The notes beneath the pieces are model-generated. The model did no database searches. It saw only the letters and a list, made by a program, of their open reading frames with translations, and was not told where the DNA came from. From assembly GCF_009730915.1 (NCBI RefSeq), contig NW_024086823.1, forward strand, positions 158,501 to 222,500: DNA of 64,000 nucleotides. Reading direction: 5' to 3'. The translations under genes were made by a program, and so were the position numbers. Below, one piece after another: positions 1 to 64,000 of this stretch (position 1 is its first letter; each line of letters begins with the position of its first letter). Source of the DNA: Dioscorea cayenensis subsp. rotundata. Its lineage: Eukaryota; Streptophyta; Magnoliopsida; Dioscoreales; Dioscoreaceae.

Positions 1-939
1 TGATGGATTGTTCAAGCTTTTGATAGATGCGTTAAAATAAGCTACATCTATTGTAGAAGAAATCATCACATCATTGAGTTTTAAGCTCAAAATTCATTAG
101 ACTTGTGATATTTGGATATCAGGAACCATCAAGTGAGATTTTTCACAGAGATTTGTTTACTTTGTATCATCAAGAGGTTTGTTACATTTAAGCTCCCTTT
201 GTGCAGAGCATCCTCTTTTCCATTCCAAGGTTAGTTTTCTTCACTGCATTAAATCTCCAATAAAAGTATAAATAGAGCATGTTAATTTTGCATTAAAACA
301 CAATTAATTAATTATTGATTGCAATGGTTTGCACGTTGGTATATGTTAATAAACCATAAATGATTTTTCTTCAGTGAAACCCAAACTAAGTCTATGTTGC
401 TCAAAGAATTTGAAGACTAATGTTGACAAGTCAAAAGTGAAGACAGAGGCTAGAAACTTTCTTGTTATAATGTTCTTATCCAAAATTGAGTAAATAAATA
501 AATAATCAAAATCACCCATTTTATTATTTCTAACTTTTTTTTTTTCAATTTTTTTCCATTTCAAACTATTTTCTCATTAACTTTTGGAGTAAATCAATTA
601 TATTTTCATAAACTTTCTTTTCTCTTTTTAGAAAATAATGACTGAAATTTTTTAACCTTATACATAAATTTTTTATTTGTGATTTTCATAAATTTTTTTC
701 CCAAGTGTTTTTATTTGTGAATTATGTATATATATATATATATATAGTATAATTTTTTTTTTCATATTCTCATTGTTTGTTTAGTTAAGCATCACATTAT
801 TTTTGTAATTGTTTTGGGAGGCACTAACATTTTAATTTATGATCTTATAGTTGAAAATACATGTGAGTGTCTCATTTTTCTTTTGTTTATTAATTATATA
901 TATTTTTTGAAATGAATTATTTTTTTAATCTATAGAAAC
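1..939. other. AT-rich DNA without recognised gene
   Basis: I see no convincing coding sequence here. There is a (TA)n run at about 726-746 and several long T tracts. It lies directly upstream of the CACTA transposase start, so it may be the leader or sub-terminal part of that element. No terminal CACTA motif could be identified. Confidence 0.4.
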
Positions 940-1962
940 ATGGATAAGAGTTGGATGCATGCTAGAAAATGGTCATCTCAATATGTCGAAGGAGTGAAAA
1001 GTTTTATGAAATTTGTGGAAGAGAAATTGGGTAGTCACTGTGATATTCAATGCCCATGTATAGATTGCTTGAATGTGTATAAAAAAAACCAAGGTCAAGT
1101 GTATGAGCATTTATTGCTCAGAGGGATTGATACATTCTACACGATATGGATTCATCATGGAGAGCCATCTAACTATACATATGGAAGACATGGTGGTGAG
1201 AATGAAAATGATTTTGATGCCAGTGATATGTCTTACAATGATAGGGAAGAAGATGATGGTATCAATGACATGTTAGATGATTTTGGTAATTTTATTAATA
1301 ATTTGGAGAGTACAACTGACAACGGTGTTTTTGTCAACCACATAATAACAGAGGATGCATTTGGGAAACTATTAAAAGAAGCTCAACAACGCCTTTACCC
1401 TGAATGCTCCCAATTTTCACAATTGTCATTTATTGTGAAGTTGCTCCATTTAAAAGTTTATAATAAATGGGGCAATAAATTATTTGACATGTTACTTGAA
1501 TTGTTGAAAGTTGCTTTGCCTGAAGCCAATACACTACCTAGGTCGTATTATGATGCAAAAAATTTATTGCGAGACTTGGGTTTAGGGTATACATCTATTC
1601 ATGCATGCAAATATGATTGTACATTGTACTGGAAAGACACTGCAGATCGGGAAGATTGTCTTATTTGTGGCACAACAAGATGGAAAATCAATGATGGAAA
1701 AGGGAAGAAAATTCCCCACAAAGTGTTGAGATATTTTCCGGTCATACCAAGGTTGCAGAGATTATTTATGTCAAAGAAGACTGCTACTGATATGAGATGG
1801 CATAAAGAAAAACGCGTTAATAATGATACTATCATGCAACATCCAGCTGATTCAAAGGCTTGGAAGCACTTAGATGAGGAGTTCCCATGGTTTGCAGAAG
1901 ATTATCGAAATGTCCGTCTTGGGTTGGCAATAGATGGATTTAATCCATTTGGTAACATAAGC
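940..1962 (+). pseudogene. Truncated CACTA (En/Spm) TNP2-like transposase
   Basis: The reading frame opens with a transposase-associated domain of the Transpos_assoc type: MDKSWM at the start, a conserved pair of cysteine motifs (CPCIDC) near residue 37, and the FYTIWIHHGE block near residue 70. After an acidic linker (residues about 85-130) comes the N-terminal half of the TNP2 transposase family (Transposase_21), with ALPEANTLPRSYYDAK, DCLICGTTRWK and GLAIDGFNPFGNIS at about residues 188-342. TNP2 proteins cut and paste CACTA elements in the nucleus and are normally two to three times longer. Homology stops after NPFGNIS at about 1962, where unrelated repeat DNA begins; the frame then runs on to a chance stop at 2023-2025. 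The ATG fits the family start. I infer a dead 5' fragment whose 3' part was removed by insertion or deletion. Confidence 0.85.
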
Positions 1963-1973
1963 AAATGGATTAT

Positions 1974-3603
1974 TGTTGGAATTGGACTTAGGCAACCAAA
2001 CCTAGTGAGTGGGCCAAATATTTAACCGATTGGAGTGAGTGGGTCAATTAGAGAGTCAGATATTGGTTTATTGTATTTTTTTTGGGTTTAATTGTGATAT
2101 TTATATTTATTTTTATTATGATATATTGTTAGGTGTTGTTCAGTCTTGGGAGGGAGTTCCAGGTCTAGCAAGAAACCTAAGGGAAATCAGGTGAGTTGAT
2201 AGTGGCTATTATTTAAATTATTGGATAATTATTGTTATTATTTTGAAATAATTATTTAATGGCTAGTATTTTGGAAATGATGGTTTAATTATTTTATTTT
2301 ATTATGTTTAATTGCTTATACTGTTGAAATATACTTATATTTATTTTTATTTATTTGCCGTTGATTTGCCATGATGATCGTATTGATATACATGATTTTG
2401 TATAATTATATGTATTTTCAAATAGTGAAATACACGTAATATGATTTAATTATTTAGTTCATGTGTTTATTTTTGATGGTTACATGCTTTGATTTGGAAT
2501 GATTTGTGAAACCATATGAGCATATTAAAATGTTTTATCGGCATTGTTTGTGGAATTTGTTTTCATTCCTAGTATAGAAATGGTATTATGGATCTGGACT
2601 TTACTGGTTTATGTATTGTTATACTTTTGGCATTGGCTTTGTGGAAAATAATGTTTATTTCCGAGATGTGAATGCTAGTCCTGGATAAGGATCTTGTGAT
2701 ATGATTTATACCGATTGTATTATTGCTATGTCTATATGATGGTTTGGATGGTGACGGCGGGCTAAGGCCCGACTACTGCAGTAGTGGGTTCCCACGGGCC
2801 AGCCTTTAGAGGTGGCGTGGTGGACCTGAGTGTTGATTTGTCCAGATCAGGTGGGAGCGTAGAGCCCTGATTGGATGATACATCGGGATCCCGGGGTCAC
2901 CACATGGGACCGATGGACCAACGTCAAGGTTATGAAGACCTTGGCGGCTCCCAACCTAGTCGTGATGACGGCTAAGTCGGGGGGAGTTTTCGGGCTATGG
3001 ATTTGAGGATTGTTTTTATATTACTTGTTATTTTGAATTGTGATGAGGGGTGAAGCCCAGCTGTCACTCTTAGGAGAGCAGTCTCTCACAATAATTTGGA
3101 TTTTTGGAAAAATTGATTTTAATGTTGATTTGTGATGAAATTAAGTTTCAAAAGCTCTTTAAAGTTGTATTTTACCAAAATTTTGGTCTTTGTGAGAGTT
3201 TTGAAATTATTTGTTAAAATTGATCTTTATATGCTTTATGTACACTACATTTACTTATTTAAAATTATTGAGCCACTATTGACCAACTAAATGTGCTGTA
3301 GCTGCAGGAGCAGGACCCTAGATTGCCTTATCGAGTTTAGAGCTAGGCAAGGTTGAGTCCAAGACTGCAGTGGGTCCTTTTTTTCTTCCTATTTATTGAT
3401 GTCGTGATCTTGTAGCGGTTGTACCCGCAAATTAGAGTAATTATATTTGTTATATTTATGTATTTGAACCTGTAGTTGGTGTAAAAATATAAATTGTGAT
3501 TTGTAAGTCTGATTTGGTTTTTGAGGACATCAGTTTCCAGTTAAAAAAAAATTTTTAACTGATGGGTGCCATATTTACCTCGGTAGAAGGGGTGGGTGTG
3601 ACA
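1974..3603. repeat. LTR-like block with TG...CA ends, possible solo LTR
   Basis: The block begins TGTTGGAATTGG and ends GGGTGTGACA, so it has TG...CA ends, and it contains no open frame. It splits the CACTA transposase on the left from a copia tail on the right. The middle (2740-3000) is GC-rich against AT-rich flanks, as in many long plant LTRs. The five bases on each side (attat and gtaga) do not match, so a clean target duplication is not shown and the ends are provisional. An alternative is an unclassified non-coding repeat. Confidence 0.4.
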
Positions 3604-3930
3604 GTAGAGACCTAGTCAAAAATTAACCTATTGGGCACAACACATGAACGTACGGGAAAACTTGACAACAACCTCTTCTTATTGTCCAGAGAGTCTTCAG
3701 AGTATTCTTCTATAACTTTAACACACTCCCTTACTCAGAAGACCTTCACACCCATCGTATCTCTAAATTTCTCATGCTTGTCAACTGGTAGGGCCTTTGT
3801 AAGCACATCAGTAGTTTGATTGTCTGTATTGCAATGTATCAATTGGATAACTCTTTCACTAATCAGTCCCCCAATGAAATGGGATCTAGTATCAATGTGT
3901 CTAATTAGTCCTTCCATGTCGTGCAAATTA
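3604..3930 (-). mobile_element. Ty1/copia 3' end remnant (pol tail plus start of LTR)
   Basis: On the minus strand, 3930-3735 encodes the end of a copia polyprotein: HIDTRSHFIGGLI followed by DNQTTDVLTKALPVDKHEKF, the usual block behind RNase H. A purine-rich tract and TGTTAAAG at about 3724 mark the start of the 3' LTR, of which only about 120 bases remain before the LTR-like block at 3603. Everything upstream of the tail is missing, so this is a dead fragment. Confidence 0.8.
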
Positions 3931-3931
3931 C

Positions 3932-5052
3932 CAAATCCCCATCATAATTACTACTAATTATTTAATACTCTATTTAAAAATTAATTTGTAAATCACCATA
4001 ATTAAGATAATTTTATTTTGAGATAAAAATTATAATCATCACATTGTATGAAAAAACACATAAAAATTTTAAAAATAAAAAAATCTAAAGGGAGGTTAAT
4101 TACCATGATGCTGGGGGTTAAAAAAATATAAAACATAAAAAAAAATAAAAAATGTTGGAAGAGGGGTTTGTAACCCCGGGATCGTGGTTACTGACCCTGA
4201 TGTCGGTGTTAGTATCTCCAATAAAAATGTATTGTTTAATTACTTTTATTAATTATGATATAATAATTTATTACTATTCACATATTTTTATTATTTTAAA
4301 TATTTATTTTGAAAATATAAATTTTAAATATATTAGTTAATTATTGTATTAATTACATTTAAGATTTTATTAAATAAATATGTTTTAATGAAATATATAA
4401 TGCAAATAAATAAAAAGATGAATGAAATGATTGTGGGTCATATTTTATAGTATAATTATTATAGATGATAGTTTAGTAAATATTTCTTTTTGCTTTGTGC
4501 TAATTATCAAATCCCCACCGTAATTACTACTAATTATTTAATACCATATTTAAAAATTAAATTCCAAATAACCATAATTAAGATAATTTTATTTTGAGAT
4601 AAAAAATTATAATCATCACACTGTATGAAAAAACACATCAAAATTTTAAAAAAAAAAAAAATCTAAAGGGAGGTTAATTACCCCAATGCTGGGGTTAATA
4701 AAAAATAAAAAATCTTGGAGGAGGGGTTTGTAACACCTAGATCGGGTGTTACTAACCCCGTTGTCGGGGTTAGTATCTCCAATAAAAAATGTTTATTTAA
4801 TTAACTTTTATTAATCATGATATAATCATTTATTATTATTCACATATTTTTATTATTTTAAATATTTATTTTAAATATAAATTTTAAATATATTAGTGAA
4901 TTATTTTATTAATTATATTTAAGATTTATTAAATATATATATTTTAATGAAATATATAATGCAAATATTTAAAAAGATGAATGAAATAATTGTGGGTCAT
5001 ATTTTATAGTATAATTATTATAGAAGATAGTTTAGTAAATATTTCTTTTTTG
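3932..5052. repeat. Tandem duplication, about 576-bp unit
   Basis: Two copies lie head to tail: 3932 to about 4490 and 4508 to 5052. The landmark CAAATCCCC sits at 3932 and again at 4508, an offset of 576. Both copies hold the same order of AT-rich stretches around a short GC-rich core with ggggtta-type motifs (4095-4210 and 4670-4780). They differ by scattered substitutions and small indels, so the duplication is not recent. No coding potential is seen. Confidence 0.75.
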
Positions 5053-5479
5053 GTTTTCCGGTGAATGTTGGTGCTCAAATTGAAATATTCCCAAAGGTTA
5101 GTGCTCAACCAAGATAATTACCCGTTAAAAAGAAGACTCTTTCTTAGTGCTTGACCAAGAAAACCCAGTAAACAAGACCCTCTGGCATTTCTACAAACAC
5201 TTAAGTTTTTACTGGGCATTTCATCAAACACTTGTTTTTCTTTTCTTCTCATTTTTCAGTGAATCTAGTTCCAACAATCTTGTTATGTGAGTGATTCTTC
5301 ATGTTTTGATAGGATTTTTTGTCAGCACGGCTATTAATATTTTTTCATTGTTATATTGAATGGTTTTTTCATTAGAGAACTATATGATGATTTCTTTTGT
5401 GCTCTAAAACTTGATCTTGATTATGTTGAGGATTTGATTGAATATGGGCCACAGAAAGCGGGCATGGATGTCTAAGGGT
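5053..5479. other. No recognised gene
   Basis: This unique-looking AT-rich DNA lies between the tandem duplication and the Ulp1-type exon at 5480. There is an acceptor-like tract near 5250, but I cannot assign any coding sequence. Confidence 0.3.
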
Positions 5480-6256
5480 AGCGACCTTCATAGGAATGGA
5501 CCGACTTCGTCTGACTGACCCACATCACCATCCCCACGCCCTTCCCTCTCCGAACCAGCCAAGCAATCCCCACCCGCTTCCCCATCTGCACCTGCCGCGC
5601 CATCCCCACTCCCTCGCTCCTCCGCAACCAAGCCACTATCCCCACCCCCTTCCCCCTCCACACCCGATCCTTCATTCCAACTCCCTTCGCCCTCCGGACC
5701 CGCACCATCTTCCCCAATCTCCTCCCCCTCCGGACCCGCGCCACCATCCCCTGTCCCTTCCCACTCTGGACTGGTGTCATCTTGTCCATTTCCTTCCTGC
5801 TCTGAACCGGCGAAGCTATCTCCACCCGCTGTACCACCAGTCAATGTCGGCGAAAATGTCGATGTGGTCTCTACAATTGAATCACTAACATCCTTGAGAA
5901 ATGATCTGCCCCCTTCTTCAGATGAGAAGTTAGGAAACGTGGAGGACATCGACACTAACCCACCAACTCATAATGAAGTACCGAATGTGGAGGACATCCA
6001 CACTGACTCCCCGAATCCAAAACCGTCTCCGTCGACAGGTGCGAAACCATCAACTGACACTACTGATGAAGCGTCAGTTGTCATCCCAAAACCAATACCG
6101 GAGACGGCATCAATTGATGAACAGGCAGTGGTACCGACCAAACAAGTTACTAAGACTTTTAGGGTACCACGGAACAAACGTCCTACCAGATTTATGAGAT
6201 TAAATAAAGTCGAACAACTGACAATCAGCCACTTTCTAAACTGTCCGATGGACATG
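5480..6256 (+). pseudogene. MULE copy B: Ser/Pro-rich exon of the Ulp1-carrying gene
   Basis: This is the plus-strand counterpart of the minus-strand exon at 43380-44280 in copy D. The frame (reading SPSGPAPPSPVPS and similar, 5520-5790) is Ser/Pro/Ala-rich and built from 36-bp units. It is followed by an acidic linker shared with copy D (ESLTSLRND, PNVEDIHTDSP, IPKPIPETASI, then FMRLNKVE at about 6190-6210). A TGA at 5516-5518 breaks the frame at its start. The exon ends at an intact GT donor at 6256 (ACAT|GTAAGC); copy D has TT at the same place. The protease exon that should follow is absent. The exon has no function of its own; it is a remnant of the MULE passenger gene. Confidence 0.75.
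5530..5790 (+). repeat. 36-bp coding minisatellite (12-residue Ser/Pro units)
   Basis: CCGG landmarks at 5694 and 5730 are 36 bp apart, and the pattern continues on both sides. Each unit codes for about 12 residues of the form SPSGPAPSSPIP. The same array, better kept, is at 43906-44239. Confidence 0.65.
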
Positions 6257-7860
6257 TAAGCATCCTGTTTTTTACTTATATTAAATAAGAATTATTTAAT
6301 ATACGTATTACATTATAATAATTAAACTGAAATGACATTTTTGCAGCTATGTAATTAAATAAAATAGTTAATAAAAATATTTCATTATGGTAATTAAAGT
6401 GAAATGACACTTTTACTTGGTAAATATTTAATTAAATAAATTATTGATAGTGAAATGACAATTTTGCACCTAGTTAGATTCAATTAAATAATAATCATTA
6501 ATTTAATAACTAATTATAATAATTAAAATAATTATATTGAACATAAATTGAGTATTTTAAATATTATAATAATGAAAATAAATAATAATTAACAAGAATT
6601 GTTTAATATACCTATTACATTATAATAATTAAAGTTAAATAACATTTTTGCCCCAACATAGATTTAATTAAATAAAATAGTTAATAAAGTATTTAAATAT
6701 GGTAATTAAAGTGACATGACACTTTTACTCAGTAGATATTATTTTAAATAAAATCATTAATTTAAAAAATTAAAACAAATTTGCTATCTTCCAAATAAAT
6801 TAAATAGGATGATTAAAATAAATTATTTAATTGGTTAATGGTAAAAGAAAATTATTTATTCTAATAATAATTACGAAGACTAGATATTTGTTTATATGTA
6901 ATTATCTTATATATTAACTAATATAATTTGGATTTAATTCAAGTTTGTTGTCATGAATTTTGTGTAAAATAAGGTTAAATGAGTTGTGTCGTGTTATACG
7001 ACCCAATTACATATTAAGTGGGTTAAACAGGTTAAACGGGTCAACCCGTGTTACACGCTTTCATATATGGGTCATGTATGTGTTTAAAGAGCTAGACACG
7101 CATCATTATTTTTTACATAAATTTCAAATTTAAACTTTAAAAATCCTTAAATTCTTAAAAGAGAAAAACCTAATTCTGAATCTCAGATTGTTGCGTGCTC
7201 AGTTAGGGACCACACCCTATTTATAAGAAATCTTTATGGGGCTAATTACAAGTCTGCCCATCATAGACTTGACAATTTTGCCCCCAGGAATTCTACACAA
7301 CATATGATTAGTATATAAATCCACACATTTAAAATTAGATAATTAGGACTCTATTAAAACTTTAATTAGATCACCACAATTGGGTCCATTCAAAATTAAA
7401 TATGATAAGATATACACAATTATAAATATTATTTGTGTACGTCTACACAACTTGTGTCCATATATCCTTATATCCCTATATGATGTGTGGTCCACATCCC
7501 AACATTTTTTTGTAGTTTAATTGATCCTAGAACCCTAGCTCAGCTTGTTTTTCTCATCTATTTCTACTGGTTGATCTGATTATAGAGGAATACCTTTGAC
7601 AAATTTGTCACCATTATTTGAGACTTGAGAATTACCACATCTTTATATTCTTTTGCTCGATCAACCTCTTAGTGTTGTATGGGTTTAGTTGATTCACACA
7701 GTTGAGAGAAATAACTTCACATATTTTTCCTTTGTTTTTGGGATTTTGAAATTTAAGGAAGTGATGCTCCATCAGTAACAATCTAAAAGCCATTCATATC
7801 CAAACGGAGTCATTCTTGAAAAGCAATGAAAGTTGAGCATAAGAATTCTCTTATTCAATT
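6257..7860. other. AT-rich non-coding stretch
   Basis: No gene is recognised. From 6310 to 6740 there are loose repeats of a motif like AAAGTGAAATGACA. They fall where the intron after the Ulp1-type exon would be, but they do not match the copy D intron. 7005-7085 has the gggtcaacccgtgttacac type of short inverted motif often seen in plant hAT-like MITEs, though its ends could not be placed. Confidence 0.35.
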
Positions 7861-7863
7861 ATA

Positions 7864-8641
7864 TTGGATTCCTTCGAGGTTGCTCACTCGCATACACTTA
7901 GTGAAGGATTTTCTTATGTCTATGATCATAAGATTGAAAACAAGCCAGTCACTGATACTAGTACCAGGAAGAATCCCATTCATCAAAGCACAGAAAATGT
8001 CTTAAGGTCACCAAAGATGCCTCCAGCAAGGCCTGGCAATGATGGAGGAACTGAAACCTTGGAGCAATCTGAGCATGGAGTATATGTTACTCTTGTTTCC
8101 TGATGGAACTAAATATTTAAAAGGGTCCATTTTAGTTACGCTCCAACTTACATTCCACAGCAAAGATATGCTCTAGCTATCTGAATACTATTTATTTATA
8201 CTCTTGCAAAACCTCAGCGCCATATATATACATTCTTGAAAATTTTGTAATTGCTCATATTCCCCTCTAAAATCAAAGATTGTTTCACATATACCTACCA
8301 TTTTGCATATAATATTCTTGTTCATATGCAATTACGAATTTTGCAAGGTTACATAGTATCAAAAGGTATACCTTAGTGAACGTCACAAGACCATATCATT
8401 CAATGCCTATGATTTTTTATTTTTTCTTTTCATATATCTTAACCTATTTTTATCTGTATGTTTGTTTATGGATGTGTAACAGAGAAGGTTTGGTGAGCAA
8501 CAAGTTGAAGATTGGTGGAACAAAAACAAAGAGAGGGTTATTGAAAAATACATCCGTCAGAATCCAGGCACTTCTTCCACAAGCCCCACAGTACAACCTC
8601 CTGTTGATGAAGAAGATGCTGCTTTATCTTCCAAATCTTAA
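7864..8641 (+). pseudogene. C-terminal BRX-domain fragment, BRX or RCC1-FYVE-BRX (PRAF) type, broken
   Basis: Exon 1 (7864 to about 8134) codes for a linker and the start of a BRX domain: EQSEHGVYVTLVS, then in shifted frames PDGTKYLK and RVHFS. Exon 2 begins after AG at 8482 and reads RRFGEQQVEDWW and NKNKERVIEKYIRQNP, ending at TAA 8639-8641. BRX domains mediate protein contacts in plant growth regulators (BREVIS RADIX) and close the C-terminus of PRAF proteins. The spacing and the DGTKYLKRV wording favour the PRAF class. Two frameshifts around PDGTKYLK, between 8100 and 8125, and the lack of any upstream RCC1, FYVE or PH domain make it a pseudogene or captured fragment. The 5' boundary is arbitrary, since no ATG is seen. 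Confidence 0.75.
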
Positions 8642-9091
8642 TCTCTATTTCCTCCTCTTTTTTCTTAAAACTTGTGCTTCATCTACAATGCCAGTTTTGA
8701 AGAGGAAAAACTGATACCATGTTGCTGATCATGTAAGGGTTTTCTTTTTCTTTTTCATTTTCTTTTCATTTTTTATTTATTTTTGACACAAAGTATAGTC
8801 AAGATGTAATTTTTGGTAATTCTATAAAGATGTAGACATTTATCTTTGAGTTTAAAATAATTGTGTTTGTTTTAACATTCTTGGCAATGACAAAGAATAT
8901 GATAATTTAATTTAATTTATTTAATTATAATTATATTATATTATATTATAATTATAAATATTTAATATTATTATAATATTTTATTTACGTTTTGGCTGAA
9001 AATTTGTAATATGAGATATAGTCAAAATTTGTTATAGTTAAATTAAAATAAGATAGGATATTATTATTATTATTAATTTTATAATTTGACC
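8642..9091. other. AT-rich spacer
   Basis: This stretch may be the former 3' UTR of the BRX fragment followed by strongly AT-rich DNA (8900-9080). No gene is seen. Confidence 0.3.
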
Positions 9092-9222
9092 CTCTCCAAA
9101 ATAGCATTGTCTAACCCTCTCAACCCTCATAGTCAAAATAGTCAAAATAGCATTGTCTAACCGCTACCTCTCGACTCACACTCTCAACAATCTCCAAAAT
9201 AGCATTGTCCAACCCTCATGGT
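9092..9222. repeat. Short direct repeats (CAAAATAGCATTGTC)
   Basis: CAAAATAGCATTGTC followed by (T/C)AACC occurs three times within 130 bp, near 9097, 9146 and 9192. The last copy runs straight into the LINE reverse transcriptase remnant. This could be the end of a small non-autonomous element. Confidence 0.55.
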
Positions 9223-10405
9223 GATCCTATCTCTTTCTATCTCTTTATTTTGATTTCCCAAACCCTCACTACTATACTTAATTTCGGGTTACATAATAAT
9301 TTGATTCCTGGTTTTAATCCTAGTTTAAGTAATAATTTCAACCACCTTATGCACACTGATGATTTAATTATTGTTTCTCAAGCCTCTCGTAGGGCCACCA
9401 GAAATATTCAACTTTGCATGACTATCTATTCTAAATTGACGGGGCAATGTCCAAACTATACTAAATCTCAAATTCTGTTCCTTTCGTGGTTTAACAAACA
9501 TGTTATCAAAAGCATTTGTTCTATTTTAAACCTCAACCAAGCTTTTTTCCCCTTTTAAGTACCTTCGTGTTTTAATCTCTCCCAAACGTCTTAATGTTCA
9601 TGTCTTTCAGTCAATGGTTGAAAAGGTTAAGCGTATCACTTCCAAATAGGTTAATTTTCATCTTTCCAATGCTGCTAAAAAGATCCTTATTTACTCTATC
9701 TTTTGTCTATCCCTGTCTATACCTTCTTAGTCTATCCTCTAACTGATTCCATTCTCTCTGATATATCTAAAGTTGTTACAAAATTCTTTTGGAGTAGGAA
9801 TGGTAATAGAAAGGGCATCCATAACGTGAGTTGGAAATCTTTATTGACAGGTAAGTCTGAGGGGGGCTTGGGTATCAAAGATCTTACTCTTGCCAAACAT
9901 TCGCTCATGGCCAAACACATTTTCAAATATTTGAATAATGAAAATACTCTTTGGGTTGATATTTTAAATGTTAAATATGGGAGAATTAATTTCTAGCATG
10001 GCAACATCCCTACTAAATGTTCTTGGTTCTTTCGAGGTTTATGTTATTCAGCAGATTTCATTAAGCATCATTGTAAAATTACTTCTGTGAATCCTGATAT
10101 TACCTCTTTCCTCTGGGATCCTTGGATTTATGATATTCTTGTTGCTCTCAAGCCCACATACATTAATATGAATGTTGATCTTGCTTATATTAATATCACT
10201 GATTTGGTTTTGGGCGATCATTGGTATCATAATGAACTTTCCACTATTTTTAGAGACTTGTCAGATAATTTTACTTACAATTTAATCACAATTGAGCATG
10301 ACTCCAACAATCACTAGGTTTGGTTGCCTATGTCCAATTCCAACATAATCTCTTCAGCTGTTTATCATCATTTTAATAAACAATCTCTCTTTTCTAATTT
10401 AGGTG
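9205..10405 (+). pseudogene. LINE (L1-type) reverse transcriptase remnant, 3' half
   Basis: Frames read GDPISFYLFILISQ (from about 9218), MHTDDLIIVSQ (the YADD catalytic block, here HTDD) and LTGQCPNYTKSQI. Then come YPLTDSILSDI, KFFWSRN, KIHNVSWKSL-like and GGLGIKDLTLAKHSLMAKH (9703-9996), and last a weak zf-RVT-like tail with VWLPMSNSN (about 10318). This is the usual order of plant L1 ORF2 after the palm domain. Several stops and frame changes (near 9557, 9648 and 9994) and the missing 5' half make it dead. LINEs copy themselves by target-primed reverse transcription and are often 5'-truncated like this. Confidence 0.85.
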
Positions 10406-10955
10406 AGATATGTGATATTAAATATTCACATCTCAAGATCAGCTGAGAGCACGAATCTCAAGACGATCTAAAATATTCAGATCTCAGGATTAGCCCAGAG
10501 CACAGATCTCGAGGCGATCTAAATATTCAAGTCTCAGGATTAGCCGAGAGCATCATTTTGGAAGCGATCTTAAATATTCAAAATCCAAAGATCAGTATAT
10601 ATCGAGGTGATCTTAAATATTCAAATCACAAGATCAGCTAAGAGCACAAATTCGAGGTGTTATAAAATATTCAAATCTCAAGATCAAGCAAGAGCATACA
10701 TCTCGAGGCAATTTTAAATATTCAAATATCACAATCAGCCAATAGCACAAATCTCGAAATGCTCTAAATATTCAAATCCCAACATCAATCAAGGGCACAT
10801 ATCTCGAGGTGTTCTAAAATATTATTATCTGAGAACACAGATCTTGAGACGATCTAAAATATTTAAATCTCAGGATCATCCAAGTACACAGATCTCGAGG
10901 CGATTTAAAATACTTAAATTTCAAGATTAGCCAAGAGCACAAATCACGAGACATA
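10405..10955. repeat. 51-bp minisatellite, about 11 units
   Basis: AAATATTCA-type landmarks fall at 10420, 10471, 10521, 10572, 10615, 10665, 10716, 10766, 10817, 10857 and 10908. The period is 50-51 bp with two shortened units. Each unit holds CTCAAGATCAGC, AGAGCACA and CTCGAGGCGATCT-type blocks. It follows directly on the LINE tail. Confidence 0.85.
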
Positions 10956-11325
10956 TATATAATTATTATAAAAAATATAATAAAGGAAATAAAATCAAGT
11001 CAGATAAAAAAAATAAATATAATAAAACAAAATCAAATCAAATTCGATAAAAATAATAATAATAAAACCTTTAATAAAATAATCTGATAAAAATAAAATA
11101 TATATAAAAAATCAAATCAAAATAAGATAAATATAATATAAATATATAATATATATTTATAATAAAAATAATAAAAAGATGTGGGGGTGTGGGTCGTGGT
11201 CGCCCCATGATCAACCAAAAATAAATAAATAAAATAATGATAATAATAACGAATAAAAAAATATTATTAAAAAATACGTAATAATAATAAAGAAAAATAG
11301 AAAAAAGTAAAAAAAATTATAATAA
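10956..11325. other. Very AT-rich spacer
   Basis: Low-complexity A/T DNA with one GC-rich island at 11178-11216 (gtgggtcgtggtcgcccc), echoed at about 11870-11910. No gene is seen. Confidence 0.3.
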
Positions 11326-11334
11326 TAAAAAATA

Positions 11335-11734
11335 GTGGTAATGAAGAAATAGTCCCTCTAAAGTTAAGGTATTCATAAAAACCCCCGTGACTTTGAGTAT
11401 TCGCATAGGGTCCTTTTTTCTGACAAGTTACTTTTCAGAGCTTTTTGACATAAAGGTGGTTGATTTTGACATAAAAGTAGCTGATGTTGACAGAATTACC
11501 TCTCATGTTTTTAAGTGAAAACCCATAATCTTAAGCTAAACCTAAAAATCTTAAGCGGAAACCCATAATTTTAAGCGGGAAGTACATGTTGTAAGATTGA
11601 ATAAACTAATAGAGTAACATGCATTAAATGAAAAATAAACTATCAGAAAAAGGAGGGACTGTCTAACAAATTCAAATGTCTGAGGTCTGTCTGGGATGTT
11701 TTGAAACTTTGAAGGAGTTATAATTAATTTTCCC
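11335..11734. mobile_element. 400-bp non-autonomous MULE with 9-bp TSD
   Basis: TAAAAAATA occurs at 11326-11334 and again at 11735-11743 as a perfect 9-bp target duplication, the Mutator length. The element begins GTGGTAATGAAG and ends AATTTTCCC. Its ends match the family of copies A, C and D: the left end shares GTCCCTCTAAAGTT with copy A and D right-type ends, and the reversed right end shares CAAAGTTTCAAAAC and CATTTGAATTTG with the left end of copy D. Inside, TTAAG recurs at 11511, 11531, 11551 and 11571, exactly 20 bp apart. It has no coding sequence and must be moved by a transposase supplied elsewhere. Confidence 0.85.
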
Positions 11735-11743
11735 TAAAAAATA

Positions 11744-12441
11744 TAATTAAATAATTAAAAATAATTAAAATAATAATTAAGCTAATAATAATAAAGAAAA
11801 AATAAAAAATAAAAAAATAATAATAATAAAAGAAATGAAAATATATATATTTTTTTAAAAAGAATATAAGGGTGTGGTTGTCGTGGTTCCCCATGTGCAA
11901 CACAACCACCTACGATAATACAATCGTCGTTATGTGGAGAGATCAGGTAAAATATTATAAAAGGATAGGGATCTGATGAAAAACAGGGAGAAGAGAGAAC
12001 CAACAAAAGAACTAGAAGTGATCGAAGGGAGGAAAACTAACAAAGAAAGAAGAAGAAGAAGGTCCTTTCATTTTCTCTTTAGACCAAACATATATCTATA
12101 TATATATCTATAGAAGGAGAAAGATCGCCGTCTTTCGTTCATTATCATCGAACAAGGTTGCTGCCTGCTGCCATTGCTTGATGCCATTACTGTCACCACT
12201 GCATGCCGTTGCTTGATGCCATTACTGCCGCCACTGCCTACCACTGCTATCGATCTCGTTGTTCTTTTCATGGATATGAGCTCTCTTATAGCATCACTGG
12301 TAATGAGAAAGCTTGGCTCCTAGCCATCTCCTCCATGCAGGGGATAGAATTCATCATTAAACACAACACCTCGGCCATCGCTTGCTGCCAGGTTCAAACC
12401 CTAGATGTCATGTAACTGCTCACCAAAGTCATACTGCACAA
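11744..12441. other. No recognised gene
   Basis: A/T low-complexity DNA (11744-11860) is followed by more balanced sequence with a purine-rich stretch near 11980-12060 and a repeated TGCCATTACTG motif (12181 and 12218). Short open frames exist but match nothing I know. Confidence 0.3.
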
Positions 12442-12843
12442 TGTTAGATTTCATCAAACTTAATTACGATATCTATGTCGTATATTATATGCGAAAGCAG
12501 GATTACTTACCTCCAGCCATAGCAAATTGTTGAAGATGACGAGAGCCTTAAGTCCACGCTTGAAGTAACCGGGGACTCTTCCAATATATCCCGTCCTCTC
12601 CCACTGATGGAGCTAGGTATTTGCAAGAACGATAGATTGGAGACCCCTGGTGCTATCCTATAAATAATCCTTACCATCAAAGGATTAACTCCACTTAAAC
12701 TTAAGTATATCATTATCCAAAGTGTCAATTAGGGTTAACTTAGAACTCCTATTAGATAAAGTCATGGACCACTTTAAACAATTTGAATTCAGGGTGGATT
12801 AATATCATCATGAAGTTAATTCAGAATAGAACTCAAACTAACA
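12442..12843 (-). repeat. Ty1/copia 3' LTR (minus strand)
   Basis: Read on the minus strand, the block starts TGTTAGTTTGAG at 12843, just after a purine tract (AAGTGGGAGAG), and ends at 12442 with CTAACA, so the ends are TG...CA. It sits directly behind the copia pol tail at 12844-13893. The matching 5' LTR is not in place. Confidence 0.65.
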
Positions 12844-13893
12844 CTCTCCCACTTGGTCTAACTTTATCATAGGTAACTTAATATCCAATGACATTAACCC
12901 ATAAATCCATATATCTACATCAAAGAAATAAATTACGCGAATCATTGCGGTAAGTCATCATTATAACCGAGTATCACCTTTCATGCATTACGATGTAATC
13001 TCTCTCTTTAATGCAAAACCTATATATGGTATTTTATCATAATGAATAAGTCAGATACTTATTGGGGTCCAACACACGCAAAATAATAATACATAGACTT
13101 AATAATTGTCATTCTCAAACTTAATGTATACTCTTAAAGAGAAGACAAATAAATAAATAAATAAATGTTTGAGAGTTTAATACTAAAGTGATACAAATTG
13201 TTCATAAAGAAGGACCAAGTCCAATATGTTTAACATGATCTATAAACAACTTTGTTTACTTCAATTACCACTCTTATTATTCTTAGAGAAAAACACAGCA
13301 TCAGAATTATCACAATACATCCTTAATGGCTTAGATATAGAATTAATAATTCTAAGCCCTGATATGAAATTCCTCAACTAAATACCCTGGGAATTCGCCT
13401 CGAAACATGAAACGAACTCGGTTTCCATAATAGAAGTAGCAACCAAAGTCTATTTTGCACTTCTCCATGAGATAACACCACCTGGCAACATGAAAATATA
13501 ACCAGATGTTGATCTCCGAGAGTCAAGATAGCCAGTATAATATGAATCCGAGTACCCAATGACCTCCAAGTCATTTGATCTTCTGTATGTAAGCTTGTAC
13601 TCCTTCGTACCTTAAATGTACCTCATTACTTTCTTTGCAGCTTTCCAGTGGTAAATCCCTTAATTACTTTGATATTTTTGCAATGTCTCCATAGCATATG
13701 CAATTTCTGGTCTCGTATAGACCTGAGCATACATAAGACTTCCAACAGCTGACGCATACGGGATGTTTTCCATTTGTTCCTTTTCCAAGTTATTTTTAGA
13801 ACACTGGTCCAAGTTAAACTTGTCACTTCTTACAATAGGCGCAACACTAGGTGAACAATTTTCCATCCAAAATCTCTCAAGAATTTTATTAAC
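12844..13893 (-). pseudogene. Ty1/copia pol tail (reverse transcriptase end and RNase H)
   Basis: The minus strand carries ILERFWMENCSPSVAPIV, then PYASAVGSLMYAQVYTRPE (13866-13660). In other frames follow RRSTSGYIFMLPGGVISWRS-like RNase H sequence (13560-13400) and MYCDNSDAVFFSKNN (about 13320-13280). Several frame changes show it is dead. The coding sequence runs without a break to 13893, exactly where MULE copy A starts, so copy A appears to have inserted into this retroelement. Confidence 0.8.
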
Positions 13894-14529
13894 TGGAAAT
13901 GAACAAAAAATCCCTCCAAAGTTCAGGTATTCACAGAAACACCCTTCTAGTTTGAATATTCACAGTTCATCCCTCCTTTTCCGTACATATGATTATTTGG
14001 CCATTCCGGTTGCTAACACCGTGATTTTTTTGAGGAGAAAAGACCGAAATGCCCCGCCAGTTGCATCAATGCTGCGTTCTCTCTCCACGTTGCGAAGTGG
14101 CGGGTTAGGCAGCCACGAATCCGAAGAGGGGAGTATTGGTTCCTGTGCGCGCCTTCTCTGAGTTGCTCCTTGAACACATTCTGAGACTTGTCCCTTCAGA
14201 TGCTAAGACTTACAGACATTGAAGCCCTGTGAGGAACTGAAGGTATTGAGAAGAAGTTCGCTAGAGCTTTCCCGGATCTTCATTGTTGTTTCGTTGACAC
14301 CATCTCCATACTCTTGAATCAGCGAACCTGAAGGTATTAATGGAAGATTGTTCATTTGTTTACATTGCTCTTATGGGTTTCTAGGGTTTTGTAATTGAAG
14401 GTTTTTTAATTTTGTTTGTTGTGTATGATCCAGCTTAAATTTGGAAAGTTCAGGTTCTTTCTCGAATGGAAGATGATGTATATAAACGTTTTTGGTTTTA
14501 GTTTTACCATTGGTTTTTTTTGCCTGTGT

Positions 14530-14630
14530 TGTTTACCCCTTAAATTAAACTATTTTAATTTATATAATGTGTTTGCACTTATAATTTGTAGTTTCCGCTT
14601 AAATATTATTGATAGTTCTTTAATCCTTCT
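14530..14630 (+). repeat. 20-bp register intron units (copy A leader intron)
   Basis: CTTAA or CTTAT occurs at about 14539, 14579, 14599 and 14619, multiples of 20 bp apart, with TTTCCGCTTAAA in the last full unit. It lies upstream of the ATG at 14650, in a probable leader intron. Confidence 0.55.
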
Positions 14631-14649
14631 TGGTGAAGGTATTGGACAT

Positions 14650-16052
14650 ATGGCAACCAACCTTGTTAACGGCAGGTGTTATTTGGTCTCTATAGCGGAA
14701 ACGATTGCTGAGTTAAGACAAAACATGGGTTCTAGGCATTTGGAAATCATCCGGAGTACTCCTTTCGCATCATTAATGGAAATTGAACCTGTACTACAAG
14801 AGAGGGGATTGCTCGATGCTCTGTTGCAGAGATATGATGAGCGCTCCCAAAAAATTTAAAATTGGTGAGAGCTTGTTGACGTTTAGGCCAGAAGATGTAT
14901 TCATTATTCTTGGCCTCAGATGCGATGGGGACGCAGTGGTTTTCAAAAAGAAAAAGCCACATTCTGATTTTGAAGAAAAATATTTCTCAAAAAGCTATGA
15001 AAGACATAGGGAAGCTATAAAAAAAACTCTTAGCACACTAGTCCGGAAGAGGGGAGAATAAGAAAACTTTGTGAAGATATTGTTGGTATTCATCATGGGG
15101 ACCATGCTGTTCCCGAACTCATCATGTTCTGTTCCCAATTGGCTTGTAGACTATGTAGACGATCTTCCCGCAATGCGGCGCTATGCATCGGCGCAAGCCA
15201 CACATAAGTGGCTTATGGATGACCTCCCGCAAACGGCCGCCAGAGTTCAAGCAATATGCTCCGGTGAGAAGACAAATATTGGCTACTTGCGAGGATGTGC
15301 TGTCGCTCTAAATATTTGGTTCTACGAAGTAACTGGCACCGGCAAGAAGGTGCGATTTGGTAAGACTCCCCAGATCTTGTGTTACGGGGTGAACAGTTTC
15401 AAGAAGCAAGCATCCATCAGTTCATTGCTATCATCAGTCGAGGGGAAAGAGGTATTTAGTTTACACTTAACTTATTTAATGTCCGCTTCATAATATTCGT
15501 TTCTGGTTTAAAGTTTTAGTTTACACTTAAAATATTTAGTTTTCGCTTGAGTTTCCTTTTTTTTTCACTTTCAAAATAATGTTTTCCGTTAACTTTTAGG
15601 TTTTACACTTAAAAATTATACCTTTTCGCTTAAATATTTAGTGTTTACGGTTAAAATATGTAGTTTAGACTTACTATTTTAAGGTTCCGCTTAAGAATTA
15701 ATTTTTTATTGTTGTTTTAAGTTTTTCGTTTGAGTATCATTGCTTACCTTGACTGTATGTCATTTCCACAATACAGTTTTCCGCCCTCACCCCGACTAAC
15801 GCCGAAGAAGAAGCTTTCGTTAGGACAAGCCACCATGGAGAACAAGTGGTTAGCACAATACGTCTTGGCACAAAATCTGCGGAGAAATCCACAGGGAAAC
15901 GTGGACGGTCTCCCTCACCACCACTAAAGAGCCTACCACGTCGGGGTCGACGTGGTTCTGTTTCTGTTAATCCACCGAGGGGGGCAATTGATGAAAACAT
16001 TGGGTTACGCTTACTGAAAGGTTTTGAGAAGTTGGCCATCTCAACAATATGA
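14650..16052 (+). pseudogene. MULE copy A passenger gene, DUF1985/plant-mobile-like head; Ulp1 part lost
   Basis: The ATG at 14650 opens MATNLVNGRCYLVSIAETI. After one frameshift in an A-run near 14850 follow KIGESLLTFRPEDV, ILGLRCDGDAVVFKKKK, LLVFIMGTMLFPNSSCS, WLVDYVDDLPAM and RGCAVALNIWFYEVTGTGKK. The pattern (a membrane-like LLxFxxG block, then VDDLxxM, then a basic tail) resembles DUF1985/plant mobile domains found ahead of Ulp1 proteases in plant transposons; I infer that relation. TAA at 15059-15061 is an in-frame stop. Exon 1 ends at GT 15452; exon 2 starts after AG 15776 and is basic and Ser/Pro-rich (KSAEKSTGKRGRSPSPP). It stops at 16052, beside a short direct repeat that marks loss of the downstream exons. 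Confidence 0.7.
15460..15735 (+). repeat. 20-bp register repeat filling passenger-gene intron (copy A)
   Basis: CTTAA-like cores occur at 15466, 15484, 15505, 15526, 15546, 15568, 15588, 15608, 15629, 15650, 15670 and 15690. Spacing is 18-22 bp, mostly 20 or 21. Units read like TTTTCGCTTAAATATTTAGT on the sense strand. The array takes up nearly the whole intron between the GT at 15452 and the AG at 15776. Confidence 0.8.
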
Positions 16053-16064
16053 AAACATTGGGTT

Positions 16065-17610
16065 ACCTAGTCGGCGACAGTTTCATTGTAAGATCTACAA
16101 TTGTGATCGGACGCATGGCAGCGGCTGCAATGTAACTCGATCCTCTTTCGTCTAGGACGCCCAGGTTGCTTTCTCGTCACTGGCGATCACAAATGCAGTT
16201 TAAGATTTTCGTCTGTAGGCTTCCTTATACGCCAGTTTGTAATTATCGATGGTGAAGTAGCCGTTAATAAATCGATAAACATTGGTGTCTGTCTACATTA
16301 TTGCAGCGCAAGCGTGTTTTAATAGGATACTATAAACTTGCCATTTGTAACATAAGCAAGTTCTATTGGCAAGATCTATGAAGTCGCTGCACTAGTCAAT
16401 TACTTCATAATGATCATTGACACAATGACCTACATAAAGATTTTGGCTTTCCACAACAAGTATCTCTACCTTCGAATATATGTCCGGGCATAAGTAGGTC
16501 TCCCATTTGTTCGCTTGCTCACGACGGTTGCATAATATGCGCATCAACTTGAACCTGTATAACAAAGAACACGAACACTTAAACAAGGTTAAGCAAAGAC
16601 ACTGATATTTAAACAGAAACAAATATTTTTAAGTGGTAGGATACAAAATTAAGTGAAAAGCCGGATAGTTAAACATAGACAATGATTTTTTCATAGTAAG
16701 GAAATCTTTTTAAAGGATAAGAACAATTCTTAAGCGTTAAATAAAATCAACATTCGAATACCTTATGGAATCGACCATTTTCTTCACCGGTAAATTCCGA
16801 GCTTCTTTCATCCACGCATTGACGACTCCATGACATTTGAATACATCTTGCCCCAGCGTTCACCTCTGAACAGATAATTCGACCAATGTGACATATCCGA
16901 TTTATGAATCAACCACTGATAGGCTTCAGGTAATATGGCATGTAGTTCATTCACAATATCATCGAATTCTTTAGCCATGGATGCCCACGCAATACGAAAG
17001 TATATGGACCAGCACTCCTCCCTTAATACCTTCCCAAGTCTGACATTGGCTTTTATAAAATTTTCCTCCAAGTGTTGAAGGCAATATGTATGTGAGGAAG
17101 AAGGGAAGACTTTCGCAATGGTGTTCACAAGGCCCTTAAACCTGTCCGACATGAATGTAATTATCTCTTGATAATCTTCTTCATCGTATAAAGCATCACC
17201 AAACTTGAAAATGAACCACGTCCAATTGGCATCAGTCTCATTGTCGACAATACCGAAGGCGACGTGGAAAAAACCATTGTTTCCATCTTTGCCTTTGGTA
17301 CCCAATAGAGTACCCCGATACTTTCCAAGGAGGTGGGTACCATCGAGAAATAGCAGCGGCCTGCAAGCTTTCTTTAATCCCACTATACATGCACTAAAAG
17401 AAAAAATGCACATTTAAAATGCTCACTGTCTCTTTCCACAATCACAATGCTGTCAAGGTTTGTCTCCACCACATTATCCACGTACCAAAGCAACAAATCG
17501 TAGCTGGAGATGTCGCCACCGTCGAGGATCACCCGGGCATACTCTTTTCTTAACCAAGCCTTCTTCTATGAAATATGGACACCATGTTCCTGCAACATGT
17601 CCTTCTGAAT
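16065..17610 (-). pseudogene. MULE copy A transposase, broken
   Basis: Minus-strand order from 17610: IQKDMLQEHG (end of the DNA-binding region), SYDLLLWYVDN, then the MULE catalytic domain (17413-16808). That domain has FLDGTHLLGKYRGTLL with the first Asp, NGFFHVAFGIVDNET, ITFMSDRFKGLV with the second Asp, a CLQHL motif and FRGERWGKMYSNVMESS. After an intron come RFKLMRILCNRREQANKWE (16540-16480) and remnants of the SWIM region, DTNVYRFINGYFTIDNY (16300-16240), and of the CCHC knuckle (CSRCHASDHNCRS, about 16120-16080). Stops and frame changes lie in the N-terminal and C-terminal parts; the catalytic block alone is open for 201 codons. The PB1-like and most of the MuDR DNA-binding part is gone beyond 17610. 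Confidence 0.85.
16570..16750 (-). repeat. 20-bp register repeat in transposase intron (copy A)
   Basis: TTAA cores at 16589, 16609, 16629, 16649 and 16669 and again at about 16709 and 16729 are 20 bp apart. On the + strand they read TTAAGTG or TTAAAC, so the CNCTTAA form lies on the minus strand, in the sense of the transposase gene. Confidence 0.75.
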
Positions 17611-17925
17611 GTGGTCACATTTAATGTAAATCAATATAATTGCTTCCATACATTACACAATAAAAATTTTTCTTCTTGCCTTACTTAAAATAGGATTTTA
17701 TTTTTAATGTCTTCAGGATCCTATTTCTCACTCCAATCGGTTAAATATATAACCAAACCTATCATCATTTAATAAACAATCTCTCTTTTCTATTATTTGG
17801 CCCACCACCATCTTCAGAAGGTTGCTGACGGTCTTCAGGATCCTATTTTAAGTAAGGCAAGAAGAAAAATTTTTATTGTGTAATGTATGGAAGCAATTAT
17901 ATTGATTTACATTAAATGTGACCAC
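17611..17925. repeat. 86-bp perfect inverted repeat with 143-bp loop (fold-back junction)
   Basis: The left arm 17611-17696 and right arm 17840-17925 are exact reverse complements. The left arm still carries degraded transposase coding sequence of copy A, so the right arm is an inverted copy of it. The loop contains GTCTTCAGGATCCTATTT, repeated at 17709 and 17831, and short pieces also found near 2.0 kb and 10.4 kb of this window. It marks the lost right half of copy A and the border with a different MULE. Confidence 0.85.
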
Positions 17926-18109
17926 AATACCAATAGATTCAGTTGTACTGGTATATCAGCACATAAGTCACCATCTTGCTGCCTGTGCTGATGGCCACTT
18001 GACTCTGCACTATCCATGTTACCCTGGCATTGAAAAGTAAAAAATGAAAATCTAGTAGCTGACTTACAAATGAATTTAGTCAACATTACAATGCAAACAC
18101 AACAACTTA

Positions 18110-20650
18110 TACCTGTTTACCATGGTATCTTCTATTATGACCTCTTGCCCCACAAACCCCACAAGTGACTTTGCCTCCCCTGTTAGCCACCTTTCCCTTA
18201 TTGAACCGAATGTTATTTTCATCAGCCTCCTTCCTTCTTAGCAATGTTTTCCTTCCTCTATTCTTGTTCATAGGTATAGGTGGTATCATGGTTTGCTATT
18301 CAGCTGTAGGCCAGGAATCCCTGTCATGTGTGGGGTTTAAGGTGTGCCCATAAGTATCTAAATATATACCTACACTGTAACAGTCATGCAGACAATTTTC
18401 TGGTTTTCCTTTGTTATAATATATCACAAACACTACGTGTGTGCAAGGCACGCCTGTTAGCTGCCAAACCCTACAAGAATAGCTGCACTCATCTTTATCA
18501 ACAACAAACTGTCCCCTAATGCCTAAGACTTGATACTTGGACCCCCCTGACCAAGTTTTAGTATAAAGACAACCCTGTTGTTTGTATTTCTCTAATGTTT
18601 TTAGAATTTTAGGGCAATGAGTGGCTTTGCAATTTTTCATAGAATCCCTCCTCCTTTGTATTCTAACCATCAATTAAGTTCTGATCATTTCATTCAATGA
18701 TACTATACCTTTTGTTCTTGCTTCAAGAATTTGGCCATTAAAACACTCACATAAGTTGTTCAATAATATGTCACACTTAAATTTAGACTGGAAATATGCC
18801 CTACACTAGTGCTTTGGATATATTTTTCTAAGGTAATCAAAGGCTCCTTGAGACATAATAGCCAAAGTATTCATTTCTCTATCAAATGCAGCTGGGTAAG
18901 TAGCCCTTGCACATCTCCACATTATGTCTTTAAGTGACTTTCCTCTAAAGATTTTCCTGAAGTTGCTGTGGATGTGCCTCACACAAAATCTATGTTCACT
19001 AGTAGGAAACAACTCATCTATTACATTAATTAATCCCTAATTTGGACACACCATCCCCACATGAAAAGAAAAACAAAATAATATATGAATCAGTAGTCAG
19101 TGATAAACCAATGAAACACAATATTAGTTACCAGTTTGTACACATACCTTTCTGTCTATCACTCATGAAAGCCCAGTTTTGACTGTCTGTGATCATTAAA
19201 TCTTCAGATAACAGCTGTAAGAACCATACCAATTTTCCCCTGTTTTATTTATTAACGACAGCCCATGCTATAGGATAAATGGAGTTGTTAGCATCTATGC
19301 CCACTATAGTCAGTAACTAGCCCCTATATAACCCTTTCAAAAAACACCCATCCACAGATATAATTCTCCTACAGCCGGCTAAAAACCCACTTCTAAGAGG
19401 TGATAGACACACATACATTGCCTCGAACATGCCTTAGTCACATCAGAACTTAATTGTTGAGCCAGGGTGGGTCCTAAGTAGCTATAGTCTGTAATCATAA
19501 ATCCTTACCATATGTGATTCCTCATCCCCATCTATTGCCCTAAAACAAACATGCAAGTATACAAAAAATGAAAAGATATAAAAAGTTAAAAAGAATGTAA
19601 TGTTTAGTAGCCAGTAACCATTAACCAAACTACCATCCCATCATCCTATAGATAATTACCTTAAGGAAATGCTTTTGGCCCTAAATGCTGCCAACCTTGT
19701 TATTTCAACCTCTTGGTTAATCTTTACAGTCTGTACAATCCCAGCCAACTTCCATGCAGGGTCAGCCCTGAATTGCTCCATGTATGTTTTTGCAATTTAA
19801 CTGGCATTCACATGTCTGTTCTTATGTTCTTTCCCACACTCATGCTTCAACACACCTGATTTAATCTGAATAATTATCCCATCCTTTGGCATTGGGGAGG
19901 CCCACAAATAGAATGGACAACCTTTTGCACAATAAGCCTTGCATCTGGTTTTTGTGTTAGGCCTGAAGTTCATGACATATCTATTTTTAATCCCATAATT
20001 TTTCACTGCCTCTTTGAATTGTTTAAGTCCTTGAATTTCATGCCAATCTTGAAGTGAGGGTTTCTCATGTCAACTTCCTTATTAAACTCTGCAAATGATG
20101 GTGTTGATGATCTCACCCCTTCTGAATCAGTTGATGAACATGAATGTAGGACATCAGAGTCTTCATTATCAGACTGTAATGTGTATGTATCACCCAAGTC
20201 TGGTTGTTCTTCGCTAGTCACAGTTACTAGAGCATTAGACAGGCATTCACCTCCATTTGTTTCATCATCTAAGTTGTAGTCTGATTCATCAAATTTAATT
20301 TCCTCATCAACCTTTTTCCCTTTTCCTGATCTCCCCATCAATATCTCTTCCAAGACATCTTCTTCAGGATTTTCATCCTCATCAGAAAATTCTACTGATG
20401 TAGCAGTATTACCACCTATCCCATGTGTGCTACCACTAGCATCACCATACATACCCAAATTTGCTCTATACAGGCACCCTCTATCTCTAACGGCTATGCG
20501 GACATGAGTATTTCTTGAGGAATCCACAGACATGGCCATTGCGAGAGCATCTAAGTCTGTTATAATTTCCTTGAACTTCCTACAATCACTATTTACATCC
20601 ATCCACCATATGCTACACCCTTCTATAACTATGTTCAATTGTTGAGCCAT
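18110..20650 (-). pseudogene. MuDR-type MULE transposase (second family), broken
   Basis: The ATG at 20650 opens an N-terminal region (MAQQLNIVIEGCSIWWMDV, then acidic) up to a one-base deletion near 20027. Next come the MuDR DNA-binding domain (NYGIKNRYVMNF, CAKGCPFYLWAS, 20006-19797), a TAA stop, then YLGPTLAQQLSSD and the catalytic region VDGCFLKGLYRG and GIDANNSIYPIAWAVVN (about 19370-19260). WAFMSDRQ (second Asp block), RFCVRHIHSNFRK (18990), the SWIM finger YSCRVWQLTGVPCTHVV (18450-18400) and a CCHC-like knuckle CGVCGARGHNRRYH (18160-18115, last Cys replaced by His) follow. It is unrelated in detail to copies A-D. At least four stops or shifts make it inactive. Its terminal repeats could not be located. 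Confidence 0.85.
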
Positions 20651-20659
20651 GTTTAGGAT

Positions 20660-21174
20660 CTCAATCTTCGATATCTGATCTGCTCAGACAAAGTCTACAT
20701 ACCCTGTATGCCTCTCTACTCCATGTAGAATGTAATGCATCTTAATTGTAATAAGTCTGCTTCTGGTACTGAAATTAAATCCAATAAATCACTTAAGTTA
20801 CTTGCACTCCAACCTTTAACCTAGATGATAAAGTCCATAGTTGCATACTAAACTCAATTAGATATAAAAAAAAATCATGGTCATGAACAGAAAAATAAAT
20901 CATAGTTTATTATGTCTGTTTGTCCCACTCTAATATTGTAATGCCATAGTGTTCAAACTCATTGGGCATGAACAGAAAATTCAAAGGTGAACACACACAC
21001 TTAATAAAGTAACAAATATATTGGGCATGAACAGAAAATTCAGCAAACAAATTTCTCAAAATGCACATTCTATTCAATTAAAGACAAAATAAAAATCAAA
21101 TGATATAATTATAATTTAATAACACAGCACACAGCACACACTTCATAAAATAAATTTAAACCATCACAAGTGCA
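20660..21174. other. AT-rich DNA upstream of the MuDR-type relic
   Basis: No gene is seen. The phrase CATGAACAGAAAATTCA appears at about 20965 and 21024 and begins the repeat-rich zone that continues to 23.3 kb. Confidence 0.3.
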
Positions 21175-22240
21175 TATCCACATTGACATTCACAACAAAT
21201 TTTAAAACCCTGCAAATAAAAATTCTCTTTGAATGTGTTATGAATGCTACCAACCCATTAGAGTCCGAACGGTTTGAGGACAGGCTTTAGCACTCAAAAG
21301 CCTCATTAGCCCGTAGCTCAGGTTGTTCTTAAGCAACAAATGGGAAGGTGGCATTCTAAAACATTTAAAGTTGAGCACACACACTTAATAAAAAAAACAT
21401 ATACAATCGCCATGAAAAGACAATTCATTATAGAAGAAAAATTCAGAAGGGTTTTCAAGTAGGAAAAATTCTGAAGAAAAATGAACAGAACTACATAACC
21501 TATAAAAATTAAACTAGAAGAACACATACACTATTAAAATAAATCCATTATCTGGGCATACTAGTGGACATACACATTAAAAGAAATAAATGAACACAAG
21601 TACATAACTAAAGGCAGAAGAAATAAATTCAAACAACACCACATGCACAATTAAAATAAATCCCTAATTTCATATTCTTCAATAAGAACATAAAACTCAT
21701 TGTAGAATAAAAATTCAAAAGGGTTTTGATGATGGAACTTAGGTTCGTGTTCTCCAAGTCAAGGTACAATGTTCTCTGTACCAAAGGTAAGAAGTAGCTG
21801 GACCAGGCCAGGCTCAAAACCAGTGGCAAGTCGAACTGGTGACTTTATATGAACTATAAACCCTCGTTCAAATCATCACTTAGCATCAATGAACACATGA
21901 ACGTCATCAAAGAATTAAATGAACAGAACTACATAACCTACAAAAATTAAAATACAAGAACACATACACAATTAAATTTAAACCATCACAAGTGCATATC
22001 CACATTGACATTGACAACAAATTTTAAAACCCTGCAAATAAAAATTCTCTTTGAATGTGTTATGAACGCTACCAACCCATTAGAGGCCAAACGGTTTGAG
22101 GACAGGCTTTAGTGCTCAAAAGCCTCATCAGCCCGTAGCTCAGGTTGTTCTTAAGCAACAAATGGAAAGGTGTCATCCTAAAACATTCAAAGGTGAGCAC
22201 ACACACTTAATAAAAAAAACATATACAATAGCCATGAAAA
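21175..22240. repeat. Two direct copies of a 240-bp block about 815 bp apart
   Basis: The block with CATATCCACATTGACATT, GCAAATAAAAATTCTCTTTG and CGTAGCTCAGGTTGTTCT runs at about 21172-21410 and again at about 21987-22230 with few differences. The DNA between is AT-rich and non-coding. This may be a duplicated sub-terminal region of the neighbouring MULE. Confidence 0.7.
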
Positions 22241-23330
22241 GAAAATTTAGTAAACACATTGTTCAAAATGCACATTCTATTCAATTAAAGACAAAATAAA
22301 AATCAAATGACATAATTATAATTTAACACACTTCATAAAATAAAACCAAAACATCACAAGGAAAATAGACAAACCATTACAAACTTATGAAGATGTAAAG
22401 AGAGGAAAATGAAGAAACCAGTAGAAAAACAGAAACTTTGGAGTTCAAATTAAATACATAACTTAAACTTTTAAATAACAAATGGATGAAAAGAACATAT
22501 ACAATGGGCATGAAAAGAAAATTCAGCAAACACATTGCTTAAGCTTGAACTGCACATTCGATTCAATTAAAGACAGAATAAAAATCAATTGACAAAATTA
22601 TAATTTAGCACACTTCATTAAATAAAACCAAAGACATCACAAGGAAAATAGACAAACCATTTCAAGATCTAAAGAGAGGAAAACACAGAAACCCGTAGAA
22701 AAATAGAAACTTTGGAGTTCAAATTCAATACATAACTTAAACTTTGTAAATAACAAACGGATGAAAAGAACATATACAATGGGCATGAAAAGAAAATTCA
22801 GCAAACACATTGCTTAAGCTTAAAATGCACATTCTATTCAATTAAAGACAAAATAAAAATCAATTGACAAAATTATAATTTAATACACTTCATTAAATAA
22901 AACCAAAGACATTATAAGGAAAATAGACAAACCATTACAAACTTATGAAGATCTAAAGAGAGGAAAACAGAGAAACCAGTAGAAAAACAGAAACTTTGGA
23001 GTTCAAATTCAATACATAACTTAAACTTTTAAATAACAAACGGATGAAAAGAAAATTCAGCAAACACATTGCTTAAGCTTAAAATGCACATTCTATTCAA
23101 TTAAAGACTGAATAAAAATCAGTTGACAAAATTATAATTTAACACACTTCCATAAATAAAACCAAAGACATCACAAGGAAAATAGACAAACCATTACAAA
23201 CTTATGAAGAACTAAAGAACAGAGAAACCAGTAGAAAAACAAAAACTTTGGGGTTCAAATTCAATATAGAACTTAAACTTTTAAATAACAAACGAATGAA
23301 AAACAGAGACCTTCAACGCCAAATTAAGTA
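22241..23330. repeat. Tandem array, unit about 260-280 bp, four units
   Basis: GCACATTC lies at 22270, 22552, 22827 and 23086 (spacings 282, 275 and 259), and a related lone copy is at 21063. Each unit holds TTCAATTAAAGAC, ATAAAACCAAAGACAT, GGAAAATAGACAAACC and AACTTTGGAGTTCAAATT in the same order. No coding potential is seen. Confidence 0.8.
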
Positions 23331-23845
23331 CATAACTGATTACTTAACAAATAACAGACAAAATGGTGGAAAACAGAAACCTTCACCCCCAAATTCAATA
23401 CAAAACTTATTATTTAACAAACAAAATTGTGGAAAAATCAAACTCTAAACTCCAAATTTTAATTAGATCCCTAGATGAAACAAAAGAGATTTTAAAACAT
23501 AAAACTCACACTGATTGAAACCTTTCGAAAAAATCAAACACTGTATCCAAAATAAAATAAATAAATAGTTAAACATCATACTTACAATATTCTGGTGCTT
23601 CTGCTGCCGCAGCCCTAACCTTCCAGTCAATTGACATCACTCCTAGCTTATCCTTAAACCTCCTTGAACCTCTTTCTTGGTATACAAGATGCTTCCAAGA
23701 ACTACAAAGATTAAAAGAATGACGTTAGTGTTTGCACGAAGGGTACGGGGGGAAAAACTCACCAAACTAATGACCGTTGAAGTAAGACAAACCTAATTGG
23801 CCGTGCAAGGAAGAAGAAGTGTTGGCGGAGTAGGTGGCTGCTCAG
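23331..23845. other. No recognised gene
   Basis: Non-coding DNA between the 270-bp array and the telomere-like minisatellite. Bases 23590-23700 are less AT-rich and could be an old exon on the minus strand, but I cannot name it. Confidence 0.25.
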
Positions 23846-24450
23846 CTTGGGAGATGAGTATGGGGGACCTGCAAGGGAGAAGAAGTGTTCGGTTAGGGGA
23901 ATACTAGGGTTTCAACATGAAAAGAGGAAGAAGGCGGTGGCTGCTCGCCTTGGGAGATGACTATAGGGTTAGGATTTGCTTAGCGAGAAGATGATGACTG
24001 TAGGGTAAGCGATTGAGTTAGGGTTTGGCTTGGGAGATGAGTATGGGTCGTCGCTCTGTGGGTGAAGACGATGGGGTTAGGGTTAGGGTTAGGCTTGGGA
24101 GATGAGCATGGGTCGCCGCTCTATGGGAGAAGACGATCGGGTAAGGGTTAGGGTTTCGTTAGGGTTTGGCTTGGTAGATGAGTGGCCGCTACTCTGTGGG
24201 AGAAGACGGTGAGGTTGGGGTTAAGGTTTCGTTAGGGTTTCGCTTGGGAGATGAGTGGTCGCCGCTCTGTGGGAGAAGACGGTGGGGTTAGGGTTAGGGT
24301 CTCGTTAGGGTTTAGCTTGGGAGATGAGTGGTCGCCGCTCTGTGGGAGAAGACGGTGGGGTTAGGGTTAGGGTCTCGTTAGGGTTTAGCTTGGGAGATGA
24401 GTGTGCACCGCTCTGTGGGAAAAGACGATGGGGTTTAGGGTTAGGGTTCG
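23846..24450. repeat. 73-bp minisatellite with interstitial telomere-like motifs
   Basis: GGGAGATGAG or its variant lies at 24032, 24097, 24173, 24246, 24319 and 24392; the last three spacings are exactly 73 bp. Looser copies occur at 23849 and 23951. Each unit ends in runs such as GGGGTTAGGGTTAGGG and GTTAGGGTTT, resembling plant TTTAGGG telomere repeats mixed with TTAGGG. The other part reads CGCTCTGTGGGAGAAGACG. Confidence 0.85.
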
Positions 24451-25732
24451 ATCGAACACGTGGCTTTTTATTCACGGTCGATGTGGGACGACTTAACGTG
24501 GACAAGTCCGCCGACGTGAGGCTCCAACTCGGGATCGACGACGTGGGTCGGGCATCGCCGATCGTGTTTTCTCTGGTATCCACGTCAACAGCATGGATGT
24601 GGTCACTCTCGAGTAACCTCCCGGTGAAACAAAATCGAACTTTAGTAGTCTTTATGATTGTGGGCTTCTTTTTTTTACCCGGCCTTTAATTAGGATTGAC
24701 CGGTTAAAATATGGATCACAAATCAATTTTTTTAATTTTTTTTAGACTTCAAGGGGTTGTGAGTTTATGACTTCCATAAGAGGCAAGCCTCTAATGTTAA
24801 TTACCCCAGACTGATGCATGGGAACCTCCGATTAAGAACAAAGTGTGAATGACAAACATGAGAGAAAACAAACTTGATCAATTACATGAATTTGATTGAG
24901 AATACAAAGATTAGAAACTCTAACTATCATAATTCCCTTTCCCTAATCTCTCTCTAGCTTTACATAATTTTAATCTATTTTGACTTTGTTCTATCCTAAC
25001 TTTTCGCCGAAGATCATGCTAAGGATGTCTCCTTTGACTTTGTTGACCTTGATCTTACTTTTCTTGCTTGTGTCTTGAATATCAACATGATCACAAACTT
25101 GACTTCATTTGATTTGGGCTTTTGAAAACTCCGGCATTTCGCACTTGTGAAGCTTTCAGTCTTGGACTCATGAAACTCTTTAATCTTTGACTTTTGATGT
25201 CTCAAGATTCCTGAACTCACTTGTCCCATTATTTGAGTTTATTTTTTAAGCCTTGACTCTCCTATGCTTCCGAGTCTTAACTTCTGCATCTCTGAGTCAT
25301 GACCATTCATATGATTCGGTCACTAACTTGATTGCTTTTAACTTGTAAGAATATTTTTGTGAATTTTTGAACGGTGATCCCCATTTGTCTCGTGAATCAT
25401 AAACTTTTTTTCTAAATTTTGGAGTTTGAAGACTCGGTTTCTTACGCTTTATGAAACCTTTTTTTCTTCATCATTATTACCTAGGAACTTTTCCTTCACT
25501 AATTGAGTTTTTTTTTTTAGTCAATTTGAGACAGTTCCTTTCCTCTCTTTTTATTTTAACATATGATGTGTGAGCATGGTTCAATAATTTTTTTCCTTGC
25601 TCGAGGAAAGACTCCCATTTGTTCGTGTGGATCTTTAAAGATTTTTTTTTACTTAAGAATTTTTTATTCAAATATCTTCGACTTCATCAAGAGGGGACGC
25701 AAGAGTTGATGATCTTCAACATATTCTTCATT
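24451..25732. other. No recognised gene
   Basis: A GC-richer stretch to about 24630 is followed by AT-rich DNA. Weak open frames are present on both strands, but none carries a recognisable domain. Confidence 0.3.
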
Positions 25733-25915
25733 CACTCAAGAGAGTCTCAAGAGGTAGTGAGGAAACTCTCGAAGAGAGCTCTCTACCACTACATTGGCCT
25801 CAACATGAGATTCATAGTCTCCATATTTTTCTTTCACTCAAGAGAGTCTCAAGAGGTAGTGAGGAAACTCTCGAAGAGAGCTCTCTACCATTACATCGGG
25901 CCTCAACATGAGTTT
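25733..25915. repeat. Direct duplication, 102-bp period
   Basis: TCACTCAAGAGAGTCTCAAG starts at about 25734 and again at about 25836. The shared part, to about 25813 and 25915, includes the palindrome GAGAGCTCTC and differs at only a few positions. Confidence 0.75.
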
Positions 25916-27747
25916 GTGGAAGTGGGCTCGCAAATTCGTAATAATATCCCCGAACCTTCACTAAAATTTCATTTTATTTTTGTTTTTTTATTTTTTTGTT
26001 TTTTTATTTTTTTGCCATCTTTTGTATTTTAACCCCTCTCCCGTGGCATTTTTGCATATTACCCCTTTGAATTCCTAGCATCTAAGGATTTATGCGACTA
26101 GGCCTGTAACTTTTTCACTTTTTTTATTTGATCAGATTTGTAAATAAACCCTAAAACTCATCTTTTCTCATTTTTTTTGATTTTTTGCAAATAAATCCAA
26201 GACTTCACAGTTTTTTGCATTTTTGTGCCAATTTTGCAAATAAGTCCAAAAAAATTTCAACGTTCATATTTTTTTGCAATTTTCACATAAATCCTCCAAT
26301 ATTTCACTTTTCACATCCTCTAAATCTACTCGTTTTTTTTGTTTGTTTGTGAAGCATAGCACTGGCATCCTCTAATCATGGTTAATAAACACTATATGAC
26401 AATGGCCTGGCTATTACATGCAAGATGTGGACCATGTCATATTAATGCATACGTATATATGAACATGACTATCCACTAGAAAATAAACATGGATTCATGT
26501 GTTTGGGAGTGAAAAGTGGATAGAGAGAGAAATCAAAAAAAAAATATGCTCACATGAACGCATGATACCATGTATGCCTTATATATTTTTTATATATATT
26601 TTTTAAAATATATAAAGAACAATAATCATATAAAAGAAACATGCATGTATATAAAGAACCATGATCATATGCAATGATCATATGAAAGGAACATGCATGT
26701 CATGATCATATAATAGGCATACGTAAACGAACAAAAGACATTCAATGCAAAGGATTTGAGAATGTATATATATATATATAATTTGATTGTTTGTATCTGC
26801 CATGCATCCATGCGTCCATGCATATTAATCCCAGATGATTTCTAAATATCTTACCTCGTTCTTTCTCCACCCAAAGAGTGTGTTTTTTTTTAATCCGTCC
26901 CTCGTATTATCTTTCCCTCTTTTTTCTTTTCTTCTGGGATCTCTCTTCTTTTTTACTGTCTCTTCTCACTTTCTCGTTTTTTTTTTTCTCCTCCTTCTCT
27001 TTCTTTTCTCCCCTTTTTCTCTTGATTTTTTTCTTTTCGGCTTTTTACCGGTTGTTTTTTTCATGAAATCCGGGATTTTTTTATTTTTATTTTATTATAT
27101 TCCTGTTTGATTTTTGAATCATCATTATCCTTTTTTTCATAAAAATTTTTTTCACCGATTATATATATATATTAATCCCCTTTTTTATCATTATCTTTTT
27201 TTTTCTTGAATAGATATATTTTTCAACATCCGGATATTTTTTTTTATCGAATCATTATTTTATTATTTTTTATCCTCGTTTTTTTTGGATTTATTTACTT
27301 ATTTATTTAATAAATCCGATTTTTTACTCATGGATTTAAAAACAATCCTTCTCTTCACCAACATTTTAATTTATCCAAATTTAAAATTGGGAGATTATCC
27401 GGATTTATCCTTTTCTTATTAATTTAAAACTTAGATTTTTTTTTAAACCATAACTATTTTGTTTGGGGATTAGAATTCGGATTTAAAAAAATCTATATAG
27501 ACAATGATATAAATTAAAACTTGATAACCAGAAAGTAATAAGTTCAAAACTGAGTGAACTATAAAAAAAAAAAAAAAATTAATCCTAGTTTAGATATTTA
27601 CTTGCAGCCAACCAAATATCTAGAGATTTACTACTGCCAACCAAACAGTAACTACACTTGGAAACCCTAGCCGCCCCCTCCCTGCCTGCGCTGCTTCGCT
27701 TCTTCCTTTCTACCGCCAAAACTCTCTCCTCCTCTCTTCCTGTTGCC
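25916..27747. other. AT-rich and pyrimidine-rich intergenic DNA upstream of the PPR gene
   Basis: 26.0-26.3 kb and 26.85-27.4 kb are strongly T-rich on the + strand. 26.6-26.75 kb repeats the words CATGCATGT and GATCATAT. (TA)n lies at about 26766-26780. No exon is recognised; a promoter for the PPR gene should be here, but no single TATA box stands out. Confidence 0.35.
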
Positions 27748-29295
27748 ATGCCCACCCATAGCGATCACTGCCTCTCCCTCCTTGCCTCCCTCCACCGCCG
27801 TGGCTTGCCCTCTGTCGCCCTCTCCGTTCGTTATGCCTCCTCATCAGGCCTAGGCCTCCCCGTGGACCCTGCCCGCCTCCTCCGCCGTGGCTTTCCCTCT
27901 GTCGCCCTATACGTCCGCTATGCCTCCTCATCAGGCCTAGGCCTCCCTGTGGACCCTGCCCGCCTCCTCCGCCGTGGCTTTCCCTCTGAAGTCCTCTCCG
28001 TCCGCTATACCTCTTCGTCTATCTCCGACCCATTCCTTCTTGACTCAATGATCCTATGCTACTGCGAGCTCCGAGACCTTCCCCGGGCCCAATTCCTTTT
28101 TGATTCCATCATAAAGCTCGGAACTTTGCCCAGTTTAGCCTCATACGGCGCGTTACTTCGGCTATTGTGTGTCAAAGAGCAGTTGTCGCACGCTCTGTCA
28201 CTGTTTTTCTGCATGGGGGGATATGGTGTTCTCCCGCCCGAGTCCTCTTATCACGTTTTGATTCCTCGGTTGTGCTCCAAGGGTTACCTGAATGAAGCAT
28301 GCTTCCTGTTTGATGTAATGCTTGCTGATGGCATCCGACCTTCTCTCTCTTTGTTGAAGTCTTTGGCCTATGGGTTTTGCAAAGGGCAGAGAATGTTGGA
28401 AGCCGAGCGAGTTTGTAGGCTCATGAAGTCGCATGGGTTCTTTTTGGATCGTAGCTTGTGCGCGGCGATGATTCATGGGTACTGCAGGGAAAGAAGGATA
28501 AATTTGGCTTATGATCTTTTTAAGGAATTGATTGTCTGTGAACCAGATGTATACTTGTTTAATACAATGATCTATGAGCTCTTGAAGTTTAATGTTGTTG
28601 ATGGGGGTTGGGAGTTGTTCCGTGCAATGGTGAGATGTGGCCTCAAGCCAAATGTGGTTACTTTTAATATGATGATCAGCCGGTACTGCAAAAACTCTAA
28701 TGTGGATTTTGCTTTGAGGCTTCTTGACACAATGAAGAGTTATGGTTTGACCCCAAATCTGCATCACTATACTGCAGTGATGACCGCACTTTGCAAGGCG
28801 AAGAGATTCGAGGAGGTGGATAAGTTGTTTGATTGTGCGACAGAATTATTTAACCAGATGAATAGGGATGGATGCATTGCTGATAATGTTACTTTTGATA
28901 CACTTATTAAAGGTTATTCTATTGCTGAAAGAGGGATGGAGGCATTATCTCTTTTTCCCGTGATGCGAAAGAGAGGGTTTTTCCCTAGCAAATTTTCTTG
29001 TCATAGATTACTTGACTGCTTTTGTCAAAGTCATGCTAGCGATCTTGCATTTAGGCTATTTGAGGAAATGGTCTCACATGGCTATACACCACAGCATGAT
29101 AAATATAACAAATTGCTCCTCATGCTCTTGGAAGAGGAAAGTTTGCAGGCTGCTTACAAAACCTTCGACATGATGCTTAAGAGAGGAAAAACTCCAGATA
29201 ATGAGACAAAGAAACAGCTGCTCAATATTTGTTATAAGCATGGAGAATATGATCTGGCTTTTAAGATTGACAAAAATATACCAGTATATGAGTGA
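27748..29295 (+). CDS. P-class pentatricopeptide repeat (PPR) protein
   Basis: An intronless frame of 515 codons starts at the first ATG after an in-frame stop at 27649-27651 and ends at TGA 29293-29295. After an N-terminal region (residues about 1-90) that is probably an organellar targeting sequence, about eleven to twelve 35-residue PPR motifs follow, for example DPFLLDSMILCYCELRD, ESSYHVLIPRLCSKGYLNEA, NVVTFNMMISRYCKNSNVD and HDKYNKLLLMLLEEES. Their ends are of the GxxP type, with no E or DYW domain. PPR proteins bind organellar RNA one base per repeat and control its processing or translation. Two oddities: the N-terminal region holds an 87-bp tandem duplication, and one motif is a hybrid (KRFEEVDKLFDCATELFNQM), suggesting in-frame loss of repeats. 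GC content is high at the 5' end and falls along the gene. The frame is intact, so it may be active. Confidence 0.88.
   Translation: MPTHSDHCLSLLASLHRRGLPSVALSVRYASSSGLGLPVDPARLLRRGFPSVALYVRYASSSGLGLPVDPARLLRRGFPSEVLSVRYTSSSISDPFLLDSMILCYCELRDLPRAQFLFDSIIKLGTLPSLASYGALLRLLCVKEQLSHALSLFFCMGGYGVLPPESSYHVLIPRLCSKGYLNEACFLFDVMLADGIRPSLSLLKSLAYGFCKGQRMLEAERVCRLMKSHGFFLDRSLCAAMIHGYCRERRINLAYDLFKELIVCEPDVYLFNTMIYELLKFNVVDGGWELFRAMVRCGLKPNVVTFNMMISRYCKNSNVDFALRLLDTMKSYGLTPNLHHYTAVMTALCKAKRFEEVDKLFDCATELFNQMNRDGCIADNVTFDTLIKGYSIAERGMEALSLFPVMRKRGFFPSKFSCHRLLDCFCQSHASDLAFRLFEEMVSHGYTPQHDKYNKLLLMLLEEESLQAAYKTFDMMLKRGKTPDNETKKQLLNICYKHGEYDLAFKIDKNIPVYE
27796..28020 (+). repeat. 87-bp in-frame tandem repeat inside the PPR gene
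   Basis: Units start at 27796, 27883 and 27970 (CGCCGTGGCTT). Units one and two are nearly identical over 87 bp (29 codons) and the third is partial. The repeat adds copies of a VRYASSSGLGLPVDP-type segment near the N-terminus without breaking the frame. Confidence 0.9.
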
Positions 29296-29299
29296 GTAA

Positions 29300-29727
29300 G
29301 GGGTTGTTTGGATTGGCTTTTAAAAAAAGTGCTTTTTTTTAATTTTGTAGAAGCACTTTTAGAATAAGTTAAGTGCTTATGCATATTTTTCGTTTGGATG
29401 TATTAGTTTCAGAAACACTTCTGTAGTTGTAAAAATGTTTGAATGTTTATTTAAAAATTACTTTTACAGCAAAAAATTACTAAAATACCTTTTTACTAGA
29501 TTGACTGAGGGCATTTTAGTAAATACACTTAACCAAATAACTTATCAAAAACAGTTTATTTCCATAAGCTAGTCTTTGGCAGCTTATAAAATAAACTGTA
29601 TTTGAGCTTATTTCACAGCTTGAGCTTATTCAAAAAAACCCATCCAAACACAATATAAAATCTCATAAGCACTTAACTTATAAAATAAGTGCTTTTGGGT
29701 CAGCTATAAGCTGATCCAAACAACACC
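29300..29727. mobile_element. Tourist-like (PIF/Harbinger) MITE
   Basis: The target TAA is duplicated at 29297-29299 and 29728-29730. The ends are GGGGTTGTTTGGAT and, reversed, GGTGTTGTTTGGAT. The 428-bp inside is non-coding, with inverted sub-terminal words (AAGTGCTT and TTATAAAATAA). It starts four bases after the PPR stop codon, so it lies in the 3' UTR of that gene. Confidence 0.85.
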
Positions 29728-29730
29728 TAA

Positions 29731-31532
29731 TGCTTTCTGTAACTCAAAAATTCAGTTGTTGATGGATGATGCATGCCAGTCCCTCAGATAAATTCTCCTC
29801 TCTGGGCAGGTAAATATTTCTTTTTCTTTAATTTGCATGCCTTCCTGGAACTGGAAGCCATATAAATAGAAATATCCTTTTGATGAGTTTACTATTCCTA
29901 ATGAAGCATATATGTTTTACTTGAAGGGTTCTGCCTGAAGGTTGAGCACCCAGATGCCTCTTTTTTGTGCTATCGGTGGAGAGTCAGGGACTTGACCTCT
30001 GTTACTTCAAAAAATCTTATTAAACACTAGCATAGTCTTCAATTCTTAATGCAGGCTACTCAAACAGCATTGTTTTAAGCCAGCTTGTAATAAAGGATTC
30101 TGAAATGACAGAATATTTGATTTACATTTCGTAATATACATTCTAGAACTTGGTGCTTTTCAATCACCCTTAGTTGTCATGGTTGCTAAATCAAGTTGCC
30201 TATGAACGGCAGATGATAATTATACATTGATTCCTTAATTTTAGTGAATGAGTATTCTATTGTGATGTTCATGCTGTCTTCGCTCAAATTGTCTCTAATG
30301 TATGTACTTTGCTGGTTCTTGAAAGACAACATTGGCTGCATGCTAACCTTTGATGGGTCATGGGTGGGTGTTCCTTTTTTGTGAAATTGCGTATGAGATT
30401 TATTACTCTTGAAAAGATACTGTGCAGCCTATGGCCTCAAACAAGTAATAGCATCATTGGTGCACACATCAATTTATTTCCTATTGCAGAGGTTGCAGGT
30501 TGCAAAGAATTTTGCCCTTTGTCAATCAAATTGATCAGATACGGCTTTCCTTATGTCTTGTTTACAACCAATAGTGAATAACTTGCTCTTTTATGCTTGC
30601 TTGGTTCTCCCTACATTTTATCCATCAAACCTGTTAGTGTTTTTTAGGGGAAAAAAAACTATTATCATGTTAATTGTGGAATATGTACTTAATAGTGCAA
30701 TGATGCATGCACAAGTAGTGGTAACAAACAAATCATATGCTCCAAATATGAAATATGTATAAACAAAATCAGAACTGCTTTTTTCTAAAGCCGACAAACA
30801 TGATTCCATTTTCATTAATGCTCCATTGAATTGATCATTTAAAATATTCCATGTGGTTTCGAAATGGGTTTTTTATTTTTCATTGGACTGTTGTTGGGCT
30901 CATCTTGATGATGTCTATCCTTTAAGGTTCCAATATTTTATAATGCTTTCTCAATTGGACAAATTTCTTTTAAAACGATAATGATACGTAACCACTAAAC
31001 TTTCTGCGTTGTCTTTCTAACCAATCCCATACATCATCCATGGGTTTCTGATCACCAATTTATGCTTTTAAACTAAAATGCTGGGGTAACCTTTTGTTGA
31101 GTTGCTCTCCTGACCCCAAATCTAATGATTCTCCAATCAATTCGCCTTCATCAACAATATACACCAGGTTATTATTTGCATATATATATATATATATATT
31201 AGCCTGTGTTATCTATGAATGTCATTATATTTTAAAAAATATATTTATTTATATTTTTAATTGTTTTGTTATTTGGAAATAGTATTAATAATTGATGGTT
31301 TAATTATCACGACATACTACTTGCTTGTCAATTTTTTTTTCTTTATTTTCCAATTTGTTTTGATATAGAGAATGATTTCTTTTATTCTAAGATATTAATT
31401 TGTATAAATTTTTAAAATATTTTTTTAAGATGATCAACATCATAATAATTTTGTTTTCCATAGATAATAGAAAAGGAACCTCTTCTTTTTTTTTTTATTG
31501 TGGTGAAGGTGGTTTGATGAACGGGTCATGGC
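29731..31532. other. Non-coding DNA downstream of the PPR gene
   Basis: No domain is recognised. The first part may be the rest of the PPR 3' UTR. (TA)n lies at about 31182-31199. Short open frames here look random. Confidence 0.35.
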
Positions 31533-31673
31533 CATTCTTATTAACATAGCACTTACCGATGAACTGATCGATAAAAGTGTCAGTGTGGGTTTTTTTTTAA
31601 TGATGTGGTATATTTATGCACGCATACTCATATAGCATTGCATATTCATGTAAGTGCTATGTTAATAAGAATG
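31533..31673. repeat. 141-bp hairpin with 24-bp perfect terminal arms
   Basis: Bases 31533-31556 (CATTCTTATTAACATAGCAC and so on) are the exact reverse complement of 31650-31673. The centre is AT-rich. It is probably a very short MITE; no clear target duplication was found. Confidence 0.75.
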
Positions 31674-31724
31674 ACGTGGTGAAAGCGGGACATCCATAGT
31701 TAAAATAAACATTATTTTTCACTA

Positions 31725-31766
31725 GATATGCTCAAACAAAAAAGATTGTATACTCAATAAGAAATA
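31725..31766. repeat. Left part of a 76-bp target-site tandem repeat
   Basis: This segment, from GATATGCTCAAA to TAAGAAATA, matches 37980-38020. Together with 37947-37979 it forms one unit, interrupted by MULE copy C. Bases 31758-31766 (TAAGAAATA) are the left target duplication. Confidence 0.8.
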
Positions 31767-32486
31767 GTGGAAATTGCCAAAAAAATTCTCTAAGTTTGCA
31801 ATATTGCCAAAAACAACCCGTTAGTTTTGCAATCCCTAAAAACTCCTTCCTTTTAAACTTTATATTTTTCAAACCCCCAAAGCATGTAACGGATGTCAAC
31901 GGAGTGATTTTCAAATTTTATGGATGAAAATGCCCTTGCATGGGGAGTCATGGCTGCAGCCATTTCAGCGGTTTGAGAGGAAGTGGGGGGGTTTTTCCGT
32001 AGGGTAACCCCAAGAGACGAATTTACTGGAGCCGTTACTTGTTTTTCTCAACTCGCGTCTTCAGCTTTTCCATTTCCGAAGCTGTCTCCGAAGTTGTCTC
32101 TACCGGCGAACCTCTGTAATTGCAGCTTTTCCCTTTCCACCGGTATCTCAAAGGAGAAGTCCCGCGCAAGTAGTTGGCATTTCATCAGTTTGCAATCTAA
32201 GCTATTGAGTATCGTTTTATGTTAACTGTTTTGTTACAAAGAAAGATTTTTCGGTTTTGTTTTGTGCTCCTATTTTTGTTGGAAGATATTGAAGTCTGCA
32301 GGGGGATTTCTCGGCTGGGGTTTTGTTAGTCTGCAGGGCAATTTCTCGGCTAGGGTTTTGTTTTGTTTTGCATTTTCGTCTGTATACACTATCAAAATAG
32401 TTTTTTTGTTTGTTATGATTTGTGTAATATTTATAATGTACATTTCCCCTTTCGTTTGATATGGTTGCAGTTTTACAAATGAGGTT

Positions 32487-32660
32487 TACGTTTAAGAAAT
32501 GAGATGTTACAGTTTAAATTTTGTTGTCTCTGTTTAAGTATTGTCGTCTCTGTTTAATAAACTGGGTCTCTGTTTAACAATTGATAACTCTTTTTAATAA
32601 CTGAGAGGTTACCGTTTAAAACCTTATACTTACGCTTAAACATTTGTGAATACTGCATGC
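32487..32660 (+). repeat. 20-bp register repeat, leader intron of copy C
   Basis: GTTTAA or TTTTTAA cores lie at 32512, 32532, 32552, 32572 and 32592, with further units near 32614 and 32634. A typical unit is GTTTAAGTATTGTCGTCTCT. The array precedes an acceptor AG just before the ATG at 32694. Confidence 0.8.
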
Positions 32661-32693
32661 TGAATGTGTTGTTATTGTCGCAGGTTTGTGATT

Positions 32694-34632
32694 ATGGCGG
32701 TCAACCTAGTTAATGGGCGATGCTATTTGACACCGGTAGTGGAGACCTTAGCTGAATTGAAAGATAACATGACCCCTCGACACTGGGAGATCATCCGAAG
32801 GACACCGTTTGCAGCATTCACTGAGCTGGAAGCTATATACCAAGAGAGGGCCCTTCTTGATTCTCTATTGCAAAGGTACGATGGCCGCACCAATAAATTC
32901 AGGATCGGGGAAAGCCTGCTGAGTTTCAGGCCTCAAGATGTGACCCTCGTTCTTGGTCTGCGTTGCGATGGCGATGCAGTTGTCTTTCAGAAGAAGAAAA
33001 CCCGCTCAGCGTTCAAAGGGAGGTATTTATCAAAAACCTACGAGAGACACAGAGACTCCATCAAGAGCACTCTTGTGCAACTTGTTCGACAGAGGGGAGA
33101 AGAAGATGATTTTGTCAAACTCCTGATGGTGTACCTCATGGGTACAGTCCTCTTCCCAAATACATCATGCTCGGTTCTGAATTGGATCGTTGATTATATC
33201 GATGATCTACCCGCCATGGGGCGATAAGCATGGGCGCAGACGACGCACAAGTGGCTTATGGAGGACATTCTACAAGCAGCCGCTCAAGTGCAAGATAGAT
33301 GCGCCGGGAAGAAGACCAACACAAGGTATATTAAGGGTTGCTCGGTCGCGCTTAACTTCTGGTTTTACGAGCTGACCGGAACGGGGAAGAAAGTCTATTT
33401 CGGCAAGATCCCAAGGATGCTGTGCTACGGTGAAAGTACTTACTGAAAACAAGCGACGGTAGAAACCAGCTTGTCATCGCTCGAAGGAAAAGAGGTAATA
33501 AATCATGGACAATGTTTAACAGAAGTCTTTAATGTTTAAACATATTATTTAGCATTTAACTTTATTATTTACAGTTTAAAATTTATTCATAAAGGTTTAA
33601 ATAATTTGTTTTCCGTTTAAATATATTCTATAATGTTTAAATATATAAAAACTCTGTTTAAATATAGTTTTTATAGTTTAAAATGAATGATTTCGCTGAA
33701 ATTGCTTGGTTTACATATGTTTAGTTTACTGAGTTAGTTCCGGTGAATGCTGAAGAAGAAATATTTATTGGGGCCAACCGATGGATGGATGCTATTGCTC
33801 CGGAACCACTTGCTCGAAGGCAGGATGAGAGGGCAGTCTCTATCATGCGCACTCGACCCCGTTCTCCTACTTCCAGCCCACAACGCGCACGCATTCCTCG
33901 ACGCTGGAGAAACCCTCCCTTACCCCGCCAGATTGCAACAACTCCCCTACCATGACAATGACAGTCCCCCCGATTGTGGCAGCCCCCCGACCATGGCAGC
34001 CCCTCCGACCGTGGCAGTCCCACCGACGACATTAGGCGAAGATGTCACTGCAACTCTTATGCAGGCGTGCCAGATATTGATGACCGAATTTTCTTGGCTT
34101 GTCGCTCGGGTTGAGGCACTGGAAGGACGTTCACAATCGACTGCACCGTCTCTCCAAAGAAATGAAGCACCCGGGACGAACGAGGCGTCGGAATTGGACG
34201 ACAACGACATCATCTTGGTGGCCATTCCAAGACGACCACATTCGAAGAGACTTGCGAAAAAGAGGAGAACAATACTGCCTCTGTCTCCACCGCTGGCTGA
34301 CAATGAAACAATAGCAACACCATCGGCGGCTGATGCTGTTACTGAGTCTGTCGCCGTTGATGACATGGCCATGACGGTGGAGGATATCGTAGATGATGTG
34401 GCCGTTACCGCGATTGAGAAGATCGTTAACTCTCTTGTTAACAAAATCACCGACTCGGTGGAACCGGCTGCCGAGAGTGCGGCATCAAAGATGGACACAA
34501 TCCCTGAAGAACAAGAACAAGCTAAGGGTGTGTCTCCCGATGATGCTGTTGCCGTGGCCACGGTTGAGAAGATCGTTGAATTTGTTGCCGTGGCCGTGGC
34601 CGACAGTACCGCATCGAAGCAGGACAATGTCG
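32694..34632 (+). pseudogene. MULE copy C passenger gene, DUF1985/plant-mobile-like; Ulp1 part lost
   Basis: The ATG at 32694 opens MAVNLVNGRCYLTPVVETL, followed by KFRIGESLLSFRPQDV, LVLGLRCDGDAVVFQKKK, LLMVYLMGTVLFPNTSCS, DDLPAMGR and RYIKGCSVALNFWFYELTG, about three-quarters similar to copy A. TAA at 33225-33227 and TGA at about 33444 interrupt it. Exon 1 ends at GAG|GT near 33495, and the following intron is a 20-bp array. Exon 2 (about 33740-34632) begins NAEEEIFIGANRWMD, shifts frame near 33950, then gives a coiled, acidic region (MTEFSWLVARVEALEGRS) and a repeated VEKIVEFVAVAVADS-like block. At about 34633 it runs directly into the antisense of the transposase DNA-binding exon. Confidence 0.75.
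33505..33695 (+). repeat. 20-bp register repeat, passenger-gene intron (copy C)
   Basis: GTTTA or ATTTA cores are at 33514, 33534, 33554, 33574, 33595, 33615, 33635, 33656 and 33676, with spacings of 20, 20, 20, 21, 20, 20, 21 and 20. A typical unit is GTTTAAATATATTCTATAAT. Confidence 0.85.
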
Positions 34633-34639
34633 ATTGTCT

Positions 34640-35518
34640 TGTACAAGGGCCGGTCCTTGAGCTTCTTAATCACTCGTGCGCTTACCCATTTTTTGGACGC
34701 TTTCGGATGTGCCGCCGAACCTATTCCACCACCGCAAGTGTGTGACGGGTTGATTGTCTTGATTTTGAAAGTATTTTTATTATACTCTTTTGATGCATGA
34801 AGGCGCCAATGACAACCATCGGTAGCGCATTCCACAGTCACCCGATGTTTTTCGTTCTTTATGAATTTGAAGTCAAAATTCCGCTTGATTGCAAAATTTT
34901 GAAGTACGTCCCTGAAATGTTCAACACCATCAAAATGTTGTCCGATATCCAACGACAACACTTCAGAATGATCTGACGAGGAAGAAAGACATCCCACACC
35001 GTCAGGGTCACCATGGGGTTGAACGGGAGCGCTCGCAAAATCTGAATTCCTGCCAACACTTCAGTTAAATGAAAAGATCAATATTTAAGCAGAGAATAGA
35101 CTGTTTAAGTGATAAAGTAAATATTTAAACATTAAATTAAATAGTTAAACAGTGAACAATTAACTTAAACAAATAGTACAATATTTTAACCAGTGACTGG
35201 CATATTTAAACAATAATGAACCTATATAACTGGATCAAATAAAAGAGAAGGAACTTACAATGAGAAAAACTCGTTTTCGTTATGATTCGACAATGGCACA
35301 CTGTCTGTCTCGACAACAAGATCAACTACAGCGCATTTGAAGATGGAGTGCACGTGACACATCCGCTGGAAGTCAACATCATTTTCTATTGGACAAACCG
35401 TTTTATATCCATCGGGTGTGATAAACTTCACCCTGACAAGGGAAACTTCGAGACCCCATCGCTCACATATCTCAGCTAACACCAACTCCCAAGAAGTCTG
35501 AGCCGTGAACATTAGCAC
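34640..35518 (-). pseudogene. MULE copy C transposase, PB1-like and DNA-binding exons only
   Basis: Minus-strand exon 35518-35270 codes for a PB1-like N-terminal domain (ICERWGLEVSLVRVKFITPD, TVCPIENDVDFQRMC). A 20-bp repeat intron (35250-35065) follows, then an exon from about 35050 with SLDIGQHFDGVEHFRDVLQN, FAIKRNFDFKFIKNEKHRVT, CHWRLHASKEYN and THTCGGG-type sequence (MuDR DNA-binding domain), then KASKKWVSARVIKKLKDRPL. It stops at about 34640 where it meets the passenger gene; the catalytic, SWIM and knuckle parts are absent from this block. Confidence 0.8.
35065..35250 (-). repeat. 20-bp register repeat in transposase intron (copy C)
   Basis: TTAAGC, TTAAGTG and TTAAAC cores recur every 19-21 bp on the + strand, so the GTTTAA or GCTTAA form is on the minus strand, the sense strand of this gene. 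Confidence 0.7.
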
Positions 35519-35829
35519 TCTTCCCTCCCCATTGTATCTAGCAATACCACAAAAACTCTACATAATATATCGGCCGAAAACCAAATCATACAAACCAAAT
35601 GAAAAGAAGAACAAAAAGAAGAAGAAGAAGAAGAAGATGTAAAGAACAAACAGCAATCAGAAAGGCAAACAAAAAAGTACACAATATATGCATAGAGGTT
35701 AGACTAGACGTGATGTGATTTGGCGGTATTTTTTTCCCTCCATTCCAAGGGCAAAAAAGGAAATATATGTCACTGTCGCGAGGAAGGCATATTGTCATCG
35801 CTCGAAGGAAAGTTCTCACCTTATCATGA

Positions 35830-36130
35830 GTCTCTGTTTAAACGTCAAGCTTTTTATGTTTAAACCGATACATATAGTGTTTAAAATAACGGTTAACTGT
35901 TTAAATAAATTCTATATCATTTTTAAAAAAAAGCAAACCGTTTAAATATAGTGATTTAACTGTTTTAAAATATATGTTATTGTTTAAATTGAATGCTTTC
36001 ACTGACATCGCATTGAAGATGGGTACCTCCTGGGTCACTGTTTAAACATCTTTATGTATTTGCTTAAACACCGTTGTCATTGTTTAAAGAGTAAATCGAT
36101 TATTGTTTAACTTTTTGTTTTGTTTACAAT
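35830..36130 (+). repeat. 20-bp register repeat in duplicated passenger-gene intron (copy C)
   Basis: GTTTAAA or GCTTAAA cores recur about every 20 bp, best kept at 36030-36125. They follow a copy of the exon-1 end of the passenger gene, in the same + orientation as at 33505. Confidence 0.65.
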
Positions 36131-36635
36131 GCCGTTTTTTGTTTCTCAAATTGTTTTTACTATGTCTCTGTTTGTTCACAAGTTATCATAAGTTGACACT
36201 CAAATAAGTTTGTTTGTTTAAAAAATTTAAACGTTTAGAATGGAGAATCTAATTAAATATCAGAAGTTCACACTCAAATAAGCTTGTTTCATTTAAAATA
36301 AAACATTTACAACAGTTACAACATTTATAACGTCTTCTTCGACCTTGGACACTCGCGAGTCGACCCTCGTTCGTCTATTAAGATTTCGGTTTGACTCACC
36401 AAGTATCTGTACATTCGAATGCTCACGGCGGTTGCATAACATGCGCATTAACTTGAACCTGCACAATGTAGAACACAACACATTAAAAAAGGTTAAGCAA
36501 ACACATTTATAAAAACGTGTATTAATCAATGTGTCATGGTCTGACTTAAGCGAAGATCCTGAGAGTTAAACACAGAAAGTAATATTTGTACACTGACGGA
36601 AGGTTGTTAAAGGGTAAGAATAATTCTCAAGTGAT

Positions 36636-36917
36636 AAATATCAACTCCGTCTTAAAGGATGTTTCATGATCTTCCTCCTCTAGAGAATCCTCCACAATCA
36701 CACAATAAGTGAAATCTTTCTTTTCTTACCCAAGTCGAAATGCCCGCTTAATTGCTTGCCCGTCATCCACCACTGGAGAATCCTCTGCATTCAGGCAATT
36801 ATGTGGGAATTTCGACTTGGGCAAGAAAAGATAGTTTAACTTGTTGCATGATTACGGCTGATTGATTCTCAAGATGAGGAGGATCGTGAGACATCCTTTA
36901 AGATAGATTTGATATTT
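36636..36917. repeat. 282-bp imperfect palindrome
   Basis: The left arm from 36636 and the right arm ending at 36917 share AAATATCAA, TCTTAAAGGATGT, GAGAATC, CCCAAGTCGAAAT and TAATTGC in mirrored order, meeting near 36775. Identity is high but not perfect. On + the right arm reads DEEDRETSFKIDLIFEFLSD and on - the left arm reads nearly the same, so it is an inverted duplication of old coding DNA. Confidence 0.75.
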
Positions 36918-37229
36918 GAATTTTTGTCTGACTCCAGCGAATATCATACACAAGAAGCAGATGAGGAGGAGGATGAGGATGAGGATGACGAGGAGTGGTT
37001 GTCCATGGGAAGGGTTCTTCCTTGTCATATATGGTGTGAAGTCCACAAGCAGGTTGACGCTTCATATCCGAGAAAAAAGGGAAACGCACAGTGGACCGAG
37101 ATTGACTGATCACAACGAACGGGTGTTCGGATATTTATATTACCGTGCACAAGAATTAATGCCATCATTAATTCTTATGTACGGAATACCATAACCTTGC
37201 CACTTGCCACCTGCCAACACTTCAGTTCA

Positions 37230-37410
37230 AACGAAGAAGATCAATATTTTACGCAGAGACATTTAGAATTTACACGTTAATATGAATAGTTAAACAGGTA
37301 AAGACAAATTTAAATGGAGACGACAACTATTAAACAAATATGTAATATATTTAAACAGAGAATAGCAAAGAGTTAAACAATACATAGAGTTAAACAGAAA
37401 ATATAGCAAA
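37230..37410 (-). repeat. 20-bp register repeat, duplicated transposase intron (copy C)
   Basis: TTAAAC, TTTAAA and similar cores recur about every 20 bp from 37265 to 37400, matching the intron at 35065-35250. Confidence 0.6.
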
Positions 37411-37946
37411 GATGGAGTGCACTTGACCAATTCGATGAAAATCAACTTCATTTTCTGTTGGAGAAACCGATTTATATATTTCGGGTATGATAAACTTCAC
37501 CCAGACTCGTTTCCTGAAACAAATTTACATCTATCATTACCACAAAAACCCTCCAAAATAAACACCCGCAGAATGGTCAAAATGATAGCAACGAAGAGAT
37601 TCTCACCGTATTACGAAACCGGCAGAACTGAAGTCGAACAAACCAAATGAGGAGAAATGAGGAGAAGAACAAGATGTAATGCAACTTCTAGGCATTGTCT
37701 ATCAGAAACCAAGCAGAAAGCCCTTGAAAAGGTTGGACATGATGTGATTTGGCGCTTTTTTTCCCCACCATTTTCAACGGCAAAAATGGGATCTCACAAC
37801 ATGGACCCATTTCAAGTGAACGGTAGGGGGTAAAAGGGAAGTTAAACACTAACGGAAGGGCTGTCCGGGGTGTGTAAAAGTAGGAGGAGGTTTTTGGGAA
37901 GTTTTGAAAATAACGATGGGTGAACAGTAATTTTTCCTAAGAAATA

Positions 37947-38055
37947 ATATATCAATAAGAGATGCTCATTAATTGTATAGATATGCTCAAATAAAAAAAA
38001 CTTGTACACTTAGTAAGAAATAATATATCAATAAGAGATGCTCATTAATTGTATA
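37947..38055. repeat. Tandem target repeat with an unoccupied copy of the insertion site
   Basis: 37980-38055 is a complete 76-bp unit containing TAAGAAATA once. 37947-37979 is the right half of the neighbouring unit that copy C split. The intact unit shows what the site looked like before insertion. Confidence 0.85.
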
Positions 38056-38725
38056 GGCACCTAGTCTACATTCAAGAGTTTCACACATTGTGCTTGGTGT
38101 AAGCAATGGCTTAGCTTCGATACGAGGTAAATTCTTCTGTTTCATGTTTTTTTTAAATAATGATTATAAGGAAATATTAGATATAAAAATCTAATTTATG
38201 ATACAAAATAAAATATTATAATTAATGAAATTATAATATTGTGTACAAACTTTTTAATAAGAAAATGAATAAAAACCTATGAATGATTTTGATTTTGTAA
38301 ATGAGTTGTAGAAAAGTCTGCCATATTTATTGTTATGTAATTAAATACTCTTTAACATTTTGTTTTTCTTTTAATTGTTAATTTTTTTAATAGATTTCTT
38401 GCTGGGTATTATTTCATGCACTTGTTTTATTTATTTTATAATAAAAATTACATGATGTTATAATTTCATTAATTAATATGCTTATTTATATTTGCCTCTT
38501 GTATAAAAAATGGTAAAAAGAAATTAATTAAAAATAAATAAATATTATCGTTCTTCTTAATTTTATTTTTCAATATAAAAAATCCTAGTAAGATGCATTT
38601 ATTTATAAAATCTTTTTTATTAATAATATTATTTTTATAAATATAGATAAACTACAAACCTCAACCAATAGTGTGGGATAGAATTAATTTTTCAACCTCT
38701 CATTTGGCACTTTCCACTCTCTTAT
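38056..38725. other. AT-rich spacer between MULE copies C and D
   Basis: No gene or named repeat is seen. Confidence 0.35.
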
Positions 38726-39738
38726 GGATAATTAAATTATTTTTTAGTCCCTGAAAGTTTCAAAACTTGCCTAAAAGTCCCTCTGACATTTGAATTTGAT
38801 AGACAATCCCTCTTTTTTTATTTTGCTGATGGTTTGGTCTCTGGCTGTAACTCCGTCAGTTAATTTCATGCAATATTCCATTTTTGCCCTGCTATTTGGA
38901 GGGAAAGCTGGCGCCCAATCTTGTCAACGTTTTGGAAAATAGTACGGTTGTCAGTTTTAACTTTACATGCTTCTTTAACCCAAGTTGCCATCTTCTTCTT
39001 CCATCATCCTTTTTGTTGGTTTTTTTTGTTTCCATCTACGCAGGATAGATAGATTTGTCTCTTCCCGGTTGTTCTGGTTTTATTTTGCACTCTTGTACTT
39101 TGAATATTTCTTCACTCGGAAGACAATTCATGTGAGCTTCTCCACACTTGTTTTGGTTTTATTTTTTGTGATCATGCAATTGTTGACCATGCTTTCTTCA
39201 TGCAAGCAGCCAATAGATACCTTTTGCGCAGTTGCTAGGTATAGGGGGAGGGCTGAGTCCTCCAGTTCACAACGCTGACACCTTGAGAGTCAATTCTAGA
39301 TGAGATATGTCAAAGATGGGGGCTTGACATTGGCACTGTGAAAGTGAAGTTTGTCACACCCGATGCAAACTGAACTATTTGTCCCATTGATTTTGAAATT
39401 GACTTCAAGCATATGTGCCAAAAAAATCAAATATTAAATAACGTTGCCGTTGACCTTATTGTTGATGTAGATGCAAATGTTGTAGACATTCCATTGTGTT
39501 CTTCACTACCGTCGTAAATATCCTTTCTTTGCTTGATGTGTAGTTATTTTATTTCATTCTTCTGCATTATGTCCATATTCATAAATAATATTTCTTGTAT
39601 AGTATATAGAGTCGTCACTTATTGTATGCACTTTCTGGTTAATTTCTGGAGATATTATTTACCATTATCTATTTCAACTTATATTTGTCCGTTTCTACTT
39701 AAAAATTTCTGTTTTCACTTAACATTAACCGATATCGC

Positions 39739-39811
39739 TTAAACTCTGCTTAAATGGAAGAGCGCTCGCTTTAGATGCGAGAGGCACGGGGTTCGGTCCC
39801 CCTTATCTCCA
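39739..39811 (+). tRNA. tRNA-Ala-derived pseudogene, anticodon changed to TAG
   Basis: Aligned base for base to a 73-nt plant tRNA-Ala, the sequence keeps the D-arm (GCTTAAATGGAAGAGC), the anticodon stem CTCGC/GCGAG, the T-arm and B box (GGTTCGGTCCC) and the 3' acceptor end ATCTCCA. The first nine bases (TTAAACTCT) do not pair with the 3' end, so no acceptor stem forms. The anticodon loop TTTAGAT gives TAG where Ala tRNA has TGC or AGC. It lies inside the first transposase intron of copy D, set into the 20-bp repeat. I take it as non-functional. Confidence 0.75.
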
Positions 39812-39930
39812 ACCATTATTTTGATTTTATTATTATTATTTTTAATTTTTAATTCCACAAAACTCTTCTTTTTGTGAACATTATATATTTCCGCTTAAAT
39901 TCCCCGTTTACGTGTAATAATTTATGTTCT

Positions 39931-40131
39931 CACTTAACTTTATCCGATTTCACTTAAAATTGTTATATTTCGCTTACACTTCTTTGATTTCGCTTACAAT
40001 TATGCTATTTCTCGTAAAAGTATTTGATTTCGCTTAAACTTGTCTGATTTAACTTAAATTTATCCGATTTCGTTTAAAGTTGTTTGATTGAGCATAAAAT
40101 GCCATGATTTCACTTAAACTTATCCGATTTA
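39931..40131 (+). repeat. Exact 20-bp register repeat, transposase intron 1 (copy D)
   Basis: Ten contiguous units of exactly 20 bp: C(A/G)CTTA starts at 39931, 39951, 39971, 39991 and on to 40111 with no indel. A typical unit is CACTTAACTTTATCCGATTT. Further units lie before the tRNA-like insert, with CTT at 39678, 39698, 39718 and 39738. Confidence 0.9.
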
Positions 40132-41220
40132 TACACTACAATGAATCATTTTCAGAGAGTATGTCGCTCAACAGGGGCACATTTCCACCCCATCAACAAC
40201 CTATGTGGGTTCTATCCATCCGACTTTCTTCAGAAGATCATGAGATTGTTTCAATGGAAGTCGGTGATAAGTTTTCTGACAGTGAACATTTTAAGATGTT
40301 CTTAGGAATTTTGCTATCAAACGCAATTTTAATTTTACATTCATCAAGAATGACAAGCAGAGAGTGACTGTCAAGTGCATGCTGAAGATTGTGAATGGCT
40401 TGTCCACGCGTCCATGGAAGGTAACCACGAGACATTTAGGATTAAGACGATGTATCCACCACACACGTGTGGTGGCGGTATTGGCACGTACTCACATCCC
40501 AAGGCATCAAAAAAGTGGTTGAGTGCACGTGTCATACAAAAGCTGAAGGACCGTCCCCTGTATAGGCCTATTGACATTCAGCGTGATATGTTGCGAGACC
40601 ACGGTGTCTATTTATCCTATAAACAAGCTTGGCTGGGGAAAGAGGTCGCCAAGGATGTTCTCCATGGGAGTGAGGTGGCGAGCTATGATTTATTGATGTG
40701 CTACGCAAAAAAGGTGTTAGTGACAAACCCTGGTAGCATTGCTATCGTAGAGAATGACGGTCCCTGTTTCAAGCGTGCATTTTTGCAAAGCATGTGTCAT
40801 TGGTTTCAAGACAGGATGCATGCCACTGCTGTACCTAGATAGAACTCACTTGCTCGGTAAATACGGGGGACACTTTGTTAGGTGCAACGGGAAAAGATGG
40901 GAATGATGGTTTCTTTCATGTGGCATTTGCAATCGTAGATAATGAAACGAATGCGAACTAGATGTGGTTCTTGTCAAAGCTTGGAGATACTATATCCGAT
41001 GATGAATAATATGTGAAACTTATTACCTTTATATCTGATAGGTCTAAGGGCCTTATCAATGATGTCGCGAAGATATTCCCTTCCTCACTGCATGCATATT
41101 GTTTGTGCCACTTGGAAGCAAACTTCATGAAAGCAAATGTCAGACTTGGCAAGTCATTGAAAGAAAGGGGCACGCCATCTCCCTATCACAAACATGGTAG
41201 ACTCGATAAGGTACACACGA

Positions 41221-41520
41221 TTTTGCTTAAATTAATTTGTTCCCGATTAAGTTTCAATGATTTCTCTTAATCTTAATTGTTTCCGCTTAAGTTCAATCGT
41301 TTACAATTAAATTATAATTTTTCCGATTAAGTTTTAATGTTTTCGCTTAATTTTAATTGTTATCGCTTAATGTTAAGCTTTCTCTCTTAAGTTACATCGT
41401 TTATGATTAAACTATAATATTTCCGATTAAGTTTAAATGATTTCGCTTAAGTTATATCATTTACGATTAAATTATAGTGTTTCCGATTAAGTTTTAATGT
41501 TTCCTCTTATTATTCCTTTA
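41221..41520 (+). repeat. Exact 20-bp register repeat, transposase intron (copy D), 15 units
   Basis: Fifteen units of exactly 20 bp fill 41221-41520 with no indel. The TTAA core sits at positions 7-10 of nearly every unit; the last reads TTAT. Units alternate between CGCTTAA and CGATTAA forms, for example TTCCGATTAAGTTTTAATGT and TTTCGCTTAATTTTAATTGT. The array spans the intron between the catalytic and SWIM exons. Confidence 0.92.
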
Positions 41521-42124
41521 CTTGTCTTTTGTACAAAGGTTTAAGCTAATGGGCATGTTGTGTCATCGACGTGAACAATCTCACAGATGGGAGAGACGTT
41601 TATATCCTGTCATACATCAAAAGATTGAGGAACTTGTTGAAGAGTCTCGCAACCTACTGGTCGGCCGTTCTGACGGTGACCATTTTGAAGTGGTTGACCA
41701 GAAGAACTACTGTATCAGTTTAAACTCTCGGACATGCTCATGTCGTAGGTGGCAGGTATATGGCATTACATGCAAACATACATGTGCGGCAATACTGCAG
41801 ATAGACACAAATATTCATCGATATGTTGATGACTACTTCACAGTGGACTCTTACCGACAAGCATATGCAGAAGCCATATTCCTAGTACCAGATAATGACA
41901 AACCAGATGATTTAAACCGTGAACTACTTGTGCACTCTCCAATCACCAAGAAGCTAGTTGGTCGTCCAAGATGGAAGCGTCTAGAGTCACAAGCATCAAT
42001 CGTTAGCGAATTACGATGTAGCCGTTGCCATGATGCTGGTCATAACCGTAGATCCTGTAATGCATCGATAGCTGATTGACTATATGATGTTATTTACATG
42101 TAGCTTGCCACAACAAAAGCAGTA

Positions 42125-42225
42125 TATTTTAATTTTAAGTGAAAACAACTAATTTTAACTAATATGAATGAAGTTTAAGCAGTATGAATTAATTTTAACT
42201 AAGAACGATTCTTTTTAAGTAGACA
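42125..42225 (-). repeat. 20-bp register repeat between the convergent genes (copy D)
   Basis: TTAAGT, TTAACT, TTAAGC, TTAACT and TTAAGT lie at 42135, 42155, 42175, 42195 and 42215, exactly 20 bp apart. The TTAAGTG form on + means the sense is that of the Ulp1 gene on the minus strand, in whose 3' region it lies. Confidence 0.8.
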
Positions 42226-43120
42226 AGCATATATGTGCATGACAAATAACTCTTGCTCAAAGCATCATAGTGATATGCAAATAAGTAAATGTCCAGGACT
42301 CAAAATAGAAAAAACGTCAAGTTAATAAGAATGTATTGTATGACATATCCCAACAGTTCTTTGATTCTCCGGAAGTTCGGCGACCACAGGTGATGCCATC
42401 CATCAATATGTGAGCCGCAAAACATAGATGCAAGTGCGGAATGTCCGTCTGGGGAAGTTTAAGTTTCTCGCCATCCAGTATTTGTTCAATGAAGTGCATG
42501 ACATAGACTGAACAATCGACAGTACCCGGCTTTTGCCGCAGGCAATTCCGTTCCTGTCTGAGAGGGTAAGCTTCCGTTGCGTTATCACCAAATTCAATTA
42601 CTAAACATATGTCGAATAGTTCCCGCTGTCAACAAAACATGCATCGGTCAAGCCAAACGGTGACAAAAATAGAAACAGTTTAAACGAATGAAAATATTAT
42701 TTACCATGTGGATGGTATCTTGATCATATTTTAGACTGACAACTGAGGAATAATGAATATATTCCTTCTTCGCTTTATCGAGTACGAGGAGATGGAAGTG
42801 ACCATGAAGTATAACAGGCATTAAGATGATGTCGACATGTGTAAACCGGTGTACGGCATTCGCCATCATGAGCAACAACTCTTCTCCCATGTGCTCTGAT
42901 GAGGACATCAAAAGAGCAAGTGGTCTTGTGATTGCTGCGCGCACCATGTAAGGGTACGGTTCGCTATTCATCTGTTCTATGATTATCAATATATATCCGT
43001 CCATCACATCATCAGCGACCATTTCCTTCCCTTCCAACAGAGAGTAGACACGCGCCCGAGTGGTGTATGACACATCATTCTTCCAGACATAAGTCCTACC
43101 GGATCAAAGCACGCAAAATT

Positions 43121-43400
43121 GAGTGTGAACATTGTAAATTAAGTGGAAATTTTATAACTTAAGTGGAAATATTTATAGTTAAGAGGAAAATATTGAAACT
43201 TAAGTGGAAACATTAAAATTTATGCGGAAATATGTAAGTTTAATTAAAAAAGTTTAAAGTTAAGAGGAAAATTTGAAACTTAAGTGGAAACATTAAAACT
43301 TATGCGAGAAAATGTAAGTTTAATTAGAATAACTAAAACGTAAGCGTAAGAAATTAAAATTAAGTGTAAACATTAAAACTTAAGTGAAGACAATTAAAAG
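43121..43400 (-). repeat. 20-bp register repeat, Ulp1-gene intron (copy D)
   Basis: About 14 units read on + as TTAAGTGGAAACATTAAAAC and variants, spaced 19-21 bp. Reversed, this is GTTTTAATGTTTCCACTTAA, the same consensus as the transposase intron at 41221 on the other strand. Confidence 0.85.
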
Positions 43401-43905
43401 TAAAAACAGGATGCTTAAATGTCCAACGGAAAGTTTAGAAAGTGGCTGATTGTCAGTTGTTTCGACTTTATTTAATCTCATGAATTCGGCAGGACATTTG
43501 TTCCGTGGTAACCTAAAAGTCTGAGTAATTTGTTCGGTCGGTACCACTGCCTGTTCTTCAATTGATGATGTCTCCGGTATTGGTTTTGGGATGACAACTG
43601 ACACTTCATCAGTAGTGTCAGTTGATGGTTTCGCGCCTATCGACGGAGACAATTTTGGACTTGGGGACTCAGTGTGGATGTCCTCCACCTTCGGTACCTC
43701 ATGACCAGTTGGTGAGTCAGTGTGGATGTCCTCCATGTTTCCTAACTTCTTATCTGAAGAAGGGGGTAGATTATTTCTCAAGGATGTTAGTGATTCAATT
43801 ATAGACTCGACGTCGACATTTTTGGCGGCGTCGACTAGTGGTACCACGGGTGGAGATGGCTTCGTCGGTTCGAAGAAGGAAGAAAAGTGGACAAGATGGT
43901 GCCGG

Positions 43906-44239
43906 TCCGGAGTGGGAAGGGATGGGGAAAGATGGCGCGGGTCCGGAGGGGGAGGGGATTGGGGAAGATGGTGCGGGTCCGGAGGGCGAAGAGAGTTGGA
44001 ATGACCGATCGAGTGCGGAGGAGGAAGTGGGTGCGGACAGCGGCTTGGTTGCTTAGGAGTGAGGGAGTGGGGATGACGGATCGAGTGCGGAGGGGGAAGC
44101 AGGTGGGTATGATGAGACGGGTCCGAAGCCGGAAGCGGATGGGGATGGCGCGGCAGGTGCCGATATGGAAGCTGGTGGGGATTGCTTGGCGGGTGCGGAG
44201 AGGGAAGGGCGTGGGGATGGTACTGTGGGTCCGGAAGAC
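43906..44239 (-). repeat. 36-bp coding minisatellite in the Ulp1 gene (copy D)
   Basis: T(C/G)C(C/G)G-type starts lie at 43906, 43942, 43978, 44014, 44050, 44086, 44122, 44158, 44194 and 44230, exactly 36 bp apart throughout. Each unit gives 12 residues rich in Ser, Pro and Ala (for example SGPAPSSPIPSP) on the minus strand, so the frame is kept. Confidence 0.9.
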
Positions 44240-44889
44240 GAAGTCGATGAAGATGGAATTGAGTTTGTCTTGACTTTGGCCTTTCAGGTAATTTTTGGAG
44301 GCCGTTCTTCTGGTCGGCAATCAGCTTGTGAAATCGCAGACCTTGTGGATCGTCTTGTAACTAGCTTGAGAGGAGCATCGTCAGAATCATTAGATGCGGA
44401 AAGAGGCAATGGTTGTCTTCGCCTACTGACAACCTTCTTCACTAGACTTCTCTTGGTGGCCGCTTGTTTCGGCGGCAAATCCTTGGTGTCGTTAGCTATC
44501 GGTGTGACAATGGAAGGGACACGACCCTCAATTACTTCAACTCTGGTTTGAAGCCCACCAACAGTTTTGGACAACTTCTCAAAACTTTTCAGTAAACATA
44601 ACCCAATGTCTTCATCAACTACCCCCCTTGGTGGATTAACCGAAACATAACCACGTCAACCCCGACGTGGTGGGCTCCTCGGTGGGGAGGGAGACCATCC
44701 ATGTTTCCGTGTGGATTTCTCCCCAGATTTTGTGCCAAGACGTATTGTGCTAGCCACTTGTTCTCCACTGTGGCTTGTCCTGACGAAAGCTTCTTCTTTC
44801 GGCGTTAGCCGGGGCGAGGGCGGAAAACTGTAATGCGGAAATGACATATAGTCAAGGTAAACAATGATACTCAAACGAAAAACTAAAAA

Positions 44890-45140
44890 CAACAATAAAA
44901 AATTAATTCTTAAGTGGAACCTTAAAACATTAAGTCTAAACTACATATTTTAACCGTAAACACTAATTTATTTAGCGAAAAAATATATTTTAAGTGTAAA
45001 ACCTAAAATTTAACTGAAAACATTTATTTGCAAGTGAAAAATCGAAAACTTAAGTGAAAACTAAATATTTTAAGTGTAAACTAACCATTTAAAGCGGAAA
45101 AAAAATTATTAAGCGGAAACTAAATAAGTTAAGCGTAAAC
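44890..45140 (-). repeat. 20-bp register repeat, passenger-gene intron (copy D)
   Basis: TTAAG or TTTAA cores lie at about 44910, 44931, 44951, 44971, 44991, 45011, 45031, 45051, 45071, 45091, 45110 and 45130. It is the counterpart of the copy A intron at 15460-15735. Confidence 0.85.
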
Positions 45141-45995
45141 TAAATACCTCTTTCCCCTCGATTAATGATAGCAATAAACCGATGGATGCTTGCTTCTTGA
45201 AACTGTTCAGCCCGTAACACAGGATCCGGGGAGTCTTACCAAATCACACCCTCTTGCCGGTGCCAGTTACTTTGTAGAACCAAATATTTAGAGCGACAAT
45301 ACATCCTCTCAAGTAGCCAGTGTTTGTCTTCTCACTAGAGCATCTTGCTTGAACTCTGGCGGCCGTTTGCGGGACGTCATCCATAAGCCACTTATGTGTG
45401 GCTTGCGCCCATGCATAGCGTCACATTGCTAGAAGATCGTTTACATAGTCTACAAGCAAATTGGGAACAGAACATGATGAGTTCGGGAACAGCATGGTCC
45501 CATGGTGAATACCAACAATATCTTCACAAAGTTTTCTTCTACTTCCCTCATCCTGACTAGTGTGCTAAGAGTTTTTTTTTTGATAGCTTCCCTATGTCTT
45601 TCATAGGTTTTCGAGAAATATTTTTCTTCAAATTCTGAATGTGGCTTTCTCTTTTTGAAAATCACTGCATCCCCATCGCATCTGAGACCAAGAATAATGG
45701 ATACATTTTCGGCCCAAAACATCAACAAGCTCTCACCAATTTAAAATTTTTGGGATCGCTAATCATATCTCTGCAACAGAGCATCGAGCAATCCCCTCTC
45801 TTTTAGTACAGGTTCAATTTCCATTAACGATGCGAAAGGAGTACTCCGGATGATTTCCAAATGTCTAGAACTCATGTTTTGTCTTAACTCAGCAATCGTT
45901 TCCACTATGGAGACCAAATAACACCTGCCGTTTACAAGGTTGGTTGCCATATGTCCAATACCTTCACCAAGACGAAAGCATTAACAAACTATCAA

Positions 45996-46075
45996 TAAGT
46001 TTTAAGCGAAAACTAGAAATTATAAGTGGAAACACATTTATTTAAATGAAAACTGATTAATTTAAGGGGTAAACA
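45996..46075 (-). repeat. 20-bp register repeat, leader intron (copy D)
   Basis: TTAAGCG, ATAAGTGG, TTAAATG and TTAAGGGG lie at 46002, 46022, 46042 and 46062, upstream of the head exon on the minus strand. Confidence 0.75.
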
Positions 46076-46715
46076 ACACAGGCAAAAAAAGACAAAGCTA
46101 AAACTAAAACCAAACATTTATAAACATCATCTTCCATTTGAGATAGAACGAAAACTTTCCAAATTTGAGTCTGGATCATACACAACAGACAAAAATAAAA
46201 AAACCTTCAATTACAAAACCCTAGAAACCCAAACCAGCAATGTAAACAACCCTACAACCTTTCATTAATACCTTCAGGTTCGCTGATTCAAAAGTATGGA
46301 GATGGTGTCAAGGAAACAACAATGAAGACCTGGGAAAGCTCTAGCAAACCTCTTCTCAATACCTTCAGTTGAACACAGGGCTTTAATGTGTGTAAGTCTC
46401 AGCATCTGAAGGGGCAAGTATCGGAATATGAATGGGCAACTGAGAGAAGGCGCGCATAGGACCAACACTCCCCTCTTGGGATTCGTGGCCGCTTAACCCA
46501 CCACTTCCCAACGTGGAGAGAGAACACATCATTGATGTAATTGGCGGGGCATTTTGGTCTTTTCTCCTAAAAAATCATGGAGTTATAAACCGCAAGGATC
46601 AAATATTCATCTGTACCGAAAAGGAAGGATGATCTGTGAATATTCAAACTAGAAGGGTCTTTCTGTGAATATCTGAACTTTGGAGGGACTTTTTGTTCAT
46701 TTCCAGTTTTTTCTT

Positions 46716-47557
46716 AATATGAAATTATAATTATATTATCATAATCTATCATTTTCACATATCTTAAACAAAATGAGGTTTTATGTATACAATTTCGAAT
46801 ATAATTAACTATAGATTATCATATTATTATATTTAAAAAAAAGGAGAACCTATTGCTTTTTATATCCTTCCTATGTAAGTTTCTAAATATTGAAATCATA
46901 TAGTTTGTTTTCTAATTTTTTTTGCATCTTTAATTTTTAAACTTTCATACAATAAATTTATATTTTAAAAAATAAGACGATACAAATATAAAAATTAAAA
47001 ATTAGCAACTCAAGGAAAAAAAAATATATATCCACTAGCATAGTTATTCTGATTTTCTGGAAAACAGCGGAGAAGTAAGAGAAGTGATATCATTTCCATA
47101 CTTGTGTTATTCATTTGTAAAAAAATGAGAATATAATAGAGGAATTTAGGTGTTAAATGAAATTCTATCAGTTAAAAAATGACTTTAGAAGTAAAGAAAA
47201 GTGAATTGTTATATATTGAATCATTTTCTCCTCTACTTCAGTAAAAAAGTTAATGAAATGGATTTAGATCAAAATTCACTTCAGTCAGAAGTGGGGAAAG
47301 TGATTTCAGTATAAATGAACACTAGAAGTAAAGCCAGACCATTTTCCCCCTACTTCCCTCCATTTCCCTCAAACTGAACACCCTCCCTGGAACATGATTT
47401 ATGGTTGTTAATCCTCTTCCAAGTAATTGGGAATCAAGGTTGACTTTCGGGGGTTCTCAAACCATGTTGGATTCTGGCTCGTTGATTGACTAAGATCAAG
47501 TGACATTCTTGTTTGCGAGCACATTCTGGCATGCATTGCTTGGCGATCCTTCTCCAT
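46716..47557. other. AT-rich intergenic DNA
   Basis: No gene is seen. 47040-47395 has words such as AGAAGTGGGGAAAGTGATTTC and mirrored versions that suggest an old MITE, but its ends could not be fixed. Confidence 0.35.
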
Positions 47558-48135
47558 TTAAGATATAGATAAGTTGGGTACTCTACTTAACACTCCTATA
47601 TTGTCTTGAAATTCCAAAGACATTGGTAAGTTGGTATTGACATGGAAGCTGATGTGGTGCATCCTTCTCCTGTCACACCTTAATTCTGAAAAGAAATTCA
47701 AACTTTGCAGGGGTGATTTCACCCCCTTTGCATTCTTGGACTCAACACATTCACCCAGAGCCTCCGATTGAGTTTCTAGCACATATTTCCTTTTATCATT
47801 TGGTCTTTCAGTCGCCTTTAGTGTCACTGGCTTCGGGGTTGCTTTTCTCCCTCTTCTAACTGGCTTGCCTTCTCTAACAACCTTTGGTCTGTGCTTCCTT
47901 CTAGGCTCCTGCTGTGGAGTTTGATTCAAGTCTATAACTTGTTCCTTCCCTATCACACATTGCATGTCCCCAATAAACTGCTGACAATCTAGCCCTTCAG
48001 GAGCCAAAACCACAGCTTCACCTTCTCCTTACTCAGAAGGAACTCTTACATCCCCAACCAACGCAACATTTTGCTCTCTCCACATACCCAAATCTTCATG
48101 ATGGTTGCTGCCTTTTCTGCCACTCATCACCATCC
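47558..48135 (-). pseudogene. DEMETER/ROS1-like DNA glycosylase fragment (N-terminal conserved block)
   Basis: The minus strand reads EDLGMWREQNVALVGDVRVP, a TAA at 48029-48031, then GLDCQQFIGDMQ and the hallmark VIDLNQTPQQEPRRKHRPKV, VREGKP and ATPKPVTLK, followed by NDKRKYVLE and a degenerate KSPLQSLNF. Plant DME/ROS1/DML enzymes, which excise 5-methylcytosine in the nucleus, carry this basic DLNxTPQxxPRRxxHRPKV block ahead of their glycosylase domain. The helix-hairpin-helix/FeS glycosylase part is absent here, and the block is followed by unrelated sequence. I infer a truncated or captured gene piece; the boundaries are approximate. Confidence 0.8.
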
Positions 48136-49600
48136 TCTCACCCGCCCATTTTTACCAGCTCTTCCATTCCATGACATGTGACTTCCTTCATTTCCATTGG
48201 ATTCAAACACTCCATACATCATCATCCCCTTCACCATATTTCTTATGCCACAGTAACATTTACTTATATCCTTGGCCACCTTGATAACTAAACAAGATAT
48301 TTTATGATGCAGAACAATAATATTTGTGTAATGGATTCATGGCTAAAATCCAAACAATGATCCAGAGACAAATTATAACTAGAAGAAGAAACTCCTTCTA
48401 GAGTGATTTCCTTCAATTAATTTCATGAAAATCTCATCAATCATCAACATATAAGAAAGATCTAGCATTCAACAACCAATAAATGTCTCCAATCCCTCTA
48501 AATCACAAACAAGTAACATATAAGTCCAAACAATCACTGATGATAAATACCAAGCTCACAGAGTCTTAGATCTACTGATTATGAACAGGAATTACTATAA
48601 ACGGGAATCATTTCCCTCTCGTCAGATTGCTAGAGACGGGAAAACCCAAATGAGCCCGAGATTCTTCTTCTTTCTTCTTAGCTTCCCCTTTCTCTCTTTT
48701 CCTTCAGCTTTTATACCAGAGCATCACTACTCTTACCCTCCTCTAATCCCAATCCTTCATTCTGCCACGCTGTCAGGTGCATATATAATCCCTCCCCATA
48801 CGTTGCCCTTCTTTTCCCTCTTGCCCATAGGCTCAGCTGATGAAGATTCCGCCACCTCACTAGCTGAGTCAGCATCTTTACTCTTTGATGCTTTTCTCTC
48901 TGTGCTCCTCCTCACGTGCCCTTGCTTTTAATTCATTGGCGTCTTCAATTTACCCACCATTACAATTTGCTTATATTCTTGCCTCCTTTAATAACTAATT
49001 AAGCTTTAACATTTCCATTTATATCACAATATGTGTTGATGCTTTAAGTGTTGGTTGACCAGCAGAAATTAAAAAGCTCTTTTCATGAAGGAGAAATCTA
49101 ACAAAGCAAGAACTTCTGGTCTAAAATGAGCAGCTAGTGTACTGTGAATACTAAAACTACTAAAATGATTGACGATTGAGTTGTTTGATTATTTATTTAT
49201 TTATTTTTCACATCATATAATCCAATAATACAAATATTTCTATAAATATTATATATGTTTAAGTTTTATCTTGTCAGGTTAAGTTCATATATAGGTTGAG
49301 CCTGTACTAATAGAACATAGGGAATATTAGGAGATCAATATGGCATACGTAGTAGGTTTTATCGGTTTCCCCTTAACTTTAAAAAGCTCTTCGATTGCAT
49401 ATATATGTCGTCCAAGCCACACAAAAGGCTAAGCTATCGCCAGGCAACGAGCCACCTTAATTACTGAGGCATCATTATATATATGTTATCTCCTCATTAA
49501 TCAAGGGCCTACTTAATTTTGGCACAAATGGTGTTGGATTTTAACTTAGACTAATTCTTTTATTAAATATTGTTTTTGCTTTGATATAAATAAGTAGAAA
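48136..49600. other. No recognised gene
   Basis: 48.14-48.3 kb may continue the DEMETER-like fragment as a diverged exon or intron. 48.58-48.93 kb holds an open frame rich in Ser, Pro, Phe and Leu (116 codons) without a known domain. The rest is AT-rich. Confidence 0.3.
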
Positions 49601-49605
49601 ATACC

Positions 49606-50097
49606 TGTTGAAGTTGCCTCATATCCTCATCTTGTTGGATTTCTTCATCACTAAGGCATGTCTCGATTGGCGTGCCAAATGCTATCTAGAAGATTTCTTC
49701 ATTGTTAAGAAAACTTCATGATTAAGAAGATTTCTTCATTGTGAAGTAAACTTCATGGTTAAGAAGATTTCTTCATTATTAAGAAATCTTCATGATTAAG
49801 AATCCTCCAAGGCACTTCCTATATATAAGCCTCCTTCATTGTATTTGAAGTGTATCATCCATTCTATTTCCACAATTCTTGTAGAGAGAGTATTCTTCTT
49901 TCATACTTCTTTGAGAGGGTTTGTTGTACTCTTTCTTATTTCTAACTGGATTTTCTTGGCTTTTGCCATTATGGGGTTTTCTCCCGGTACTCGGGTTTCC
50001 CACGTTAAAATCAGTGTGTTCTTTTCTTGCATTTGATTTCTCTTTTGTGTGATTCTAAGATAAACGCTTCCGCAATCGCACTCTACCATTCCTAACA
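49606..50097 (+). repeat. 5' LTR of the copia element
   Basis: 492 bp, TG...CA. It contains repeated TTCTTCATTGTTAAGAA-like words (49690-49795), a TATATATAAG box at about 49819 that is a likely promoter, and TGAGAGGGTTTG-type downstream sequence. Confidence 0.95.
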
Positions 50098-50099
50098 AG

Positions 50100-50111
50100 T
50101 GGTATCAGAGC
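50100..50111 (+). other. Primer binding site, initiator Met tRNA type
   Basis: TGGTATCAGAGC, two bases after the LTR end, matches the 3' end of plant initiator tRNA-Met, the usual copia primer. Confidence 0.9.
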
Positions 50112-50140
50112 ATCAGGTTTATACTTAGAATCACATCATC

Positions 50141-53100
50141 ATGTCCACCATCACCAAGTTCGACATTGAGAAGTTTGATGGCAAGATCAGTTTCTCTATT
50201 TGGCGAATCTAGATGCGAGCCATTTTGACACAAAATGGTTTGAAGAAAGCTTTGGATGGAAAATCTGGGAAGCCGTCTGGCATGACGGTTGATAAGTGGG
50301 CCGAGTTAGACGATAAAGCATTGTCAGCTATCCAATTATGCTTGTCTTGTGAAGTCTTGCGTGAAGTGATTCATGAAACCACCGCGGCCGAATTGTGGAT
50401 GAAACTCGAATCAATTTATATGACGAAGAGTCTTGCCAACAAGTTACGTCTGAAGGAGCGACTTTATACTCTTCGTATGGCTGAAGGTACCCCTATTCAA
50501 ACTCATCTCAGTGAATTCTCTTCTATTATCGTTGATCTTGAAAATTTGGATGTTGATATTGATGAGGAAGATAAAGCTGTTTTGTTGATTGTTTCACTGC
50601 CCCCTTCATACAAGCACTTTAAAGAAATTATGTTATATGGTAATAATGCTGACACTTTGAGCTTGGAAGATGTTAAGGCAAACCTTATTGCTAAAGAAAA
50701 GTATGATGTTGATAATCATTTAGAAAAAAACGGTGAAGGTTTATTTGCTAGGGGTCGTAGCACTGAAAAAGGCAATAGTAGTAATTTTTCTAAGACAAGA
50801 TCTAAGTATAGAAACAAAAAAAATCTGCAATTACTGCAAGAAACCAGGGCATGTTATTTCTGAATGCTATAAGCTGAAGAATAAAAATGATAAGGCTAAA
50901 GGGAAACAAACTATTGATTCTGATAAATCTGTCGAAGCTAGTGTTATCGATGTTTGTTCAGATGGTGATGTTTTCTTGGTTTCTAACACTGATGAAATTA
51001 AACATGAGTGGCTTCTTGATTCTGGTTGTACCTATCATATTTGTCCACATAAAGATATGTTCTCTTCTTATGAACCTATTGACGGTGGATCTATTTTGCT
51101 TGGGAATTACACTCCTTGCAAAATTATTGGGAAAGGTACCATCCAGATTAGAACTTATGATGGTGTTGTCAGATCGTTGATTGGTGTCAAACACATCCCA
51201 GAGATGAGATGAAAACTTGATTTCATTAGGCACCCTTGAATCTCTTGGGTGCAAGTATTCAGCTGAAGGCGGAGTACTTAAGGTTTCCCGTGGCTCTCTG
51301 GTTGCTTATATGTGTTGCAAGGAACTACTGTTGCAGGTTCAGCTTCTGTTGCCTCATCTTTCTCTTCTCCTTATGATGATACTCAGTTGTGGCATATGCG
51401 TCTTGGCCACATGAGTAAAAAGGATATGAATTTGTAGTCAAAAAGAGGATTGTTGGGAAGTCATGCCAGTTGCAAGATTGACTTTTGTGAGCATTGTGTC
51501 TTTGGAAAACAGAAGAGGGTCAGCTTTGCCAAAGGTTCTCATACATCCAAAGGTATTTTGGAGTATATTTATTCTGATTTTTGGGGTCCTTTTCCTATTT
51601 CCTCTCTTGGGGGAAGTTCTTATATGTTGACCATTATTGATGACTTTTCAAGAAAAGTTTGGGCATTTTTCTTACTCCATAAAAATGAAGCTTTTATCAG
51701 ATTCAAGCCATGGAAAATTCTTGTTGAAAATCAGACCAGTAAGAAGGTCAAGAAGCTTCGTACTGATAATAGTCTTGAGTTCTGAAGTGGTGAATTTAAT
51801 CAGTTTTGTGCACAAGAAGGCATCGCCAGGCATCACACCATTGTTAGAACTCCTCAACAAAATGGAGTCGCTGAACGAATGAACAGAACTATTTTAGAGA
51901 AAGTAAGATGCATGCTTTCTCATGCTGGCTTGAGTAGAAATTTGTGGACAGAAGCAGCCCACACAGCTTGTTATCTTATTAACCGCTCTCCACATGCTTC
52001 TCTTGAAGGCAAGGTACCAGAAGAAATTTGGACAGGTAAACAACTTGATTATTCTAATTTAAGAGTGTTTGGTTGTCCTACTTATGCTCATGTAAATGAT
52101 GGGAAGTTAAACGCTAGAGCTATGAAATGCATTTTTGTTGGCTATCCTGATGGATTTAAAGGATATCGACTATTTTGTCCAGAGACCAAGAAGATTATCA
52201 ATAGTCGAGATGTCACTTTTAACGAAAATGCATTATTATCTTCTGGAAAGGAGTCTGTTGGTTCTTCTCCTGATGCAGGTAGTGAAAAAGTTAAAATTGT
52301 GACTTCTAGTCTCAAGTCAGATGATACTCCCTCCTCTAGCACACAATCTGGTGATGTTCCAATTACCACTGCTGAGGTTACAAATCCACATCTCTAAGAT
52401 TATTGTATTGCTCGCGATCGTCCCAGGCGAGAGAATGTTCGAAAGCCTGCTCGCTATGATGATGAAAGCCATTTTATTGGCTATGCACTTGTTGTTGCTC
52501 AAGAGATTAAAGAAGTCACTGAACCTAGGAGTTATACAGAAGCTATAACTTGTTCTGATTCCTCCAAGTGGCTAGCTGCGATGCAGGAAGAGATTGAAAG
52601 TCTCCACAAGAATGATACTTGGGAGTTGGTGAAACTACCAACGGGTAAGCGAGTTATTACCTGTAAGTGGATTTACAAAAAGAAAGATGGCATTTCAGGT
52701 GTTGAAGCAGCTAGATACAAGGCACGGTATGTTGTTAGAGGTTTTGATCAACGAGAAGGTATTGACTTTAATGAAATCTTCTCTCCTGTTGTTCGTCATA
52801 CCTCTATTCGTATGTTGCTTGCCTTGGTTTCTCTCTATGATCTAGAGCTTGAGCAGCTTGATGTAAAGACTGCTTTTCTTCATGGTGATTTGGAAGAAGA
52901 AATTTATATTCAACAACCTGAAGGTTTCATGGTTCCTGGAAAAGAGAACCACGTTTGTCGTCTTAAGAAATCTCTTTATGGCCTCAAACAAGCTCCCAGA
53001 CAGTGGTATAAGAAATTTGACTCGTTCATGTTGAGTCAAGGCTATTCTAGGAGCCAATATGACAACTGTGTCTACCTTAAAAAGGTTTCTAACGGGTCTT

Positions 53101-54092
53101 TTATATATCTATTGCTTTATGTTGATGATATGTTGATTGCAGCTCGTGATATTACTCTAATCAAGGAGTTAAAGGCCCAATTAAGCAATAAGTTCGAGAT
53201 GAAAAACTTGGGTCCTGCCAAGAAAATTCTCAGAATGGAGATTTGTAGAGATCGTCAAGCCGGAAAGTTGATGTTGAAACAGAAGAATTATATTCAGAAG
53301 GTGCTTGACAAATTCAATTTGAAAAATGCTAAGCCTCTAAGTACTCCTATTGTTATGAATTTTAAGTTGTCATCTGATCAGTGCCCAAAATCCGAGGAGG
53401 ACAAGGAACGCATGGCAAGTGTTCCTTATGCATGTGTAGTTGGAAGTCCTATGTATGCCATGGTTTGCACTAGACCTGATTTGGCATATGCTGTGAGCTT
53501 AGTCAGCAGATATATGCACAATCCTGGTAAAGAGCACTGGAATGCAGTGAAATGGACACTTTATTATTTGAAAGGTACTGCTGATATTGGTTTGATCTTT
53601 GATATGAAAAGGTCTAATGCAGCCTATTTTGCTGGTTATGTTGATGCCGATTATGGTGGTGATCTAGACCGGAGAAAATCTATCTCTGGTTATATTTTCT
53701 CTTTCTGCGGGTCTTCTATTAGTTGGTGTGCTTTTCTTCAGTTAGTTACAGCCTTATCAAGCACTGAAGCTTAGTACATCGCAGCTACAGAAGGAGTTAA
53801 AGAAGCAATATGGCTTCATGGGTTATTCAATGAGCTAGGTTTGTCTCAAAACATTCTTATTGTATTCTATGATAATCATAGTGGAATTCATCTGACCAAG
53901 AACAGTGGTTACCACAGTAAGACCAAGCACATTGACATTAAGCACCATTTTGTTCGGGATATTGTATCTGTTGGGAATATTGATGTGAAGAAGATTCATA
54001 CAGATGATAATCCAGCAGATATGTTGACAAAACCACTTTCTATTCCCAAGTTCAACCATTGTTTGGACTTGGTTGGTGTTCTTCAACACTGA
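50141..54092 (+). pseudogene. Ty1/copia gag-pol, interrupted by stops and frameshifts
   Basis: ATG at 50141 opens gag (FDGKISFSIWRI), stopped by TAG at 50210-50212; it continues MRAILTQNGLKKALDG to a frameshift in an A-run at about 50820. The CCHC knuckle CNYCKKPGHVISEC and the protease WLLDSGCTYHICPH (51008-51050) follow. A second shift lies near 51207. Then come LWHMRLGHM, the integrase (CEHCVFGKQKRVSF, TPQQNGVAERMNRT), the reverse transcriptase (WIYKKKDG, FLHGDLEEEIYIQQPEGF, LLYVDDMLIA at about 53115) and RNase H (DADYGGDLDRRKSISGYIF, DNPADMLTKPL). Further stops are at 51435, 51783, 52395 and 53772. Order is protease-integrase-RT-RNase H, as in copia. It cannot make its own proteins. Confidence 0.92.
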
Positions 54093-54155
54093 CTGCCCTT
54101 TAGGGCTTATATACGGCAAAGGCTCTTTATTCGGATATTGATGCAAAGCAGAGTT

Positions 54156-54647
54156 TGTTGAAGTTGCCTCATATCCTCATCTTGTTGGATTTCTTCATCA
54201 CTAAGGCATGTCTCGATTGGCGTGCCAAATGCTATCTAGAAGATTTCTTCATTGTTAAGAAAACTTCATGGTTAAGAAGATTTCTTCATTGTGAAGTAAA
54301 CTTCATGGTTAAGAAGATTTCTTCATTATTAAGAAATCTTCATGATTAAGAATCCTCCAAGGCACTTCCTATATATAAGCCTCCTTCATTGTATTTGAAG
54401 TGTATCATCCATTCTATTTCCACAATTCTTGTAGAGAGAGTATTCTTCTTTCATACCTCTTTGAGAGGGTTTGTTGTACTCTTTCTTATTTCTAAGTGGA
54501 TTTTCTTGGCTTTTGCCGTTGTGGGTTTTTCTCCCAGTACTCGGGTTTCCCACGTTAAAATCAGTGTATTCTTTTCTTGCATTTGATTTCTCTTTTGTGT
54601 GATTCTAAGATAAACGCTTCCGCAATCGCACTCTACCATTCCTAACA
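54156..54647 (+). repeat. 3' LTR of the copia element
   Basis: 492 bp, near-identical to the 5' LTR, with eight substitutions found by eye. It follows the purine-rich GCAAAGCAGAG stretch at 54143-54153. Confidence 0.95.
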
Positions 54648-54962
54648 ATACCAAAAACATCAGCTAGCACAGTTGCTCTTTTATAAAAGTTTGGCTGATA
54701 TGAGAAGAAAACAAAAAGGCAAAACAAACAGATGAATTGAATTGAAAATTTCCTTGTCAATCAAACACAAGGAAACTAACACTCTCGTTTCATTCTATCT
54801 AAACACAGCATCCTGAACTCAAAAGTGGTTCACCACTCCATTTGGTTTTGTTAATTCATGGAGAGGAAATATTTCCCTCTTATAAAAAAATAAAAAAAAA
54901 TTGGATTCATTTCAGATTCTAGAAAATAGTTCTAACCTTGCAGGTCGTATTGCAATGGAAGA

Positions 54963-55599
54963 CTACCCAGCAAGAGGATTTGCATGTATTGTTACACGAT
55001 TCAGCTTGATCACAGTAAGTGGCTGATCCCCTGGCCCTGCCTGCGTCTGTGTCATGCAACCAAGTTTAAATTAGTGTCTGCTGTGTTAAAAAAGAAATTA
55101 TTCTCACTAAAATGTGTAACAGAAACAACATGATTTTAACTGAAATTGACGGATAATTAAGGGTTGAAAATTATGTACTTTCTCCATTAGGTCAAGAACT
55201 TCAAATCCATGGATTACGCGTCTAAAGACTGTGTACAGTCCATTAAGGTGAGGTTGTTTTGCGTAAGTGATGAAGAACTGGCTTCCATTTGTGTTTGGTC
55301 CACTATTTGCCATTGAAAGGATTCCCCTTACATTGTGCTGTTTTATTCACAAGAATATACTTCATTAGCATTAATCTAAATCAGAACAAGAAGAATTTCA
55401 TAGCAAGGTTAGAGAATGCCATTTACAATACTTAAAATATAGTTCATTATAAACATTTGGTTGGCAAGACGAACAAAAAGTTAGTCAGACCAACTCATCA
55501 TAACATTTATGTTTACTAAAAGACATCAACAGTTTTCAGATCATATCAATGCTTTAATCTGTCTAAAGGCTACAAAGCAAGCTATTTAAAATACACACA

Positions 55600-55643
<44 letters not shown>

Positions 55644-55945
55644 ATGCTCTTATTCAAACATCATCACTTAAAAAATCCATTTCTACATAAGAATTGAAAT
55701 TTACTAAGTAACTTGCACATGATAATCAACTACAAAAAAGCCTTGGCATTTGGATACAAGACAAAGAGGCTGAGAATGTAACACCGTAAGAGATTCTCAA
55801 ATTTCATCATTGAACTTCTTGCCCCATATGCTGGTCCCTCCTTTGCCATTGCCTCTAGGATCTCCTCCCTGGATCATGAACCCTTGATGTTCCGATGAAA
55901 AATGGTTCCATCATAGTAACCACTAGCACATAAAGCTAGGAAATT
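54963..55945 (-). pseudogene. Cyclophilin (PPIL3/CYP18-like) peptidyl-prolyl isomerase, 3' three exons, broken
   Basis: Three minus-strand exons fit one gene. Exon 55945-55785 gives [19 protein letters not shown], then [20 protein letters not shown] and FNDEI. Exon 55337-55179 (53 codons) gives HNVRGILSMANSGPNTNGSQ, FFITYAKQPHLNGLYTVF and VLDLMEK. Exon 55046-54963 (28 codons) gives TQAGPGDQPL, KLNRVTIHANPLAG and stop. All splice sites are GT...AG, with introns 55047-55178 and 55338-55784. The active-site FHR, QGGDP and SQFFIT blocks are present. In the first of these exons one base is missing near 55880 (GGTTCATG where GGTTTCATG is expected) and CGA has become TGA at 55797-55799. The N-terminal exons are absent, replaced by retroelement DNA 25 bp upstream. 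It is therefore a decayed copy of a single-domain cyclophilin gene. Confidence 0.88.
55602..55640. repeat. (TC)n microsatellite
   Basis: About 19 uninterrupted TC dinucleotides, preceded by a short (AC)n, in the cyclophilin pseudogene intron. Confidence 0.95.
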
Positions 55946-55969
55946 CTGGGAAAAAAGGGGTGCAAGTCT

Positions 55970-57196
55970 GTTATGCGCTAGCAACAAGCTCAAGTGTATA
56001 AATGTGCAAGTCTGTTATGTGCAAGAAACAAGAAACAACAAGGAGTCCATCAAGAAGTGGTTTGCCTCGGTTATTATTATGTAATAGGTTTATGTTTGTT
56101 TTATTATAATTATAGCCTAACATGTGTGTTATAAGTATGCAGGCAGTTATATTGTTCAGCTATCAGCTATGAAGCCTATCTAGATGAGATAATCTAGGAG
56201 GCAGTTATCTAGTGATATGTTATCTATTCAATAAAGGAAAAGGTAAAGGAAGTTTTTCCACAAAAAAAAAAATTACATCTTGAGATCGGAGGGTTCTCTC
56301 TAACAAGCCCTTGTTTCTTTGTCCATCATAGGTTCAAAGGGAGAAGGTCAAGTAAACCAAAACATCAGTCAGATCTAGATTTGAGTTCTACTATCAATCG
56401 TCCCATAACTAGATCACAAACTCAAGGCCATAACAATTTGGTATCAGAGATAGGAGTTATGGGAGAGTCACGCAATTTCCAATAGTTTGAAGCCTTCTTG
56501 GACATGTACCAAGAAGATAGAGCAAGGGATAGATCGAATGGGATTGCATTGCCCAAGAAGCAAAACAACAAGAATTTTTGGCTCAACTCAATGATCTGGC
56601 ACGTGAACTAGCAGCATCAAGAATGGATGGACGGGAAATTGGTACTAGAAGTGTAAACCGAGATCATCGAGTTGATGAAGGAAATCTATATAGGCACACC
56701 AAAAAGGGTAATTTTACACCCAAGTATGCTAAACTAGAGTTTCCCCTATAAGATGGAAGTGAAGATCCATTGCCTTGGCTTAGTCGTTGCAATTATTTCT
56801 TTCGTGATAAAAAAATCCCTGAGAGGGAAAAGATGGAGATGGTTGCCCCACATTTGTGCAATGCTCTGTTTAACCGTCCAATTCAAGCACAAAACTTGGT
56901 AAATTGTCCAAACTTCGCCAAACAGGAAGAGTGGGGCAATATCAACGTAAGTTTGAGCAATCATCTGCTTGTTCTAGTACATTCATGTCAGCGCAAAAAG
57001 GTTGAAATTTTCCTTACTGGCTTACAAGAATATAATGTTATTGGAGTTTAGTTAAATTACCTCGCAGATTTAACAAGTGCCATGAGTTTAGCATGATTAT
57101 ATGAGCGGCAAGGTGGTTCAAGTGAATCTGAAATTTCCATTGCCAAGTCTGAAAATTCTAATGCTAAGTGGCCTAACCAACCCAGTTCTTCAAAAC
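55970..57196 (+). mobile_element. Ty3/gypsy remnant: LTR-like leader and gag
   Basis: A CA-ended LTR-like stretch finishes at about 56441 and is followed by TGGTATCAGAGAT, a Met-tRNA type primer site. The gag frame reads FEAFLDMYQEDRAR-like, then LEFPLYDGSEDPLPWLSRC, NYFFRDKKIPEREKMEMVAP and VEIFLTGLQEYNVIG, typical of gypsy retrotrans_gag, with frame breaks. It is cut at 57196 by a copia element. The LTR start is uncertain; TGTTATG occurs at about 55970 and 56009. Confidence 0.7.
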
Positions 57197-57438
57197 TGTT
57201 AGAAGAGGATAAGAAGATTTCAAAGATGGAGATACGAAATCTTTATTGATCACAGCTTCCCCCACACCACATACATCAGAACAAGAGCTAATTTATAGAC
57301 TGGAAGATTCACAGAACCACTAACTTATTGATCCTAGAAGAATGGGAAAACATGATCACTACTGCCATAAAGATAGCCACTAAATCCTAACTGCCAAGAC
57401 TTATTCAAACTGAAAAATATCAGGATTACACACCAACA
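57197..57438 (-). repeat. 3' LTR of the partly inverted copia element
   Basis: 242 bp. On the minus strand it starts TGTTGGTGTG after the purine tract AAGGGGAAG and ends TTCTAACA. The 5 bases to its left, AAAAC (57192-57196), are the target duplication. Confidence 0.88.
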
Positions 57439-57445
57439 CTTCCCC

Positions 57446-59925
57446 TTAATCTTGATTCTTCAAAGCTGATATCCCAAGCATGTTCCTTAGCTTCTCAAAT
57501 GCATTGACCTTCAATAGCTTTGTTAAGATGTTTGCCACCTGATCTTCAGTCTTGCAGAACTTCAACTCAATCTTGTTCTTCTCAACCAAATCCCTTAGGA
57601 AATGGAATTGAATGTCAATATGCTTACTCCTTCCATGTGCAACTGGATTTTTGGCTAAATTACTTGCTGAATTATTATCAACAAATATCTTCAGGCTTCC
57701 CTTGAGTGGAATATGCATGTGATTCAGCATGTTTGTCAACCAAAGTAGGTTGAATCAACAAGTGACCCTTCTCCTTCCTTTGTGAGCTTTGTGCCAACTT
57801 CTATAGGAGTCTTTGCCTGATTGCAACTATCCATCTGATACCTTTTAAGAATGTCAGTAACATATTTCTTTTGAGATATAAAAATTCCATTATCACCTTG
57901 AGTTATTTCAATACCAAGGAAATAGGACATAAGGCCCAGATCAGTCATCTCAAATTCCTTGATGATGCATTGCTTGAAAAGTTTCAACCATACTTGTATT
58001 GTTACTTGCGAATATCAAGTCATCAACATATAGGCATACCATCAAAATATCACCAGAATTACTGACCTTCACATATAATGCATGCTCGGAGGGGCATTTG
58101 TTGAAGCCATCATTGAGGAAGAAAGAATCAATACATCTATTCCATGCCCGTGGAGCTTGCTTTAGGCCATATAACGGCTTTTTTAGTTTGTAGACTTTGT
58201 TTTCGCTCCCTTGTTTTACAAAGCCAGGAGGTTGTTTAACAAACGCCTCTTCTTCAAGTGGCCCATTAAGAAATGCCAACTTTATGTCCATTTGATGGAT
58301 TTTCTAATGATTATGTGCAGTCATAGCAATCATAAGTCTGATTGTTTCCATTCGAGCTACAGGAGCGAACACTTCTTGAAAATCATAGCCTGGACGTTAT
58401 TCAAAACCTTTTGCTACTAGTCTTGATTTGTACCTCTCCACAACTCCATTTGCTGCCATTTTTGTTTTGAAAATCCACTTGACATCAATTGCTTTATGAC
58501 CTTGTGGGAGATCAGTGAGAATCCATGTATTATTTCTTTCAATTGCTTCAAGTTCTTCATGCATGGATCTCATCCATTTTGGATTTTGAAGTACTTTCTC
58601 TAATGTTACAAGTTCAAGATCTGCAAAGAAGGCAAAATGCACCAACTCTCCATCATCATTAACACTATCATCAAGTTTTACCTCATAGTCTTGTAAGCGT
58701 GATGTGATGGTGGTTGTCGGTGGCATTGAGGTCTCTCAGGTTCTGCTGATCTTTTTGGTAAGATAGAAAGTGGTTGAGTTTCTTCAGTAGTGCTGGGCTG
58801 ACAATGACTCTCAGGTTTTTTGACCTTCAGGTTTTTTCTCATTCCAGTCCCAAGTTTTTTCTTCAGCAAATGTAACATCTCGGCTGACAATGACTCTCTT
58901 CGTCATAGGATTGAACAGCTTGTATCCTCCTTGTTTATAGCCAATGAAAATAGCTTTTTCTGCTCTGTCATCTAGCTTTGTTCTTGTTTTTGCTAGAATA
59001 TGAGCATAAGCAATAGCTCCGAACACCTTAAGATGTTTTACGCTTGGCTTGAAACCACTCCATACTTCTGTAGGGGTGTGGTTTGGAACACCCTTCGTTG
59101 GAGCTCAATTCAAAATGTACATGGAACATGATATGGCTTCATCCTAAAGAGTTTGGCATGCTTTTAGTCTTCAACATGCTTCATTAGAGGTGTATTCACC
59201 TCCACCATCAGTATGCAGCACTTTTATAGGATAGCCACTTTACCTTTCAACATGCAATCTAAACTTCTTGAAATAATCAAATACTTCTGACTTCCTTTGA
59301 AGAAAATAAACCTAAATTTTGTGAGTAAAATCATCAATGAAAGTCAAGAAGTACCTGTTGTTGCGATTTGACATTACATTCATTGGGCCGCACACATCAG
59401 AGTGAACAAGCTCAAGTGGTTTAGAAGCTCGCTACTGCCTTTCTGCTGTAAATGGTGTTCGGTGATGCTTCCAAATAGTACATGCTTCACATAATTATTC
59501 AGGATGCTGAATGCACTGTAACCCTTTTACTAAATTTTCTTGAGCAAGCAATTTTAGACTATGAAATTTTAGATGAACAAACCATAGATGCCATAACCAA
59601 GACTCATCATTTATAATTGCATTGAGACAATGATAAATACCACCAGAAATATTAACTTGAAACATACGATTCTTTGTCATAGGAGCTGTAAGAATGATTG
59701 TTCCTTTTTTGTCACAAGTGGAGAGCTTTCCATCATGAAAAAACATACCATACCCCTTTTGCACCAGCTGACCCATACTTAGCAAGTTAGTCTTCATTTC
59801 TGGCACATAAAAATATGATATATTTTTTATCTCCATTCTCCAAGTTGATAAAAATCTGTCCTTTTCCCATCACTGGTATACTCCTCTCATCTGCAAATTT
59901 GACTACTTTCTGCATTTATTTCATC
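57446..59925 (-). pseudogene. Copia pol of the partly inverted element
   Basis: Minus-strand order: VMGKGQIFINLENG, YFYVPEMKTNLLSMGQLVQK (59836), integrase (DDFTHKIQVYFLQRKSEVF, TDGGGEY, KVFGAIAYAHILAKTRTK), reverse transcriptase (WILTDLPQGHKAIDVKWIFK, MDIKLAFLNGPLEEEAFVKQ, VCLYVDDLIFASN), then an internal deletion within RNase H (STYF joined to GWLTNMLNHM) and KHIDIQFHFLRDLV to the stop before the LTR. Many stops and shifts are present. Confidence 0.85.
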
Positions 59926-60184
59926 AGTTTTTAGTTCTGTTGAATCTGGATGTTGGAGTTTTGGAATCCTATTAGATGTTGAAATGAAGTTGATGCTAAG
60001 AATTCTCTTTGATTTGCAAATTTAATAGAAGAATTGGTGTGGATTTAATTCCTTTTGGAGTTAATCCTTTCTGTAGTTCTTGTCTGATTTTAAATCCATA
60101 ACATCATCACAGTTATAACATAGGTTTTTGGCACATCGTTCCTCAATCTCAGCTCGAGTTAAGCGCTTGATGTATAGAGGTTTT

Positions 60185-60435
60185 TGTTGGTGTGTAATCC
60201 TGATATTTTTTTCAGTTTGAATAAGTTTTAGCTATTAGAATTTAGTGGCTATATTTATGGTAGTAGTGATCATGTTTTCCCATTCTCCTAGGATCAATAA
60301 GTTAGTGGTATTGTGAATCTTCCAGTCTATAAATTAGCTCTTGTTATGATGTATGTGGTGTGGGGCAAGCTGTGATCAATAAATATTTCGTTATCTCCAT
60401 CTTTGAAATCTTCTTATCCTCTTCCTCTTCTAACA
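60185..60435 (+). repeat. 5' LTR of the same copia element, now inverted
   Basis: 251 bp, TGTTGGTGTG...TCTAACA, in opposite orientation to its partner at 57197. GTTTT at 60180-60184 is the reverse complement of the AAAAC left TSD. Minus-strand gypsy gag knuckle sequence (AEIEERCAKNLCYNCDD, 60180-60100) abuts it. Confidence 0.88.
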
Positions 60436-60449
60436 ATGGTATCAGAGAT

Positions 60450-61125
60450 ATGGCTATGAACGGCTCGAACCAAGTTTTCATTCCTATCCTAGATGAAAAG
60501 AACTACAATAGGTGGACAGTGCGAATGAGAGTGTTGTTCGATTACCATGAATTGCTAGATGTCATGGAGAATGGTTTTACGGAACCTAGAGAATGCGCAA
60601 GTGATGCAGAAAAGGAAGTTTATCATGACAATAAGAAAAGGGTTAAGAAGGCGCTATTTTTCTTACACCAAGGAGCGACAGATGAAGTTTTTGAAAAGAT
60701 TTCAACTGCAACCACTTCAAAGAAAGCATGGGATACTCTAATGACAACATACAAAAGTGATGACAAAGTAAAAAAAAGGTGAGACTCCAAACACTAAGCC
60801 GTTAGTATGAAACATTGCAAATGTAGTCCACTGAATCCATAGAACACTATGTGAGTCAGCTGCTCGCATTGACAAATCAAATGAAATTATATGGAGGCAA
60901 GCCAAAGGAGCAAGCCATAGTTGAAAAAATTCTGAGGTAATTAACTTCTGAATTTGATCACATTGTGGTGGCCATTGAGGAAGCTCATGATCTATCCTTG
61001 ATGTCTGTAAATGCACTGAATGGTACTTTGCAAGCTCATAAACAACAAATGAATGAGAAGAAAGCTAGAAAGCCAATTGAGCAAGCTCTGCAAGCCATGT
61101 TTCTATTAAAGATGGCCAGAATGGT
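60450..61125 (+). pseudogene. Copia gag of the inverted segment
   Basis: After the primer site TGGTATCAGAG (60437), ATG at 60450 opens MAMNGSNQVFIPILDEKNYN, RWTVRMRVLFDYHELLDVME and KKAWDTLMTTYKSDDKVKK. It then breaks and continues VSQLLALTNQMKLYGGK and LNGTLQAHKQQMNEKKA. It ends abruptly near 61125 against the integrase of another copia. Confidence 0.85.
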
Positions 61126-61129
61126 ACCC

Positions 61130-62567
61130 CTTTAGAGTAATTGGGCGGAGACCCGAAGAGTGTTTCAAAAGGAGATAAAAGATGTAGTATAGGTGTCAGC
61201 ATTCTGCTGATGAGGTAAACAGCAGTGGCAAAAGCATAAGTCCAATAAGTTAGAGGCATTGATATATGAGTTAGAAGAGATAGACCGGTTTCAACAATAT
61301 GGCGATGACGTCGTTCGGAAAAGCCATTGTGTTCGGGTGTATGAGGTGGGGTAGTAAGAAGAGAGATACCAGTAGTGGAGAGAAATTGATCAAGGGCATT
61401 ATATTGACCACCATTATCTGAATAAAAGGTAACAGTTTGATATTTGAATTGATTTTTCGACTAATGGCTTGAAGCGAATGAAGACATCATACACATGAGA
61501 TTTACATTTTAGTGGGCAGTACCAAACATATCGAGTATAATAATCAACAAAAATAACATAGTACTGAAAACCATCATCATAATAAATAGAAAATGTCTAA
61601 ACATCATAAAAGAGAAGTTCAAGTGGATGGGACAAAGTTAATGTAGAAGCAGAAAATGGAATTTTATGGCTTTTATTGCATGCACAGGCATTGTAGGGTG
61701 GGAAAGAAGATAACTGGCTAGATAAAGGTAAAGAAAACTTAGAAACAAAGTTTTTCATAATAGGGAATGATGGATGACCAAGTCGAGAGTGCCACTCGAA
61801 CATGTTGGTTTTGACATTGGATTGTCCCCGTGTTGAGATTTGGTTGGCCACTCATATACACCATCCTTAGGTTCTCCCATCAAAAGGATTTCCCCAGTGT
61901 TGAGATCCTTCACCGAAAAGCGGTGGGTGGGGGAGAATTCAGCGAAACATAGTTAGTAGTGCAAAATTGATAAATGGAAATTAAATTCTTTTTCATGGAG
62001 GGTATACAAAGGATGTTTTGTAGAGCAAAGGTGCGAGAGGAAGTAGGGATGGCGGTAGAACCAGTATGAGTGATGGGAAGAGCCGATACATCACCAATCA
62101 GGACATCATCAGATCCCGGATACGAGCTATGAACGGGAGAGATTGCTCAGGTCAGACGTAACATGGTGAGATGTACCACTATCCAGCATCCATGTAGGAG
62201 TAAACGAAGAGAGCACCAAGAAAAGCGCTAAAGATGAGACGATCTTGACGCTTCCATGTGGTATATGCCGGATTGGGTGATGTAACACCATTGACAGTAA
62301 TAGTTGGTGGCGGTGGAGGATGAGTGCCATCAAGAAAGTGGTAAAGATCATAACCTTCAAGCAGAGATTGGATTTGAAGGCTCCATGTAAGATAATTGGT
62401 TGAGCATAATTTGGTAATGTTGGAGAGATTGATGGTAAGGAGGGGATGGTGAGGATCTTGGTGGTTATGAAGGGAGATAGGATCGGTGGTGGAAGAGGAG
62501 GCAGTGTTAGAAGCCATTGAATAGAGAGAAAGATGTTGGGAGAAAAAAAATTAAGCTCTTGATACCA
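61130..62567 (-). pseudogene. Copia (Retrofit-like) gag, protease and integrase, deleted
   Basis: Minus strand from 62517: MASNTASSSTTDPISLHNHQ and NITKLCSTNYLTWSLQIQSL (gag, UBN2 type), joined by an internal deletion to WMLDSGTSHHVTSDLSNLS (protease), then FEWHSRLGHPSFPIMKN (pre-integrase) and MPLTYWTYAFATAVYLISRM (integrase, 61259-61130). The reverse transcriptase is missing. Confidence 0.85.
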
Positions 62568-62790
62568 TGTTGAAAATATAGAAGAGGACATTGGAAAGAA
62601 TGACTTTATTTCTATTGATTCATATGATATATTTATATACAATATTGTGAAGTTACAAAGATAGAAACTATCCTATAATTAAGATATTACAACTAATTAC
62701 GCAATAATACAGCTAATAACAAGATTATTGGTGATTGATTGAGATCCTATAATCAGGGGGTAATTGAGTACAAGGATTCTCTAATATCCA
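62568..62790 (-). repeat. 5' LTR and primer site of the Retrofit-like copia
   Basis: On the minus strand it reads TGGATATTAGAG at 62790 to TTCAACA at 62568 (223 bp), followed by TGGTATCAAGAGC, a Met-tRNA type primer site at 62567-62555. The outer end is inferred from the TG...CA rule only. Confidence 0.6.
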
Positions 62791-63049
62791 TTTGATTCTC
62801 CACTCACACCCATGAGCGCTTTTCCCATTCCCAGAGTTACTGCGTCCACGTGTCTCTTTCTCATTCCTGCTCCCGATTCGCTCACGTACCCACCACGTGA
62901 CTCTCCACTGCTTCCTTTGGGTTGCTTTGGGACTATGTCAAGGTGTCAATTAGCTTAGAACTTTGGGCTTCATCCATTGGGATTTTACTGCACTATGCAT
63001 GCGTTTTGCTAAGTGTAGACAATTGAATTGCATGGCTTAGAGACACATC

Positions 63050-63352
63050 AGACTTCTATTCTTCATCAAACTACTGCTCTATTTAAATGATGATCGTAGT
63101 TCGGACGTTCAACCTATTCTAGCAGAATTTGATGTTATCTTTCCAGAGCCCACAAGCTTACTACCATCTCGTGATTATGATCATCGAATTATTCTAGAGC
63201 ATTGTACTGAAGCAATCGTTGTTCAACTATACCATTATCCTCATATGCAGAAGGATGAAGTTGAGAAACAATGTAAAAAGGTGTTATCCAAAAAAATCAT
63301 TCGCCTAAGCAAATCTCCATTTTCTTCTTTAGTATTACTGGCCAAGAATAGT
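63050..63352 (+). pseudogene. Ty3/gypsy reverse transcriptase fragment
   Basis: One open stretch reads ILAEFDVIFPEPTSLLPSRD, YDHRIILEHCTEAIV, YHYPHMQKDEVEKQCKKVLS and SKSPFSSLVLLAKN, the N-terminal RT block of gypsy elements (EFxDVFxEP, DHxIxL, YRYPHxQKxEIE, SPFSSPVLLVKK). It ends at 63352. It may belong to the same element as the gag at 56.4 kb, with the copia elements nested between. Confidence 0.85.
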
Positions 63353-63355
63353 GTA

Positions 63356-63445
63356 ATTAAAAGCGCTCACCGCCATTAAGGCGCTAAGACTTTTTATTGC
63401 ACGAGGCGAGAGGCGCCATGAAAGGCGCACGCCCGAGTGAAGTAA
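63356..63445. repeat. GC-rich motif cluster (GGCGCC/GGCGAG words)
   Basis: Short words AGCGCTCACCGCC, AAGGCGCTAAG, GAGGCGAGAGGCGCC and AAGGCGCACGCCC follow each other in an otherwise AT-rich area. They resemble end regions of small plant DNA transposons, but no boundary can be set. Confidence 0.4.
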
Positions 63446-63603
63446 AACGTTAGTTAATAAATAACTAATATATATATATATATAATTTTTGGAATAATTA
63501 AATCAAGCAAATTAAAGCATCAAGTCAAACAAAGCATAACATAAAATCAAGTAAAACACTTCTTAGATGTCTAAAACTACTCAAGTCTTTGGAGTGTAAA
63601 CTC

Positions 63604-63983
63604 AGGTAAATTTTTTTATCAGGCACCAAACTATGGTCCTTTTTTCATTTGCGGTCCAAACTTTAATTTAAATCAATATGGTTACCTAGCTTTAATTTTA
63701 TTTCACCAGGTGGTCACCGAAGGGAATTTGGTCTTTTTCTTATGATCAAATGTTGCAAATTCTCTTTTAGCAAATAAGATGGAATTGCCAATTGTTTAAA
63801 CAATGTGTCATGTATGTCATGATAGAAAATTTTCAGAATTTAAATCATAAAAAAGACTAGAATATCTTAAATACCACCACGTAAAATAAAATTGGAGTTG
63901 GGTAACCATTTTGATTCAAATTGAAGTTTGAAAACAAAATGAGAAAATATTACAGTTTGGTACCCAACCAAAAAATTTAATAG
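63604..63983. mobile_element. Mutator-type MITE, 380 bp
   Basis: Nearly identical 9-bp flanks, TGTAAACTC (63595-63603) and TGCAAACTC (63984-63992), enclose inverted ends of about 100 bp. Left words ACCAAACTATGG, AACTTTAATTTAAATC and ATGGTTACC mirror right ones ACCAAACTGTAA, AACTTCAATTTGAATC and ATGGTTACC when reversed. No coding sequence. Confidence 0.75.
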
Positions 63984-64000
63984 TGCAAACTCTATTTTTG

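Follow-up and report, generated by a model that had tools for sequence, protein, structure and literature searches.

In the Arabidopsis element VANDAL21, short motifs of one orientation, often in tandem, occupy the introns of VANC21 and VANB21 and the region upstream of VANA21 (Hosaka et al. 2017, PMC5735166), and VANC, a DUF1985 protein, binds these motifs and removes DNA methylation (PMC5735166). VANC genes with an Ulp1 domain, namely KIU and Kaonashi, also reside in VANDALs and are said to recognize noncoding motifs of their own group (PMC13317346). A preliminary description of the yam locus analyzed here had held that introns sharing one short repeat across two genes were without described precedent, which the VANDAL21 intron motif arrays show to be wrong (PMC5735166).

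The window (the whole 64,000-nucleotide stretch of yam DNA that was analyzed) holds a MULE family that can be set beside these systems as far as the available texts describe them. As in VANDAL21 with VANC21 and VANDAL6 with VANC6, a transposase is paired with a DUF1985-type protein, a putative one in yam; as in both elements, dense and often tandem motifs of one orientation occupy noncoding stretches, the introns of two genes among them; and, as among VANDALs, the motif varies by subfamily, two lineages only being represented here (PMC5735166). The yam family differs in (i) its motif, which is a 20-bp unit with a TTAA core and not YAGTATTAY or AGTTGTCC/AC; (ii) its ends, where we found no paired matrix matches, whereas VANDAL motifs also occur at the ends and form rapidly changing repeats; and (iii) its passenger protein, in which, unlike VANC21 and VANC6, PMD outscores DUF1985 and an Ulp1 peptidase is attached, in a monocot host (PMC5735166). 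With KIU and Kaonashi it would share a VANC-type gene with an Ulp1 domain inside a MULE (PMC13317346), although these were described in eudicots, according to the title of Sasaki et al. 2022, and yam is a monocot. The monocot elements MULE-Monocots, MDR, and MUDRAVI2 likewise combine a SWIM transposase with a PMD gene, sometimes in antisense (Dupeyron et al. 2019, PMC6446971); the available part of that paper mentions neither motif arrays nor anti-silencing, and neither "intron" nor "tandem repeat" occurs anywhere in that text. Ulp1-carrying MULEs of melon, rice, and grapevine also pair a transposase with an Ulp1 passenger (PMC13317346). Finally, the short interrupted repeat cassettes (SIRC) of Arabidopsis resemble the yam arrays in their short direct repeats, diverse spacers, and association with mobile elements and MITEs, including VANDAL, but comprise 2-8 repeats of 10-29 bp, their available description mentioning no fixed 20-bp period or link to an element protein (PMC10342631).

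We know of no intron arrays in the Ulp1-carrying MULEs of melon, rice, and grapevine. A literature search over titles and the opening lines of abstracts returned no description of the yam arrays, and no Ulp1-type arrays from a monocot-like host were found in the literature examined, some of it in partial text. Among viral contigs, a pattern scan gave 2 matches, neither related judging by the surrounding DNA, and a transposase scan gave 5 pattern matches, none of them a relative; plasmid records likewise held no relatives.

Three element copies in the window (A, C, and D) belong to one MULE family with a transposase gene and an Ulp1 passenger gene, and are accompanied by a gene-less derivative:

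11335..11734, gene-less, MITE-like derivative of 400 bp, with 5 chained units of the D-type core on the minus strand (~11502-11581)
13885..17600 (limits approximate), copy A, truncated, with a D-like Ulp1 half on the plus strand and a transposase part on the minus strand
31767..37937, copy C, with an internal duplication and without a complete transposase
38725..46710 (limits approximate), copy D, with a transposase gene on the plus strand and a convergent PMD/DUF1985-like + Ulp1 gene on the minus strand

Both genes of copy D are broken by frameshifts and stops in their reading frames, and its ends were set by similarity to the 400-bp derivative (38734-38818 and 46618-46705). The transposase part of copy A breaks off near 17.6 kb, and its Ulp1 half is 87-93% identical to that of copy D. 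Among the ends examined (derivative, C, and D), the ~9-bp target duplication typical of MULEs is exact in the derivative (TAAAAAATA, 11326-11334 and 11735-11743, perfect) and in copy C (TAAGAAATA, 31758-31766 and 37938-37946, the one of two exact 9-mer matches in the searched ends that abuts the conserved ends), while a search around copy D gave no clean duplication.

The class of the elements follows from domain matches, each transposase domain coming from a different copy: the MULE transposase domain scored 65 bits in copy A (cut-off 27.6), the MuDR-type DNA-binding domain DBD_Tnp_Mut 78.3 bits in copy C (cut-off 25), and the SWIM zinc finger 35.6 bits in copy D (cut-off 19.6). In the passenger gene, the Ulp1 (C48) peptidase scored 43.8 bits from spliced exons 4-5 of copy D (cut-off 20.7) and PMD scored 38.1 and 40.7 bits (cut-off 34.9), whereas DUF1985 matched with E-values of 1.7e-6 and 5.3e-7 at 28.5 and 30.1 bits, which is under the curated cut-off of 35.1. 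A structure of the PMD/DUF1985 domain predicted from the single sequence was unusable (mean pLDDT 37.2).

A degenerate 20-bp unit fills, wholly or partly, most introns of both genes in copies A, C, and D, and in both genes the intronic units lie on the sense strand. The introns and the remaining array are as follows:

14334..14638, plus strand, A Ulp1 intron 1, 305 bp, GT-AG, array at about 14533-14631
15452..15776, plus strand, A Ulp1 intron 2, 325 bp, GT-AG, array starting at the donor and ending near 15742
16555..16761, minus strand, A transposase intron 2, 207 bp, GT-AG, 8 chained units
32460..32683, plus strand, 3' part of C Ulp1 intron 1, 9 units, acceptor AG at 32683
33495..33737, plus strand, C Ulp1 intron 2, 9 units, acceptor at 33724 or 33737
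35050..35258, minus strand, C transposase intron 1, 209 bp, GT-AG, 9 units
35815..36140, plus strand, second copy of C Ulp1 intron 2, degenerate, 13 chained units
36470..36645, minus strand, C transposase intron 2, very degenerate, 7 chained units
37215..37400, minus strand, second copy of C transposase intron 1, 6 chained units
39514..40155, plus strand, D transposase intron 1, 642 bp, GT-AG, arrays at 39672-39751 and 39888-40126
41211..41538, plus strand, D transposase intron 2, 328 bp, GT-AG, nearly all array, 15 units
42126..42225, minus strand, array past both genes, 5 units in Ulp1 sense orientation
42626..42704, minus strand, D Ulp1 intron 4, 79 bp, GT-AG
43096..43418, minus strand, D Ulp1 intron 3, 323 bp by exon-end positions, 14 units
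44828..45147, minus strand, D Ulp1 intron 2, 320 bp, GT-AG, 12 chained units
45962..46271, minus strand, D Ulp1 intron 1, 310 bp, GT-AG, array in the 3' third only (about 45993-46072)

The Ulp1-carrying MULE, its introns, and the 20-bp units in both genes, all proposed in the preliminary description, are upheld, as is its array between the two genes. Its statement that each readable intron is filled needs correction: the array takes up only about 100 of the 305 bp of A Ulp1 intron 1, about half of D transposase intron 1, and a third of D Ulp1 intron 1, and D Ulp1 intron 4 has no array and at most one unit-like stretch. Two arrays had been missed, namely those in the derivative (11335-11734) and in C transposase intron 2 (36470-36645). 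The array at 42126..42225 is outside either coding sequence, past the stop codons of the transposase (42077-42079) and of Ulp1 (about 42317-42319), and this array, together with that of the derivative, shows that the arrays are not bound to introns. In D transposase intron 2, 14/14 spacings are exactly 20 bp, and its junction is read straight through in 9/11 retrieved Dioscorea protein models. Ulp1 intron 3 has lost its GT donor in copy D, the donor being kept in a fragment at 6256-6257. The two blocks of D transposase intron 1 are split by a tRNA-like insert, on which the tRNA finder gave 0 genes and the Rfam tRNA model scored 23.4 bits, below 29.

The period was assessed by autocorrelation over 15 intervals, comprising those listed previously, with one split interval taken as two, and the between-gene array, each against 500 dinucleotide shuffles. 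Identity at lag 19-21 was matched by 0/500 shuffles in 13/15 intervals, in line with the 20-bp signal claimed earlier, the exceptions being 14530-14630 (5/500) and 37230-37410 (48/500). Against the best lag from 5 to at most 49, no more than 3/500 shuffles did as well in 12/15 intervals, with 14530-14630 (148/500), 35830-36130 (32/500), and 37230-37410 (387/500) as exceptions. Further, sense-strand TTAA cores were chained at about 20 bp in 17 arrays of nearly the same limits and compared with 300 letter shuffles; 15/17 arrays were matched by 0/300, the weaker ones being 14534-14637 (3/300) and 36470-36645 (2/300). Both 35830-36130 and 37230-37410 stood at 0/300, and the chaining thus supports the three degenerate intervals that autocorrelation had left doubtful. 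Exact distances between TTAA cores in the 17 arrays peaked at 20 bp (66 times), 40 bp (46), and 60 bp (35), followed by 61 bp (19) and 41 bp (16), no further distance in the range of 4-64 bp occurring more than 11 times. Chains of at least four [CT]TTAA at 19-21 bp numbered 13 over both strands, some arrays being counted twice; all lay within family elements, and none appeared in any of 20 local shuffles.

The preliminary description had assigned all units to a single consensus satellite, whereas they are of two lineage-specific types, both at 20 bp, with the core TTTYCRCTTAA in copy D and TGTTTAAA in copy C. The base preceding TTAA is T in 41/53 C units versus 4/66 D units, and this change was seen at all four intron positions shared by C and D, being weak at transposase intron 2 (3/7 versus 0/15). 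Moreover, unit identity was 0.532 across introns within one lineage but 0.444 when one intron was compared between the two lineages; unit similarity therefore tracks the element and not the intron position, for two lineages in one window. General C-to-T decay is not favored as the origin of the C-lineage core, because C is still common in that lineage at positions -6 (0.35) and -4 (0.46) before TTAA.

There is, in our estimate, an even chance that the family's own PMD/DUF1985-like + Ulp1 protein binds the arrays, as clusters of target sites, and acts as a sequence-specific, VANC-like anti-silencing factor. Each unit would consist of a conserved core of ~8-11 bp and a variable spacer, with the total kept at 20 bp; this length, about two helical turns, would let many protein molecules line up along the DNA. 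Helical periodicity, and a eudicot origin of Ulp1-type VANC, reportedly feature in the abstract by Sasaki and colleagues from 2022. Sites could accumulate in introns, in the between-gene stretch, and in gene-less derivatives without damage to coding sequence; slippage or unequal exchange would add units; and joint change of protein and core would yield a different core in each lineage. The points in favor of this reading, whose inferred parts are the protein's binding to DNA, the removal of methylation, a functional spacing, and co-evolution, are (i) the VANDAL21-like anatomy, with one-orientation tandem motifs in the introns of two genes and specificity by subfamily; (ii) the PMD and C48 domains of the passenger gene and its DUF1985 match; (iii) a core that follows the element rather than the intron; (iv) the spacing, which stays at 20 bp although units within one array are only ~59% alike; (v) the arrays past the stops and in a derivative with a perfect target duplication; and (vi) the absence of paired matrix matches outside family elements in the window (0/58). 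Against binding sites count the DUF1985 score below its curated cut-off, the element ends, which lack the paired matches expected from VANDAL21, and the orientation of the matches in copies A and D (55/55 intronic and on the sense strand), since binding sites need no fixed orientation relative to transcription. Two A-D comparisons point the same way: no unit was gained or lost in intron 2, in contrast to the high dynamism reported for VANDAL arrays, and differences were only slightly fewer in the core (18/209) than in the spacer (24/166), at most a trend toward selection on the core (p = 0.10) between two decayed copies with unit starts partly interpolated by hand.

Neutral growth is a serious rival, if an unlikely one. 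An ancestral noncoding unit would have spread among introns as a minisatellite and grown by slippage or unequal exchange, its two cores reflecting descent and local homogenization within each lineage and its arrays serving no function. Higher-order periods of 40, 60, 80, and 100 bp inside single introns are consistent with this, as are the A-D identities, in which intron 2 (0.891) diverges about as much as non-array intron sequence (0.879) and exon 2 less (0.931), and the nonsignificant core constraint, although the absence of constraint between A and D says little because both are decayed. Such growth would have to reach five intron positions of two genes, the post-stop stretch, and the derivative, keep its spacing despite the divergence of the units, and make an identical core switch at the four shared positions, weak as it is at transposase intron 2. 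Slippage, named in the preliminary description, probably made the copies, as the 40- to 100-bp periods suggest, but is insufficient by itself given the lineage-wide core change and the post-stop and derivative arrays.

Plant introns need U-rich sequence, and CTTAA is similar to the plant branch point. The T-rich unit, with its U-rich stretch and branch-point-like CTTAA, might instead be a signal that acts repeatedly in splicing or in the transcript and keeps long introns recognized. The 55/55 matches, the T content of the introns (44-49%), and the position of most arrays close to a donor or acceptor would suit such a role at the RNA level, which we consider improbable: arrays also lie past both stops and in the gene-less derivative, the 79-bp intron 4 does without one, the common orientation over just five intron positions could reflect chance or descent, and no splicing signal known to us demands strict 20-bp spacing. 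A DNA-level role without an Ulp1 link, in which the arrays would bind the transposase, phase nucleosomes, or give rise to small RNA, is very improbable in our view; the two helical turns of the unit, the DNA-binding domains of MULE transposases (DBD_Tnp_Mut), and the reported overlap of Arabidopsis VANC targets with targets of small-RNA-directed methylation (PMC10398659) speak for it, but paired matches are missing near the element ends, where a transposase must act. Among the explanations listed in the preliminary description, a protein-bound array fits best; its observation is confirmed and its overall interpretation partly supported.

Binding by the passenger protein would open a wider reading, which we advance tentatively and hold somewhat doubtful as a whole: the yam MULEs may carry a monocot VANC-type system with a PMD/DUF1985-Ulp1 protein whose recognition rule includes the 20-bp period, combining core sequence with two-turn phasing; the cores in all introns of both genes would have switched with protein specificity, and gene-less derivatives would keep a protective minimal array. 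If so, VANC-type systems would not be restricted to eudicots. How a transposon counters silencing with a DNA-binding protein of its own has been worked out in Arabidopsis VANDALs, and a differently built monocot case, with a strict period and two divergent cores, would show the generality of such systems; the two lineages would provide a natural test of joint change in protein and array, and the system would also explain why introns can be made of a short repeat. As to periodic sequence elsewhere in the window, a general scan for 20/40-bp periods flagged 12 stretches, 2 of them outside the family; 49661-49840 and 54201-54380 were rejected as family arrays, as they coincide with an unrelated 37-bp repeat in a 300-bp stretch that is present twice.

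The 20-bp period of the degenerate, TTAA-cored tandem units is real. The arrays, mostly in introns of the transposase gene and of the Ulp1 passenger gene, were examined in three copies (A, C, and D) of one MULE family and in related features of the window:

~13885 to ~17600, copy A, cut off near 17600, with parts of both genes
31767-37937, copy C, with parts of both genes
~38725-46710, copy D, with the transposase gene and a convergent PMD/DUF1985-like-Ulp1 (C48) gene
42126-42225, intergenic array in the Ulp1 sense orientation, past the stop codons of both genes
11335-11734, gene-less derivative of 400 bp with an exact 9-bp target duplication
~5502-6290, + strand, Ulp1-gene fragment in which exon 3 runs into the beginning of intron 3, with an intact GT donor at 6256-6257

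When 15 intervals were each compared with 500 dinucleotide shuffles, identity at lag 19-21 was matched by no shuffle in 13 of them and by 5/500 and 48/500 in the other two; 3 of the 15 failed a stricter any-lag test. When units were chained on the TTAA core, 15 of 17 arrays scored 0/300 against letter shuffles and the remaining two 3/300 and 2/300; spacing among the 149 chained units was exactly 20 bp in 104/132 cases. Since chaining favours 20 bp by design, it was also counted how far apart exact TTAA cores lie: 20 bp (66 times), 40 bp (46), and 60 bp (35). A matrix scan of the window placed none of 58 paired hits outside the family's elements. The matrix was trained on copy D, and a hit counted as paired when another followed it at 18-22 bp in the same orientation; D held 44 of the hits, partly by construction, while A (11) and the derivative (3) were not in training. 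In C, which has a different core, the matrix paired no hits, and this copy was assessed through TTAA chains.

A single consensus across A, C, and D, as proposed earlier, did not hold. The core in D reads TTTYCRC before TTAA, whereas that in C reads TGT before TTAAA, and a T directly precedes TTAA in 41/53 units of C versus 4/66 of D; conservation of the anchoring TTAA is partly by construction, that of its neighbours is not. The shift runs in the same direction at all four intron positions common to both copies, being weakest in transposase intron 2 (3/7 in C versus 0/15 in D), and the A transposase intron is mixed (3/8). Over 117 units drawn from C and D, with A, the derivative, and two edge units set aside, mean identity was 0.587 inside one array and 0.532 when introns within a single lineage were compared; across lineages it was 0.444 for units at the same intron position and 0.450 for units at different positions. 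The motif is thus set by the element, not by intron position.

GT-AG splice sites were found for (i) Ulp1 introns 1 and 2 and transposase intron 2 of A, (ii) transposase introns 1 and 2 and Ulp1 introns 1, 2, and 4 of D, and (iii) transposase intron 1 of C. Ulp1 intron 3 of D has lost the donor GT that the fragment at ~5502-6290 keeps; this fragment is ~88% like D over 426 bp, lacks an array after its intron 3 start, and has flanks that look unlike the family's ends. The predicted junction of transposase intron 2 is uninterrupted in 9/11 fetched Dioscorea protein models, the other two joining the same upstream exon slightly further on; these are gene models rather than RNA, and they fit splicing of that intron but do not demonstrate it in those loci. 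The earlier view that the introns are each filled with units stood for Ulp1 introns 2 and 3 and transposase intron 2, most of whose length is array, but not for Ulp1 intron 1 (about one-third) or D transposase intron 1 (about one-half); the 79-bp Ulp1 intron 4 of D has no array coverage. The array reported between the genes at 42125-42225 was recovered. D transposase intron 1 also contains a tRNA-like remnant (39748-39803, + strand) that splits its array; it scored 23.4 bits against Rfam tRNA, below the gathering score of 29, and resembles tRNA-Ala.

Each of the 55 paired hits in A and D is intronic and in sense orientation; as the two genes converge, array direction switches along with the gene. 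In C, an asymmetric G stands two before TTAA on the sense strand in 40/53 units. These counts, from only five intron positions, are suggestive of a sense-strand bias, which may reflect that plant introns tolerate the T-rich strand alone.

This arrangement has a clear precedent in VANDAL/VANC, although the preliminary description knew of no transposon with one short satellite common to the introns of two unrelated genes. Arabidopsis VANC21 binds YAGTATTAY motifs that occur in one orientation, at high density, and often as tandem repeats, in VANC21 and VANB21 introns and upstream of VANA21; VANC21 removes methylation, VANC6 motifs are different, and VANC proteins contain DUF1985 (PMC5735166). 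Further, some VANC genes carry Ulp1 (PMC13317346), the same non-coding stretches are targeted by host small-RNA-directed methylation (PMC10398659), and monocot MULE clades have PMD genes, at times antisense to the transposase (PMC6446971). The yam-like MULE holds the same set of parts, so its arrays are best read as putative docking sites for the element's own Ulp1-linked protein, which would dock on them and remove methylation; the 20-bp phasing may have a role. The original observation is confirmed and its interpretation supported in part; given the precedent, what is new is a probable monocot variant that has a strict period and a lineage-wide core change.

Several results weaken the docking interpretation: DUF1985 in the Ulp1-gene product scores below the curated score, no paired hit falls at the element ends, only two lineages from a single window are compared, and DNA binding does not predict a strand bias. 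Constraint on the core is also not significant, with A and D differing at 18/209 core and 24/166 spacer positions (p = 0.10). Neutral growth of a minisatellite common to the arrays is a serious alternative, and they may also have an RNA-level role. In its Ulp1 half, A is 0.87-0.93 identical to D (exon 2, 0.931; intron 2, 0.891; intron 1, 0.871 in its array part and 0.879 outside it), and intron 2 shows three small gaps with no unit gained or lost. As for the derivative, one end resembles the Ulp1-side ends of A (79%) and D (75%), while at its opposite end the match is to D on the transposase side (80%); its middle resembles array stretches, with five chained units of D-type core. Retention of these units indicates that arrays can outlast genes and introns; the derivative may also be a plain deletion product that kept part of an intron by chance.

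The spliced read-through of the copy-D transposase, used as query, returned 82 protein matches, 35 of them Dioscorea-named, including the 18 best; this plant DNA thus probably comes from a yam. At 16040-16510, copy A seems to be a chimera, with an Ulp1 half near D and a transposase part nearer C (81% over 98 bp) that meet at a short stretch common to both. In a weak alignment of the D peptidase (42648-43103, - strand) with SENP1 (E 0.0024), the triad His and Cys align and the Asp position is Ser, which may be peculiar to D, a decayed copy.

An AT-rich IMG/VR contig (L001), met in a pattern scan for relatives in viral contigs, bears its own CTTAA-bearing tandem array of ~20 bp (1146-1230, - strand), with no relation seen to this MULE family. 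Elsewhere in the window, a 275-bp tandem unit is present in ~4 copies at 22213-23302, and 65-73 bp tandem units at 24017-24448 contain telomere-repeat-like GTTAGGG stretches. Identical 300-bp direct repeats (49606-49905 and 54156-54455) stand on either side of copia-like reading frames, together probably a young LTR element.
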